64,000 bases of DNA from Lepisosteus oculatus (lineage: Eukaryota; Chordata; Actinopteri; Semionotiformes; Lepisosteidae). The DNA is taken from the NCBI RefSeq assembly GCF_040954835.1, contig NC_090699.1, positions 16,485,817 to 16,549,816 of the forward strand, given 5' to 3'. A program made the position numbers and the translations under genes. Shown in pieces: positions 1 through 64,000 of this stretch. Each line of letters starts with the position of its first letter. Positions within the stretch are counted from its first letter, which is position 1. The notes beneath the pieces are model-generated. The model searched no databases. It was not told where the DNA came from and was given only the letters and a program-made list of their open reading frames with translations.

Positions 1-1374
1 AGCTCCGACTGTGAATCATGGGAGATGGAAAGTTTGGGTTTTGTTACCAGAACGGACAGCTTGTAGCTCTTGGCTTTGGTTTAAGATGATGATGGTGGCC
101 CGAGACTTGGGAAAGTTAATTTTTGCAGCAAAGAAAGCTTTTCTTTGTCTTAAAAAGGGAAAGGAAATAATGCATCATACAACAGCCAAAATGTAATAAT
201 TTAAATAATTATAATTATTGTGTGTTTATTTACAGGTGACAGTCCATAAAGGCTGTATCCCATTAATCGGGTTCGGAAAAAAGAGAATCCCGGAAACAGC
301 CAAACCTTTTCTGTCCAGTATTAAAAGTCTATGACCTAACTTAAATTCCCTCTTTAAGGGGAAATAAAAAAAAACTTGTATTTTCGAATCCAGTTGAAGT
401 GTGCACCTTGTGCATGATTATTTTTCTTAAGTGAAAATGTATGAAAAATAAAAACAATCATTTTTACATAAACCTGACATTAATAGTTTGAAATGGTGCC
501 GTTAGAGAAGAAGCTGCACACATTTGTAGAAAGTAGGGAGAAGCCAATCATGATCGCGATTCTTTTCAGATATGGGCGCTTGCTGGCGCGGATGAATCGG
601 GGGTGAAAAGCGTCTGTTCTGATCTCTAGATCTCCGCGACAGCTTTACGGTGCTCCAGTATTTCTGCAAGGCAGTAATGTTTATTAATGGAAATTTATCC
701 ATTCAACAGAATTTTGAAACACGTCTGATTTTTGCTGTTATACGCAGTACATCTGCACTTTAAGCCTGTCTCAGTCTAGGGGGGGCAGCTAAGCTTGCCA
801 CATGTGGCCGCACGGGTTTCTGGGAGATGTAGGCATTGCTTATGCAGTATAACCGGACTTTCTCCCATTGGGAAAGCTCTCACATTAATACCCACTGAAT
901 TCAAATCAAGCAATTCCCACTCTGCTGCCAGTTTCAAACCCAGAGAGCCTGTGTGAACGCTCTCTGACACTTCTCAAGCATCAGAAGATCCTGTTAATAA
1001 ATGGCGATCAAATCCATCAAGCACTGGACCAAATAATCAACAGCAGCGTTCCTTGAAGCAAGCTCACATTTCCCAGTAGTGTTCTTAAGAAAGCTGAGGG
1101 TCATTTCTCCTTAGAAAAGCCATCTACACTTTCAGCTTGAAATAAATATTTCCAGCCCTGTGAACAAAATCATTCAGGACATTAAAAGACGCTGCAAGAG
1201 GAGAAGGTTTGGGAAGCAATGCTTGAGGGCAAAAACAGGAAACCATCAGCCCTCGCAGCTTCACTGGGCGCGGGTGAAATGTCAGCCCTTGAACCCGGAT
1301 CGGTCCAGAAGGTTCGTTTGTAAACTTTTTGCTAGACTAAGCAAAGCCGGCAGCCACCGTGACCCTGCTGGTGC
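1..1374. other. 3' flank of ZNF-A, no gene seen
   Basis: I see no coding exon, RNA gene or recognisable repeat. On the minus strand this is downstream of the ZNF-A stop codon. AATAAA-type signals read on the minus strand occur near 680-685 and 224-229 and could serve the 3' UTR, but nothing in the sequence chooses between them. Confidence 0.4.
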
Positions 1375-3125
1375 TCAGCGAGCCCCGTTAGAGTCGACGA
1401 GCCCCTCGCTCGCCACTTCCCCCACGGCGGACTCTTGCGCGGGAAGTGCGATTTCCCACAATGCCACCAGCGGGGCGGTGATGAAGTTCGGCAGCAGGCA
1501 GGCCGGCGGCGCCGCTCCGGCGTCCACCCCTCCTCCTCTTCCTCCTCCCCCCACCGCCGCCGCAGCCTGCCGGGCGCGTTTCAGGCACTTGGAGCAGCAG
1601 CAGGGCCGCTCCGCCGAGTGGGCGCTCTGGTGCTTTGACAGACAGCCGGACGTGATGAACCGCCTCCCGCAGCGGTCGCAGCCGAAGGGCTTCTCCCCCG
1701 TGTGGAGGCGCTGGTGCGCCCTCAGGCTGTCCGAGGCGGCGAAGCTCTTCCCGCACTGGGCGCAGCGGTAGGGCTTCTCCCCCGTGTGGATGCGCTGGTG
1801 CTTCTTCAGGTGGGTCCTGACCCGGAAGCTCTTGCCGCAGTGGGCGCAGGGGAAGGGCCGCTCCGCCGCGTGGGTGCGCAGGTGCTCGGTCAGCCGCCCT
1901 TTGGCGCGGAAGCCCTTGCCGCAGCGGTCGCAGGAGAAGGGCCGCTCGCCCGTGTGGATGCGCTGGTGCTCGGTCAGCCGGGCCTTGGCGCGGAAGCCCT
2001 TGCCGCAGTGGCCGCAGCCGAAGGGGCGCTCGCCCGTGTGGCTCTGCTCGTGGTTCTTGAGGTTGTTGGCGGTGGTGTACTTCTTGCCGCACTGGACGCA
2101 GCCGTACAGCCGCTCCCCGGTGTGGGTGCGCTGGTGGATCTTCAGGCCCGCGGACGTGACGTAGCCCTTCCCGCACTGGGAGCAGCGGAAGGGCCTCTCC
2201 CCGGTGTGCGTCCGCTGGTGAGTCTTCAGGGTCCCCAGCACCCTGAAGCTCTTGCCGCACTCCGTGCAGCGGTACGGCTTCTCGCCCGTGTGGATGCGCT
2301 GATGCGTTTTTAGCACCGCCAGCACCACGAACGTCTTCCCACACAGGGCGCAGGAATAGGGCCTCTCTCCCGTGTGGATGCGCTGGTGTCTCTTCAGGTA
2401 TTTCACAGTTTTGAAGGTCTTCCCACACTGGGCACAGTGTTGGCGCTCCGGAGGGTCTCCGGGGGTCTCCACTGTGCTGGTGCTCACAAACGGTGTTGAG
2501 GGGGAGGGTGTGCTGGAGGGTTCAGGGCTCTGACTCCCTGCACTGAGCCCCTCTCCTGAGCCCGCAGACTCCAGGACACACTGGCCTTCAGCACCGGACT
2601 CGGGCTCCGATTTAATGACTTGTTCTGTAACTGACTCAGGTTCTAATTTAACTGGTACTTCTATGAGCGACTCAGGTTCTAATTTAATGGATCCTTTTGT
2701 CACGGATTCAGATCTGTGCCCTCTGAGTCGGCTGTGAAACTCCTCACCTGACTCTGTTGTGTCTGCAGACTCCAGTCCGCTCACCTCTACTTTAATGAAA
2801 TCAGTGACTGGACTGGGTTCGTACTCTGTTTTAATGGAGTCATTGTGATGTTCTGGTTTGAAGTGATTCTGTTTATGACTCTCAGATTCTGAGAATTTCA
2901 AACCAAGATCCACACTGTTGAGGGACAGTATCCTGCAACAACCAGTGGCAGCCTCTGCCATGTGGACAGACTCCAGTCCTCTGCGCTCTTCCTCACCCTG
3001 TTTGCCTCCAGTAGCTGTGGGCTCTGGGTCCTGCCTCAGACTGGAGCCCCACTCCTGCTCCCAGTGCTGCTGCTCAGTGGGAGCCCTTTCCCCAGTGTCA
3101 GGGAGAGCGCCGGCCTCTCCAGCTC
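1375..3125 (-). CDS. ZNF-A exon 3 (linker plus ten zinc fingers)
   Basis: The exon begins after a pyrimidine-rich acceptor ending CCCCAG at 3126-3131. The two bases GA complete a Gly codon with the last G of exon 2. The frame is open from there to the stop at 1375, so the first ATG at 2961 is internal rather than the start. The upstream part encodes a stretch reading WEQEWGSSLRQD and then ESVHMAEA. Ten CxxC...HxxxH fingers run from about 2436 to 1600. The linkers after fingers 7 and 10 are AAERP and SAERP instead of TGE-type, which usually means looser docking. Five hydrophobic-K-x-E motifs (IKTE, IKVE, IKLE, VKLE, IKSE) fit the SUMO consensus. Confidence 0.85.
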
Positions 3126-6100
3126 CTGGGGAACAAGCAGACAGCAGAACGAGCCTGTGAGCAGCAGCTCTGACCCTCAGACAGGTCAGCAGGTCCTGAC
3201 TGGTGAGACTGAGACTCCTGACCAGCTGCCCCTTCCTGTCTGTGAGCTCGGCTGTGCTCCAAGCCTCTCAGGAGGAGCAATTCCTGGATCCTTTCAAGTA
3301 ATTTATTGGTTTCTTGGAAGCCCGACCTCTAGGTTCAAAGAATATTTTTACCACTCAGTCATAACACTCCTAAACTCCAGCTCTTAAATCCTCCTACCCC
3401 CATTTAAACCCTCTGTTTTTGCACTAAACTCAAAACATTGCCACTGCTTGCAATTTGCACACAGCTGGTATCTGAATGCTGCTTACAATTATAGTTGCAA
3501 CCCTGTTCCTGTCTCAAACAATTTTTTAGCATTACGTCATTTGTCATGTGAGGAAAACATGCACATAAGCATTTCATTGTACTCAGGTACATATGGAGAT
3601 AAACTTGAACTTACTTAATCATGTGGCTGCTAAGACAAATATAAACATCACTGAACAAGCATAGAGGAAAGAAGACTGTGAGCAGCAGCAATCAGACAGA
3701 CACAGGATATGAATTGATACTCTAATTAGATCTGATGAAGACATATGGACACTGTTACAAAAACCTGGAGTGGATCAGACTGCTGTGCACTTGGAGCCTG
3801 TCTATTAGCAATGGGAGGCTGTCTAATAGCAATGTAAGATCTGGAGTGGATCAGGCTGCTGTGCACTGGGAGCCTGTCTAATTGCAATGTAAGATCTGGA
3901 GTGGATCAGACTGCTGTGCACTGGGAGCCTGTCTAGTAACACTGTAAGATCTGTAGTGGATCAGGCTGCTGTGCACTGGGAGCCTGTTAGTAACACTGTA
4001 AGTCCTGGAGTGGATCAGACTGCTGTGCACTGGGAGCCTGTTAGTAACACTGTAAGTCCTGGAGGGGATCAGACTGCTGTGCACTGGGAGCCTGTTAGTA
4101 ACACTGTAAGTCCTGGAGGGGATCAGACTGCTGTGCACTTGGACTTGTTTCCCTACATCAATCATGTGAATTAAGAGAACAGTTACCAGCTGCTTCCAGA
4201 CTGGGCCCTCTCTGTGTGCCCTCGCTCTCTGCCCGGTCAGCACAGCCCAGCGGCTCCTGCTGTGTCTCGGCCTTCTGACAGTGGGCGGCTGCACTGGGAG
4301 TGCTGGGAGAGCTGGGGCTCCCTGCAGTTGGTAACGAGTCCTCTGGTCCAGCCGCCGCCCCCTCTGTGGACAGCTGGAGCCTCAGCTGCAGGCTCCTGTT
4401 CTTTCTCTCCTTGGCTGCCAGTTCGCTCAGCAGGTCGTCGAAGGTGTGCTCCACGTACTGCCTGACTTCGCTCGCAGCGGCCTGCAGCACGTGGTCCAAC
4501 ACCACCTGCAGCTGGGCTGGAAGAAAGGGGATTCCCACTGTGAGTCTCTGCTCAGTCCAGTCAAGACAGGTGGCACCGCTTTACACACACAGTGGTGGGG
4601 GTGTGGAACACGCTGCCCAGCCATGTTGTTGAGGCTGACACCTTGACTTCTTTCAAGAAACCGCCAAGATCAAAGAGCTGCCAACTATGAAAAGGATTGG
4701 AGGGGCTGAATGACCTCCAGTTTGCAACCTGTCTTATGTTCTTATGTTCCTAAAGGGCTGCTAAACGTTTCTGCATTTCTCAAGCTCTTCTTCCGAGGGA
4801 GATGAATTTGAACCTGCAGTATCAATCCACCATATCGCAGCCCCGACCACTGGCTGAGATAATAGGAATGATGTCAAGAGTCTCCACCTGACCCCTACTC
4901 AAGTCAAGAGCTGGCTCAAATAACTAAAATCAGCTTGATGGGTTAAACGCGTTAAGTGCTGGAATTATTCTCAAGTACCTCAAAACCGCTGGGACTTGGG
5001 TTTGGCCACCAAGCCTCCTGAGTAAAACACAGGGGTACTTCAATACTCTGTATTGGGGGCAAGGTATTTAAGTAATTTTACAAACAATAATCACCCCAAG
5101 GTATTTATACTAATTGACTGTTTCAATACCCATTCCATTCACAGTTAACAGGGGTCATAGGAATAGACCAGTTCCTTCTGAAATCAAAGATCATTTCCTT
5201 CGTTTTGTTTGTGTTTAAAACAGTGACTTATCCTGACACCAGTTACAAAAGAAATATTTATCTCCTGCTTGTAATTGGATTTTTCCATCATTCACAAGTT
5301 CAATCGAGGCAACATCATCAGAACACTTTGTAATTGAACAGCTGTCGAAGTGGCTTACTCAATCACTGGTGTACAGTGTGAAAAGCAGTGGGCACCGCTG
5401 GTTCTGATGGTGGGAGACTTCCCCGAGCTCACTCGCTCATACCGCCGCCGATCAGTAAGAAAAGTCTACAGGTATATCCGCCGAGTTAGTGTACTCCCAT
5501 ATCCAAAAGCTTCCCTACTCACCTGTTTGCCTGAATAGTGTAAACCGCCGACAAAAAAATTAGCAAAATGTATACGCGCATAGGATGATGGAGTTACTCA
5601 ATGCGAAGTGCACCGATTTGCCGAATAAAAGTGGTACAAAACTATTCATTCAAACCATTTCATTGCGACTGAAGTTAGTGCTACTGGAGACGGAAATCTT
5701 TTCATTCAACAGGTTTTGCTGTTTTAGGCGTAGCTACAATTGTGGATGTTTTCCACAAGCTCGGAACTGTAAATGTGTCCCGAGACTGTGTGCGGGTGTC
5801 AGTGCGGTGTCGTGGAGAAAGAGCCCCTCACCCAGCACCCGGGCTCTCTGCTCCTGTCTCTCCGTGTCCGGGGGCTTGGGGCGCTCACAGCCCGAGGAGG
5901 AGGAGGATGGCGGCGATGAAGGCGATGCCGTCTTGCTGGGGGCCGCTGCGCTCTCGGTCTCCCCAGCCCGGGTCGCAGGAGGCGCCTGTCCGGGGCGGCA
6001 GGTCTGCATTCGCCGCCTCAGTCCGCGGTTCTCCTGCTCCGTGCTGGCGATGAGGAGCAGCAGGGCGCCCAGGCTGTGTCCCACACTGTCCGTGATCTGC

Positions 6101-6180
6101 CTCACCGCCGCCTGCACCACCCGCTCCAGCACCGACTTCAGCTGGCCCTGGAAGAAGGACAGATACAGCGCCTCGGCCAT
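1375..6180 (-). CDS. ZNF-A: ten-finger C2H2 zinc-finger protein, three coding exons
   Basis: Predicted nuclear DNA-binding transcription regulator. Exons run 6180-5832, 4516-4187 and 3125-1375 (349+330+1751 nt), giving 809 codons plus stop. Both introns have GT/AG ends and are phase 1, and the frame stays open through both joins. Residues 1-116 and 117-226 each hold a related helical module (QL..VL..V.QAA, then a charged stretch with NR.L) that looks like an oligomerisation coil. Residues 227-450 are acidic and Ser/Pro-rich with repeated KLEPES-like motifs. Residues 457-737 hold ten C2H2 fingers, mostly joined by TGERP/TGEKP linkers. An eleventh finger has Cys residues but no His pair and runs into a Gly/Ala-rich tail. 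There is no KRAB, SCAN or BTB domain. The start is the ATG at 6180, the point to which similarity with ZNF-B extends; an in-frame ATG at 6309 also exists. Target sequence and partners are unknown. Confidence 0.8.
3126..4186 (-). other. ZNF-A intron 2
   Basis: This intron lies between the donor GTAACT at 4186-4181 and the acceptor CAG at 3128-3126. Its 5' part (minus-strand sense) holds the ~55-bp minisatellite. The remainder, 3126-3760, has no recognisable gene or repeat. Confidence 0.65.
3763..4146. repeat. ~55-bp minisatellite, about 7 copies
   Basis: The unit contains GTGGATCAGACTGCTGTGC followed by ACTGGGAGCCTGT and either TAATAGCAATGTAAG or TAGTAACACTGTAAG. Units are 54-55 bp and slightly diverged. 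The same minisatellite sits in the equivalent ZNF-B intron at about 14337-14816, so it predates the duplication of this block. Confidence 0.85.
4187..4516 (-). CDS. ZNF-A exon 2 (helical module)
   Basis: This is a 330-nt phase 1-1 exon with acceptor CTTCCAG at 4517-4523 and donor G|GTAACT. It encodes a predicted helix with heptad-like hydrophobics (QLQVVLDHVLQ, then FDDLLSELAAKE and NRSLQLRLQ), followed by a low-complexity Ser/Pro/Glu tail. The module resembles that of exon 1, so one N-terminal helix appears to have been duplicated as an exon. ZNF-B exon 2 is nearly identical over the tail and distinctly different over the first ~70 nt. Confidence 0.75.
4552..4752. repeat. Interspersed repeat fragment
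   Basis: This fragment contains GTGGAACACGCTGCCCAGCC, a GTTGA block, CTTGACTTCTTTCAAGAAA and an end of repeated TTATGTTC. Related copies lie at about 9545-9745 and 15237-15415. It looks like the 3' part of a widespread fish retroposon. I cannot assign the family. Confidence 0.6.
4950..5410 (-). mobile_element. Decayed LINE (L2/CR1-type) reverse transcriptase fragment
   Basis: Minus-strand conceptual translation in shifting frames shows FTLYTSD, a C.DDVASI-like stretch where the RT catalytic FADD box would lie, then K.RK and a region corresponding to KTKEMIFDFRR and YLGVII of L2-clade RTs. Several stops and frame changes interrupt it, so it is inert. It lies in ZNF-A intron 1. Boundaries are approximate. 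Confidence 0.55.
5832..6180 (-). CDS. ZNF-A exon 1 (start codon, helical module)
   Basis: The start is the ATG at 6180 (MAEALYLSFF). The exon encodes FQGQLKSVLERVVQAA, then a helix with STEQENRGLRRRM, then a Ser/Pro/Glu-rich tail ending at RARVL. The donor is G|GTGAGG at 5831-5826, leaving phase 1. ZNF-B exon 1 differs by a single visible base, giving one Lys/Glu difference. The region is GC-rich and may double as the promoter-proximal CpG area. Confidence 0.75.
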
Positions 6181-7420
6181 GCTCTCCGCGGTTCCCCGGA
6201 GTTTATCGGGTTCCTCTCCTCGCCTCTCACTCGGCTCCGCTGGTCGCGTCACCCCCCTGCCTCTCGCACGGTCCGGGCATGGCGCATCTTTCTCCACGAC
6301 CAGAGACAAGCGAGCACTCCACTCACAGCTCGGTGCGAACGGATTTTATATTTTCTCTCAACGTTAATGTATTACAATATATTATATCTTTCAGCTTTAA
6401 TATATTACTCCTCCCAGACTTTGACAGACACCCAGCCGGTGAGGAGAGCTGAAATGGACTATCTAAGGGTAACAGGTAAACATCTGCACAGCAATTTCTA
6501 ATTCTCACTCCGGCACCCATCTCATAAGGTTCATTTTGACGTAGCCAAGCAAAGCGACACTAGGTTTCCACTACGAGCCTCATGTTTCCCGACCAGGTTT
6601 GTTTTTATTCCGTGTCCGACGCGGGGGTTCGAACAGCGCCCCTGCTGGCGAGGAGGATTAACTCCAACAACGTCCTTCTGCCCGGCTTCAGTCTGCTGCA
6701 CCCCATGTCGTTAAAATTAATACATTCCTTGAGTTTCTACAGCGGTTTACTGTCATGGAGTGACAAAATACGGATCAAGGGCTCTGCTTGCTTGGGGTTT
6801 TACATACAATGGCCCGTGTTTTGTCAGGTTTGTCCCGGTTCCTTCTGATTTTCAGGTCTGCCTCTCTAGCACAAACAGTACAGCAGTGGACAACCCCGAC
6901 AGACAGAGGGACACCCTGTTGGCTCAGAGACCTGTCACTGACCGCACATATAGAGGAGACACGTTAGATCACGGGGGGGCTGAGCAGACTGGGAGCTGAG
7001 GGACGAAGAGAAGAGATACGGGAGAGGAGCAGGAAGGAGAGACAGCGCACTGTGATACATCCAGCTCCGCATTCATTTTCATTCGCCGCTTCTTCAATTC
7101 AGGGTCACGGTGGCCCGGAGAGAGCAGGCGAGCGAAGGGGGGGGCTGGCGATGGACTAACGCTACAGACTTCCTGTTGCTCCCCCAGGGAACATGGGGCT
7201 GTAACAGGCCTGAGCCGGGGTCAGGACTGATGGCACCCCCTGTGTCACCTGGACAGGACATGGTGTGTTCTGGTCTGGCAAGACAGAGTTGTCCCCAGTT
7301 GTCACCTGTGTGTGCTAGGGACCCCCAAGCAATTTCTCAACTGTAAAACGCATGAGATCGTTTTTGAAAAACACATGACATGGAAGCCCTTGCATTTTGT
7401 AGTAATTTGCTCAACATTCC
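6181..7420. other. 5' flank of ZNF-A and intergenic DNA
   Basis: The first ~140 bp are GC-rich and upstream of the ZNF-A start on the minus strand, so they probably hold its promoter. I see no convincing TATA box. The rest has no gene or recognised repeat. Confidence 0.35.
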
Positions 7421-7952
7421 TGTTCACACTGTCACCTGGAGATCTACAGCCTACTGGTCACCTCCTCCACACTCCTGTTCACACTGACACCTGGAGATTT
7501 ACAGTACTGATCACCTCCTCCACACTCCTGTTCACACTGACACCTGGAGATCTACAGTACTGATCACCTCCTCCACACTCCCCTGTTCACACTGTCACCT
7601 GGAGATCTACAGTACTGATCACCTCCTCCACACTCCTGTTCACACTGTCACCTGGAGATCTACAGTACTGATCACCTCCTCCACACTCCTGTTCACACTG
7701 ACACCTGGAGATCTACAGTCCCCTGATCACCTCCTCCACACTCCCCTGTTCACACTGACACCTGGAGATTTACAGTACTGATCACCTCCTCCACACTCCT
7801 GTTCACACTGACACCTGGAGATCTACAGTCCCCTGATCACCTCCTCCACACTCCTGTTCACACTGACACCTGGAGATATACAGTCCCCTGATCACCTCCT
7901 CCACACTCCCCTGTTCACACTGACACCTGGAGATCTACACTCTACTGATCAC
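7421..7952. repeat. 53-bp minisatellite, about 10 copies
   Basis: The unit contains CACCTCCTCCACACTCCTGT, TCACACTGACACCTGGAGAT and CTACAGTACTGAT. Variants differ by short insertions (CCCTG for CTG, CAGTCCCCTGAT for CAGTACTGAT). It stands alone in this window. Confidence 0.9.
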
Positions 7953-8588
7953 TCAATGCATGGTGCCAGTAATTTTAAATTGTATTAATAATACACTGAA
8001 TTTCCTCCTGGCAACCCAAAGAATTCTAACTGTAAAGAAGCATGAGCTGAGTAAATCTCACAAGACAATAATAATGTTTTATTTTTTAAAGGCAAATGCA
8101 GCAAGCCCATATGAATTGCACAGTTGATTGACAGTGGTTTGGCTTTTTCCCACTGATACTGAAATTAGTTTGCGTGAGAGTGGTTACTGGAAGAAAACCA
8201 CAGCTCTGAGCCACACCTAAACCGTCTTCTAACGATTTGATAAACAGCACCCTCACCCCTCCTCTATATCCTGCCTGTGTCTGTAATCTTGTGCGAGAAT
8301 CCATGTGTTTCCACTCAGGAACTCAAAACGATTCCATACAAGGGGGAACATTTGGCCCATGTGACTTATTGTTTTTTTTTCAGTAGCTAATCTAATCCAG
8401 CTGTGTCTTGAAAGAAGCGAGGAACAACATGGCTGCTTGTTCCACACTCCCCCCACCCTTCGTGTAAAAAAGTGCCTCTTGTTCTCAGTTCTGAATGCAC
8501 TTCCCCACAATTTGCTGTCTTGTTCTCTGGTTCATACACTGTGGTTGACTTTCGGAAGGAGCATTGTCACAATGTCAGTGGAGCGGAA
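7953..8588. other. Intergenic, nothing recognised
   Basis: There is no exon, RNA gene or repeat that I can support. Confidence 0.35.
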
Positions 8589-8960
8589 GTCAACATCATC
8601 ACTGTAATCACCATCATAACCTTTATCATCATGACCATCACCATCATCATTTGCACATCAGCACCACCATCATCATAACTATTACCATCAGCACTATCAC
8701 CATCACCATTGTCATCTTCATCATGACCACGTCACTGTCATCATCTTCATCATCAGCACCATCATCATCATGACCAACACCATCAGCACTATCACCATCA
8801 CCATTGCTATCTTCATCATGACCATCACCATCATCATTGTTATCGTCATCATGACCACGTCACCGTCATCATCTTCATCATCAGCACCATCATCATCATG
8901 ACCATCACCGTCACATTCATTATCTTCCTCGTCATGACCATCACTATTATCATCTTCAAA
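8589..8960. repeat. CAT/CAC trinucleotide microsatellite
   Basis: About 370 bp dominated by ATC, CAC and TCA triplets in irregular order (ATCATCACCATCAT with GACCACGTCAC interruptions). Open frames through it are poly-His/Ile/Thr artefacts. Confidence 0.9.
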
Positions 8961-9544
8961 TAGTTACCATCATTACAGAACATAACCCCCTCCATCCAGT
9001 TCACGGCATGGGAACAAAACTACGTTCTTTATTCCTTATTCCACAGGCTACACGCTCGGCAGCAGATTCATAGAATCCAGCCCATGTCTGCTCCTAATTT
9101 CCCACCAGCTGGAGAAGATATTTAAAACCTCATTTCCAGGTACAGCTGTCAAACCTTCCCCTTTCAAAGCTCATTATTTTGTTGCAAATGACTCGTAGAT
9201 CAGACCAGACCGAAACACCTATTAAATTGTTATTGATTATTGTGAAATGGGGATTATCTCCTATATGAAATGGTTTTATTCCTTTAACTATTCGCATTTC
9301 ACTGTGGGAAAGTAAGGAATCTTGTCCGTGATCTTATTTCCAGGAAGGAGGTGATTGTCAAATCCAACTCTCAAATTCTCCCAAACACAGGGGATCAGAT
9401 TATAACTGTAAAGGGTTTGGATAGCTGATGGTTTTAAAACACAACAACCGAAGTACTACGCCGCAGATTCAAAAAGGAGGGCATTTTTTTAATGGAAATA
9501 AATGACAGAAAGGGGGAAGTGAAACCTGAGGACACAGGGAAGTG
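8961..9544. other. Intergenic, nothing recognised
   Basis: No supported gene or repeat was found here. Confidence 0.35.
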
Positions 9545-9745
9545 CATTTCAAACCTAGGAGATAGTTCTTTACACCAAGGGGGTGGGAGTGTGGAACAAG
9601 CTGCCCAGCCATGTTGTTGAGCCAACACCCTGACTTCTCTCAAGCAACAGCTGGATGAGATCCTGGATTCAATTAACTACTATTAAACTGGGAGGATGGG
9701 TTGAATGGCCTCTCCTCGTTTGTGACCTGTCTTCCGACAGGCAGT
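9545..9745. repeat. Interspersed repeat fragment (same family as 4552-4752)
   Basis: It shares GTGTGGAACAAGCTGCCCAG, GTTGTTGA, CTGACTTCTCTCAAG and TTGAATGGCCTCTCCTCG with the other two copies. A GAGATCCTGGATTCAATTA stretch, missing from the copy at 4552, shows this copy is the more complete one. Confidence 0.6.
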
Positions 9746-10910
9746 TTAACACACTTAATCCCAACAATCGTTATTAAAAAGTTTTATTCATGTTAGTTGT
9801 AATAAGAAAAAAAAAAGTTTTTTTTTTGCTCCACGAGCTGGTCAGAATAAAATCTATCTTAAAATCTCACGCATTTAGATCACATTAATTTAGTAAATGT
9901 GGTACCTTAATTACATAATCAGCAAACCCAGCAACACTGTAGAGGAGTGTGGTTTCATCAGTCCTTACAAAATACACTGTCCAAAACACCTTCAGGGAGA
10001 CTTCCACACAAAGTGGAATAACGATGCTGGGAGCTACTGGAGTAATCTCTTCCCACAGATGCAGGATCTGAAAGCAAGGATTCGAGCACATCAGTGTTAA
10101 GGAGTTGGAAATCAGGAATACTCCTGGCCAGGCACGATTCCAGCAGTCTCAGTGACACACGTGATTTTTGTGCCAGAGCGACTCCTATCTTATGTTCTAT
10201 ATTGTATTTATATACAGCAGGGTGACGATACCCTGGCAGATTCAAAGACGCTGCGTTCAGGGTGACTCTGTGCCCCAGTCTGGGGGACTCCTGCTCTCCC
10301 CAGAACTCCCTACACACAGACAAACTGCTGGGACGCCCAGCAGTGGAGACCTGTTCGGATTTTGCATTCGGATAAGAAGAAGGAAAAAGAGTTATAATTG
10401 AAGCAGGTTTTGAGGATGGGGGGCAGATAGCGTGCTGTGTGAAGAGTCGCTGTAAAGAGGAGAGTGCTTCTTTAAAAAAATACAAAACACAAAGATTAAA
10501 AGTAATACCCTGCATCAAGCTTCGATACCGTTACATATGCTATGAAACAGGATGGAGGATAATACCGATCTTTTGCGGTATACAGTCCAATATTTGTCAA
10601 TTCTGGCAGAGGCGGGGAGGGTTTTGGCCTAACGTGACTGAACAGTGGACAGAGAGCACAGCTCATATGAAACAAAGACTCCATGGCTTTTAAAAGGACG
10701 CGCAAAAAAACTGCATCTCGCAGGCGGTCCTCCTTCCCCACGTATGGTTTTTTGCTTGGAAACAAGGAAGTTCAGTACAGGACTTAGAAAACAAAGATCC
10801 TCAGAAGGAATTGGCCCACACACCTTCCTCGCTCAGCTTTCTCAGTCTGGTTGAATATATAAGGGACAGCGATCAGGGAAAATCAGAATTACTCCCCCTC
10901 TGCGAAGGGA
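9746..10910. other. Intergenic, nothing recognised
   Basis: AT-rich at the left and otherwise unremarkable. No supported exon or RNA gene. Confidence 0.3.
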
Positions 10911-10914
10911 AAGA

Positions 10915-11155
10915 GCATCCTGTTCTCTTCCCTGATTGGGTGTATCTTTTTCTCTTCTCTGATTGGGTGGTGTATCCAGCTCTCTCCCCTGATTGGGTGG
11001 TGCATCCTGTTCTCTTCCCTAATTGGGTGATGCGTCCTGTTCTCTTTCCTGATTGGGTGGTGTATTTAGCTCTCTCCCCTGACTGGAAGATGCGTCCTGT
11101 TCTCTTCCCTGATTGGGTGGTGTATCCAGCTCTCTTCCCTGACTGGGTGACGGGA
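10915..11155. repeat. 30-bp minisatellite carrying CCAAT-type motifs
   Basis: Eight units end in TGATTGGG or a variant, at 10934, 10961, 10991, 11021, 11051, 11081, 11111 and 11141. Spacing is exactly 30 bp after the first step of 27. Six units keep ATTGG, the reverse of CCAAT; two have ACTGG. The array begins about 180 bp downstream of the two-finger exon's stop codon (minus strand). Confidence 0.85.
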
Positions 11156-11333
11156 TGGCGCCGAGGAAGCTGCACGCCACTGTGCCGCCTATAGTGCCGC
11201 GCCTGCCTGCGCCAACAGGTCCTTAGAAAATGCTCTGCGCCTGAAGTCCTCATGTGGACTGTGCACGAGGGCAGGTCTTGAAGTCCCGTTCGCCAGCAGG
11301 CCCAGGAGCGCGGCGCAGGCCAGCGGGGGGGCG

Positions 11334-11711
11334 TCAGTGCTTCTTGCCGGTGTGGAGCTGCTGGTGAGACTGCAGCCGCGCCGACTGCAGGAAGTGCTTC
11401 CCACAAGCCCCGCAGTGGAAAGGGCCGTCTCCCGCGTGGGTGAGCTGGTGCGACTTCAGGAGGGGCAGCCGGCTGAACTTCTTACCGCAGCGGCTGCACT
11501 GATGCCCCCTCGGCCCCGCCTGGGGGCGCTGCGGCGCCCCCTGGCTGTCGGCCTGCTCCCCCTCGCCCGCGGGAAGGGGCCTGCCCTCCGCGCTGAGGTT
11601 CTCGTTGCAGTCCAGCTGCGGGTCGCGGTCCGTCTGCAGCACCTCCATCTCCGTCTCGGTGAGCAGCCTGTGCAGCATGGAGGAGCCCGGCGGCGGGTCC
11701 TGCTCCGCCAT
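11334..11711 (-). CDS. Two-finger C2H2 protein or terminal exon of ZNF-B
   Basis: 125 codons starting MAEQDPPPGSS and ending at TGA. Two canonical C2H2 fingers (CSRCGKKFSRLPLLKSHQLTH and CGACGKHF...H...H) follow an acidic linker; the protein stops eight residues after the second finger helix. The frame is also open upstream of the ATG to a weak phase-1 acceptor (GCGGAG, exon start 11740). If spliced to ZNF-B exons 1-3, that would give a 457-residue protein. That acceptor lacks a good pyrimidine tract, so an independent small gene is equally possible. With two fingers against ten in ZNF-A, DNA specificity would be low. Confidence 0.55.
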   Translation of the reverse strand: MAEQDPPPGSSMLHRLLTETEMEVLQTDRDPQLDCNENLSAEGRPLPAGEGEQADSQGAPQRPQAGPRGHQCSRCGKKFSRLPLLKSHQLTHAGDGPFHCGACGKHFLQSARLQSHQQLHTGKKH

Positions 11712-12147
11712 CGCGCTGCCGGGAGACCGCTGCCCACTTCCTCCGCCGCAGGCAGCCTGGTCCGGGGAGGGGGAGGAGTGCCCTTCACCTGCGTGGCCCG
11801 GGTTCGAAAGCCCAACGAGACAGAGAGAGACAGAGAGAGAGAGGGACGTTACGGGCTGTTTCTTCTTCCCCTCTCATTACCCAGCTGGCAGAATCACCGC
11901 AGACAACTTTTTGTACTAAAAAGCTGTACAGTGGAATGCAAAACAAATGTAATTCTAATTGACAGAGAGGAATACCTAACAATCAGCTACATAAATCAAA
12001 CCTTCCTCTTGTTACGTCTATCCTTTAGTGACTTTGCTTAGTTTATTTAGTCCTGGTATCAAATGGCGTAGTGGGAGGGCAATGCCAGCTACAGATCTCT
12101 CTTAACTCTTCACTCAAGACAGCAGTGTTCTCCACCCTGTAGACTGA

Positions 12148-12345
12148 TCCAGTCGGATCTCAGGAGCCCAGCAGGACTGGGCCTGGTCAGTACGGTCAGA
12201 CCTCTAAGGAAAATCAAGCTGCTGCAGTAAGTGGAAGTGGTGTTGGTGGATCAGTAGGGGGTTCTAGACCAGAATCTTCAAGCAGGACTCCAGTATGGTG
12301 ACATATGTGGGGACACTGTGCTCTACAGCTGCGCTCCGGATATAT
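12148..12345 (+). mobile_element. 5S-headed SINE fragment
   Basis: GATCTCAGGAGCCCAGCAGG and GGGCCTGGTCAGTAC match the internal promoter region of 5S rRNA, as in SINE3-class elements. Divergence is high and the 3' body is cut short. Confidence 0.6.
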
Positions 12346-12422
12346 TCTCAGGGTTAGAAATGAGAATGTAATTTGCTGGGTACAGATGCATATCATAGCT
12401 AGCAGACATATCACCCTGCAAC

Positions 12423-12925
12423 TCACCACTGGCAGCCCACTGAAGCTCAGCAGGTGTGAGCCTGCTCAGTACCTGGAGGGGAGACTCCTGGGAAAGAGGT
12501 GTTAGTGGGGCCAGTAGGGGGTGCTCACCCTGTGGTCTGTGTGTGTCCTAATGCTCCTGTATAGTGATGGGGACACTATACTGTAACAAGGTGCTGTCCT
12601 TTGGATGAAATGAAGGTCTTGACTCTCTGTGGTCATTAAAAATCCCTGGGTCTTTCCTGAAAAGAGTAGGGGTGTTACCCTGGAGTCCTGGTCAAATCTC
12701 TCATTGGCCCTTACCAATCATGGCCTCCTAATAATCCCCATCTATGAACTGGCTTCATTACTCTGCTCTCCTCCCCACTATTGTGTGGTGAGTGTTCTAG
12801 TTCTCAGGTGGGGCTGCACACTGGTGGTGGTGGAGGGGAGTCCCCATTACCTGCAAAGTGCTTTGAGTGGAGTGTCCAGAATAGCGCTATATATAAATGT
12901 AAGCAATTATTATAATTGTATCTGC
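12423..12925 (+). mobile_element. 5S-headed SINE, near full length
   Basis: The head GAAGCTCAGCAGG...GCTCAGTACCTGGAGGGGAGAC resembles 5S rRNA boxes A-C. It is followed by the body common in fish genomes (GGCCCTTACCAATCATGG, CATTACTCTGCTCTCCTCCC) and a 3' end reading GCGCTATATATAAATGTAAG then a TTATTATAAT tail. It lies in the putative ZNF-B intron. Confidence 0.75.
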
Positions 12926-13654
12926 AAACAATTAATCCTTCTGTCTTCAGATGCCCCTGTAATGAAGTAAAACCTGGGACAATCATCAACAGTTCACTTG
13001 GAAACTCTTGGATCCAGGGCTCAATTCTGGATTGTAACTCACAGAAAGTTGGCTGCACAGCTGGGATTCAAACCTGGAACCACCTGCCCATGAACCTTCA
13101 GCTTTATTCAGCAAGCCACCACTGACTGGGGTTGTCTTCAAACCAACTGTGTTCCCGGAGCATTGTTTTGAAACTAACCTGGCTGCTGCCTCTGGTTCCT
13201 CCAAGAGCCGATATTTTGCAGCCAGTTTCACCGTCAAACATCAGCGCTGCTTCAGCTCTGCTCGAAACACACAGGTGTGGCCCCAGCGCGAAACAGAACG
13301 CTTTGTTCCAGATGAAAGGCAAGAAAAACCGCAAAGGAACAGCCTGATCACTCCCACCTTCTGTGCGGCCAGCTCATCTCAGGCCTTATCACCTCCATCT
13401 TGACCCGAAACGCCTTGTTCAGAAGCCAGTTCTCAGTCATCAGTTTCTGTTGTCAGACGGGCAGCCAGTGGCTCGGTGCCCGGGCTGCCTGTGCTCTGCA
13501 TTTCCTGCAGCCTCAAGACAGACAGGCGCCAGTGCCGATGCCAGCGCTCGCTCGATCCCTGCTGTCTGGTTCTGCTCCTACACACCAGGTTGGACCACTT
13601 TGCTAGGTCACAGCTGGTGTGGACAAGGACAGCGGCATCGCCACTTTGTGGCCT
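12926..13654. other. Putative intronic DNA, nothing recognised
   Basis: Open frames occur on both strands but none has a recognisable domain or splice logic. Confidence 0.3.
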
Positions 13655-13835
13655 GATCCTGTCAGATCTCTAAAGCTCAGCAGGGCTGGTCCCAGTCAGT
13701 AGTGGGTAGGGGACACCTAAGGAAAATTAGGTTGCATTAAGTTGCAACTGTGAGAATATTGGTGGAGCTGTAGGGGGCGCTCTTCCTTCTGGTCTGTAGG
13801 CTTGTAGTAGGCTTTAGATGAGACAACATACTGAG
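13655..13835 (+). mobile_element. 5S-headed SINE fragment
   Basis: The 5S-like head (CAGATCTCTAAAGCTCAGCAGG, with a gap in the second box) is followed by GGAGCTGTAGGGGGCGCTC. The 3' half is missing. It is related to the copies at 12148 and 12423. Confidence 0.55.
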
Positions 13836-13938
13836 ATCCTCAATTAGTTGTTAAAGATTTCCTGGTACTACTCAGGAGAGCAGTGGTGTTTAAATTCCTC
13901 TGAGGCTGCCAGTCTTAAATGCCCTAATTGCCACCCAC

Positions 13939-14226
13939 CTGCTGCAGTGACTGCCGCTTCTCCCTGGGGGTCCCGCTCGGGTCTCTCCGCTCTGCCCCAG
14001 TCCGGCCCCAGGCTCCCATCTGGCGCGGGCTCCCTGCTCTCCTCGCGACTGGGCTCAGAGCCGGCACTGAGAAAGCACTCCGGGTCGGCGCCGCCCCCCT
14101 GGCAGTCAGAGGGCGCCAGCTCCCTCACCTGCCACCAGAGCTCACTGCACCACCTCTGCCCGAACACCCTGTCGAGAACGGGAACCCAGTCCTGGGCATC
14201 GGAGAGGACGGTCTGCTGCTCGGACA
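13939..14226 (-). CDS. ZNF-B exon 3
   Basis: The acceptor CTCTCCGCAG at 14227-14236 and the donor CAG|GTGGGT at 13938-13933 bound a 288-nt phase 1-1 exon. The domain is unrecognised: one Trp-rich segment (CSELWWQVRELAP), then low-complexity acidic sequence. Confidence 0.55.
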
Positions 14227-16221
14227 CTGCGGAGAGACGAGGACAGGGGCTCGGGCTGGGGCAGAGAGCACCGCATGAAAAACCCCCAAGAGTCCAATAC
14301 TAACCCCTCTGTATAGTGGGTTTGTCTGATAACACAGTAAGACCTGGACTGCTTCAGACTACTATTCAATTGAAGCCTGTCTAATAACACTGGAAGACCT
14401 GGAGTGGATCAGACTGCTGTGCACTGGGAGCCTGTTTAGTAACACTGTAAGATCTGGAGTGGATCAGACTGCTGTGCACTGGGAGCCTGTCTAATAGCAA
14501 TGTAAGATCTGGAGTAGATCAGACTGCTGTGCGCTGGGAGCCTGTCTAGTAACACTATAAGATCTGGAGTGGATCAGGCTGCTGTGCACTGAGAGCCTGT
14601 TTAGTAACACTGTAAGATCTGGAGTGGATCAGACTGCTGTGCACTGGGAGCCTGTCTAGTAACACTGTAAGATCTGGAGTGGATCAGGCTGCTGTGCACT
14701 GGGAGCCTGTCTAATAGCAATGTAAGTCCTGGAGTGGATCAGACTGCTGTGCACTGGGAGCCTGTTAGTAACACTGTAAGTCCTGGAGTGGATCAGACTG
14801 CTGTGCACTTGGACTTGTTTCCCTACATCAATCATGTGAATTAAGAGAACAGTTACCAGCTGCTTCCAGACTGGGCCCTCTCTGTGTGCCCTCGCTCTCT
14901 GCCCGGTCAGCACAGCCCAGCGGCTCCTGCTGTGTCTCGGCCTTCTGACAGTGGGCAGCTGCACTAGGAGTGCTGGGAGAGCTGGGGCTGCCTGCAGTTG
15001 GTAACGAGTCCTCTGGCCCAGCCGCCGCCCCCTCTGTGGACAGCTGGAGCCTCAGCTGCAGGCTCCTGTTCTCTTTCTCCTTGGCTGCCAGTTCGCTCAG
15101 CAGGTCGTCGAAGCTGTTTTCTACAATCTTCCTCACCTCCGTAACAGCAGTCTGGAGTACGTGGTCCAACACCGCCTGCAGACGGGCTGGAACAGAGGGG
15201 ATTCCCACTGTGAGTCTCTGCTCTGTCCAGTCAGGGCAGGAGGCACTGCTTTACACACAGGGTGGCGGGAGTGTGGAACACGCTGCCCAGCCTCGTTGTT
15301 GAAGCAGATACCTTGACTTCTTTCAAGAAACAGTTTGACAAGGTCTTGGGTTAGCTATTAACTGCTAAAAGGGGTTGGAGGGGCAGGTCGTTTTTGACCT
15401 GTTTTGTGTGTCTAATTTCATAAAGGCCTGCTAAAGTATCTGCATTTCTCTACTGAAAGAGATTTGAACCCGCAGCACCAGTAAGTATACGTCAGCTATG
15501 CCCAGTGGATATAGTGATGTAGCGGGCTTGAGCAGACTAGAGACAGACTTCAATCACCTTCCCGACAGTCAATCCCCCAAACATACCCTGGTCACACCCT
15601 CAGCTGAAGAGGTCCTTTTTAAGAAATGGGTGGAACTCATGTCTAAAAACCTGTACAACACATGCCACTCACTGCTCCCTGAACCTCGGCACCATACTTG
15701 CCATATTGGGACGACATCCCTATTATTGCAGATAATGTACGACAGTAAAATCAAATCTAGACATAGAGGTTGACAGATATGTGTGATCAAACTCGTACAG
15801 AGTCACTGCAATCAGAACTGACTGAGCCAAAGCACAGTCACCGAGCAGAGCAATGGAGAAAGAGCCCCTCACCCAGCACCCGGGCTCTCTGCTCCTGTCT
15901 CTCCGTGTCCGGGGGCTTGGGGCGCTCACAGCCCGAGGAGGAGGAGGATGGCGGCGATGAAGGCGATGCCGTCTTGCTGGGGGCCGCTGCGCTCTCGGTC
16001 TCCCCAGCCCGGGTCGCAGGAGGCGCCTGTCCGGGGCGGCAGGTCTGCATTCGCCGCCTCAGTCCGCGGTTCTCCTGCTCCGTGCTGGCGATGAGGAGCA
16101 GCAGGGCGCCCAGGCTGTGTCCCACACTGTCCGTGATCTGCCTCACCGCCGCCTGCACCACCCGCTCCAGCACCGACTCCAGCTGGCCCTGGAAGAAGGA
16201 CAGATACAGCGCCTCGGCCAT
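13939..16221 (-). CDS. ZNF-B: partial paralogue of ZNF-A (three phase-compatible exons)
   Basis: Exons run 16221-15873, 15186-14857 and 14226-13939 (349, 330 and 288 nt), all joined in phase 1 with GT/AG ends. The first two copy ZNF-A exons 1 and 2. The third has no counterpart in ZNF-A; it begins SEQQTVLSDAQDWVPVLDRV and becomes acidic and Gly/Glu-rich. No ten-finger exon follows before the two-finger exon at 11711-11334, so the finger array was either never copied or lost. The product could be an N-terminal oligomerisation fragment or, with the two-finger exon, a short zinc-finger protein. A functional transcript is not proven. Confidence 0.55.
14337..14816. repeat. ~55-bp minisatellite, about 9 copies
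   Basis: Same unit as 3763-4146 and in the same intronic position relative to exon 2. The left-most copy is diverged (GACCTGGACTGCTTCAGAC). Confidence 0.85.
14857..15186 (-). CDS. ZNF-B exon 2 (helical module)
   Basis: 330 nt, phase 1-1, with acceptor TGTTCCAG and donor G|GTAACT. It encodes ARLQAVLDHVLQTA, then FDDLLSELAAKEKEN and the same Ser/Pro tail as ZNF-A. The tail and following intron are nearly identical to ZNF-A, while the first ~70 nt differ at many positions, including amino-acid changes. Confidence 0.65.
15237..15415. repeat. Interspersed repeat fragment (same family as 4552-4752)
   Basis: It holds the same position beside exon 2 as the 4552-4752 copy, so it belongs to the duplicated block. 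It carries AGTGTGGAACACGCTGCCC and TTGACTTCTTTCAAGAAAC. Confidence 0.6.
15873..16221 (-). CDS. ZNF-B exon 1 (start codon, helical module)
   Basis: ATG at 16221 (MAEALYLSFF), donor G|GTGAGG at 15872-15867. The reading matches ZNF-A exon 1 except for one Lys/Glu change (FQGQLESVL). Sequence upstream of the ATG is unrelated to ZNF-A beyond about 8 bp, so the promoter is different. Confidence 0.65.
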
Positions 16222-17615
16222 GCTCTCCGGTCCCCGCAGCGATCTGGTGTTCCCCGGTGTTGATCGGGCTCCACTCCTCTCTCATTCTCTTCGCCACAGC
16301 GGTTCAGGCAGGTTCAGCTCCCCGCCTCCTACACGTCCTGTACTAGCCAGGATGCCCCCGTATAAACCCGTATATACGCGCACTACCTTTCCATTCCCGG
16401 GGAAATTTAGTTCCCAGTATGGAGTCAGTACTGGGGACCCGGGACTGACCGACACGTGTCTCGAGAATGGCCGATGCGCTCCGGAACCGAGCTGGACAGT
16501 CCGCTGAGCTTGGATAGTCTCGGGAGTCTCGGTTTACTGTCCATTTTCAGGTTTCAACGATGAAATAAAAAATTTTGTTTTCAGAACCCGGGTTTTCATT
16601 TTTAACAATAATGTTTTATTTTGGGGCTCTGAGCTCCAGACCATCTACCAGTGACCCACAGGAATGGAGCCGAACAGGGTAACCATGGTTACGGGCGTCA
16701 GCGAGCACTTTTGTGTTGTTTTGTTGAAAAATGGTCGTTTTCACGTTTTATTCAATTGATTAATAATCATTTCAAGACAGGGTTCTTCACCCAGGTTTTG
16801 GACCTGCTAGCTTTATTTCCAGCAGAGCTCCCACTTACTGTACATAACTGACCCCCAAAACTGAAATAAAACGTTTTCAGGCGCTTTTTTTATTTTTCGC
16901 AAGTAACTTAAGATATCTGAGATTTTAATGGAAATGGCACTCAAGGGTTTTGTTTTTTAAAAGTAATTCAGCGTCCTGTTAGCTCAGGATTCAATTAAGC
17001 CCAGAGCGCGACAGCGGCGATAACCAGTAGGCTCGTCAGCCCCCGGCCCGGGTCGGAAGCCCCTGACTCAGGACAAGGAAAGAAACCAACGCATTCAGCA
17101 CCAGGTTTGCTCTCATTTCCGGGACGGGGGCAGAAGTGGTCAGCGTGGCTCAGGGAGGGACACACGCCGAGCCTTGAAGAGGTCAGAAACTGAATGAGGT
17201 CAGTCTGAGAACGTGAAGATTCTTAAGGTGTTAAAGCCAGAAAAGTTTTCCCTCAGCCGGTTGAGGAATTTAAATGTTTTGATTTTCAACACGCTTAAAT
17301 TGAGGATTTATCTAAGACCAGAAAGAAGGGTAATTGTAACGTGTTCGATGGAGAAATGACCCGCGCGTTTCACTTTTTAATTTCACTATCCCCCCCCCAC
17401 ACACACACAGAAAAGTGCGCTCCTCTTCTTTGATTTACGGTAGTCGTTGTCAAATTTGCTCCAATCATCTAAAAGCATATTATTTCCTGGTTCTGAATTT
17501 CGTTGTTTGTTGTTAGCATTTCTGGGCGGCGAAACCTTAGTATTTGCGCCCCCGGATGGCTTGGAGGACTCATTCCAGCGCCCGGAATTCCTCATTTGAG
17601 CAGCGGGGGAGCTGG
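16222..17615. other. 5' flank of ZNF-B, nothing else recognised
   Basis: Presumably includes the ZNF-B promoter on the minus strand. There is a short CA run near 17395-17408. No gene or transposon is recognised. Confidence 0.3.
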
Positions 17616-17652
17616 TATTCAATTCAATTCAATTCAATTCAATTCAATTCAA
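17616..17652. repeat. (AATTC)n microsatellite tail of the LINE
   Basis: Seven tandem AATTC units adjoin the 3' UTR. On the element's strand this is its short repeated 3' tail. Confidence 0.85.
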
Positions 17653-18650
17653 CTTTATTGTCATTAAACTTACACAGGTGCATGGTATAATGAAAAGTGT
17701 TTCTCATTAGTCACTCAGGTGCAGTATATAAATAGGACAGAAGATAAGACAATAGACAGTTACACAATAGCAATAATAGTAACATGTAATAACATAACAT
17801 AAATAACATGTAATCAAGTAATCGAAAACTGCAAAATTCCACAAACAGAGAAAATATAACAGGACAAAAACAGTGCAAGGTAATTCTTGGAACAGTGCAA
17901 ACAATAGTATGGTTAAAAGTAGTATGGTTAATTAATAAATATTAAATATTATTATGCCTGTTACAGTTTTACTGGGCTATCGAGGGGACAGTACAATTTC
18001 GGCTTACATGTGTGTGTGGTGGTGTAGGAGTACAGTCGTTGTGGGTACAGGAGGACGTTAGGAGAGATCATAATAAGGTGGAAGGGAGTGGGGGAGTCAC
18101 CAACTTGACAGCTCTGGGGAAGAAGCTATTTTGGAGTCTAGTTGTGTGCGACTGGAGTGACCGGAACCTTCTGCCAGATGGTAGGGGAATAAACAAGTTA
18201 TGACTGGGGTGAGTGGGGTCAGACATAATTTTGGTGGCTTTTTTCAGACTCCTGGTGTTGTAGATTTCCTGGATGGATGGTAAGGCACTGCCGATGATGT
18301 GTTGGGCAGTTTTGACCACCCGCTGTAGTGCCTTACGGTCGGATGCGGTGCAGTTGCCGTACCAGACTGTGATGCAGGTGGTCAGTATGCTCTCCACCGT
18401 ACATCTGTAGAAGTTGGTGAGGATCAGTGGGTGTAGGTGTATTTTCTTCAGCCTTCTCAGGAAGTACAGCCGCTGTAGTGCCTTCTTGATGAGACTGGAG
18501 GTGTTCAGTGTCCATGTAAGGTCCTTAGAGATGTGAACGCCTAGGAATTTGAAGTTATTCACCATCTCCACCGCAGACCCTTCTATGTAGATGGGGGAGT
18601 GAACTTTTCCTTGTCTTCTGAAGTCAACAATCAGCTCTTTGGTTTTGGTA
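17616..18650 (-). mobile_element. 5'-truncated L2-clade LINE
   Basis: The minus-strand frame 18650-18068 encodes the C-terminal part of an L2-type reverse transcriptase: KTKELIVDFRR, then FKFLGVHISKDLTW, ALQRLYFLRRL, FYRCTVESILTTCITVWYG, DRKALQRVVKTAQHIIG and HPSHNLFIPLPSGRRFRS. The frame is uninterrupted, so the copy is fairly young. Endonuclease and catalytic RT parts are absent (5' truncation). The 3' UTR runs 18067-17653 and ends in a TTGAA-type tandem tail at 17652-17616, as L2 elements do. The array boundary is 850 bp to the right. Confidence 0.85.
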
Positions 18651-19496
18651 TGCAAAGATTGCTCCTGTTCTCCCAACACCTGGATCCTGGACATTCTTGA
18701 GCGGCTGCTCTGGATGGTCCAGCGTGTTTTAGTGAACATACAGTCTTGTTACCGGGAAGCATCTTGTTGATCCCTTTTATACCCTTTTTAAAGTAATGAA
18801 ATCCTTCACGTGGTATGTTCAGCAAATCTCGGCACCATATCCTCGGTGACGTCTTTACCGCTGTGAAACATTTGAGATGTTCACATGATAGGAGATCAAC
18901 ACACCCATCCTGCTTAGGTTAGGTTGTTAACCAGTTCCTGAGTTCAAATGTCTCGTCCAGCTGTAGTCTTAAAGATCCCCAGTGAATCGACAGAATGAGG
19001 TATGTATTCTTTATTTGCTCCATGGAAAATATTGTGATATTTGAAATTGCAACTTCCTTCTGCACCCATCCGTTTTCTAACGGGTTTATCTAGTACAGGA
19101 TTGTGTGTGAGCCAGGGATTGTACTAGAACAGCGCCAGGCAGGGTACACCCTGGATGGACTGTTCAGGGCTTCTTGATCACCTGTTTGTGGACAGATGGC
19201 CAGGTGTAACGATGCACTGTCCATTTTATCCCCTGTTCCAGAGGCCCAGTCAGGCATGTCACACACCTCTGACCTGGGTGGCAGCGACTGAATGTCTCAG
19301 CAAGGAAGCTCTAGAACAAGGACAGCTGAATGCAGCACCTTTAATGAGGCACAGGACATTAAATGCACACTTCAACGATTTCAAACGAGGCTCATACTCC
19401 CTTTTCAAGTGGGCTCTGGCGCCACCTGCTGGAGATATGTTAAGAATCGCTTTTATTTACTGGATGCTTAAAGAATAAATCTTCACAGTGAAAAGT
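18651..19496. other. Intergenic DNA between LINE and tRNA array
   Basis: No gene is seen. The segment at about 19061-19165 (CACCCATCCGTTTTCTAACG ... GCAGGGTACACCCTGGATGG) matches a repeat that is very common in fish genomes. The rest is unassigned. Confidence 0.4.
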
Positions 19497-19561
19497 CACA
19501 GTGGTGATGAGTTTTCAGGACGTGATTGAACAAGCTATCAGGTGAACAACTTGGATAACTG
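19497..19561 (+). repeat. Left-edge relic of the tRNA-array unit
   Basis: CACAGTGGTGATGAGTTTTC and CAGGACGTG match, with changes, the part of the unit that lies between tRNA-Ala(AGC) and tRNA-Pro (21577-21650 in U1). It is joined directly to a tRNA-Met. The join falls at a CAGCTG-like word present at both original sites (here diverged to TAACTG). Confidence 0.65.
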
Positions 19562-19634
19562 GTCTCGTTGGCGTCGTAGGTAGCGCATCAGACTCATAAT
19601 CTGAAGGTCGTGAGTTCGATCCTCACACGGGGCA
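19562..19634 (+). tRNA. tRNA-Met(CAT), edge copy
   Basis: Elongator-type cloverleaf with loop CTCATAA. It differs from the array Met at several sites: C2 to T (T2.G71 wobble), changes in the D-arm, and T31 to A, which turns the usual 31-39 mismatch into an A-T pair. TTTT follows in the GCTCTTTTCAG stretch. Probably the oldest Met copy here; function uncertain. Confidence 0.85.
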
Positions 19635-19920
19635 GGGTTACTTGCTTTCTTGCTCTTTTCAGACACTTGCAGCAACTATTCGCTCAGAACCACGTCTGCG
19701 TGCCTACCACGTGGAAAGCGTCACCTTTACACGGGAGAGGAGCAAAGCCGCACCCCTTTCCTACATAACACTCACATTCAGAGTTAAATCCCCAAATTTG
19801 CCCTAACTTTCGCTGGCGCTGCTGTCACCCTGCCCCTGTTGCCGATGAAAGGCAGTGGACGGCGCCCGGTAAGAGGGGAACAAGCGGCACAAGGCGACGC
19901 CGAGGAAGAAGGGACAGCGA
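19635..19920 (+). repeat. Edge unit with internal deletion
   Basis: The Met-AGC spacer is fused, near 19850-19853 at a short GGC overlap, to the Pro-Ala(TGC) spacer. Ala(AGC), the 735-bp spacer and Pro are missing, about 1.3 kb compared with a full unit. Confidence 0.75.
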
Positions 19921-19993
19921 GGGGGATTAGCTCACATGGTAGAGCGCTCGCTTTGCATGTGAGAGGTAGCGGGATCGATGCCCGCATCCTCCA
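19921..19993 (+). tRNA. tRNA-Ala(TGC), U1
   Basis: Anticodon loop TTTGCAT in stem CTCGC/GTGAG (C40 to T gives one G.T wobble). The G3.T70 pair that AlaRS reads is present. Box A TTAGCTCACATGG and box B GGATCGATGCC are intact. No CCA is encoded and there is no intron. Confidence 0.95.
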
Positions 19994-20400
19994 GGTGTAC
20001 GCTGAGCGCTCGGTGTGCCGAGAGGTGTCCTTTAACCCCTGATCACGCCTTGCGAGGAGAGTGTGAAGCGTTTGGCAGCCACGCCCCCTTTTCATCTTCT
20101 CTCTGGTTTAAGTGCGTCTCCGCCACACTCTCTTGACACTTCATGGCAGCATGTCAGGGGTCCGAGTGATGTTTTTAATGGCTGAGTGAGGGCACGACGC
20201 TGAAGCAGAGAGGCCATTTCAGCCAGAGAGACTTGTGCTAGGTGAGCTGTGAAAGACAGACTCGCGACAGAAACAAAGCCCCAAAGTCTCGGGTGAGATC
20301 AAAAGGCAAATGCAACACCCAGCAGAGGGTGTCGCAAGATTAGGGAACAGGCGTCTGAAATCCCTGTGAGGCAAACTTTCCGGCCCGAGCACCGCAGCTG

Positions 20401-20473
20401 GCCTCGTTGGCGTAGTAGGTAGCGCGTCAGTCTCATAATCTGAAGGTCGTGAGTTCGATCCTCACACGGGGCA
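20401..20473 (+). tRNA. tRNA-Met(CAT), elongator, U1
   Basis: Starts GCCTCGTTGG, loop CTCATAA, ends ACGGGGCA. It agrees with vertebrate elongator tRNA-Met apart from position 9 (G) and 13 (T). It is not the initiator, which has an AGCAGAG start and no T54. Confidence 0.96.
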
Positions 20474-20494
20474 GGGCCACTTGCTTTCTTGCTC

Positions 20495-20498
20495 TTTT
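20495..20498 (+). terminator. Pol III T4 terminator of tRNA-Met
   Basis: TTTT 22 bp past the tRNA end. It is present after the Met copies of the edge, U1, U2 and U14; all other units read TTCT here. Confidence 0.6.
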
Positions 20499-20977
20499 CA
20501 GACACTTGCAGCAACTATTCGCTCAGAACCACGTCTGCGTGCCTACCACGTGGAAAGCGTCACCTTTACACGGGAGAGGAGCAAAGCCGCACCCCTTTCC
20601 TACATAACACTCACATTCAGAGTTAAATCCCCAAATTTGCCCTAACTTTCGCTGGCGCTGCTGTCAGACTGCCCCTGTTGCCGATGAAAGGCTCACACAG
20701 CGTCATGACAGTTGCAAAACAATGTTCCACACTCCGTAAGCGACAAATTCAGTGCTTCAAGTCACCCGATATGCCGAGAGTCAAAGGAGCGCAAAACCCC
20801 AAGCGTCAAAAGACAAGATGAGTTGATGGAAAGAGCATTGAATTGAGGAGCACAAAAGTTCAGCTCGTACAATAGGCAACGAAGGTCTATTCGTGCGTCT
20901 TCATCGCACTTGAAAGGACTGCCTTGCAGACCAAGGGCAGCGGGCGGTAAGACATGATGGCGAGAAGCCTGAAGCGA

Positions 20978-21050
20978 GGGGGATTAGCTCAAATGGTAGA
21001 GCGCTCGCTTAGCATGCGAGAGGTAGCGGGATCGATGCCCGCATCCTCCA
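20978..21050 (+). tRNA. tRNA-Ala(AGC), U1
   Basis: Anticodon loop TTAGCAT, stem CTCGC/GCGAG, G3.T70 identity pair, box B GGATCGATGCC. It matches the vertebrate Ala(AGC) consensus. The nearest downstream T4 is about 150 bp away. Confidence 0.97.
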
Positions 21051-21785
21051 GGTGCGAGTCTGGAGCTCTGGGAGCCAGGTGCTCTCCTTTAGCCTCTGCG
21101 ACTTCTGATAGGTTCTCCTCCGCTCAACGTCCTTCAGCTGTCAAGTATTGAAGGGCCACGCCTCCTTCCCCACCTCAGTCTGCACCGAGTGCGTCTCCGG
21201 CATTTTCTCGTCCGATTTGGCAGCTTAGCAAATGAAAAGTATATCCGAGTGAAAACAATGCTGAGAATACTCTCACGAATCCTTAGAAGACGTGCGTTTG
21301 ATCAACGATTGCTTAACATTCCCATTCGAGCCATCAAGCTCGTAGTTTTCCTTCAAATATTGAAAGCTGTCAGCGAGCACATCACGCTCTGCAGGACGGT
21401 GAAGTATTTTGAGTACTTCAACAGAAAGAAGAGCAGACAGCTCCGCAAATATGCGAGGCGCAGAGAGCGCAAGGCGAGCCCCGCACACGTTTCGGTGGCT
21501 GAGAGAGGGCGGTTTTTGCTTCTGCATTTCTCAAGTAATGACGCATGACAACAAGCGATCGCGGTGCTCATTTACGACATAGCGGTGAGGAGTTTTCAGG
21601 ACGTGTTCTTTTGAACGAGCAACGAGGTTGCCGCCTTGGACAGCTGACTGCACGCTGGCATTGTGCCACGTGATGAGGATTGACCAGGCTCCTTCAGTCA
21701 TCAGTCACCTTCCATCGTTTGCCGTAAGCAGACGCTGCGAGGTGATGTGGATATCAGTTCCCAGGAGTGAGGAAGAGGAGGAAAA

Positions 21786-21857
21786 GGGCTCGTCCGGGAT
21801 TTGAACCCGGGACCTCTCGCACCCGAAGCGAGAATCATACGCCTAGACCAACGAGCC
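21786..21857 (-). tRNA. tRNA-Pro(CGG), U1
   Basis: Anticodon loop TTCGGGT on the minus strand: the only CGG copy; all others are TGG. TTTT follows immediately (AAAA at 21782-21785 on the plus strand). The D-loop reads AGGCGTA where the usual vertebrate form is AGGGGTA. Confidence 0.95.
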
Positions 21858-22046
21858 ACAGCGACTCTTCCGCTTCTGTGTTGTCAGCGAGCTGGAGGAC
21901 GGGGGGAGGCGTCATTCGCTCGTCCCGTCAGACCTTCATCAATAAGTCAAGAAAGCCGACTGCCTTGCAGGCGAAGGGCAGTGGACGGCGCCCGGTAAGA
22001 GGGGAACAAGCGGCACAAGGCGACGCCGAGGAGGAAGGGACAGCGA

Positions 22047-22119
22047 GGGGGATTAGCTCACATGGTAGAGCGCTCGCTTTGCATGCGAGAGGTAGCGGGA
22101 TCGATGCCCGCATCCTCCA
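22047..22119 (+). tRNA. tRNA-Ala(TGC), U2
   Basis: Consensus form of the array: loop TTTGCAT, fully paired CTCGC/GCGAG stem, G3.T70. First T4 96 bp downstream. Confidence 0.97.
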
Positions 22120-22526
22120 GGTGTACGCTGAGCGCTCGGTGTGCCGAGAGGTGTCCTTTAACCCCTGATCACGCCTTGCGAGGAGAGTGTGAAGCGTTTG
22201 GCAGCCACGCCCCCTTTTCATCTTCTCTCTGGTTTAAGTGCGTCTCCGCCACTCTCTCTTGACACTTCATGGCAGCATGTCAGGGGTCCGAGTGATGTTT
22301 TTAATGGCTGAGTGAGGGCACGACGCTGAAGCAGAGAGGCCATTTCAGCCAGAGAGACTTGTGCTAGGTGAGCTGTGAAAGACAGACTCGCGACAGAAAC
22401 AAAGCCCCAAAGTCTCGGGTGAGATCAAAAGGCAAATGCAACACCCAGCAGAGGGTGTCGCAAGATTAGGGAACAGGCGTCTGAAATCCCTGTGAGGCAA
22501 ACTTTCCGGCCCGAGCACCGCAGCTG

Positions 22527-22599
22527 GCCTCGTTGGCGTAGTAGGTAGCGCGTCAGTCTCATAATCTGAAGGTCGTGAGTTCGATCCTCACACGGGGCA
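22527..22599 (+). tRNA. tRNA-Met(CAT), U2
   Basis: Identical to the U1 Met; T4 terminator retained. Confidence 0.96.
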
Positions 22600-23103
22600 G
22601 GGCCACTCGCTTTCTTGCTCTTTTCAGACACTTGCAGCAACTATTCGCTCAGAACCACGTCTGCGTGCCTACCACGTGGAAAGCGTCACCTTTACACGGG
22701 AGAGGAGCAAAGCCGCACCCCTTTCCTACATAACACTCACATTCAGAGTTAAATCCCCAAATTTGCCCTAACTTTCGCTGGCGCTGCTGTCAGCCTGCCC
22801 CTGTTGCCGATGAAAGGCTCACATAGCGTCATGACAGTTGCAAAACAATGTTCCACACTCCGTAAGCGACAAGTTCAGTGTTTCAAGTCACCCGATATGC
22901 CGAGAGTCAAAGGAGCGCAAAACCCCAAGCGTCAAAAGACAAGATGAGTTGATGGAAAGAGCATTGAATTGAGGAGCACAAAAGTTCAGCTCGTACAATA
23001 GGCAACGAAGGTCTATTCGTGCGTCTTCATCGCACTTGAAAGGACTGCCTTGCAGACCAAGGGCAGCGGGCGGTAAGACATGATGGCGAGAAGCCTGAAG
23101 CGA

Positions 23104-23176
23104 GGGGGATTAGCTCAAATGGTAGAGCGCTCGCTTAGCATGCGAGAAGTAGCGGGATCGATGCCCGCATCCTCCA
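23104..23176 (+). tRNA. tRNA-Ala(AGC), U2
   Basis: Consensus except one G to A in the variable loop (GAGAAGTAG). Confidence 0.96.
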
Positions 23177-23911
23177 GGTGCGAGTCTGGAGCTCTGGGAG
23201 CCAGGTGCTCTCCTTTAGCCTCTGCGACTTCTGATAGGTTCTCCTCCGCTCAACGTCCTTCAGCTGTCAAGTATTGAAGGGCCACGCCTCCTTCCCCACC
23301 TCAGTCTGCACCGAGTGCGTCTCCGGCATTTTCTCGTCCGATTTGGCAGCTTAGCAAATGAAAAGTATATCCGAGTGAAAACAATGCTGAGAATACTCTC
23401 ACGAATCCTTAGAAGACGTGCGTTTGATCAACGATTGCTTAACATTCCCATTCGAGCCATCAAGCTCGTAGTTTTCCTTCAAATATTGAAAGCTGTCAGC
23501 GAGCACATCACGCTCTGCAGGACGGTGAAGTATTTTGAGTACTTCAACAGAAAGAAGAGCAGACAGCTCCGCAAATATGCGAGGCGCAGAGAGCGCAAGG
23601 CGAGCCCCGCACACGTTTCGGTGGCTGAGAGAGGGCGGTTTTTGCTTCTGCATTTCTCAAGTAATGACGCATGACAACAAGCGATCGCGGTGCTCATTTA
23701 CGACATAGCGGTGAGGAGTTTTCAGGACGTGTTCTTTTGAACGAGCAACGAGGTTGCCGCCTTGGACAGCTGACTGCACGCTGTCATTGTGCCACGTGAT
23801 GAGGATTGACCAGGCTCCTTCAGTCATCAGTCACCTTCCATCGTTTGCCGTAAGCAGACGCTGCGAGGTGATGTGGATATCAGGTCCCAGGAGTGTGGAA
23901 GAGGAGGAAAA
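23177..23911 (+). other. Unit spacer Ala(AGC)-Pro, 735 bp (example U2)
   Basis: This is the longest non-tRNA stretch of each unit. It holds a 119-codon open frame (23315-23674) that begins at GTG and has no ATG start, no recognisable domain and overlapping open frames on the other strand. It persists because units are near identical, and unit differences give both silent and replacement changes. I see no 5S, snRNA or snoRNA boxes. The other spacers (407, 504, 189 bp) are equally empty. Confidence 0.6.
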
Positions 23912-23983
23912 GGGCTCGTCCGGGATTTGAACCCGGGACCTCTCGCACCCAAAGCGAGAATCATACGCCTAGACCAACGAGCC
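23912..23983 (-). tRNA. tRNA-Pro(TGG), U2
   Basis: Loop TTTGGGT; first TGG copy from the left. TTTT directly at the 3' end. Confidence 0.96.
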
Positions 23984-24172
23984 ACAGCGACTCTTCCGCT
24001 TCTGTGTTGTCAGCGAGCTGCAGGACAGGGGGAGGCGTCATTCGCTCGTCCCGTCAGACCTTCATCAATAAGTCAAGAAAGCCGACTGCCTTGCAGGCGA
24101 AGGGCAGTGGACGGCGCCCGGTAAGAGGGGAACAAGCGGCACAAGGCGACGCCGAGGAGGAAGGGACAGTGA

Positions 24173-24245
24173 GGGGGATTAGCTCACATGGTAGAGCGCT
24201 CGCTTTGCATGCGAGAGGTAGCGGGATCGATGCCCGCATCCTCCA
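24173..24245 (+). tRNA. tRNA-Ala(TGC), U3
   Basis: Consensus. Followed by the GAGCATTTAG flank variant shared only with U15. Confidence 0.97.
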
Positions 24246-24652
24246 GGTGTACGCTGAGCGCTCGGTGTGCCGAAAGGTGTCCTTTAACCCCTGATCACGC
24301 CTTGCGAGGAGAGTGTGGAGCATTTAGCAGCCACGCCCCCTTTTCATCTTCTCTCTGGCTTAAGTGCGTCTCCGCCACTCTCTCTTGACACTTCATGGCA
24401 GCATGTCAGAGGTCCGAGTGATGTCTTTAATGGCTGAGTGAGGGCACGATGCTGAAGCAGAGAGGCCATTTCAGCCAGAGAGACTTGTGCTAGGTGAGCT
24501 GTGAAAGACAGACTCGCGACAGAAACAAAGCCCCAAAGTCTCGGGTGAGATCAAAAGGCAAATGCAACACCCAGCAGCGGGTGTCGCAAGATTAGGGAAC
24601 AGGCGTCTGAAATCCCTGTGAGGCAAACTTTCCGGCCCGAGTGCCGCAGCTG

Positions 24653-24725
24653 GCCTCGTTGGCGTAGTAGGTAGCGCGTCAGTCTCATAATCTGAAGGTC
24701 GTGAGTTCGATCCTCACACGGGGCA
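24653..24725 (+). tRNA. tRNA-Met(CAT), U3
   Basis: Consensus gene; downstream T4 is changed to TTCT. Confidence 0.95.
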
Positions 24726-25229
24726 GGGCCACTCGCTTTCTTGCTCTTCTCAGACACTTGCAGCAACTATTCGCTCAGAACCACGTCTGCGTGCCTACCA
24801 CGTGGAAAGCGTCACCTTTACACGGGAGAGGAGCAAAGCCGCACCCCTTTCCTACATAACACTCACATTCAGAGTTAAGTCCACAAATTTGCCCTAACTT
24901 TCGCTGGCGCTGCTGTCAGCCTGCCCCTGTTGCCGATGAAAGGCTCACACAGCGTCATGACAGTTGCAAAACAATGTTCCACACTCCGTAAGCAACAACT
25001 TCAGTGTTTCAAGTCACCCGATATGCCGAGAGTCAAAGGAGCGCAAAACCCCAAGCGTCAAAAGACAAGATGAGTTGATGGAAAGAGCATTGAATTGAGG
25101 AGCACAAAAGTTCAGCTCGTACAATAGGCAAGGAAGGTCTATTCGTGCGTCTTCATCGCACTTGAAAGGACTGCCTTGCAGACCAAGGGCAGCGGGCGGT
25201 AAGACATGATGCCGAGTGGCCTGAAGCGA

Positions 25230-25302
25230 GGGGGATTAGCTCAAATGGTAGAGCGCTCGCTTAGCATGCGAGAGGTAGCGGAATCGATGCCCGCATCCTC
25301 CA
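25230..25302 (+). tRNA. tRNA-Ala(AGC), U3, T-stem mutated
   Basis: G53 to A (GCGGAATCG) breaks the near-universal 53-61 pair and alters box B. Shared with U15. Likely weak or inactive. Confidence 0.8.
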
Positions 25303-26249
25303 GGTGCGAGTCTGGAGCTCTGGGAGCCAGGTGCTCTCCTTTAGCCTCTGCGACTTCTGATAGGTTCTCCTCCACTCAACGTCCTTCAGCTGTCAAGCAT
25401 TAAAGGGCCACGCCTCCTTCCCCACCTCAGTCTGCACCGAGTGCGTCTCCGGCATTTTCTCGTCCGATTTGGCAGCTTAGCAAATGAAAAGTATATCCGA
25501 GTGAAAACGGTGGTGAGAATACTCTCACGAATCCTTAGAAGACGTGCGTTTGATCAACGATTGCTTAACATTCACATTCGAGCCATCAAGCTCGTAGTTT
25601 TCCTTCAAATATTGAAAGCTGTCAGCGAGCACATCACGCTCTGCAGGACGGTGAAGTATTTGGAGTACTTCAACAGAAAGAAGAGCAGACAGCTCCACAA
25701 ATATGCGAGGCGCAGAGAGCGCAAGGCGAGCCCCGCACACGTTTCGGTGGCTGAGAGAGGGCGGTTTTTGCTTCTGCATTTCTCAAGTAATGGCGCATGA
25801 CGACAAGCGATCGCGGTGCTCATTTACCACATAGCGGTGAGGAGTTTTCAGGACGTGTTCTTTTGAACGAGCAACGAGGTTGCCGCCTTGGACAGCTGAC
25901 TGCACGCTGGCATTGTGCCACGTGATGAGGATTGACCAGGCTCCTTCAGTCATCAGTCACCTTCCATCGTTTGCCGTAAGCAGACGCTGCGAGGTGATGT
26001 GGATATCAGGTCCCAGGAGTGTGGAAGAGGAGGAAAAGGGCTCGTCCGGGATTTGAACCCGGGACCTCTCGCACCCAAAGCGAGAATCATACGCCTAGAC
26101 CAACCCAGTGGGCAAAAGATGTATAATATACGTCTATTAAACGTATACCTTAGACGTCTAAATGTGGTCTACAATTCGTCTAGAATGAAATTCTAATATA
26201 CGTCTAAAGTTATACGTCAATTATACGTCTATGTTTAGACGTTCATTAT

Positions 26250-26597
26250 ACATAAATGGTTGGAGTTCTATTATACGGATAAATTTAGAGGACTATTATA
26301 CATATATGGTTGGAGTTCCGGATAACTTTAGAGGTCTATTATACGCATAACTTTAGAGGACTATTATACGTATATGGTTAGAGGTCTATTATACGGATAA
26401 CTTTAGAGGACTATTATACGTATATGGTTAGAGGTCTATTATACGTATAACTTTAGACGTCTATTATACGTATATGGTTAGAGGTCTATTATACGTATAT
26501 GGTTAGAGGTCTATTATACGGATAACATTAGAGGTCTATTATACGTATATGGTTAGAGGTCTATTATACGGATAACATTAGAGGTCTATTATACATC
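26250..26597. repeat. 25-bp minisatellite inside transposon copy 1
   Basis: Units alternate between GGTCTATTATACGTATATGG + TTAGA and GGTCTATTATACGGATAAC + ATTAGA. Copies 2 and 3 of the transposon have two and one fewer unit. Confidence 0.85.
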
Positions 26598-28549
26598 AAA
26601 GACAGATTTTATAGGTGTAGAAACAAGTAAACCAAGCCAATGATTAGGTTTAGAAATTTATTCTGAAAATACACATTCACACCTGAAACATACGTATTTC
26701 AAATTATACATTGTATACAATCAATCAACAATCAACATATGGGCAATAATCATAAAAAACACAACTAGTTTTAAACTTCAGCTACAAATTCTGGTAACAT
26801 GGCAATATACAGTCTAGTAATGACAAACACAAAACTAATTACATTAACACACTAACTCAAAACCACATTTTGATTCAAATATACATTTTAAAATGTACAA
26901 CTTCTATATTTCCAAGAAAAAAAATATTACAATGGAAGTTAAGACGATTTTTGTCCACTATTTGCAAACCCTGTCTAATTGTCCTAACAGTTAGAACCAA
27001 AAACCTATTATTTTCAGAGTCCAGATCTCCTGGCCCCCTGCCTTGCATATGCATTCTTCAAGTAACACATTGCATGCTCCTTTATTTCTTTTTCTGTTGA
27101 TGTAGGGTGGGACTTCAGCACCGCAGCTAGGAGAAAATTATATAATATTACTTCCCAAATAAATGATGATTAATATCTTCTTTAGTATAATCTAAAAAAT
27201 GAACGGTTTACTAAGCTCAAAGCTGAAATAAATGTATAAAATTTGGCTTGCATCATAGCAGTTGAGCAATAAAGTCTGTCCTAATTACCCAAAGTTTGAA
27301 AGTACAACATAGAATAAGAATAAGAGAAACGGCAAAACGATTTTGTGTCATCTTCCCCATTCACACTATTTTATGTGCCATTTTTTTGCTTATTCACGTA
27401 CTATTTTAATCAAAATAATATTAAGAAAGATCTGTATGTATTCAGATAGTATTATTATTGTTCATACTTACTCGTCAAAAGAGGATTGCTGAGATATTTG
27501 CAGATATACTTCTACGTTTGAAAAACGTGTCCAAAATGGTGACCAACGAATACTAGCAATGCATTGTGGTATATAACCGGAAAATATGCTGGGTTCGATA
27601 TTTTCTCAACGTATGCGTTTATTAATGTTGTCGATATTATGGTTGAAATTTAACATTGATAATACATCGCGGCTATGTGCCCCCTGCTATGAGCTGATGT
27701 GCAATTTTAACGCATGCAGTTAGTAAGGATCGGTCACTGTTGTATGGTATTATATATAATGACATTATGGAATAGGATGGGGACAGGCCTGGCATCACGG
27801 GGGGAGGGGGGAATGTCGCCCCTTCAGTTTTGGGCAAAAAGATTTACCTAACTTAATTTGCGCCCTAAAAAAATAGTTGTACTTTGTCAATGGTCAGACA
27901 ACACTAAATGACACGAACAGTCACTCAGTCTGTTTGATGTGCAGGAGGGCTATCCGTCCAGGAACTGCACATATCAGTGTCGTTATTGAGTGTCAACATT
28001 ACGATCCTGTTTGCTCAGGTGGACCGATTCCTTGCAGTAGTTTATCATTATACTTAAAATCGTTATATAACTAGGACTAGTTATAGCAGTCTGTGCTTTC
28101 TGTTGGTTTTACAACATTTTTTTCTTAACGATTCAGAACGTCCATGTAGCTGCAAAAATGAACGCTTATGGTACTTTTCGCTCCAGGCAATACAAACCGT
28201 GAGAGTGACGAAAAATGTGAAACTGAACTTCATCGCAAATACCAGATTGCTAGTCGTTATCTTCTATCATGAAGCACTAATCAATGGCATAGCTGCGAGA
28301 TTTCATTTGGGTAGCTGCACCGTACAGCTCCGTTTCAACCGAAATATCACCCCCCCCTCAGAATTTCAGACGCCGCCCTACAGATTTTTCCCCGGGCACC
28401 GCGCACTGATGGGGGACGGGGTGTCCAGGAAATGGTATCAACTTTTGTCAAGAAAATAAAAATAGAAACTCTATAGGCACTCAAACATTTTACTGTTTTT
28501 TTCAGGCAGGTGGCAAGACCCCCTCAGCAAAACCCTTGTATGCCAAGCT

Positions 28550-29052
28550 GTGGGCATTGATTCGTCGAATATACGTATATTTACGGCGAAATTACGTCTA
28601 TACGTATATATACATCGCCTCGACGTATAATCAACGTCGAATTGCAACCGTAAAATCGACGACATGAATAAACGCATATATAACGTCGAAAACACATCTA
28701 ACACAGTGCCTGAGGCTTTTTACTGTATGTATCGTGTGTGCCGCAACTAGGAGTATACGGCACTCTGCACAGTGCACGAAGTAAATTATTTTGGCAGTAA
28801 TTAATTTATTATATTTACTATATGTATTATACACGTGTAGATTAATTACTGCCAAAATAATTTACTTCGTAATTAACAGTAAAAAGCCTCAGGCACTGTG
28901 TTAGATGTGTTTTCGACGTTATATATGCGTTTATTCATGTCGTCGATTTTACGGTTGCAATTCGACGTTGATTATACGTCGAGGCGACGTATATATACGT
29001 ATAGACGTAATTTCGCCGTAAATATACGTATATTCGACGAATCAATGCCCAC
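28550..29052. repeat. Fold-back terminus of transposon copy 1
   Basis: Arms of 177 bp start GTGGGCATTGATTCG on either strand. The inner edge of the left arm repeats the element's own terminal motif (GTGGGCA). Inner palindrome arms 28777-28805 and 28841-28869. Confidence 0.9.
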
Positions 29053-29253
29053 TGGGAACGAGCCACAGCGACTCTTCCGCTTCTGTGTTGTCAGCGAGCT
29101 GGAGGACGGGGGGAGGCGTCATTCGCTCGTCCCGTCAGACCTTCATCAATAAGTCAAGAAAGCCGACTGCCTTGCAGGCGAAGGGCAGTGGACGGCGCCC
29201 GGTAAGAGGGGAACAAGCGGCACAAGGCGACGCCGAGGAGGAAGGGACAGCGA

Positions 29254-29326
29254 GGGGGATTAGCTCACATGGTAGAGCGCTCGCTTTGCATGCGAGAGGT
29301 AGCGGGATCGATGCCCGCATCCTCCA
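29254..29326 (+). tRNA. tRNA-Ala(TGC), U4
   Basis: Consensus; 190 bp right of the transposon end. Confidence 0.97.
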
Positions 29327-29733
29327 GGTGTACGCTGAGCGCTCGGTGTGCCGAAAGGTGTCCTTTAACCCCTGATCACGCCTTGCGAGGAGAGTGTGGA
29401 GCGTTTAGCAGCCACGCCCCCTTTTCATCTTCTCTCTGGCTTAAGTGCGTCTCCGCCACTCTCTCTTGACACTTCATGGCAGCATGTCAGAGGTCCGAGT
29501 GATGTCTTTAATGGCTGAGTGAGGGCACGATGCTGAAGCAGAGAGGCCATTTCAGCCAGAGAGACTTGTTCTAGGTGAGCTGTGAAAGACAGACTCGCGA
29601 CAGAAACAAAGCCCCAAAGTCTCGGGTGAGATCAAAAGGCAAATGCAACACCCAGCAGCGGGTGTCGCAAGATTAGGGAACAGGCGTCTGAAATCCCTGT
29701 GAGGCAAACTTTCCGGCCCGAGTGCCGCAGCTG

Positions 29734-29806
29734 GCCTCGTTGGCGTAGTAGGTAGCGCGTCAGTCTCATAATCTGAAGGTCGTGAGTTCGATCCTCACAC
29801 GGGGCA
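29734..29806 (+). tRNA. tRNA-Met(CAT), U4
   Basis: Consensus; no T4 nearby. Confidence 0.95.
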
Positions 29807-30310
29807 GGGCCACTCGCTTTCTTGCTCTTCTCAGACACTTGCAGCAACTATTCGCTCAGAACCACGTCTGCGTGCCTACCACGTGGAAAGCGTCACCTTT
29901 ACACGGGAGAGGAGCAAAGCCGCACCCCTTTCCTACATAACACTCACATTCAGAGTTAAGTCCACAAATTTGCCCTAACTTTCGCTGGCGCTGCTGTCAG
30001 CCTGCCCCTGTTGCCGATGAAAGGCTCACACAGCGTCATGACAGTTGCAAAACAATGTTCCACACTCCGTAAGCAACAACTTCAGTGTTTCAAGTCACCC
30101 GATATGCCGAGAGTCAAAGGAGCGCAAAACCCCAAGCGTCAAAAGACAAGATGAGTTGATGGAAAGAGCATTGAATTGAGGAGCACAAAAGTTCAGCTCG
30201 TACAATAGGCAAGGAAGGTCTATTCGTGCGTCTTCATCGCACTTGAAAGGACTGCCTTGCAGACCAAGGGCAGCGGGCGGTAAGACATGATGCCGAGAGG
30301 CCTGAAGCGA

Positions 30311-30383
30311 GGGGGATTAGCTCAAATGGTAGAGCGCTCGCTTAGCATGCGAGAGGTAGCGGGATCGATGCCCGCATCCTCCA
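30311..30383 (+). tRNA. tRNA-Ala(AGC), U4
   Basis: Consensus. Confidence 0.97.
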
Positions 30384-31118
30384 GGTGCGAGTCTGGAGCT
30401 CTGGGAGCCAGGTGCTCTCCTTTAGCCTCTGCGACTTCTGATAGGTTCTCCTCCACTCAACGTCCTTCAGCTGTCAAGCACTGAAGGGCCACGCCTCCTT
30501 CCCCACCTCAGTCTGCACCGAGTGCGTCTCCGGCATTTTCTCGTCCGATTTGGCAGCTTAGCAAATGAAAAGTATATCCGAGTGAAAACGGTGGTGAGAA
30601 TACTCTCACGAATCCTTAGAAGACGTGCGTTTGATCAACGATTGCTTAACATTCACATTCGAGCCATCAAGCTCGTAGTTTTCCTTCAAATATTGAAAGC
30701 TGTCAGCGAGCACATCACGCTCTGCAGGACGGTGAAGTATTTGGAGTACTTCAACAGAAAGAAGAGCAGACAGCTCCACAAATATGCGAGGCGCAGAGAG
30801 CGCAAGGCGAACCCCGCACACGTTTCGGTGGCTGAGAGAGGGCGGTTTTTGCTTCTGCATTTCTCAAGTAATGGCGCATGACGACAAGCGATCGCGGTGC
30901 TCATTTACCACATAGCGGTGAGGAGTTTTCAGGACGTGTTCTTTTGAACGAGCAACGAGGTTGCCGCCTTGGACAGCTGACTGCACGCTGGCATTGTGCC
31001 ACGTGATGAGGATTGACCAGGCTCCTTCAGTCATCAGTCACCTTCCATCGTTTGCCGTAAGCAGACGCTGCGAGGTGATGTGGATATCAGGTCCCAGGAG
31101 TGTGGAAGAGGAGGAAAA

Positions 31119-31190
31119 GGGCTCGTCCGGGATTTGAACCCGGGACCTCTCGCACCCAAAGCGAGAATCATACGCCTAGACCAACGAGCC
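31119..31190 (-). tRNA. tRNA-Pro(TGG), U4
   Basis: Consensus for the array, intact, with adjacent TTTT. Confidence 0.96.
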
Positions 31191-31379
31191 ACAGCGACTC
31201 TTCCGCTTCTGTGTTGTCAGCGAGCTGGAGGACGGGGGGAGGCGTCATTCGCTCGTCCCGTCAGACCTTCATCAATAAGTCAAGAAAGCCGACTGCCTTG
31301 CAGGCGAAGGGCAGTGGACGGCGCCCGGTAAGAGGGGAACAAGCGGCACAAGGCGACGCCGAGGAGGAAGGGACAGTGA

Positions 31380-31452
31380 GGGGGATTAGCTCACATGGTA
31401 GAGCGCTCGCTTTGCATGCGAGTGGTAGCGGGATCGATGCCCGCATCCTCCA
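31380..31452 (+). tRNA. tRNA-Ala(TGC), U5
   Basis: A44 to T in the variable loop; otherwise consensus. Confidence 0.95.
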
Positions 31453-31859
31453 GGTGTACGCTGAGCACTCGGTGTGCCGAAAGGTGTCCTTTAACCCCTG
31501 ATCACGCCTTGCGAGGAGAGTGTGGAGCGTTTAGCAGCCACGCCCCCTTTTCATCTTCTCTCTGGCTTAAGTGCGTCTCCGCCACTCTCTCTTGACACTT
31601 CATGGCAGCATGTCAGAGGTCCGAGTGATGTCTTTAATGGCTGAGTGAGGGCACGATGCTGAAGCAGAGAGGCCATTTCAGCCAGAGAGACTTGTGCTAG
31701 GTGAGCTGTGAAAGACAGACTCGCGACAGAAACAAAGCCCCAAAGTCTCGGGTGAGATCAAAAGGCAAATGCAACACCCAGCAGCGGGTGTCGCAAGATT
31801 AGGGAACAGGCGTCTGAAATCCCTGTGAGGCAAACTTTCCGGCCCGTGTGCCGCAGCTG

Positions 31860-31932
31860 GCCTCGTTGGCGTAGTAGGTAGCGCGTCAGTCTCATAATCT
31901 GAAGGTCGTGAGTTCGATCCTCACACGGGGCA
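31860..31932 (+). tRNA. tRNA-Met(CAT), U5
   Basis: Consensus gene; flank reads CCCGTGTGCCGC. Confidence 0.95.
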
Positions 31933-32436
31933 GGGCCACTCGCTTTCTTGCTCTTCTCAGACACTTGCAGCAACTATTCGCTCAGAACCACGTCTGCGTG
32001 CCTACCACGTGGAAAGCGTCACCTTTACACGGGAGAGGAGCAAAGCCGCACCCCTTTCCTACATAACACTCACATTCAGAGTTAAGTCCACAAATTTGCC
32101 CTAACTTTCGCTGGCGCTGCTGTCAGCCTGCCCCTGTTGCCGATGAAAGGCTCACACAGCGTCATGACAGTTGCAAAACAATGTTCCACACTCCGTAAGC
32201 AACAACTTCAGTGTTTCAAGTCACCCGATATGCCGAGAGTCAAAGGAGCGCAAAACCCCAAGCGTCAAAAGACAAGATGAGTTGATGGAAAGAGCATTGA
32301 ATTGAGGAGCACAAAAGTTCAGCTCGTACAATAGGCAAGGAAGGTCTATTCGTGCGTCTTCATCGCACTTGAAAGGACTGCCTTGCAGACCAAGGGCAGC
32401 GGGCGGTAAGACATGATGCCGAGAGGCCTGAAGCGA

Positions 32437-32509
32437 GGGGGATTAGCTCAAATGGTAGAGCGCTCGCTTAGCATGCGAGAGGTAGCGGGATCGATGCCCA
32501 CATCCTCCA
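32437..32509 (+). tRNA. tRNA-Ala(AGC), U5, T-stem mismatch
   Basis: G64 to A gives a C50.A64 mismatch (GATGCCCACATCC). Box B core unaffected. Confidence 0.85.
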
Positions 32510-33244
32510 GGTGCGAGTCTGGAGCTCTGGGAGCCAGGTGCTCTCCTTTAGCCTCTGCGACTTCTGATAGGTTCTCCTCCGCTCAACGTCCTTCAGCTGT
32601 CAAGCATTGAAGGGCCACGCCTCCTTCCCCACCTCAGTCTGCACCGAGTGCGTCTCCGGCAGTTTCTCGTCCGATTTGGCAGCTTAGCAAATGAAAAGTA
32701 TATCCGAGTGAAAACGGTGGTGAGAATACTCTCACGAATCCTTAGAAGACGTGCGTTTGATCAACGATTGCTTAACATTCACATTCGAGCCATCAAGCTC
32801 GTAGTTTTCCTTCAAATATTGAAAGCTGTCAGCGAGCACATCACGCTCTGCAGGACGGTGAAGTATTTGGAGTACTTCAACAGAAAGAAGAGCAGACAGC
32901 TCCACAAATATGCGAGGCGCAGAGAGCGCAAGGCGAGCCCCGCACACGTTTCGGTGGCTGAGAGAGGGCGGTTTTTGCTTCTGCATTTCTCAAGTAATGG
33001 CGCATGACGACAAGCGATCGCGGTGCTCATTTACCACATAGCGGTGAGGAGTTTTCAGGACGTGTTCTTTTGAACGAGCAACGAGGTTGCCGCCTTGGAC
33101 AGCTGACTGCACGCTGGCATTGTGCCACGTGATGAGGATTGACCAGGCTCCTTCAGTCATCAGTCACCTTCCATCGTTTTCCGTAAGCAGACGCTGCGAG
33201 GTGATGTGGATATCAGGTCCCAGGAGTGTGGAAGAGGAGGAAAA

Positions 33245-33316
33245 GGGCTCGTCCGGGATTTGAACCCGGGAACTCTCGCACCCAAAGCGAGAATCATACG
33301 CCTAGACCAACGAGCC
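33245..33316 (-). tRNA. tRNA-Pro(TGG), U5
   Basis: One variable-loop change, G46 to T (plus strand GGGAACTCTC). Shared with U6. Confidence 0.93.
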
Positions 33317-33505
33317 ACAGCGACTCTTCCGCTTCTGTGTTGTCAGCGAGCTGGAGGACGGGGGGAGGCGTCATTCGCTCGTCCCGTCAGACCTTCATCA
33401 ATAAGTCAAGAAAGCCGACTGCCTTGCAGGCGAAGGGCAGTGGACGGCGCCCGGTAAGAGGGGAACAAGCGGCACAAGGCGACGCCGAGGAGGAAGGGAC
33501 AGTGA

Positions 33506-33578
33506 GGGGGATTAGCTCACATGGTAGAGCGCTCGCTTTGCATGCGAGAGGTAGCGGGATCGACGCCCGCATTCTCCA
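33506..33578 (+). tRNA. tRNA-Ala(TGC), U6
   Basis: T59 to C in the T-loop and C68 to T (G5.T68 wobble). Still foldable. Same in U7. Confidence 0.92.
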
Positions 33579-33985
33579 GGTGTACGCTGAGCGCTCGGTG
33601 TGCCGAAAGGTGTCCTTTAACCCCTGATCACGCCTTGCGAGGAGAGTGTGGAGCGTTTAGCAGCCACGCCCCCTTTTCATCTTCTCTCTTGCTTAAGTGC
33701 GTCTCCGCCACTCTCTCTTGACACTTCATGGCAGCATGTCAGAGGTCCGAGTGATGTCTTTAATGGCTGAGTGAGGGCACGATGCTGAAGCAGAGAGGCC
33801 ATTTCAGCCAGAGAGACTTGTGCTAGGTGAGCTGTGAAAGACAGACTCGCGACAGAAACAAAGCCCCAAAGTCTCGGGTGAGATCAAAAGGCAAATGCAA
33901 CACCCAGCAGTGGGTGTCGCAAGATTAGTGAACAGGCGTCTGAAATCCCTGTGAGGCAAACTTTCCGGCCCGAGTGCCGCAGCTG

Positions 33986-34058
33986 GCCTCGTTGGCATAG
34001 TAGGTAGCGCGTCAGTCTCATAATCTGAAGGTCGTGAGTTCGATCCTCACACGGGGCA
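33986..34058 (+). tRNA. tRNA-Met(CAT), U6
   Basis: G12 to A in the D-stem (GCATAG) gives A12.C23; box A still fits its consensus. Confidence 0.92.
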
Positions 34059-34562
34059 GGGCCACTCGCTTTCTTGCTCTTCTCAGACACTTGCAGCAAC
34101 TATTCGCTCAGAACCACGTCTGCGTGCCTACCACGTGGAAAGCGTCACCTTTACACGGGAGAGGAGCAAAGCCGCACCCCTTTCCTACATAACACTCACA
34201 TTCAGAGTTAAGTCCACAAATTTGCCCTAACTTTCGCTGGCGCTGCTGTCAGCCTGCCCCTGTTGCCGATGAAAGGCTCACACAGCGTCATGACAGTTGC
34301 AAAACAATGTTCCACACTCCGTAAGCAACAACTTCAGTGTTTCAAGTCACCCGATATGCCGAGAGTCAAAGGAGCGCAAAACCCCAAGCGTCAAAAGACA
34401 AGATGAGTTGATGGAAAGAGCATTGAATTGAGGAGCACAAAAGTTCAGCTCGTACAATAGGCAAGGAAGGTCTATTCGTGCGTCTTCATCGCACTTGAAA
34501 GGACTGCCTTGCAGACCAAGGGCAGCGGGCGGTAAGACATGATGCCGAGAGGCCTGAAGCGA

Positions 34563-34635
34563 GGGGGATTAGCTCAAATGGTAGAGCGCTCGCTTAGCAT
34601 GCGAGAGGTAGCGGGATCGATGCCCGCATCCTCCA
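34563..34635 (+). tRNA. tRNA-Ala(AGC), U6
   Basis: Consensus. Confidence 0.97.
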
Positions 34636-35370
34636 GGTGCGAGTCTGGAGCTCTGGGAGCCAGGTGCTCTCCTTTAGCCTCTGCGACTTCTGATAGGTTC
34701 TCCTCCGCTCAACGTCCTTCAGCTGTCAAGCATTGAAGGGCCACGCCTCCTTCCCCACCTCAGTCTGCACCGAGTGCGTCTCCGGCATTTTCTCGTCCGA
34801 TTTGGCAGCTTAGCAAATGAAAAGTATATCCGAGTGAAAACGGTGGTGAGAATACTCTCACGAATCCTTAGAAGACGTGCGTTTGATCAACGATTGCTTA
34901 ACATTCACATTCGAGCCATCAAGCTCGTAGTTTTCCTTCAAATATTGAAAGCTGTCAGCGAGCACATCACGCTCTGCAGGACGGTGAAGTATTTGGAGTA
35001 CTTCAACAGAAAGAAGAGCAGACAGCTCCACAAATATGCGAGGCGCAGAGAGCGCAAGGCGAGCCCCGCACACGTTTCGGTGGCTGAGAGAGGGCGGTTT
35101 TTGCTTCTGCATTTCTCAAGTAATGGCGCATGACGACAAGCGATCGCGGTGCTCATTTACCACATAGCGGTGAGGAGTTTTCAGGACGTGTTCTTTTGAA
35201 CGAGCAACGAGGTTGCCGCCTTGGACAGCTGACTGCACGCTGGCATTGTGCCACGTGATGAGGATTGACCAGGCTCCTTCAGTCATCAGTCACCTTCCAT
35301 CGTTTTCCGTAAGCAGACGCTGCGAGGTGATGTGGATATCAGGTCCCAGGAGTGTGGAAGAGGAGGAAAA

Positions 35371-35442
35371 GGGCTCGTCCGGGATTTGAACCCGGGAACT
35401 CTCGCACCCAAAGCGAGAATCATACGCCTAGACCAACGAGCC
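35371..35442 (-). tRNA. tRNA-Pro(TGG), U6
   Basis: G46 to T as in U5. Confidence 0.93.
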
Positions 35443-35631
35443 ACAGCGACTCTTCCGCTTCTGTGTTGTCAGCGAGCTGGAGGACGGGGGGAGGCGTCAT
35501 TCGCTCGTCCCGTCAGACCTTCATCAATAAGTCAAGAAAGCCGACTGCCTTGCAGGCGAAGGGCAGTGGACGGCGCCCGGTAAGAGGGGAACAAGCGGCA
35601 CAAGGCGACGCCGAGGAGGAAGGGACAGTGA

Positions 35632-35704
35632 GGGGGATTAGCTCACATGGTAGAGCGCTCGCTTTGCATGCGAGAGGTAGCGGGATCGACGCCCGCATTC
35701 TCCA
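35632..35704 (+). tRNA. tRNA-Ala(TGC), U7
   Basis: Same two changes as U6. Confidence 0.92.
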
Positions 35705-36111
35705 GGTGTACGCTGAGCGCTCGGTGTGCCGAAAGGTGTCCTTTAACCCCTGATCACGCCTTGCGAGGAGAGTGTGGAGCGTTTAGCAGCCACGCCCCCT
35801 TTTCATCTTCTCTCTTGCTTAAGTGCGTCTCCGCCACTCTCTCTTGACACTTCATGGCAGCATGTCAGAGGTCCGAGTGATGTCTTTAATGGCTGAGTGA
35901 GGGCACGATGCTGAAGCAGAGAGGCCATTTCAGCCAGAGAGACTTGTGCTAGGTGAGCTGTGAAAGACAGACTCGCGACAGAAACAATGCCCCAAAGTCT
36001 CGGGTGAGATCAAAAGGCAAATGCAACACCCAGCAGTGGGTGTCGCAAGATTAGGGAACAGGCGTCTGAAATCCCTGTGAGGCAAACTTTCCGGCCCGAG
36101 TGCCGCAGCTG

Positions 36112-36184
36112 GCCTCGTTGGCATAGTAGGTAGCGCGTCAGTCTCATAATCTGAAGGTCGTGAGTTCGATCCTCACACGGGGCA
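36112..36184 (+). tRNA. tRNA-Met(CAT), U7
   Basis: G12 to A as in U6. Confidence 0.92.
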
Positions 36185-36688
36185 GGGCCACTCGCTTTCT
36201 TGCTCTTCTCAGACACTTGCAGCAACTATTCGCTCAGAACCACGTCTGCGTGCCTACCACGTGGAAAGCGTCACCTTTACACGGGAGAGGAGCAAAGCCG
36301 CACCCCTTTCCTACATAACACTCACATTCAGAGTTAAGTCCACAAATTTGCCCTAACTTTCGCTGGCGCTGCTGTCAGCCTGCCCCTGTTGCCGATGAAA
36401 GGCTCACACAGCGTCATGACAGTTGCAAAACAATGTTCCACACTCCGTAAGCAACAACTTCAGTGTTTCAAGTCACCCGATATGCCGAGAGTCAAAGGAG
36501 CGCAAAACCCCAAGCGTCAAAAGACAAGATGAGTTGATGGAAAGAGCATTGAATTGAGGAGCACAAAAGTTCAGCTCGTACAATAGGCAAGGAAGGTCTA
36601 TTCGTGCGTCTTCATCGCACTTGAAAGGACTGCCTTGCAGACCAAGGGCAGCGGGCGGTAAGACATGATGCCGAGAGGCCTGAAGCGA

Positions 36689-36761
36689 GGGGGATTAGCT
36701 CAAATGGTAGAGCGCTCGCTTAGCATGCGAGAGGTAGCGGGATCGATGCCCGCATCCTCCA
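36689..36761 (+). tRNA. tRNA-Ala(AGC), U7
   Basis: Consensus. Confidence 0.97.
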
Positions 36762-37496
36762 GGTGCGAGTCTGGAGCTCTGGGAGCCAGGTGCTCTCCTT
36801 TAGCCTCTGCGACTTCTGATAGGTTCTCCTCCGCTCAACGTCCTTCAGCTGTCAAGCATTGAAGGGCCACGCCTCCTTCCCCACCTCAGTCTGCACCGAG
36901 TGCGTCTCCGGCATTTTCTCGTCCGATTTGGCAGCTTAGCAAATGAAAAGTATATCCGAGTGAAAACGGTGGTGAGAATACTCTCACGAATCCTTAGAAG
37001 ACGTGCGTTTGATCAACGATTGCTTAACATTCACATTCGAGCCATCAAGCTCGTAGTTTTCCTTCAAATATTGAAAGCTGTCAGCGAGCACATCACGCTC
37101 TGCAGGACGGTGAAGTATTTGGAGTACTTCAACAGAAAGAAGAGCAGACAGCTCCACAAATATGCGAGGCGCAGAGAGCGCAAGGCGAGCCCCGCACACG
37201 TTTCGGTGGCTGAGAGAGGGCGGTTTTTGCTTCTGCATTTCTCAAGTAATGGCGCATGACGACAAGCGATCGCGGTGCTCATTTACCACATAGCGGTGAG
37301 GAGTTTTCAGGACGTGTTCTTTTGAACGAGCAACGAGGTTGCCGCCTTGGACAGCTGACTGCACGCTGGCATTGTGCCACGTGATGAGGATTGACCAGGC
37401 TCCTTCAGTCATCAGTCACCTTCCATCGTTTGCCGTAAGCAGACGCTGCGAGGTGATGTGGATATCAGGTCCCAGGAGTGTGGAAGAGGAGGAAAA

Positions 37497-37568
37497 GGGC
37501 TCGTCCGGGATTTGAACCCGGGACCTCTCGCACCCAAAGCGAGAATCATACGCCTAGACCAACGAGCC
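37497..37568 (-). tRNA. tRNA-Pro(TGG), U7
   Basis: Array consensus with adjacent TTTT. Confidence 0.96.
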
Positions 37569-37757
37569 ACAGCGACTCTTCCGCTTCTGTGTTGTCAGCG
37601 AGCTGGAGGACGGGGGGAGGCGTCATTCGCTCGTCCCGTCAGACCTTCATCAATAAGTCAAGAAAGCCGACTGCCTTGCAGGCGAAGGGCAGTGGACGGC
37701 GCCCGGTAAGAGGGGAACAAGCGGCACAAGGCGACGCCGAGGAGGAAGGGACAGTGA

Positions 37758-37830
37758 GGGGGATTAGCTCACATGGTAGAGCGCTCGCTTTGCATGCGAG
37801 AGGTAGCGGGATCGATGCCCGCATCCTCCA
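37758..37830 (+). tRNA. tRNA-Ala(TGC), U8
   Basis: Consensus. Confidence 0.97.
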
Positions 37831-38237
37831 GGTGTACGCTGAGCGCTCGGTGTGCCGAAAGGTGTCCTTTAACCCCTGATCACACCTTGCGAGGAGAGTG
37901 TGGAGCGTTTAGCAGCCACGCCCCCTTTTCATCTTCTCTCTGGCTTAAGTGCGTCTCCGCCACTCTCTCTTGACACTTCATGGCAGCATGTCAGAGGTCC
38001 GAGTGATGTCTTTAATGGCTGAGTGAGGGCACGATGCTGAAGCAGAGAGGCCATTTCAGCCAGAGAGACTTGTGCTAGGTGAGCTGTGAAAGACAGACTC
38101 GCGACAGAAACAAAGCCCCAAAGTCTCGGGTGAGATCAAAAGGCAAATGCAACACCCAGCAGCGGGTGTCGCAAGATTAGGGAACAGGCGTCTGAAATCC
38201 CTGTGAGGCAAACTTTCCGGCCCGAGTGCCGCAGCTG

Positions 38238-38310
38238 GCCTCGTTGGCGTAGTAGGTAGCGCGTCAGTCTCATAATCTGAAGGTCGTGAGTTCGATCCTC
38301 ACACGGGGCA
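38238..38310 (+). tRNA. tRNA-Met(CAT), U8
   Basis: Consensus gene; TTCT in place of T4. Confidence 0.95.
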
Positions 38311-38814
38311 GGGCCACTCGCTTTCTTGCTCTTCTCAGACACTTGCAGCAACTATTCGCTCAGAACCACGTCTGCGTGCCTACCACGTGGAAAGCGTCAC
38401 CTTTACACGGGAGAGGAGCAAAGCCGCACCCCTTTCCTACATAACACTCACATTCAGAGTTAAGTCCACAAATTTGCCCTAACTTTCGCTGGCGCTGCTG
38501 TCAGCCTGCCCCTGTTGCCGATGAAAGGCTCACACAGCGTCATGACAGTTGCAAAACAATGTTCCACACTCCGTAAGCAACAACTTCAGTGTTTCAAGTC
38601 ACCCGATATGCCGAGAGTCAAAGGAGCGCAAAACCCCAAGCGTCAAAAGACAAGATGAGTTGATGGAAAGAGCATTGAATTGAGGAGCACAAAAGTTCAG
38701 CTCGTACAATAGGCAAGGAAGGTCTATTCGTGCGTCTTCATCGCACTTGAAAGGACTGCCTTGCAGACCAAGGGCAGCGGGCGGTAAGACATGATGCCGA
38801 GAGGCCTGAAGCGA

Positions 38815-38887
38815 GGGGGATTAGCTCAAATGGTAGAGCGCTCGCTTAGCATGCGAGAGGTAGCGGGATCGATGCCCGCATCCTCCA
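38815..38887 (+). tRNA. tRNA-Ala(AGC), U8
   Basis: Consensus. Confidence 0.97.
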
Positions 38888-39622
38888 GGTGCGAGTCTGG
38901 AGCTCTGGGAGCCAGGTGCTCTCCTTTAGCCTCTGCGACTTCTGATAGGTTCTCCTCCGCTCAACGTCCTTCAGCTGTCAAGCATTGAAGGGCCACGCCT
39001 CCTTCCCCACCTCAGTCTGCACCGAGTGCGTCTCCGGCATTTTCTCGTCCGATTTGGCAGCTTAGCAAATGTAAAGTATATCCGAGTGAAAACGGTGGTG
39101 AGAATACTCTCACGAATCCTTAGAAGACGTGCGTTTGATCAACGATTGCTTAACATTCACATTCGAGCCATCAAGCTCGTAGTTTTCCTTCAAATATTGA
39201 AAGCTGTCAGCGAGCACATCACGCTCTGCAGGACGGTGAAGTATTTGGAGTACTTCAACAGAAAGAAGAGCAGACAGCTCCACAAATATGCGAGGCGCAG
39301 AGAGCGCAAGGCGAGCCCCGCACACGTTTCGGTGGCTGAGAGAGGGCGGTTTTTGCTTCTGCATTTCTCAAGTAATGGCGCATGACGACAAGCGATCGCG
39401 GTGCTCATTTACCACATAGCGGTGAGGAGTTTTCAGGACGTGTTCTTTTGAACGAGCAACGAGGTTGCCGCCTTGGACAGCTGACTGCACGCTGTCATTG
39501 TGCCACGTGATGAGGATTGACCAGGCTCCTTCAGTCATCAGTCACCTTCCATCGTTTGCCGTAAGCAGACGCTGCGAGGTGATGTGGATATCAGGTCCCA
39601 GGTGTGTGGAAGAGGAGGAAAA

Positions 39623-42599
39623 GGGCTCGTCCGGGATTTGAACCCGGGATCTCTCGCACCCAAAGCGAGAATCATACGCCTAGACCAACCCAGTGGGCAA
39701 AAGACGTATAATATACCTCTATTAAACGTATACATTAGACGTCTAAATGTGGTCTACAATTCGTCTAGAATTAAATTCTAATATACGTCTAAAGTTATAC
39801 GTCAATTATACGTCTATGTTTAGACGTTCATTATACATAAATGGTTGGAGTTCTATTATACGGATAAATTTAGAGGACTATTATACATATATGGTTGGAG
39901 TTCCGGATAACTTTAGAGGTCTATTATACGCATAACTTTAGAGGACTATTATACGTATATGGTTAGAGGTCTATTATACGGATAACTTTAGACGTCTATT
40001 ATACGTATATGGTTAGAGGTCTATTATACGTATATGGTTAGAGGTCTATTATACGGATAACATTAGAGGTCTATTATACGTATATGGTTAGAGGTCTATT
40101 ATACGGATAACATTAGAGGTCTATTATACATCAAAGACAGATTTTATAGGTGTAGAAACAAGTAAACCAAGCCAATGATTAGGTTTAGAAATTTATTCTG
40201 AAAATACACATTCACACCTGAAACATACGTATTTCAAATTATACATTGTATACAATCAATCAACAATCAACATATGGGCAATAATCATAAAAAACACAAC
40301 TAGTTTTAAACTTCAGCTACAAATTCTGGTAACATGGCAATATACAGTCTAGTAATGACAAACACAAAACTAATTACATTAACACACTAACTCAAAACCA
40401 CATTTTGATTCAAATATACATTTTAAAATGTACAACTTCTATATTTCCAAGAAAAAAAATATTACAATGGAAGTTAAGACGATTTTTGTCCACTATTTGC
40501 AAACCCTGTCTAATTGTCCTAACAGTTAGAACCAAAAACCTATTATTTTCAGAGTCCAGATCTCCTGGCCCCCTGCCTTGCATATGCATTCTTCAAGTAA
40601 CACATTGCATGCTCCTTTATTTCTTTTTCTGTTGATGTAGGGTGGGACTTCAGCACCGCAGCTAGGAGAAAATTATATAATATTACTTCCCAAATAAATG
40701 ATGATTAATATCTTCTTTAGTATAATCTAAAAAATGAACGGTTTACTAAGCTCAAAGCTGAAATAAATGTATAAAATTTGGCTTGCATCATAGCAGTTGA
40801 GCAATAAAGTCTGTCCTAATTACCCAAAGTTTGAAAGTACAACATAGAATAAGAATAAGAGAAACGGCAAAACGATTTTGTGTCATCTTCCCCATTCACA
40901 CTATTTTATGTGCCATTTTTTTGCTTATTCACGTACTATTTTAATCAAAATAATATTAAGAAAGATCTGTATGTATTCAGATAGTATTATTATTGTTCAT
41001 ACTTACTCGTCAAAAGAGGATTGCTGAGATATTTGCAGATATACTTCTACGTTTGAAAAACGTGTCCAAAATGGTGACCAACGAATACTAGCAATGCATT
41101 GTGGTATATAACCGGAAAATATGCTGGGTTCGATATTTTCTCAACGTATGCGTTTATTAATGTTGTCGATATTATGGTTGAAATTTAACATTGATAATAC
41201 ATCGCGGCTATGTGCCCCCTGCTATGAGCTGATGTGCAATTTTAACGCATGCAGTTAGTAAGGATCGGTCACTGTTGTATGGTATTATATATAATGACAT
41301 TATGGAATAGGATGGGGACAGGCCTGGCATCACGGGGGGAGGGGGGAATGTCGCCCCTTCAGTTTTGGGCAAAAAGATTTACCTAACTTAATTTGCGCCC
41401 TAAAAAAATAGTTGTACTTTGTCAATGGTCAGACAACACTAAATGACACGAACAGTCACTCAGTCTGTTTGATGTGCAGGAGGGCTATCCGTCCAGGAAC
41501 TGCACATATCAGTGTCGTTATTGAGTGTCAACATTACGATCCTGTTTGCTCAGGTGGACCGATTCCTTGCAGTAGTTTATCATTATACTTAAAATCGTTA
41601 TATAACTAGGACTAGTTATAGCAGTCTGTGCTTTCTGTTGGTTTTACAACATTTTTTTCTTAACGATTCAGAACGTCCATGTAGCTGCAAAAATGAACGC
41701 TTATGGTACTTTTCGCTCCAGGCAATACAAACCGTGAGAGTGACGAAAAATGTGAAACTGAACTTCATCGCAAATACCAGATTGCTAGTCGTTATCTTCT
41801 ATCATGAAGCACTAATCAATGGCATAGCTGCGAGATTTCATTTGGGTAGCTGCACCGTACAGCTCCGTTTCAACCGAAATATCACCCCCCCCTCAGAATT
41901 TCAGACGCCGCCCTACAGATTTTTCCCCGGGCACCGCGCACTGATGGGGGACGGGGTGTCCAGGAAATGGTATCAACTTTTGTCAAGAAAATAAAAATAG
42001 AAACTCTATAGGCACTCAAACATTTTACTGTTTTTTTCAGGCAGGTGGCAAGACCCCCTCAGCAAAACCCTTGTATGCCAAGCTGTGGGCATTGATTCGT
42101 CGAATATACGTATATTTACGGCGAAATTACGTCTATACGTATATATACATCGCCTCGACGTATAATCAACGTCGAATTGCAACCGTAAAATCGACGACAT
42201 GAATAAACGCATATATAACGTCGAAAACACATCTAACACAGTGCCTGAGGCTTTTTACTGTATGTATCGTGTGTGCCGCAACTAGGAGTATACGGCACTC
42301 TGCACAGTGCACGAAGTAAATTATTTTGGCAGTAATTAATTTATTATATTTACTATATGTATTATACACGTGTAGATTAATTACTGCCAAAATAATTTAC
42401 TTCGTAATTAACAGTAAAAAGCCTCAGGCACTGTGTTAGATGTGTTTTCGACGTTATATATGCGTTTATTCATGTCGTCGATTTTACGGTTGCAATTCGA
42501 CGTTGATTATACGTCGAGGCGACGTATATATACGTATAGACGTAATTTCGCCGTAAATATACGTATATTCGACGAATCAATGCCCACTGGGAACGAGCC
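39623..42599 (-). pseudogene. tRNA-Pro(TGG), U8, split by transposon
   Basis: 66 nt at 39623-39688, first six nt at 42599-42594, same breakpoint as U3. A base change in the T-arm side (plus strand GGGATCTCTC) is shared with the U16 copy but not U3. Confidence 0.95.
39689..42591. mobile_element. Non-autonomous DNA transposon, copy 2 (2903 bp)
   Basis: Same termini, AA duplication (39687-39688 and 42592-42593), interior and fold-back as copy 1. It is 50 bp shorter, the length of two units of its 25-bp minisatellite. Fold-back arms 42085-42261 and 42411-42587. Confidence 0.9.
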
Positions 42600-42788
42600 A
42601 CAGCGACTCTTCCGCTTCTGTGTTGTCAGCGAGCTGGAGGACGGGGGGAGGCGTCATTCGCTCGTCCCGTCAGACCTTCATCAATAAGTCAAGAAAGCCG
42701 ACTGCCTTGCAGGCGAAGGGCAGTGGACGGCGCCCGGTAAGAGGGGAACAAGCGGCACAAGGCGACGCCGAGGAGGAAGGGACAGCGA

Positions 42789-42861
42789 GGGGGATTAGCT
42801 CACATGGTAGAGCGCTCGCTTTGCATGCGAGAGGTAGCGGGATCGATGCCCGCATCCTCCA
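42789..42861 (+). tRNA. tRNA-Ala(TGC), U9
   Basis: Consensus. The flank variant GTGGATCGTTTA recurs in U17. Confidence 0.97.
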
Positions 42862-43268
42862 GGTGTACGCTGAGCGCTCGGTGTGCCGAAAGGTGTCCTT
42901 TAAACCCTGATCACACCTTGCGAGGAGAGTGTGGATCGTTTAGCAGCCACGCCCCCTTTTCATCTTCTCTCTGGCTTAAGTGCGTCTCCGCCACTCTCTC
43001 TTGACACTTCATGGCAGCATGTCAGAGGTCCGAGTGATGTCTTTAATGGCTGAGTGAGGGCACGATGCTGAAGCAGAGAGGCCATTTCAGCCAGAGAGAC
43101 TTGTGCTAGGTGAGCTGTGAAAGACAGACTCGCGACAGAAACAAAGCCCCAAAGTCTCGGGTGAGATCAAAAGGCAAATGCAACACCCAGCAGCGGGTGT
43201 CGCAAGATTAGGGAACAGGCGTCTGAAATCCCTGTGAGGCAAACTTTCCGGCCCGCGTGCCGCAGCTG

Positions 43269-43341
43269 GCCTCGTTGGCGTAGTAGGTAGCGCGTCAGTC
43301 TCATAATCTGAAGGTCGTGAGTTCGATCCTCACACAGGGCA
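43269..43341 (+). tRNA. tRNA-Met(CAT), U9, acceptor mismatch
   Basis: G68 to A gives C5.A68 in the acceptor stem (ACAGGGCA). Shared with U17. Activity doubtful. Confidence 0.85.
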
Positions 43342-43827
43342 GGGCCACTCGCTTTCTTGCTCTTCTCAGACACTTGCAGCAACTATTCGCTCAGAACCAC
43401 GTCTGCGTGCCTACCACGTGGAAAGCGTCACCAAAGCCGCACCCCTTTCCTACATAACACTCACATTCAGAGTTAAGTCCACAAATTTGCCCTAACTTTC
43501 GCTGGCGCTGCTGTCAGCCTGCCCCTGTTGCCGATGAAAGGCTCACACAGCGTCATGACAGTTGCAAAACAATGTTCCACACTCCGTAAGCAACAACTTC
43601 AGTGTTTCAAGTCACCCGATATGCCGAGAGTCAAAGGAGCGCAAAACCCCAAGCGTCAAAAGACAAGATGAGTTGATGGAAAGAGCATTGAATTGAGGAG
43701 CACAAAAGTTCAGCTCGTACAATAGGCAAGGAAGGTCTATTCGTGCGTCTTCATCGCACTTGAAAGGACTGCCTTGCAGACCAAGGGCAGCGGGCGGTAA
43801 GACATGATGCCGAGAGGCCTGAAGCGA

Positions 43828-43900
43828 GGGGGATTAGCTCAAATGGTAGAGCGCTCGCTTAGCATGCGAGAGGTAGCGGGATCGATGCCCGCATCCTCCA
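43828..43900 (+). tRNA. tRNA-Ala(AGC), U9
   Basis: Consensus. The spacer before it lacks 18 bp (TTTACACGGGAGAGGAGC-type segment). Confidence 0.97.
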
Positions 43901-44635
43901 GGTGCGAGTCTGGAGCTCTGGGAGCCAGGTGCTCTCCTTTAGCCTCTGCGACTTCTGATAGGTTCTCCTCCACTCAACGTCCTTCAGCTGTCAAGCATTA
44001 AAGGGCCACGCCTCCTTCCCCACCTCAGTCTGCACCGAGTGCGTCTCCGGCATTTTCTCGTCCGATTTGGCAGCTTAGCAAATGAAAAGTATATCCGAGT
44101 GAAAACGGTGGTGAGAATACTCTCACGAATCCTTAGAAGACGTGCGTTTGATCAACGATTGCTTAACATTCACATTCGAGCCATCAAGCTCGTAGTTTTC
44201 CTTCAAATATTGAAAGCTGTCAGCGAGCACATCACGCTCTGCAGGACGGTGAAGTATTTGGAGTACTTCAACAGAAAGAAGAGCAGACAGCTCCACAAAT
44301 ATGCGAGGCGCAGAGAGCGCAAGGCGAGCCCCGCACACGTTTCGGTGGCTGAGAGAGGGCGGTTTTTGCTTCTGCATTTCTCAAGTAATGGCGCATGACG
44401 ACAAGCGATCGCGGTGCTCATTTACCACATAGCGGTGAGGAGTTTTCAGGACGTGTTCTTTTGAACGAGCAACGAGGTTGCCGCCTTGGACAGCTGACTG
44501 CACGCTGGCATTGTGCCACGTGATGAGGATTGACCAGGCTCCTTCAGTCATCAGTCACCTTCCATCGTTTGCCGTAAGCAGACGCTGCGAGGTGATGTGG
44601 ATATCAGGTCCCAGGAGTGTGGAAGAGGAGGAAAA

Positions 44636-44707
44636 GGGCTCGTCCGGGATTTGAACCCGGGACCTCTCGCACCCAAAGCGAGAATCATACGCCTAGACCA
44701 ACGAGCC
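44636..44707 (-). tRNA. tRNA-Pro(TGG), U9
   Basis: Array consensus. Confidence 0.96.
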
Positions 44708-44896
44708 ACAGCGACTCTTCCGCTTCTGTGTTGTCAGCGAGCTGGAGGACGGGGGGAGGCGTCACTTGCTCGTCCCGTCAGACCTTCATCAATAAGTCAA
44801 GAAAGCCGACTGCCTTGCAGGCGAAGGGCAGTGGACGGCGCCCGGTAAGAGGGGAACAAGCGGCACAAGGCGACGCCGAGGAGGAAGGGACAGCGA

Positions 44897-44969
44897 GGGG
44901 GATTAGCTCACATGGTAGAGCGCTCGCTTTGCATGCGAGAGGTAGCGGGATCGATGCCCACATCCTCCA
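44897..44969 (+). tRNA. tRNA-Ala(TGC), U10, T-stem mismatch
   Basis: G64 to A (C50.A64), as in U11. Confidence 0.87.
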
Positions 44970-45376
44970 GGTGTACGCTGAGCGCTCGGTGTGCCGAAAG
45001 GTGTCCTTTAACCCCTGATCACACCTTGCGAGGAGAGTGTGGAGCGTTTAGCAGCCACGCCCCCTTTTCATCTTCTCTCTGGCTTAAGTGCGTCTCCGCC
45101 ACTCTCTCTTGACACTTCATGGCAGCATGTCAGAGGTCCGAGTGATGTCTTTAATGGCTGAGTGAGGGCACGATGCTGAAGCAGAGAGGCCATTTCAGCC
45201 AGAGAGACTTGTGCTAGGTGAGCTGTGAAAGACAGACTCGCGACAGAAACAAAGCCCCAAAGTCTCGGGTGAGATCAAAAGGCAAATGCAACACCCAGCA
45301 GCGGGTGTCGCAAGATTAGGGAACAGGCGTCTGAAATCCCTGTGAGGCAAACTTTCCGGCCCGAGTGCCGCAGCTG

Positions 45377-45449
45377 GCCTCGTTGGCATAGTAGGTAGCG
45401 CGTCAGTCTCATAATCTGAAGGTCGTGAGTTCGATCCTCACACGGGGCA
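45377..45449 (+). tRNA. tRNA-Met(CAT), U10
   Basis: G12 to A in the D-stem. Confidence 0.92.
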
Positions 45450-45953
45450 GGGCCACTCGCTTTCTTGCTCTTCTCAGACACTTGCAGCAACTATTCGCTC
45501 AGAACCACGTCTGCATGCCTACCACGTGGAAAGCGTCACCTTTACACGGGAGAGGAGCAAAGCCGCACCCCTTTCCTACATAACACTCACATTCAGAGTT
45601 AAGTCCACAAATTTGCCCTAACTTTCGCTGGCGCTGCTGTCAGCCTGCCCCTGTTGCCGATGAAAGGCTCACACAGCGTCATGACAGTTGCAAAACAATC
45701 TTCCACACTCCGTAAGCAACAACTTCAGTGTTTCAAGTCACCCGATATGCCGAGAGTCAAAGGAGCGCAAAACCCCAAGCGTCAAAAGACAAGATGAGTT
45801 GATGGAAAGAGCATTGAATTGAGGAGCACAAAAGTTCAGCTCGTACAATAGGCAAGGAAGGTCTATTCGTGCGTCTTCATCGCACTTGAAAGGACTGCCT
45901 TGCAGACCAAGGGCAGCGGGCGGTAAGACATGATGCCGAGAGGCCTGAAGCGA

Positions 45954-46026
45954 GGGGGATTAGCTCAAATGGTAGAGCGCTTGCTTAGCATGCGAGAGAT
46001 AGCGGGATCGATGCCCGCATCCTCCA
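45954..46026 (+). tRNA. tRNA-Ala(AGC), U10
   Basis: C29 to T (T29.G41 wobble) and one variable-loop G to A; same in U11. Confidence 0.92.
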
Positions 46027-46761
46027 GGTGCGAGTCTGGAGCTCTGAGAGCCAGGTGCTCTCCTTTAGCCTCTGCGACTTCTGATAGGTTCTCCTCCGCT
46101 CAACGTCCTTCAGCTGTCAAGCATTGAAGGGCCACGCCTCCTTCCCCACCTCAGTCTGCACCGAGTGCGTCTCCGGCATTTTCTCGTCCAATTTGGCAGC
46201 TTAGCAAATGTAAAGTATATCCGAGTGAAAACGGTGGTGAGAATACTCTCACGAATCCTTAGAAGACGTGCGTTTGATCAACGATTGCTTAACATTCACA
46301 TTCGAGCCATCAAGCTCGTAGTTTTCCTTCAAATATTGAAAGCTGTCAGCGAGCACATCACGCTCTGCAGGACGGTGAAGTATTTGGAGTACTTCAACAG
46401 AAAGAAGAGCAGACAGCTCCACAAATATGCGAGGCGCAGAGAGCGCAAGGCGAGCCCCGCACACGTTTCGGTGGCTGAGAGAGGGCGGTTTTTGCTTCTG
46501 CATTTCTCAAGTAATGGCGCATGACGACAAGCGATCGCGGTGCTCATTTACCACATAGCGGTGAGGAGTTTTCAGGACGTGTTCTTTTGAACGAGCAACG
46601 AGGTTGCCGCCTTGGACAGCTGACTGCACGCTGGCATTGTGCCACGTGATGAGGATTGACCAGGCTCCTTCAGTCATCAGTCACCTTCCATCGTTTGCCG
46701 TAAGCAGACGCTGCGAGGTGATGTGGATATCAGGTCCCAGGAGTGTGGAAGAGGAGGAAAA

Positions 46762-46833
46762 GGGCTCGTCCGGGATTTGAACCCGGGACCTCTCGCACCC
46801 AAAGCGAGAATCATACGCCTAGACCAACGAGCC
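46762..46833 (-). tRNA. tRNA-Pro(TGG), U10
   Basis: Array consensus. Confidence 0.96.
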
Positions 46834-47022
46834 ACAGCGACTCTTCCGCTTCTGTGTTGTCAGCGAGCTGGAGGACGGGGGGAGGCGTCACTTGCTCGTC
46901 CCGTCAGACCTTCATCAATAAGTCAAGAAAGCCGACTGCCTTGCAGGCGAAGGGCAGTGGACGGCGCCCGGTAAGAGGGGAACAAGCGGCACAAGGCGAC
47001 GCCGAGGAGGAAGGGACAGCGA

Positions 47023-47095
47023 GGGGGATTAGCTCACATGGTAGAGCGCTCGCTTTGCATGCGAGAGGTAGCGGGATCGATGCCCACATCCTCCA
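47023..47095 (+). tRNA. tRNA-Ala(TGC), U11, T-stem mismatch
   Basis: G64 to A, identical to U10. Confidence 0.87.
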
Positions 47096-47502
47096 GGTGT
47101 ACGCTGAGCGCTCGGTGTGCCGAAAGGTGTCCTTTAACCCCTGATCACACCTTGCGAGGAGAGTGTGGAGCGTTTAGCAGCCACGCCCCCTTTTCATCTT
47201 CTCTCTGGCTTAAGTGCGTCTCCGCCACTCTCTCTTGACACTTCATGGCAGCATGTCAGAGGTCCGAGTGATGTCTTTAATGGCTGAGTGAGGGCACGAT
47301 GCTGAAGCAGAGAGGCCATTTCAGCCAGAGAGACTTGTGCTAGGTGAGCTGTGAAAGACAGACTCGCGACAGAAACAAAGCCCCAAAGTCTCGGGTGAGA
47401 TCAAAAGGCAAATGCAACACCCAGCAGCGGGTGTCGCAAGATTAGGGAACAGGCGTCTGAAATCCCTGTGAGGCAAACTTTCCGGCCCGAGTGCCGCAGC
47501 TG

Positions 47503-47575
47503 GCCTCGTTGGCATAGTAGGTAGCGCGTCAGTCTCATAATCTGAAGGTCGTGAGTTCGATCCTCACACGGGGCA
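47503..47575 (+). tRNA. tRNA-Met(CAT), U11
   Basis: G12 to A, identical to U10. Confidence 0.92.
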
Positions 47576-48079
47576 GGGCCACTCGCTTTCTTGCTCTTCT
47601 CAGACACTTGCAGCAACTATTCGCTCAGAACCACGTCTGCATGCCTACCACGTGGAAAGCGTCACCTTTACACGGGAGAGGAGCAAAGCCGCACCCCTTT
47701 CCTACATAACACTCACATTCAGAGTTAAGTCCACAAATTTGCCCTAACTTTCGCTGGCGCTGCTGTCAGCCTGCCCCTGTTGCCGATGAAAGGCTCACAC
47801 AGCGTCATGACAGTTGCAAAACAATCTTCCACACTCCGTAAGCAACAACTTCAGTGTTTCAAGTCACCCGATATGCCGAGAGTCAAAGGAGCGCAAAACC
47901 CCAAGCGTCAAAAGACAAGATGAGTTGATGGAAAGAGCATTGAATTGAGGAGCACAAAAGTTCAGCTCGTACAATAGGCAAGGAAGGTCTATTCGTGCGT
48001 CTTCATCGCACTTGAAAGGACTGCCTTGCAGACCAAGGGCAGCGGGCGGTAAGACATGATGCCGAGAGGCCTGAAGCGA

Positions 48080-48152
48080 GGGGGATTAGCTCAAATGGTA
48101 GAGCGCTTGCTTAGCATGCGAGAGATAGCGGGATCGATGCCCGCATCCTCCA
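48080..48152 (+). tRNA. tRNA-Ala(AGC), U11
   Basis: Same C29 to T and variable-loop change as U10. Confidence 0.92.
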
Positions 48153-48887
48153 GGTGCGAGTCTGGAGCTCTGAGAGCCAGGTGCTCTCCTTTAGCCTCTG
48201 CGACTTCTGATAGGTTCTCCTCCGCTCAACGTCCTTCAGCTGTCAAGCATTGAAGGGCCACGCCTCCTTCCCCACCTCAGTCTGCACCGAGTGCGTCTCC
48301 GGCATTTTCTCGTCCAATTTGGCAGCTTAGCAAATGTAAAGTATATCCGAGTGAAAACGGTGGTGAGAATACTCTCACGAATCCTTAGAAGACGTGCGTT
48401 TGATCAACGATTGCTTAACATTCACATTCGAGCCATCAAGCTCGTAGTTTTCCTTCAAATATTGAAAGCTGTCAGCGAGCACATCACGCTCTGCAGGACG
48501 GTGAAGTATTTGGAGTACTTCAACAGAAAGAAGAGCAGACAGCTCCACAAATATGCGAGGCGCAGAGAGCGCAAGGCGAGCCCCGCACACGTTTCGGTGG
48601 CTGAGAGAGGGCGGTTTTTGCTTCTGCATTTCTCAAGTAATGGCGCATGACGACAAGCGATCGCGGTGCTCATTTACCACATAGCGGTGAGGAGTTTTCA
48701 GGACGTGTTCTTTTGAACGAGCAACGAGGTTGCCGCCTTGGACAGCTGACTGCACGCTGTCATTGTGCCACGTGATGAGGATTGACCAGGCTCCTTCAGT
48801 CATCAGTCACCTTCCATCGTTTGCCGTAAGCAGACGCTGCGAGGTGATGTGGATATCAGGTCCCAGGAGTGTGGAAGAGGAGGAAAA

Positions 48888-48959
48888 GGGCTCGTCCGGG
48901 ATTTGAACCCGGGACCTCTCGCACCCAAAGCGAGAATCATACGCCTAGACCAACGAGCC
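48888..48959 (-). tRNA. tRNA-Pro(TGG), U11
   Basis: Array consensus. Confidence 0.96.
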
Positions 48960-49148
48960 ACAGCGACTCTTCCGCTTCTGTGTTGTCAGCGAGCTGGAGG
49001 ACGGGGGGAGGCGTCATTCGCTCGTCCCGTCAGACCTTCATCAATAAGTCAAGAAAGCCGACTGCCTTGCAGGCGAAGGGCAGTGGACGGCGCCCGGTAA
49101 GAGGGGAACAAGCGGCACAAGGCGACGCCGAGGAGGAAGGGACAGTGA

Positions 49149-49221
49149 CGGGGATTAGATCACATGGTAGAGCGCTCGCTTTGCATGCGAGAGGTAGCGG
49201 GATTGATACCCGCATCCTCCA
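49149..49221 (+). pseudogene. tRNA-Ala(TGC) pseudogene, U12
   Basis: Five changes at key sites: G1 to C (no 1-72 pair), C11 to A (D-stem and box A), C56 to T (invariant T-loop base, box B), G60 to A. The anticodon arm is intact. Internal promoter and tertiary fold are both damaged; the other tRNAs of U12 are normal. Confidence 0.85.
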
Positions 49222-49628
49222 GGTGTACGCTGAGCGCTTGGTGTGCCGAAAGGTGTCCTTTAACCCCTGATCACGCCTTGCAAGGAGAGTGTGGAGCGTT
49301 TAGCAGCCACGCCCCCTTTTCATCTTCTCTCTGGCTTAAGTGCGTCTCCGCCACTCTCTCTTGACACTTCATGGCAGCATGTCAGAGGTCCGAGTGATGT
49401 CTTTAATGGCTGAGTGAGGGCACGATGCTGAAGCAGAGAGGCCATTTCAGCCAGAGAGACTTGTGCTAGGTGAGCTGTGAAAGACAGACTCGCGACAGAA
49501 ACAAAGCCCCAAAGTCTCGGGTGAGATCAAAAGGCAAATGCAACACCCAGCAGTGGGTGTCGCAAGATTAGTGAACAGGCGTCTGAAATCCCTGTGAGGC
49601 AAACTTTCCGGCCCGAGTGCCGCAGCTG

Positions 49629-49701
49629 GCCTCGTTGGCGTAGTAGGTAGCGCGTCAGTCTCATAATCTGAAGGTCGTGAGTTCGATCCTCACACGGGGC
49701 A
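49629..49701 (+). tRNA. tRNA-Met(CAT), U12
   Basis: Consensus; followed by the 18-bp-deleted spacer. Confidence 0.95.
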
Positions 49702-50187
49702 GGGCCACTCGCTTTCTTGCTCTTCTCAGACACTTGCAGCAACTATTCGCTCAGAACCACGTCTGCGTGCCTACCACGTGGAAAGCGTCACCAAAGCCGC
49801 ACCCCTTTCCTACATAACACTCACATTCAGAGTTAAGTCCACAAATTTGCCCTAACTTTCGCTGGCGCTGCTGTCAGCCTGCCCCTGTTGCCGATGAAAG
49901 GCTCACACAGCGTCATGACAGTTGCAAAACAATGTTCCACACTCCGTAAGCAACAACTTCAGTGTTTCAAGTCACCCGATATGCCGAGAGTCAAAGGAGC
50001 GCAAAACCCCAAGCGTCAAAAGACAAGATGAGTTGATGGAAAGAGCATTGAATTGAGGAGCACAAAAGTTCAGCTCGTACAATAGGCAAGGAAGGTCTAT
50101 TCGTGCGTCTTCATCGCACTTGAAAGGACTGCCTTGCAGACCAAGGGCAGCGGGCGGTAAGACATGATGCCGAGAGGCCTGATGCGA

Positions 50188-50260
50188 GGGGGATTAGCTC
50201 AAATGGTAGAGCGCTCGCTTAGCATGCGAGAGGTAGCGGGATCGATGCCCGCATCCTCCA
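50188..50260 (+). tRNA. tRNA-Ala(AGC), U12
   Basis: Consensus. Confidence 0.97.
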
Positions 50261-50995
50261 GGTGCGAGTCTGGAGCTCTGGGAGCCAGGTGCTCTCCTTT
50301 AGCCTCTGCGACTTCTGATAGGTTCTCCTCCACTCAACGTCCTTCAGCTGTCAAGCATTAAAGGGCCACGCCTCCTTCCCCACCTCAGTCTGCACCGAGT
50401 GCGTCTCCGGCATTTTCTCGTCCGATTTGGCAGCTTAGCAAATGAAAAGTATATCCGAGTGAAAACGGTGGTGAGAATACTCTCACGAATCCTTAGAAGA
50501 CGTGCGTTTGATCAACGATTGCTTAACATTCACATTCGAGCCATCAAGCTCGTAGTTTTCCTTCAAATATTGAAAGCTGTCAGCGAGCACATCACGCTCT
50601 GCAGGACGGTGAAGTATTTGGAGTACTTCAACAGAAAGAAGAGCAGACAGCTCCACAAATATGCGAGGCGCAGAGAGCGCAAGGCGAGCCCCGCACACGT
50701 TTCGGTGGCTGAGAGAGGGCGGTTTTTGCTTCTGCATTTCTCAAGTAATGGCGCATGACGACAAGCGATCGCGGTGCTCATTTACCACATAGCGGTGAGG
50801 AGTTTTCAGGACGTGTTCTTTTGAACGAGCAACGAGGTTGCCGCCTTGGACAGCTGACTGCACGCTGACATTGTGCCACGTGATGAGGATTGACCAGGCT
50901 CCTTCAGTCATCAGTCACCTTCCATCGTTTGCCGTAAGCAGACGCTGCGAGGTGATGTGGATATCAGGTCCCAGGAGTGTGGAAGAGGAGGAAAA

Positions 50996-51067
50996 GGGCT
51001 CGTCCGGGATTTGAACCCGGGACCTCTCGCACCCAAAGCGAGAATCATACGCCTAGACCAACGAGCC
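50996..51067 (-). tRNA. tRNA-Pro(TGG), U12
   Basis: Array consensus. Confidence 0.96.
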
Positions 51068-51256
51068 ACAGCGACTCTTCCGCTTCTGTGTTGTCAGCGA
51101 GCTGGAGGACGGGGGGAGGCGTCATTCGCTCGTCCCGTCAGACCTTCATCAATAAGTCAAGAAAGCCGACTGCCTTGCAGGCGAAGGGCAGTGGACGGCG
51201 CCCGGTAAGAGGGGAACAAGCGGCACAAGGCGACGCCGAGGAGGAAGGGACAGCGA

Positions 51257-51329
51257 GGGGGATTAGCTCACATGGTAGAGCGCTCGCTTTGCATGCGAGA
51301 GGTAGCGGGATCGATGCCCGCATCCTCCA
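51257..51329 (+). tRNA. tRNA-Ala(TGC), U13
   Basis: Consensus. Confidence 0.97.
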
Positions 51330-51736
51330 GGTGTACGCTGAGCGCTCGGTGTGCCGAAAGGTGTCCTTTAAACCCTGATCACACCTTGCGAGGAGAGTGT
51401 GGAGCGTTTAGCAGCCACGCCCCCTTTTCATCTTCTCTCTGGCTTAAGTGCGTCTCCGCCACTCTCTCTTGACACTTCATGGCAGCATGTCAGAGGTCCG
51501 AGTGATGTCTTTAATGGCTGAGTGAGGGCACGATGCTGAAGCAGAGAGGCCATTTCAGCCAGAGAGACTTGTGCTAGGTGAGCTGTGAAAGACAGACTCG
51601 CGAAAGAAACAAAGCCCCAAAGTCTCGGGTGAGATCAAAAGGCAAATGCAACACCCAGCAGCGGGTGTCGCAAGATTAGTGAACAGGCGTCTGAAATCCC
51701 TGTGAGGCAAACTTTCCGGCCCGAGTGCCGCAGCTG

Positions 51737-51809
51737 GCCTCGTTGGCGTAGTAGGTAGCGCGTCAGTCTCATAATCTGAAGGTCGTGAGTTCGATCCTCA
51801 CACGGGGCA
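51737..51809 (+). tRNA. tRNA-Met(CAT), U13
   Basis: Consensus. Confidence 0.95.
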
Positions 51810-52313
51810 GGGCCACTCGCTTTCTTGCTCTTCTCAGACACTTGCAGCAACTATTCGCTCAGAACCACGTCTGCGTGCCTACCACGTGGAAAGCGTCACC
51901 TTTACACGGGAGAGGAGCAAAGCCGCACCCCTTTCCTACATAACACTCACATTCAGAGTTAAGTCCACAAATTTGCCCTAACTTTCGCTGGCGCTGCTGT
52001 CAGCCTGCCCCTGTTGCCGATGAAAGGCTCACACAGCGTCATGACAGTTGCAAAACAATGTTCCACACTCCGTAAGCAACAACTTCAGTGTTTCAAGTCA
52101 CCCGATATGCCGAGAGTCAAAGGAGCGCAAAACCCCAAGCGTCAAAAGACAAGATGAGTTGATGGAAAGAGCATTGAATTGAGGAGCACAAAAGTTCAGC
52201 TCGTACAATAGGCAAGGAAGGTCTATTCGTGCGTCTTCATCGCACTTGAAAGGACTGCCTTGCAGACCAAGGGCAGCGGGCGGTAAGACATGATGCCGAG
52301 AGGCCTGAAGCGA

Positions 52314-52386
52314 GGGGGATTAGCTCAAATTGTAGAGCGCTCGCTTAGCATGCGAGAGGTAGCGGGATCGATGCCCGCATCCTCCA
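52314..52386 (+). tRNA. tRNA-Ala(AGC), U13, D-loop mutated
   Basis: G18 to T (CAAATTGTAG) removes a near-invariant base that contacts the T-loop and lies in box A. Likely impaired. Confidence 0.8.
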
Positions 52387-53121
52387 GGTGCGAGTCTGGA
52401 GCTCTGGGAGCCAGGTGCTCTCCTTTAGCCTCTGCGACTTCTGATAGGTTCTCCTCCACTCAACGTCCTTCAGCTGTCAAGCATTAAAGGGCCACGCCTC
52501 CTTCCCCACCTCAGTCTGCACCGAGTGCGTCTCCGGCATTTTCTCGTCCGATTTGGCAGCTTAGCAAATGAAAAGTATATCCGAGTGAAAACGGTGGTGA
52601 GAATACTCTCACGAATCCTTAGAAGACGTGCGTTTGATCAACGATTGCTTAACATTCACATTCGAGCCATCAAGCTCATAGTTTTCCTTCAAATATTGAA
52701 AGCTGTCAGCGAGCACATCACGCTCTGCAGGACGGTGAAGTATTTGGAGTACTTCAACAGAAAGAAGAGCAGACAGCTCCACAAATATGCGAGGCGCAGA
52801 GAGCGCAAGGCGAGCCCCGCACACGTTTCGGTGGCTGAGAGAGGGCGGTTTTTGCTTCTGCATTTCTCAAGTAATGGCGCATGACGACAAGCGATCGCGG
52901 TGCTCATTTACCACATAGCGGTGAGGAGTTTTCAGGACGTGTTCTTTTGAACGAGCAACGAGGTTGCCGCCTTGGACAGCTGACTGCACGCTGGCATTGT
53001 GCCACGTGATGAGGATTGACCAGGCTCCTTCAGTCATCAGTCACCTTCCATCGTTTGCCGTAAGCAGACGCTGCGAGGTGATGTGGATATCAGGTCCCAG
53101 GAGTGTGGAAGAGGAGGAAAA

Positions 53122-53193
53122 GGGCTCGTCCGGGATTTGAACCCGGGACCTCTCGCACCCAAAGCGAGAATCATACGCCTAGACCAACGAGCC
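53122..53193 (-). tRNA. tRNA-Pro(TGG), U13
   Basis: Array consensus. Confidence 0.96.
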
Positions 53194-53382
53194 ACAGCGA
53201 CTCTTCCGCTTCTGTGTTGTCAGCGAGGTGGAGGACGGGGGGAGGCGTCATTCGCTCGTCCCGTCAGACCTTCATCAATAAGTCAAGAAAGCCGACTGCC
53301 TTGCAGGCGAAGGGCAGTGGACGGCGCCCGGTAAGAGGGGAACAAGCGGCACAAGGCGACGCCGAGGAGGAAGGGATAGCGA

Positions 53383-53455
53383 GGGGGATTAGCTCACATG
53401 GTAGAGCGCTCGCTTTGCATGCGAGAGGTAGCGGGATCGATGCCCGCATCCTCCA
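53383..53455 (+). tRNA. tRNA-Ala(TGC), U14
   Basis: Consensus. Confidence 0.97.
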
Positions 53456-53862
53456 GGTGTACGCTGAGCGCTCGGTGTGCCGAAAGGTGTCCTTTAACCC
53501 CTGATCACGCCTTGCGAGGAGAGTGTGGAGCGTTTAGCAGCCACGCCCCCTTTTCATCTTCTCTCTGGCTTAAGTGCGTCTCCGCCACTCTCTCTTGAGA
53601 CTTCATGGCAGCATGTCAGAGGTCCGAGTGATGTTTTTAATGGCTGAGTGAGGGCACGATGCTGAAGCAGAGAGGCCATTTCAGCCAGAGAGACTTGTGC
53701 TAGGTGAGCTGTGAAAGACAGACTCGCGACAGAAACAAAGCGCCAAAGTCTCGGGTGAGATCAAAAGGCAAATGCAACACCCAGCAGCGGGTGTCGCAAG
53801 ATTAGGGAACAGGCGTCTGAAATCCCTGTGAGGCAAACTTTCCAGCCCGAGTGCCGCAGCTG

Positions 53863-53935
53863 GCCTCGTTGGCGTAGTAGGTAGCGCGTCAGTCTCATAA
53901 TCTGAAGGTCGTGAGTTCGATCCTCACACGGGGCA
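53863..53935 (+). tRNA. tRNA-Met(CAT), U14
   Basis: Consensus; the only right-hand copy keeping TTTT downstream. Confidence 0.96.
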
Positions 53936-54439
53936 GGGCCACTCGCTTTCTTGCTCTTTTCAGACACTTGCAGCAACTATTCGCACAGAACCACGTCTGC
54001 GTGCCTACCACGTGGAAAGCGTCACCTTTACACGGGAGAGGAGCAAAGCCGCACCCCTTTCCTACATAACACTCACATTCAGAGTTAAGTGCACAAATTT
54101 GCCCTAACTTTCGCTGGCGCTGCTGTCAGCCTGCCCCTGTTGCCGATGAAAGGCTCACACAGCGTCATGACAGTTGCAAAACAATGTTCCACACTCCGTA
54201 AGCAACAACTTCAGTGTTTCAAGTCACCCGATATGCCGAGAGTCAAAGGAGCGCAAAACCCCAAGCGTCAAAAGACAAGATGAGTTGATGGAAAGAGCAT
54301 TGAATTGAGGAGCACAAAAGTTCAGCTCGTACAATAGGCAAGGAGGGTCTATTCGTGCGTCTTCGTCGCACTTGAAAGGACTGCCTTGTAGCCCAAGGGC
54401 AGCGGGCGGTAAGACATGATGCCAAGAGGCCTGAAGCGA

Positions 54440-54512
54440 GGGGGATTAGCTCAAATGGTAGAGCGCTCGCTTAGCATGCGAGAGGTAGCGGGATCGATGC
54501 CCGCATCCTCCA
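54440..54512 (+). tRNA. tRNA-Ala(AGC), U14
   Basis: Consensus; a 16-bp deletion lies in the spacer that follows. Confidence 0.97.
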
Positions 54513-55231
54513 GGTGCGAGTCTGGAGCTCTGGGAGCCCGGTGCTCTCCTTTAGCCTCTGCGACTTCTGATAGGTTCTCCTCCGCTCAACGTCCTTCAGC
54601 TGTCAAGCATTGAAGGGCCACACCTCCTTCCCCACCTCAGTCTGCACCGAGTGCGTCTCCGGCATTTTCTCGTCCGATTTGGCAGCTTAGCAAATGAAAA
54701 GTATATCCGAGTGAAAACGGTGGTGAGAATACTCTCAGGAATCCTTAGAAGACGTGCTTTTGATCAACGATTGCTTAACATTCACATTCGAGCCATCAAG
54801 CTCGTAGTTTTCCTTCAAATATTGAAAGCTGTCAGCGAGCACATCACGCTCTGCAGGACGGTGAAGTATTTGGAGTACTTCAACAGAAAGAAGAGCAGAC
54901 AGCTCCACAAATACGCAAGGCGAGCCCCGCACACGTTTCGGTGGCTGAGAGAGGGCGGTTTTTGCTTCTGCATTTCTCAAGTAATGGCGCATGACGACAA
55001 GCGATCGCGGTGCTCATTTACCACATAGCGGTGAGGAGTTTTCAGGACGTGTTCTTTTGAACGAGCAACGAGGTTGCCGCCTTGGACAGCTGACTGCACG
55101 CTGGCATTGTGCCACGTGATGAGGATTGACCAGGCTCCTTCAGTCATCAGTCACCTTCCATCGTTTGCCGTAAGCAGACGCTGCGAGGTGATGTGGATAT
55201 CAGGTCCCAGGAGTGTGGAAGAGGAGGAAAA

Positions 55232-55303
55232 GGGCTCGTCCGGGATTTGAACCCGGGACCTCTCGCACCCAAAGCGAGAATCATACGCCTAGACCAACGA
55301 GCC
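55232..55303 (-). tRNA. tRNA-Pro(TGG), U14
   Basis: Array consensus. Confidence 0.96.
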
Positions 55304-55492
55304 ACAGCGACTCTTCCGCTTCTGTGTTGTCAGCGAGCTGCAGGACGGGGGGAGGCGTCATTCGCTCGTCCCGTCAGACCTTCATCAATAAGTCAAGAAA
55401 GCCGACTGCCTTGCAGGCGAAGGGCAGTGGACGGCGCCCGGTAAGAGGGGAACAAGCGGCACAAGGCGACGCCGAGGAGGAAGGGACAGTGA

Positions 55493-55565
55493 GGGGGATT
55501 AGCTCACATGGTAGAGCGCTCGCTTTGCATGCGAGAGGTAGCGGGATCGATGCCCGCATCCTCCA
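55493..55565 (+). tRNA. tRNA-Ala(TGC), U15
   Basis: Consensus; flank variant GAGCATTTAG as in U3. Confidence 0.97.
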
Positions 55566-55972
55566 GGTGTACGCTGAGTGCTCAGTGTGCCGAAAGGTGT
55601 CCTTTAACCCCTGATCACGCCTTGCGAGGAGAGTGTGGAGCATTTAGCAGCCACGCCCCCTTTTCATCTTCTCTCTGGCTTAAGTGCGTCTCCGCCACTC
55701 TCTCTTGACACTTCATGGCAGCATGTCAGAGGTCCGAGTGATGTCTTTAATGGCTGAGTGAGGGCACGATGCTGAAGCAGAGAGGCCATTTCAGCCAGAG
55801 AGACTTGTGCTAGGTGAGCTGTGAAAGACAGACTCGCGACAGAAACAAAGCCCCAAAGTCTCGGGTGAGATCAAAAGGCAAATGCAACACCCAGCAGCGG
55901 GTGTCGCAAGATTAGGGAACAGGCGTCTGAAATCCCTGTGAGGCAAACTTTCCGGCCCGAGTGCCGCAGCTG

Positions 55973-56045
55973 GCCTCGTTGGCGTAGTAGGTAGCGCGTC
56001 AGTCTCATAATCTGAAGGTCGTGAGTTCGATCCTCACACGGGGCA
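55973..56045 (+). tRNA. tRNA-Met(CAT), U15
   Basis: Consensus. Confidence 0.95.
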
Positions 56046-56549
56046 GGGCCACTCGCTTTCTTGCTCTTCTCAGACACTTGCAGCAACTATTCGCTCAGAA
56101 CCACGTCTGCGTGCCTACCACGTGGAAAGCGTCACCTTTACACGGGAGAGGAGCAAAGCCGCACCCCTTTCCTACATAACACTCACATTCAGAGTTAAGT
56201 CCACAAATTTGCCCTAACTTTCGCTGGCGCTGCTGTCAGCCTGCCCCTGTTGCCGATGAAAGGCTCACACAGCGTCATGACAGTTGCAAAACAATGTTCC
56301 ACACTCCGTAAGCAACAACTTCAGTGTTTCAAGTCACCCGATATGCCGAGAGTCAAAGGAGCGCAAAACCCCAAGCGTCAAAAGACAAGATGAGTTGATG
56401 GAAAGAGCATTGAATTGAGGAGCACAAAAGTTCAGCTCGTACAATAGGCAAGGAAGGTCTATTCGTGCGTCTTCATCGCACTTGAAAGGACTGCCTTGCA
56501 GACCAAGGGCAGCGGGCGGTAAGACATGATGCCGAGTGGCCTGAAGCGA

Positions 56550-56622
56550 GGGGGATTAGCTCAAATGGTAGAGCGCTCGCTTAGCATGCGAGAGGTAGCG
56601 GAATCGATGCCCGCATCCTCCA
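56550..56622 (+). tRNA. tRNA-Ala(AGC), U15, T-stem mutated
   Basis: G53 to A, identical to U3; box B altered. Confidence 0.8.
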
Positions 56623-57357
56623 GGTGCGAGTCTGGAGCTCTGGGAGCCAGGTGCTCTCCTTTAGCCTCTGCGACTTCTGATAGGTTCTCCTCCACTCAAC
56701 GTCCTTCAGCTGTCAAGCATTAAAGGGCCACGCCTCCTTCCCCACCTCAGTCTGCACCGAGTGCGTCTCCGGCATTTTCTCGTCCGATTTGGCAGCTTAG
56801 CAAATGAAAAGTATATCCGAGTGAAAACGGTGGTGAGAATACTCTCACGAATCCTTAGAAGACGTGCGTTTGATCAACGATTGCTTAACATTCACATTCG
56901 AGCCATCAAGCTCGTAGTTTTCCTTCAAATATTGAAAGCTGTCAGCGAGCACATCACGCTCTGCAGGACGGTGAAGTATTTGGAGTACTTCAACAGAAAG
57001 AAGAGCAGACAGCTCCACAAATATGCGAGGCGCAGAGAGCACAAGGCGAGCCCCGCACACGTTTCGGTGGCTGAGAGAGGGCGGTTTTTGCTTCTGCATT
57101 TCTCAAGTAATGGCGCATGACGACAAGCGATCGCGGTGCTCATTTACCACATAGCGGTGAGGAGTTTTCAGGACGTGTTCTTTTGAACGAGCAACGAGGT
57201 TGCCGCCTTGGACAGCTGACTGCACGCTGGCATTGTGCCACGTGATGAGGATTGACCAGGCTCCTTCAGTCATCAGTCACCTTCCATCGTTTGCCGTAAG
57301 CAGACGCTGCGAGGTGATGTGGATATCAGGTCCCAGGAGTGTGGAAGAGGAGGAAAA

Positions 57358-57429
57358 GGGCTCGTCCGGGATTTGAACCCGGGACCTCTCGCACCCAAAG
57401 CGAGAATCATACGCCTAGACCAACGAGCC
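57358..57429 (-). tRNA. tRNA-Pro(TGG), U15
   Basis: Intact, hence an empty site matching the split U3 copy. Confidence 0.96.
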
Positions 57430-57618
57430 ACAGCGACTCTTCCGCTTCTGTGTTGTCAGCGAGCTGGAGGACGGGGGGAGGCGTCATTCGCTCGTCCCGT
57501 CAGACCTTCATCAATAAGTCAAGAAAGCCGACTGCCTTGCAGGCGAAGGGCAGTGGACGGCGCCCGGTAAGAGGGGAACAAGCGGGACAAGGCGACGCCG
57601 AGGAGGAAGGGACAGCGA

Positions 57619-57691
57619 GGGGGATTAGCTCACATGGTAGAGCGCTCGCTTTGCATGCGAGAGGTAGCGGGATCGATGCCCGCATCCTCCA
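57619..57691 (+). tRNA. tRNA-Ala(TGC), U16
   Basis: Consensus. Confidence 0.97.
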
Positions 57692-58098
57692 GGTGTACGC
57701 TGAGCGCTCGGTGTGCCGAAAGGTGTCCTTTAACCCCTGATCACGCCTTGCGAGGAGAGTGTGGAGCGTTTAGCAGCCACGCCCCCTTTTCATCTTCTCT
57801 CTGGCTTAAGTGCGTCTCCGCCACTCTCTCTTGACACTTCATGGCAGCATGTCAGAGGTCCGAGTGATGTCTTTAATGGCTGAGTGAGGGCACGATGCTG
57901 AAGCAGAGAGGCCATTTCAGCCAGAGAGACTTGTGCTAGGTGAGCTGTGAAAGACAGACTCGCGACAGAAACAAAGCCCCAAAGTCTCGGGTGAGATCAA
58001 AAGGCAAATGCAACACCCAGCAGCGGGTGTCGCAAGATTAGGGAACAGGCGTCTGAAATCCCTGTGAGGCAAACTTTCCGGCCCGAGTGCCGCAGCTG

Positions 58099-58171
58099 GC
58101 CTCGTTGGCGTAGTAGGTAGCGCGTCAGTCTCATAATCTGAAGGTCGTGAGTTCGATCCTCACACGGGGCA
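58099..58171 (+). tRNA. tRNA-Met(CAT), U16
   Basis: Consensus. Confidence 0.95.
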
Positions 58172-58675
58172 GGGCCACTCGCTTTCTTGCTCTTCTCAGA
58201 CACTTGCAGCAACTATTCGCTCAGAACCACGTCTGCATGCCTACCACGTGGAAAGCGTCACCTTTACACGGGAGAGGAGCAAAGCCGCACCCCTTTCCTA
58301 CATAACACTCACATTCAGAGTTAAGTCCACAAATTTGCCCTAACTTTCGCTGGCGCTGCTGTCAGCCTGCCCCTGTTGCCGATGAAAGGCTCACACAGCG
58401 TCATGACAGTTGCAAAACAATGTTCCACACTCCGTAAGCAACAACTTCAGTGTTTCAAGTCACCCGATATGCCGAGAGTCAAAGGAGCGCAAAACCCCAA
58501 GCGTCAAAAGACAAGATGAGTTGATGGAAAAAGCATTGAATTGAGGAGCACAAAAGTTCAGCTCGTACAATAGGCAAGGAAGGTCTATTCGTGCGTCTTC
58601 ATCGCACTTGAAAGGACTGCCTTGCAGACCAAGGGCAGCGGGCGGTAAGACATGATGCCGAGAAGTCTGAAGCGA

Positions 58676-58748
58676 GGGGGATTAGCTCAAATGGTAGAGC
58701 GCTCGCTTAGCATGCGAGAGGTAGCGGGATCGGTGCTCGCATCCTCCA
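58676..58748 (+). tRNA. tRNA-Ala(AGC), U16, T-loop mutated
   Basis: A58 to G (invariant, the m1A site) and C62 to T (ATCGGTGCTCGC). Both fall in box B. Probably inactive. Confidence 0.75.
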
Positions 58749-59483
58749 GGTGCGAGTCTGGAGCTCTGGGAACCAGGTGCTCTCCTTTAGCCTCTGCGAC
58801 TTCTGATAGGTTCTCTTCCGCTCAACGTCCTTCAGCTGTCAAGCATTGAAGGGCCACGCCTCCTTCCCCACCTCAGTCTGCACCGAGTGCGTCTCCGGCA
58901 TTTTCTCGTCCGATTTGGCAGCTTAGCAAATGAAAAGTATATCCGAGTGAAAACGGTGGTGAGAATACTCTCACGAATCCTTAGAAGACGTGCGTTTGAT
59001 CAACGATTGCTTAACATTCACATTCGAGCCATCAAGCTCGTAGTTTTCCTTCAAATATTGAAAGCTGTCAGCGAGCACATCACGCTCTGCAGGACGGTGA
59101 AGTATTTGGAGTACTTCAACAGAAAGAAGAGCAGACAGCTCCACAAATATGCGAGGCGCAGAGAGCGCAAGGCGAGCCCCGCACACGTTTCGGTGGCTGA
59201 GAGAGGGCGGTTTTTGCTTCTGCATTTCTCAAGTAATGGCGCATGACGACAAGCGATCGCGGTGCTCATTTACCACATAGCGGTGAGGAGTTTTCAGGAC
59301 GTGTTCTTTTGAACGAGCAACGAGGTTGCCGCCTTGGACAGCTGACTGCACGCTGGCATTGTGCCACGTGATGAGGATTGACCAGGCTCCTTCAGTCATC
59401 AGTCACCTTCCATCGTTTGCCGTAAGCAGACGCTGCGAGGTGATGTGGATATCAGGTCCCAGGAGTGTGGAAGAGGAGGAAAA

Positions 59484-62400
59484 GGGCTCGTCCGGGATTT
59501 GAACCCGGGATCTCTCGCACCCAAAGCGAGAATCATACGCCTAGACCAACCCAGTGGGCAAAAGACGTATAATATACGTCTATTAAACGTATACATTAGA
59601 CGTCTAAATGTGGTCTACAATTCGTCTAGAATGAAATTCTAATATACGTCTAAAGTTATACGTCAATTATACGTCTATGTTTAGACGTTCATTATACATA
59701 AATGGTTGGAGTTCTATTATACGGATAAATTTAGAGGACTATTATACATATATGGTTGGAGTTCCGGATAACTTTAGAGGTCTATTATACGCATAACTTT
59801 AGAGGACTATTATACGTATATGGTTAGAGGTCTATTATACGGATAACTTTAGAGGACTATTATACGTATAACTTTAGATGTCTATTATACGTATATGGTT
59901 AGAGGTCTATTATACGTATATGGTTAGAGATCTATTATACGGATAACATTAGAGGTCTATTATACGTATATGGTTAGAGGTCTATTATACGGATAACATT
60001 AGAGGTCTATTATACATCAAAGACAGATTTTATAGGTGTAGAAACAAGTAAACCAAGCCAATGATTAGGTTTAGAAATTTATTCTGAAAATACACATTCA
60101 CACCTGAAACATACGTATTTCAAATTATACATTGTATACAATCAATCAACAATCAACATATGGGCAATAATCATAAAAAACACAACTAGTTTTAAACTTC
60201 AGCTACAAATTCTGGTAACATGGCAATATACAGTCTAGTAATGACAAACACAAAACTAATTACATTAACACACTAACTCAAAACCACATTTTGATTCAAA
60301 TATACATTTTAAAATGTACAACTTCTATATTTCCAAGAAAAAAAATATTACAATGGAAGTTAAGACGATTTTTGTCCACTATTTGCAAACCCTGTCTAAT
60401 TGTCCTAACAGTTAGAACCAAAAACCTATTATTTTCAGAGTCCAGATCTCCTGGCCCCCTGCCTTGCATATGCATTCTTCAAGTAACACATTGCATGCTC
60501 CTTTATTTCTTTTTCTGTTGATGTAGGGTGGGACTTCAGCACCGCAGCTAGGAGAAAATTATATAATATTACTTCCCAAATAAATGATGATTAATATCTT
60601 CTTTAGTGTAATCTAAAAAATGAACGGTTTACTAAGCTCAAAGCTGAAATAAATGTATAAAATTTGGCTTGCATCATAGCAGTTGAGCAATAAAGTCTGT
60701 CCTAATTACCCAAAGTTTGAAAGTACAACATAGAATAAGAATAAGAGAAACGGCAAAACGATTTTGTGTCATCTTCCCCATTCACACTATTTTATGTGCC
60801 ATTTTTTTGCTTATTCACGTACTATTTTAATCAAAATAATATTAAGAAAGATCTGTATGTATTCAGATAGTATTATTATTGTTCATACTTACTCGTCAAA
60901 AGAGGATTGCTGAGATATTTGCAGATATACTTCTACGTTTGAAAAACGTGTCCAAAATGGTGACCAACGAATACTAGCAATGCATTGTGGTATATAACCG
61001 GAAAATATGCTGGGTTCGATATTTTCTCAACGTATGCGTTTATTAATGTTGTCGATATTATGGTTGAAATTTAACATTGATAATACATCGCGGCTATGTG
61101 CCCCCTGCTATGAGCTGATGTGCAATTTTAACGCATGCAGTTAGTAAGGATCGGTCACTGTTGTATGGTATTATATATAATGACATTATGGAATAGGATG
61201 GGGACAGGCCTGGCATCACGGGGGGAGGGGGGAATGTCGCCCCTTCAGTTTTGGGCAAAAAGATTTACCTAACTTAATTTGCGCCCTAAAAAAATAGTTG
61301 TACTTTGTCAATGGTCAGACAACACTAAATGACACGAACAGTCACTCAGTCTGTTTGATGTGCAGGAGGGCTATCCGTCCAGGAACTGCACATATCAGTG
61401 TCGTTATTGAGTGTCAACATTACGATCCTGTTTGCTCAGGTGGACCGATTCCTTGCAGTAGTTTATCATTATACTTAAAATCGTTATATAACTAGGACTA
61501 GTTATAGCAGTCTGTGCTTTCTGTTGGTTTTACAACATTTTTTTCTTAACGATTCAGAACGTCCATGTAGCTGCAAAAATGAACGCTTATGGTACTTTTC
61601 GCTCCAGGCAATACAAACCGTGAGAGTGACGAAAAATGTGAAACTGAACTTCATCGCAAATACCAGATTGCTAGTCGTTATCTTCTATCATGAAGCACTA
61701 ATCAATGGCATAGCTGCGAGATTTCATTTGGGTAGCTGCACCGTACAGCTCCGTTTCAACCGAAATATCACCCCCCCCTCAGAATTTCAGACGCCGCCCT
61801 ACAGATTTTTCCCCGGGCACCGCGCACTGATGGGGGACGGGGTGTCCAGGAAATGGTATCAACTTTTGTCAAGAAAATAAAAATAGAAACTCTATAGGCA
61901 CTCAAACATTTTACTGTTTTTTTCAGGCAGGTGGCAAGACCCCCTCAGCAAAACCCTTGTATGCCAAGCTGTGGGCATTGATTCGTCGAATATACGTATA
62001 TTTACGGCGAAATTACGTCTATACGTATATATACATCGCCTCGACGTATAATCAACGTCGAATTGCAACCGTAAAATCGACGACATGAATAAACGCATAT
62101 ATAACGTCGAAAACACATCTAACACAGTGCCTGAGGCTTTTTACTGTATGTATCGTGTGTGCCGCAACTAGGAGTATACGGCACTCTGCACAGTGCACGA
62201 AGTAAATTATTTTGGCAGTAATTAATTTATTATATTTACTATATGTATTATACACGTGTAGATTAATTACTGCCAAAATAATTTACTTCGTAATTAACAG
62301 TAAAAAGCCTCAGGCACTGTGTTAGATGTGTTTTCGACGTTATATATGCGTTTATTCATGTCGTCGATTTTACGGTTGCAATTCGACGTTGATTATACGT

Positions 62401-62485
62401 CGAGGCGACGTATATATACGTATAGACGTAATTTCGCCGTAAATATACGTATATTCGACGAATCAATGCCCACTGGGAACGAGCC
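59484..62485 (-). pseudogene. tRNA-Pro(TGG), U16, split by transposon
   Basis: 66 nt at 59484-59549, first six nt at 62485-62480; same breakpoint as U3 and U8 and the same GGGATCTCTC variant as U8. Confidence 0.95.
59550..62477. mobile_element. Non-autonomous DNA transposon, copy 3 (2928 bp)
   Basis: Same termini, AA duplication (59548-59549 and 62478-62479) and interior; one 25-bp unit shorter than copy 1 and one longer than copy 2. Fold-back arms 61971-62147 and 62297-62473. Few scattered substitutions, e.g. one near 60608. Confidence 0.9.
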
Positions 62486-62674
62486 ACAGCGACTCTTCCG
62501 CTTCTGTGTTGTCAGCGAGCTGGAGGACGGGGGGAGGCGTCATTCGCTCGTCCCGTCAGACCTTCATCAATAAGTCAAGAAAGCCGACTGCCTTGCAGGC
62601 GAAGGGCAGTGGACGGCGCCCGGTAAGAGGGGAACAAGCGGCACAAGGCGACGCCGAGGAGGAAGGGACAGCGA

Positions 62675-62747
62675 GGGGGATTAGCTCACATGGTAGAGCG
62701 CTCGCTTTGCATGCGAGAGGTAGCGGGATCGATGCCCGCATCCTCCA
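62675..62747 (+). tRNA. tRNA-Ala(TGC), U17
   Basis: Consensus; shares the GTGGATCGTTTA flank with U9. Confidence 0.97.
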
Positions 62748-63154
62748 GGTGTACGCTGAGCGCTCGGTGTGCCGAAAGGTGTCCTTTAAACCCTGATCAC
62801 ACCTTGCGAGGAGAGTGTGGATCGTTTAACAGCCACGCCCCCTTTTCATCTTCTCTCTGGCTTAAGTGCGTCTCCGCCACTCTCTCTTGACACTTCATGG
62901 CAGCATGTCAGAGGTCCGAGTGATGTCTTTAATGGCTGAGTGAGGGCACGATGCTGAAGCAGAGAGGCCATTTCAGCCAGAGAGACTTGTGCTAGGTGAG
63001 CTGTGAAAGACAGACTCGCGACAGAAACAAAGCCCCAAAGTCTCGGGTGAGATCAAAAGGCAAATGCAACACCCAGCAGCGGGTGTCGCAAGATTAGGGA
63101 ACAGGCGTCTGAAATCCCTGTGAGGCAAACTTTCCGGCCCGCGTGCCGCAGCTG

Positions 63155-63227
63155 GCCTCGTTGGCATAGTAGGTAGCGCGTCAGTCTCATAATCTGAAGG
63201 TCGTGAGTTCGATCCTCACACAGGGCA
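63155..63227 (+). tRNA. tRNA-Met(CAT), U17, two stem mismatches
   Basis: G12 to A (D-stem) plus G68 to A (acceptor, as in U9). The most altered Met of the array. Confidence 0.8.
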
Positions 63228-63713
63228 GGGCCACTCGCTTTCTTGCTCTTCTCAGACACTTGCAGCAACTATTCGCTCAGAACCACGTCTGCGTGCCTAC
63301 CACGTGGAAAGCGTCACCAAAGCCGCACCCCTTTCCTACATAACACTCACATTCAGAGTTAAGTCCACAAATTTGCCCTAACTTTCGCTGGCGCTGCTGT
63401 CAGCCTGCCCCTGTTGCCGATGAAAGGCTCACACAGCGTCATGACAGTTGCAAAACAATGTTCCACACTCCGTAAGCAACAACTTCAGTGTTTCAAGTCA
63501 CCCGATATGCCGAGAGTCAAAGGAGCGCAAAACCCCAAGCGTCAAAAGACAAGATGAGTTGATGGAAAGAGCATTGAATTGAGGAGCACAAAAGTTCAGC
63601 TCGTACAATAGGCAAGGAAGGTCTATTCGTGCGTCTTCATCGCACTTGAAAGGACTGCCTTGCAGACCAAGGGCAGCGGGCGGTAAGACATGATGCCGAG
63701 TGGCCTGAAGCGA

Positions 63714-63786
63714 GGGGGATTAGCTCAAATGGTAGAGCGCTCGCTTAGCATGCGAGAGGTAGCGGGATCGATGCCCGCATCCTCCA
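63714..63786 (+). tRNA. tRNA-Ala(AGC), U17
   Basis: Consensus; preceded by the 18-bp deletion. The unit's Pro gene lies beyond the window. Confidence 0.97.
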
Positions 63787-64000
63787 GGTGCGAGTCTGGA
63801 GCTCTGGGAGCCAGGTGCTCTCCTTTAGCCTCTGCGACTTCTGATAGGTTCTCCTCCACTCAACGTCCTTCAGCTGTCAAGCATTAAAGGGCCACGCCTC
63901 CTTCCCCACCTCAGTCTGCACCGAGTGCGTCTCCGGCATTTTCTCGTCCGATTTGGCAGCTTAGCAAATGAAAAGTATATCCGAGTGAAAACGGTGGTGA

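Follow-up and report, generated by a model that had tools for sequence, protein, structure and literature searches.

The window analysed here is a 64,000-nucleotide stretch of Lepisosteus oculatus contig NC_090699.1, which contains part of a tandem tRNA array. The array has a unit of about 2126 bp and runs on past the window to approximately window-equivalent position 102000. Each unit carries tRNA-Ala (TGC), tRNA-Met and tRNA-Ala (AGC) on the plus strand and tRNA-Pro on the minus strand. Three units in the window contain a copy of the same DNA element within tRNA-Pro. The features, in window positions, are as follows.

19562..63786, no strand: tandem tRNA array, part inside the window
26038..26103, minus: split tRNA-Pro, nt 7-72, copy 1
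26102..26103, no strand: left target-site duplication AA, 2 bp, copy 1
26104..29056, plus: element copy 1, 2953 bp, terminal inverted repeats CCCAGTGGGCA/TGCCCACTGGG, without a long open reading frame
26192..26594, no strand: 25-bp subterminal tandem repeats, copy 1, 16.4 units
28550..29052, no strand: 3' subterminal foldback, copy 1, arms of 177 bp, 99.4% identity
29057..29058, no strand: right target-site duplication AA, 2 bp, copy 1
29057..29064, minus: split tRNA-Pro, nt 1-8, copy 1
39623..39688, minus: split tRNA-Pro, nt 7-72, copy 2, with a private change common to copies 3 and 4
39689..42591, plus: element copy 2, 2903 bp
39794..40131, no strand: 25-bp subterminal tandem repeats, copy 2, 13.8 units
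42592..42599, minus: split tRNA-Pro, nt 1-8, copy 2
59484..59549, minus: split tRNA-Pro, nt 7-72, copy 3
59550..62477, plus: element copy 3, 2928 bp
59655..60017, no strand: 25-bp subterminal tandem repeats, copy 3, 14.8 units
62478..62485, minus: split tRNA-Pro, nt 1-8, copy 3

Interrupted units of the tRNA array

The sequence-only reading had described three copies at these coordinates, splitting tRNA-Pro between nt 7 and 8 with an AA duplication. This was confirmed: all three have exact 11-bp inverted ends and are flanked on both sides by AA, the duplicated TT being nt 7-8 of tRNA-Pro. A fourth copy lies 12.4 kb past the end of the window (C4:16562256-16565107, window-equivalent 76440-79291). 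When the element and one AA are subtracted, each of the three interrupted units in the window measures 2126 bp, as do 10 of the 13 complete empty units; the other three are 2108, 2108 and 2110 bp long, and the last unit is truncated at the window edge. Over the whole array 29 of the 33 tRNA-Pro genes are intact and 4 are interrupted, and there is no sign of interrupted units being favoured. With its acceptor stem split and its internal promoter kept, an interrupted tRNA-Pro gene would be expected to yield no working tRNA.

The element and its dispersed family

Copies 1-3 vary by 7 substitutions and in the number of 25-bp subterminal repeats. No transposase was detected in copy 1 among the five of its eight open reading frames (at least 60 aa) that were scanned against Pfam, the best match being sub-threshold (E 0.035) and to an unrelated family. 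A search of the genome for Transposase_21 (PF02992) returned 0 matches, as did its 14 controls, and a plasmid collection gave no match. Two pairs of family ends on C1, 8.5 and 9.3 kb apart, are candidates for long family elements.

Ends of this family occur at no fewer than 475 places spread over the 1.2-Gb genome (reversed-pattern controls, 1 and 0), and 76 distinct flanks were found among the 100 of these ends that were listed in contig order. In the same genome the tRNA-Pro junction AGACCAACCCAGTGGGCA has 4 exact matches, every one in the present array (controls, 0 and 0), and there are 422 exact empty targets, this array accounting for no fewer than 28. Given the number of family ends and the four exact junctions, the observation is not due to chance. 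Perfect 2-bp duplications flank the element at 11 of 12 full-length sites elsewhere (CT, TG, CT, AA, TT, TT, AT, AA, AC, TG and AC); the remaining one has an imperfect AG/AT, and none of the 12 has a visible 6-8-bp duplication. A further pair, L003/L004, shows AT/AT. The sequence-only reading had named a genome-wide search for the family as the deciding check, and these scattered sites with 2-bp duplications support its alternative of a chance insertion amplified by the array.

Both the ends, which start CCC, and the 2-bp duplications of varied sequence, at the 11 sites and at the present one, are features of TRC-type CACTA/EnSpm elements. Short subterminal repeats are a further trait of CACTA elements, present here as the 25-bp repeats. 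Tc1/mariner, piggyBac and PIF/Harbinger elements make fixed duplications (TA, TTAA and three bases, respectively), and were rejected in view of the varied 2-bp duplications seen here. Passages of PMC1636069 describe CCC ends and 2-bp duplications for animal TRC elements, including SmTRC1 and its relatives and an Aedes end, CCCAGTCAAC; the part of PMC4298943 on Hydra Spongebob gives the end CCCAGCCAACATTGAC, likewise with CCC and a 2-bp duplication. Unlike these, the present element has subterminal arrays of a 25-bp repeat together with a 3' foldback, and has neither a recognised transposase nor a confirmed autonomous partner. Assignment to TRC-type animal CACTA/EnSpm seems probable on the basis of the CCC ends and 2-bp duplications, no transposase having been found. 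ISL2EU elements also duplicate 2 bp; however, according to a passage of PMC4482050 they duplicate AT and usually start GG, which misfits the varied dinucleotides and CCC termini of this family, and they too were rejected.

Dada elements have no terminal inverted repeats, make 6-7-bp duplications and occupy specific small RNA genes, as described in parts of PMC3706591 and PMC8869645; passages of the latter place them preferentially at nt 8-13 of several tRNAs. The present element resembles them in sitting in a multicopy tRNA gene, directly adjoining that favoured interval, although tRNA-Pro is not among the targets named in those parts of the two papers. In contrast to Dada, the family has perfect 11-bp terminal inverted repeats, 2-bp duplications and sites dispersed beyond any one small-RNA gene. 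Dada was rejected on these grounds; the earlier suspicion, raised from duplication length, was thus borne out by the termini and the site distribution as well.

One insertion or several

In a tree with other family copies the array copies form one clade (support 100/100). They carry 7 diagnostic substitutions absent from 16 other copies, and differ from one another by 5-9 substitutions and from those 16 by at least 22. Copies 2-4 also have in common one change in the left flank and two in the right, all absent from 28 empty units, and carry A at element position 46, where copy 1 and all 16 other copies have C; their grouping in the tree is weak (85/78). The link between copies 2 and 3, previously drawn from private variants, thus holds through changes in both flank and element, and extends to copy 4. 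Copy 1 is without the flank changes of the other three, so its common descent rests on the shared element substitutions and the shared site. Of 1993 first-look candidates 40, picked by similarity to copy 1, were scored, and a source element with the same seven diagnostic changes may exist among the others.

Could the element instead recognise nt 7-8 of tRNA-Pro and have entered the array three or four times independently, in the manner of Dada? The same base is hit in four units, and according to passages of PMC8869645 Dada inserts right beside it, at nt 8-13 of several tRNAs. Against this, the family sits at dispersed sites and its exact junction occurs in this array only, despite the 422 exact empty targets in the assembly; moreover, the array copies group as a single clade and carry diagnostic changes, and copies 2-4 have flank changes in common. 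We therefore consider repeated targeted entry very improbable. Slightly less credible still is an assembly artefact in which a single interrupted unit was placed several times: tandem arrays are hard to assemble, but sequence, repeat number and the haplotypes of the flanking units all vary among the copies.

A third possibility is that the family has no base target but favours tandem multigene territory such as tRNA, histone and satellite arrays, or persists more readily there, and that turnover multiplies the copies. Seven of the 14 full-length sites examined, a sample biased by similarity, lie in such territory: the present array, two sites in tRNA-Ser units, a site on C14 with a tRNA-like gene 120 bp away, two in histone clusters (one H3/H4, one with an H4-like open reading frame and U7) and one 206-bp satellite. 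ARAGORN also found a tRNA at the site or in the fetched flank in 6 of 19 sites, incomplete copies included. However, since sites were selected for their resemblance to copy 1, array-amplified and well-preserved copies are over-represented among them; at L020 the adjacent tRNA-Ser was called by ARAGORN but scores below the Rfam gathering threshold; and six of the other seven full-length sites have no such territory within about 1.5 kb on either side. A regional preference of this kind is a tentative proposal, unlikely on balance, though it is compatible with a single insertion and would add to that account. Somewhat more doubtful is the fuller version, in which a family without a sequence target gathers in tandem multigene arrays by entering arrays that are open in the germ line, and then multiplies passively by turnover.

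The dispersed family, the restriction of the junction to this array against 422 empty targets, the single clade and the changes shared by copies 2-4 lead us to favour, with a probability of roughly 0.9, one chance insertion into one tRNA-Pro gene that was spread by array turnover, the identical position reflecting copying and not aim. The earlier proposal that one insertion was copied along with its units is likewise supported by the scattered family, the seven diagnostic substitutions in one clade and the flank variants that travel with the element. According to this model, a non-autonomous DNA transposon from this dispersed family, whose ends are CCC..GGG and whose duplications are 2 bp long, would have inserted once in tRNA-Pro, duplicating TT at nt 7-8. 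Gene conversion or unequal exchange among the units would then have spread the interrupted one to four places or more. We infer that the copying was done by such exchange and not by new transposition, and copy 1 is presumably nearest to the founder.

Implications for transposon targeting and array turnover

If the family does gather in multigene arrays, a CACTA-like element would attain through regional preference what Dada achieves through a sequence target. Pokey of Daphnia, as described in part of PMC3315735, is similarly a DNA transposon found both in a tandem RNA gene array, the rDNA, and elsewhere in its genome; it differs in having a fixed 28S target, whereas the present element shows none. 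The locus offers a clear example of tandem units that share an insertion site exactly, as if the element were target-specific, when most likely it is not. It cautions against inferring the target preferences of a transposon from multi-copy sites that have not first been collapsed, and the diagnostic changes provide a marker with which to trace exchange between units of the tRNA array.

Insertions in the tRNA-Pro genes

From 19.5 kb onward the window (C4:16485817-16549816) is occupied by a tandem array with a unit of ~2126 bp, which ends at approximately window-equivalent 102 kb. The unit genes are tRNA-Ala (TGC), tRNA-Met and tRNA-Ala (AGC), with tRNA-Pro on the opposite strand. Downstream, the sequence is N in some places where tRNA-Met and tRNA-Ala (AGC) would lie, and gaps in the gene calls there carry no meaning. 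ARAGORN identified 29 intact tRNA-Pro genes in the array (13 inside the window and 16 past it), and four interrupted genes lie in the same stretch:

window 26104-29056: copy 1, in unit 3, 2953 bp
window 39689-42591: copy 2, in unit 8, 2903 bp
window 59550-62477: copy 3, in unit 16, 2928 bp
C4:16562256-16565107 (window-equivalent 76440-79291): copy 4, at the same junction, beyond the window

The three insertions in the window were as the sequence-only reading had described them, with 11-bp perfect inverted ends and flanking AA on both sides. Read along the tRNA-Pro strand, the target duplication is TT, at nucleotides 7-8. The insertion splits the acceptor stem and leaves the remainder of the gene together on one side; this remainder had an Rfam score of 34.6 bits, compared with 51.6-53.2 bits for the window's intact tRNA-Pro genes.

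The array's first tRNA-Pro (window 21786-21857) is called with the anticodon CGG and the remaining intact ones in the window with TGG; between units 1 and 2 and the later units there are 34-50 substitutions. The left part of the window contains 84-bp tandem repeats that, read by eye, appear to belong to a C2H2 zinc-finger gene.

Kind of element

Copy 1 contains eight ORFs, the longest of 133 aa, and the five that were scanned gave no transposase match. CACTA elements carry subterminal repeats. Tandem repeats of 25 bp are located at the 5' end of the element and a foldback with 177-bp arms at its 3' end, the latter folding better than 100 of 100 shuffles. A 67-bp stretch within copy 1 (window 27612-27678), 82% like this foldback, is perhaps an older end.

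Two papers report CCC ends and 2-bp duplications for animal TRC elements of the CACTA superfamily (PMC1636069; PMC4298943). Like these, the present family has CCC ends and 2-bp duplications, the latter perfect at 11 of 12 other sites compared (AG/AT at the exception, L024) and AT/AT in an additional pair, L003/L004. The element is probably a TRC-type CACTA transposon. Searching the genome with PF02992 returned zero matches, as did 14 controls. Dada, already doubted in the earlier reading, was rejected, since the family departs from it in three defining features.

Family sites across the genome

The genome-wide search for termini proposed earlier was run over 1.2 Gb, using 20 flanking bases followed by CCCAGTGGGCAAAA, a pattern that excludes flanks starting with T. 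It found 475 ends (231 + 244), against 1 and 0 for the reversed-pattern controls. The sites were scattered: when flanks with up to 3 mismatches are counted as one, the 100 ends listed, which run in contig order from C1 to part of C14 and so are not a random sample, comprise 76 different flanks, 53 of which had only A/T as the final two bases. Five of the 76 recurred (2, 4, 7, 14 and 2 times), the four being tRNA-Pro. One flank recurs in seven copies at C9:19851355-19940611, spaced ~13-17 kb apart, and 14 similar flanks among the ends listed lie on C14; both sets look like copies of a single insertion. At C2:13595818-13606131, nearly every listed unit of a ~356-bp tandem repeat contains CCCAGTGGGCA; this array may or may not be related to the element. 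CCCAGTGGGCA also forms end pairs in inverted order, ~8.5 and 9.3 kb apart, at C1:38542688-38551182 and C1:27982431-27991729, which are possible long relatives of the element.

If tRNA-Pro were targeted, some of the other empty targets would be expected to be hit. The empty target sequence has 422 matches genome-wide, at least 28 of them in the array stretch compared; the exact junction has four, all in this array. A second large array, C4:7042768-7192434 (period mostly ~1.3 kb), holds 99 of the 100 target matches listed, and the genome-wide junction search found no exact element junction there.

Tandem territory holds seven of the 14 full-length sites examined (12 compared, L003/L004 and the window tRNA array), in a sample biased towards copy-1-like copies.

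Full-length family sites in tandem territory
Window tRNA array: tRNA-Pro, in tandem tRNA units
L020: 43 bp ahead of tRNA-Ser (ARAGORN call; below the Rfam gathering score)
L025 group: different base of a related tRNA-Ser unit
L023 group: four near-identical C14 loci, with a tRNA-like gene 120 bp away
L037: flanked by ORFs for histones H3 and H4 (identified by eye); Rfam gives four histone stem-loops
L027: H4-like ORF and U7 match nearby
L028: within a 206-bp satellite

Six other full-length sites had no tRNA, histone or satellite features within ~1.5 kb, Rfam covering five of the seven remaining sites (all except L003/L004 and L024); L024 resembles part of the tRNA-array unit and, containing a masked stretch, could fall in either class. 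With the incomplete copies L035, L038, L040, L042 and L047 added, ARAGORN called a tRNA at 6 of 19 sites, the sample being similarly biased. The L047 and L048 copies, each with one end within the fetched stretch, lie near a tRNA-Ser and a tRNA-Gly and adjoin an ORF that we take to resemble Polinton-like proteins.

Relationships of the copies and their flanks

With copy 1 as query, 40 of 1993 first-look candidates were scored and 30 fetched, four being the array copies. Of the 26 others we compared 16, representing 12 sites; the remaining ten were omitted, having one or both exact ends absent from the fetched stretch, and L024, with its 5' end degraded, was kept with its start placed by hand. 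Among the array copies, pairwise differences are 5-9 substitutions, against at least 22 in comparisons with the 16 others, and seven substitutions common to all four are absent from all 16. In the tree the four form one clade (support 100/100). Two further multi-copy sites also cluster by site: four C14 copies (100/100), and L025 with L026 (100/99).

The private variants said to tie copies 2 and 3 together were borne out by a C to A change at element position 46, confined to copies 2, 3 and 4; the tree groups these at only 85/78. Flanks were compared at 32 exact-motif sites (28 empty, four filled), one intact ARAGORN tRNA-Pro without the exact motif being omitted. Copies 2-4 have in common a left-flank change 39 columns away, within tRNA-Pro, and right-flank changes at 344 and 664 columns; none occurs in the 28 empty units or in copy 1. 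Units 9 and 17, the right neighbours of copies 2 and 3, are three substitutions apart and have in common an 18-bp deletion, present also in unit 12.

Empty units lie between the interrupted ones, which form no single block. As whole units, 3, 8 and 16 are not especially similar (10-14 substitutions apart), and the nearest relative of unit 3 is the empty unit 15, at four substitutions; their surroundings would therefore have been reshuffled by exchange. On these sequence comparisons, such reshuffling fits either unequal exchange or gene conversion between units.
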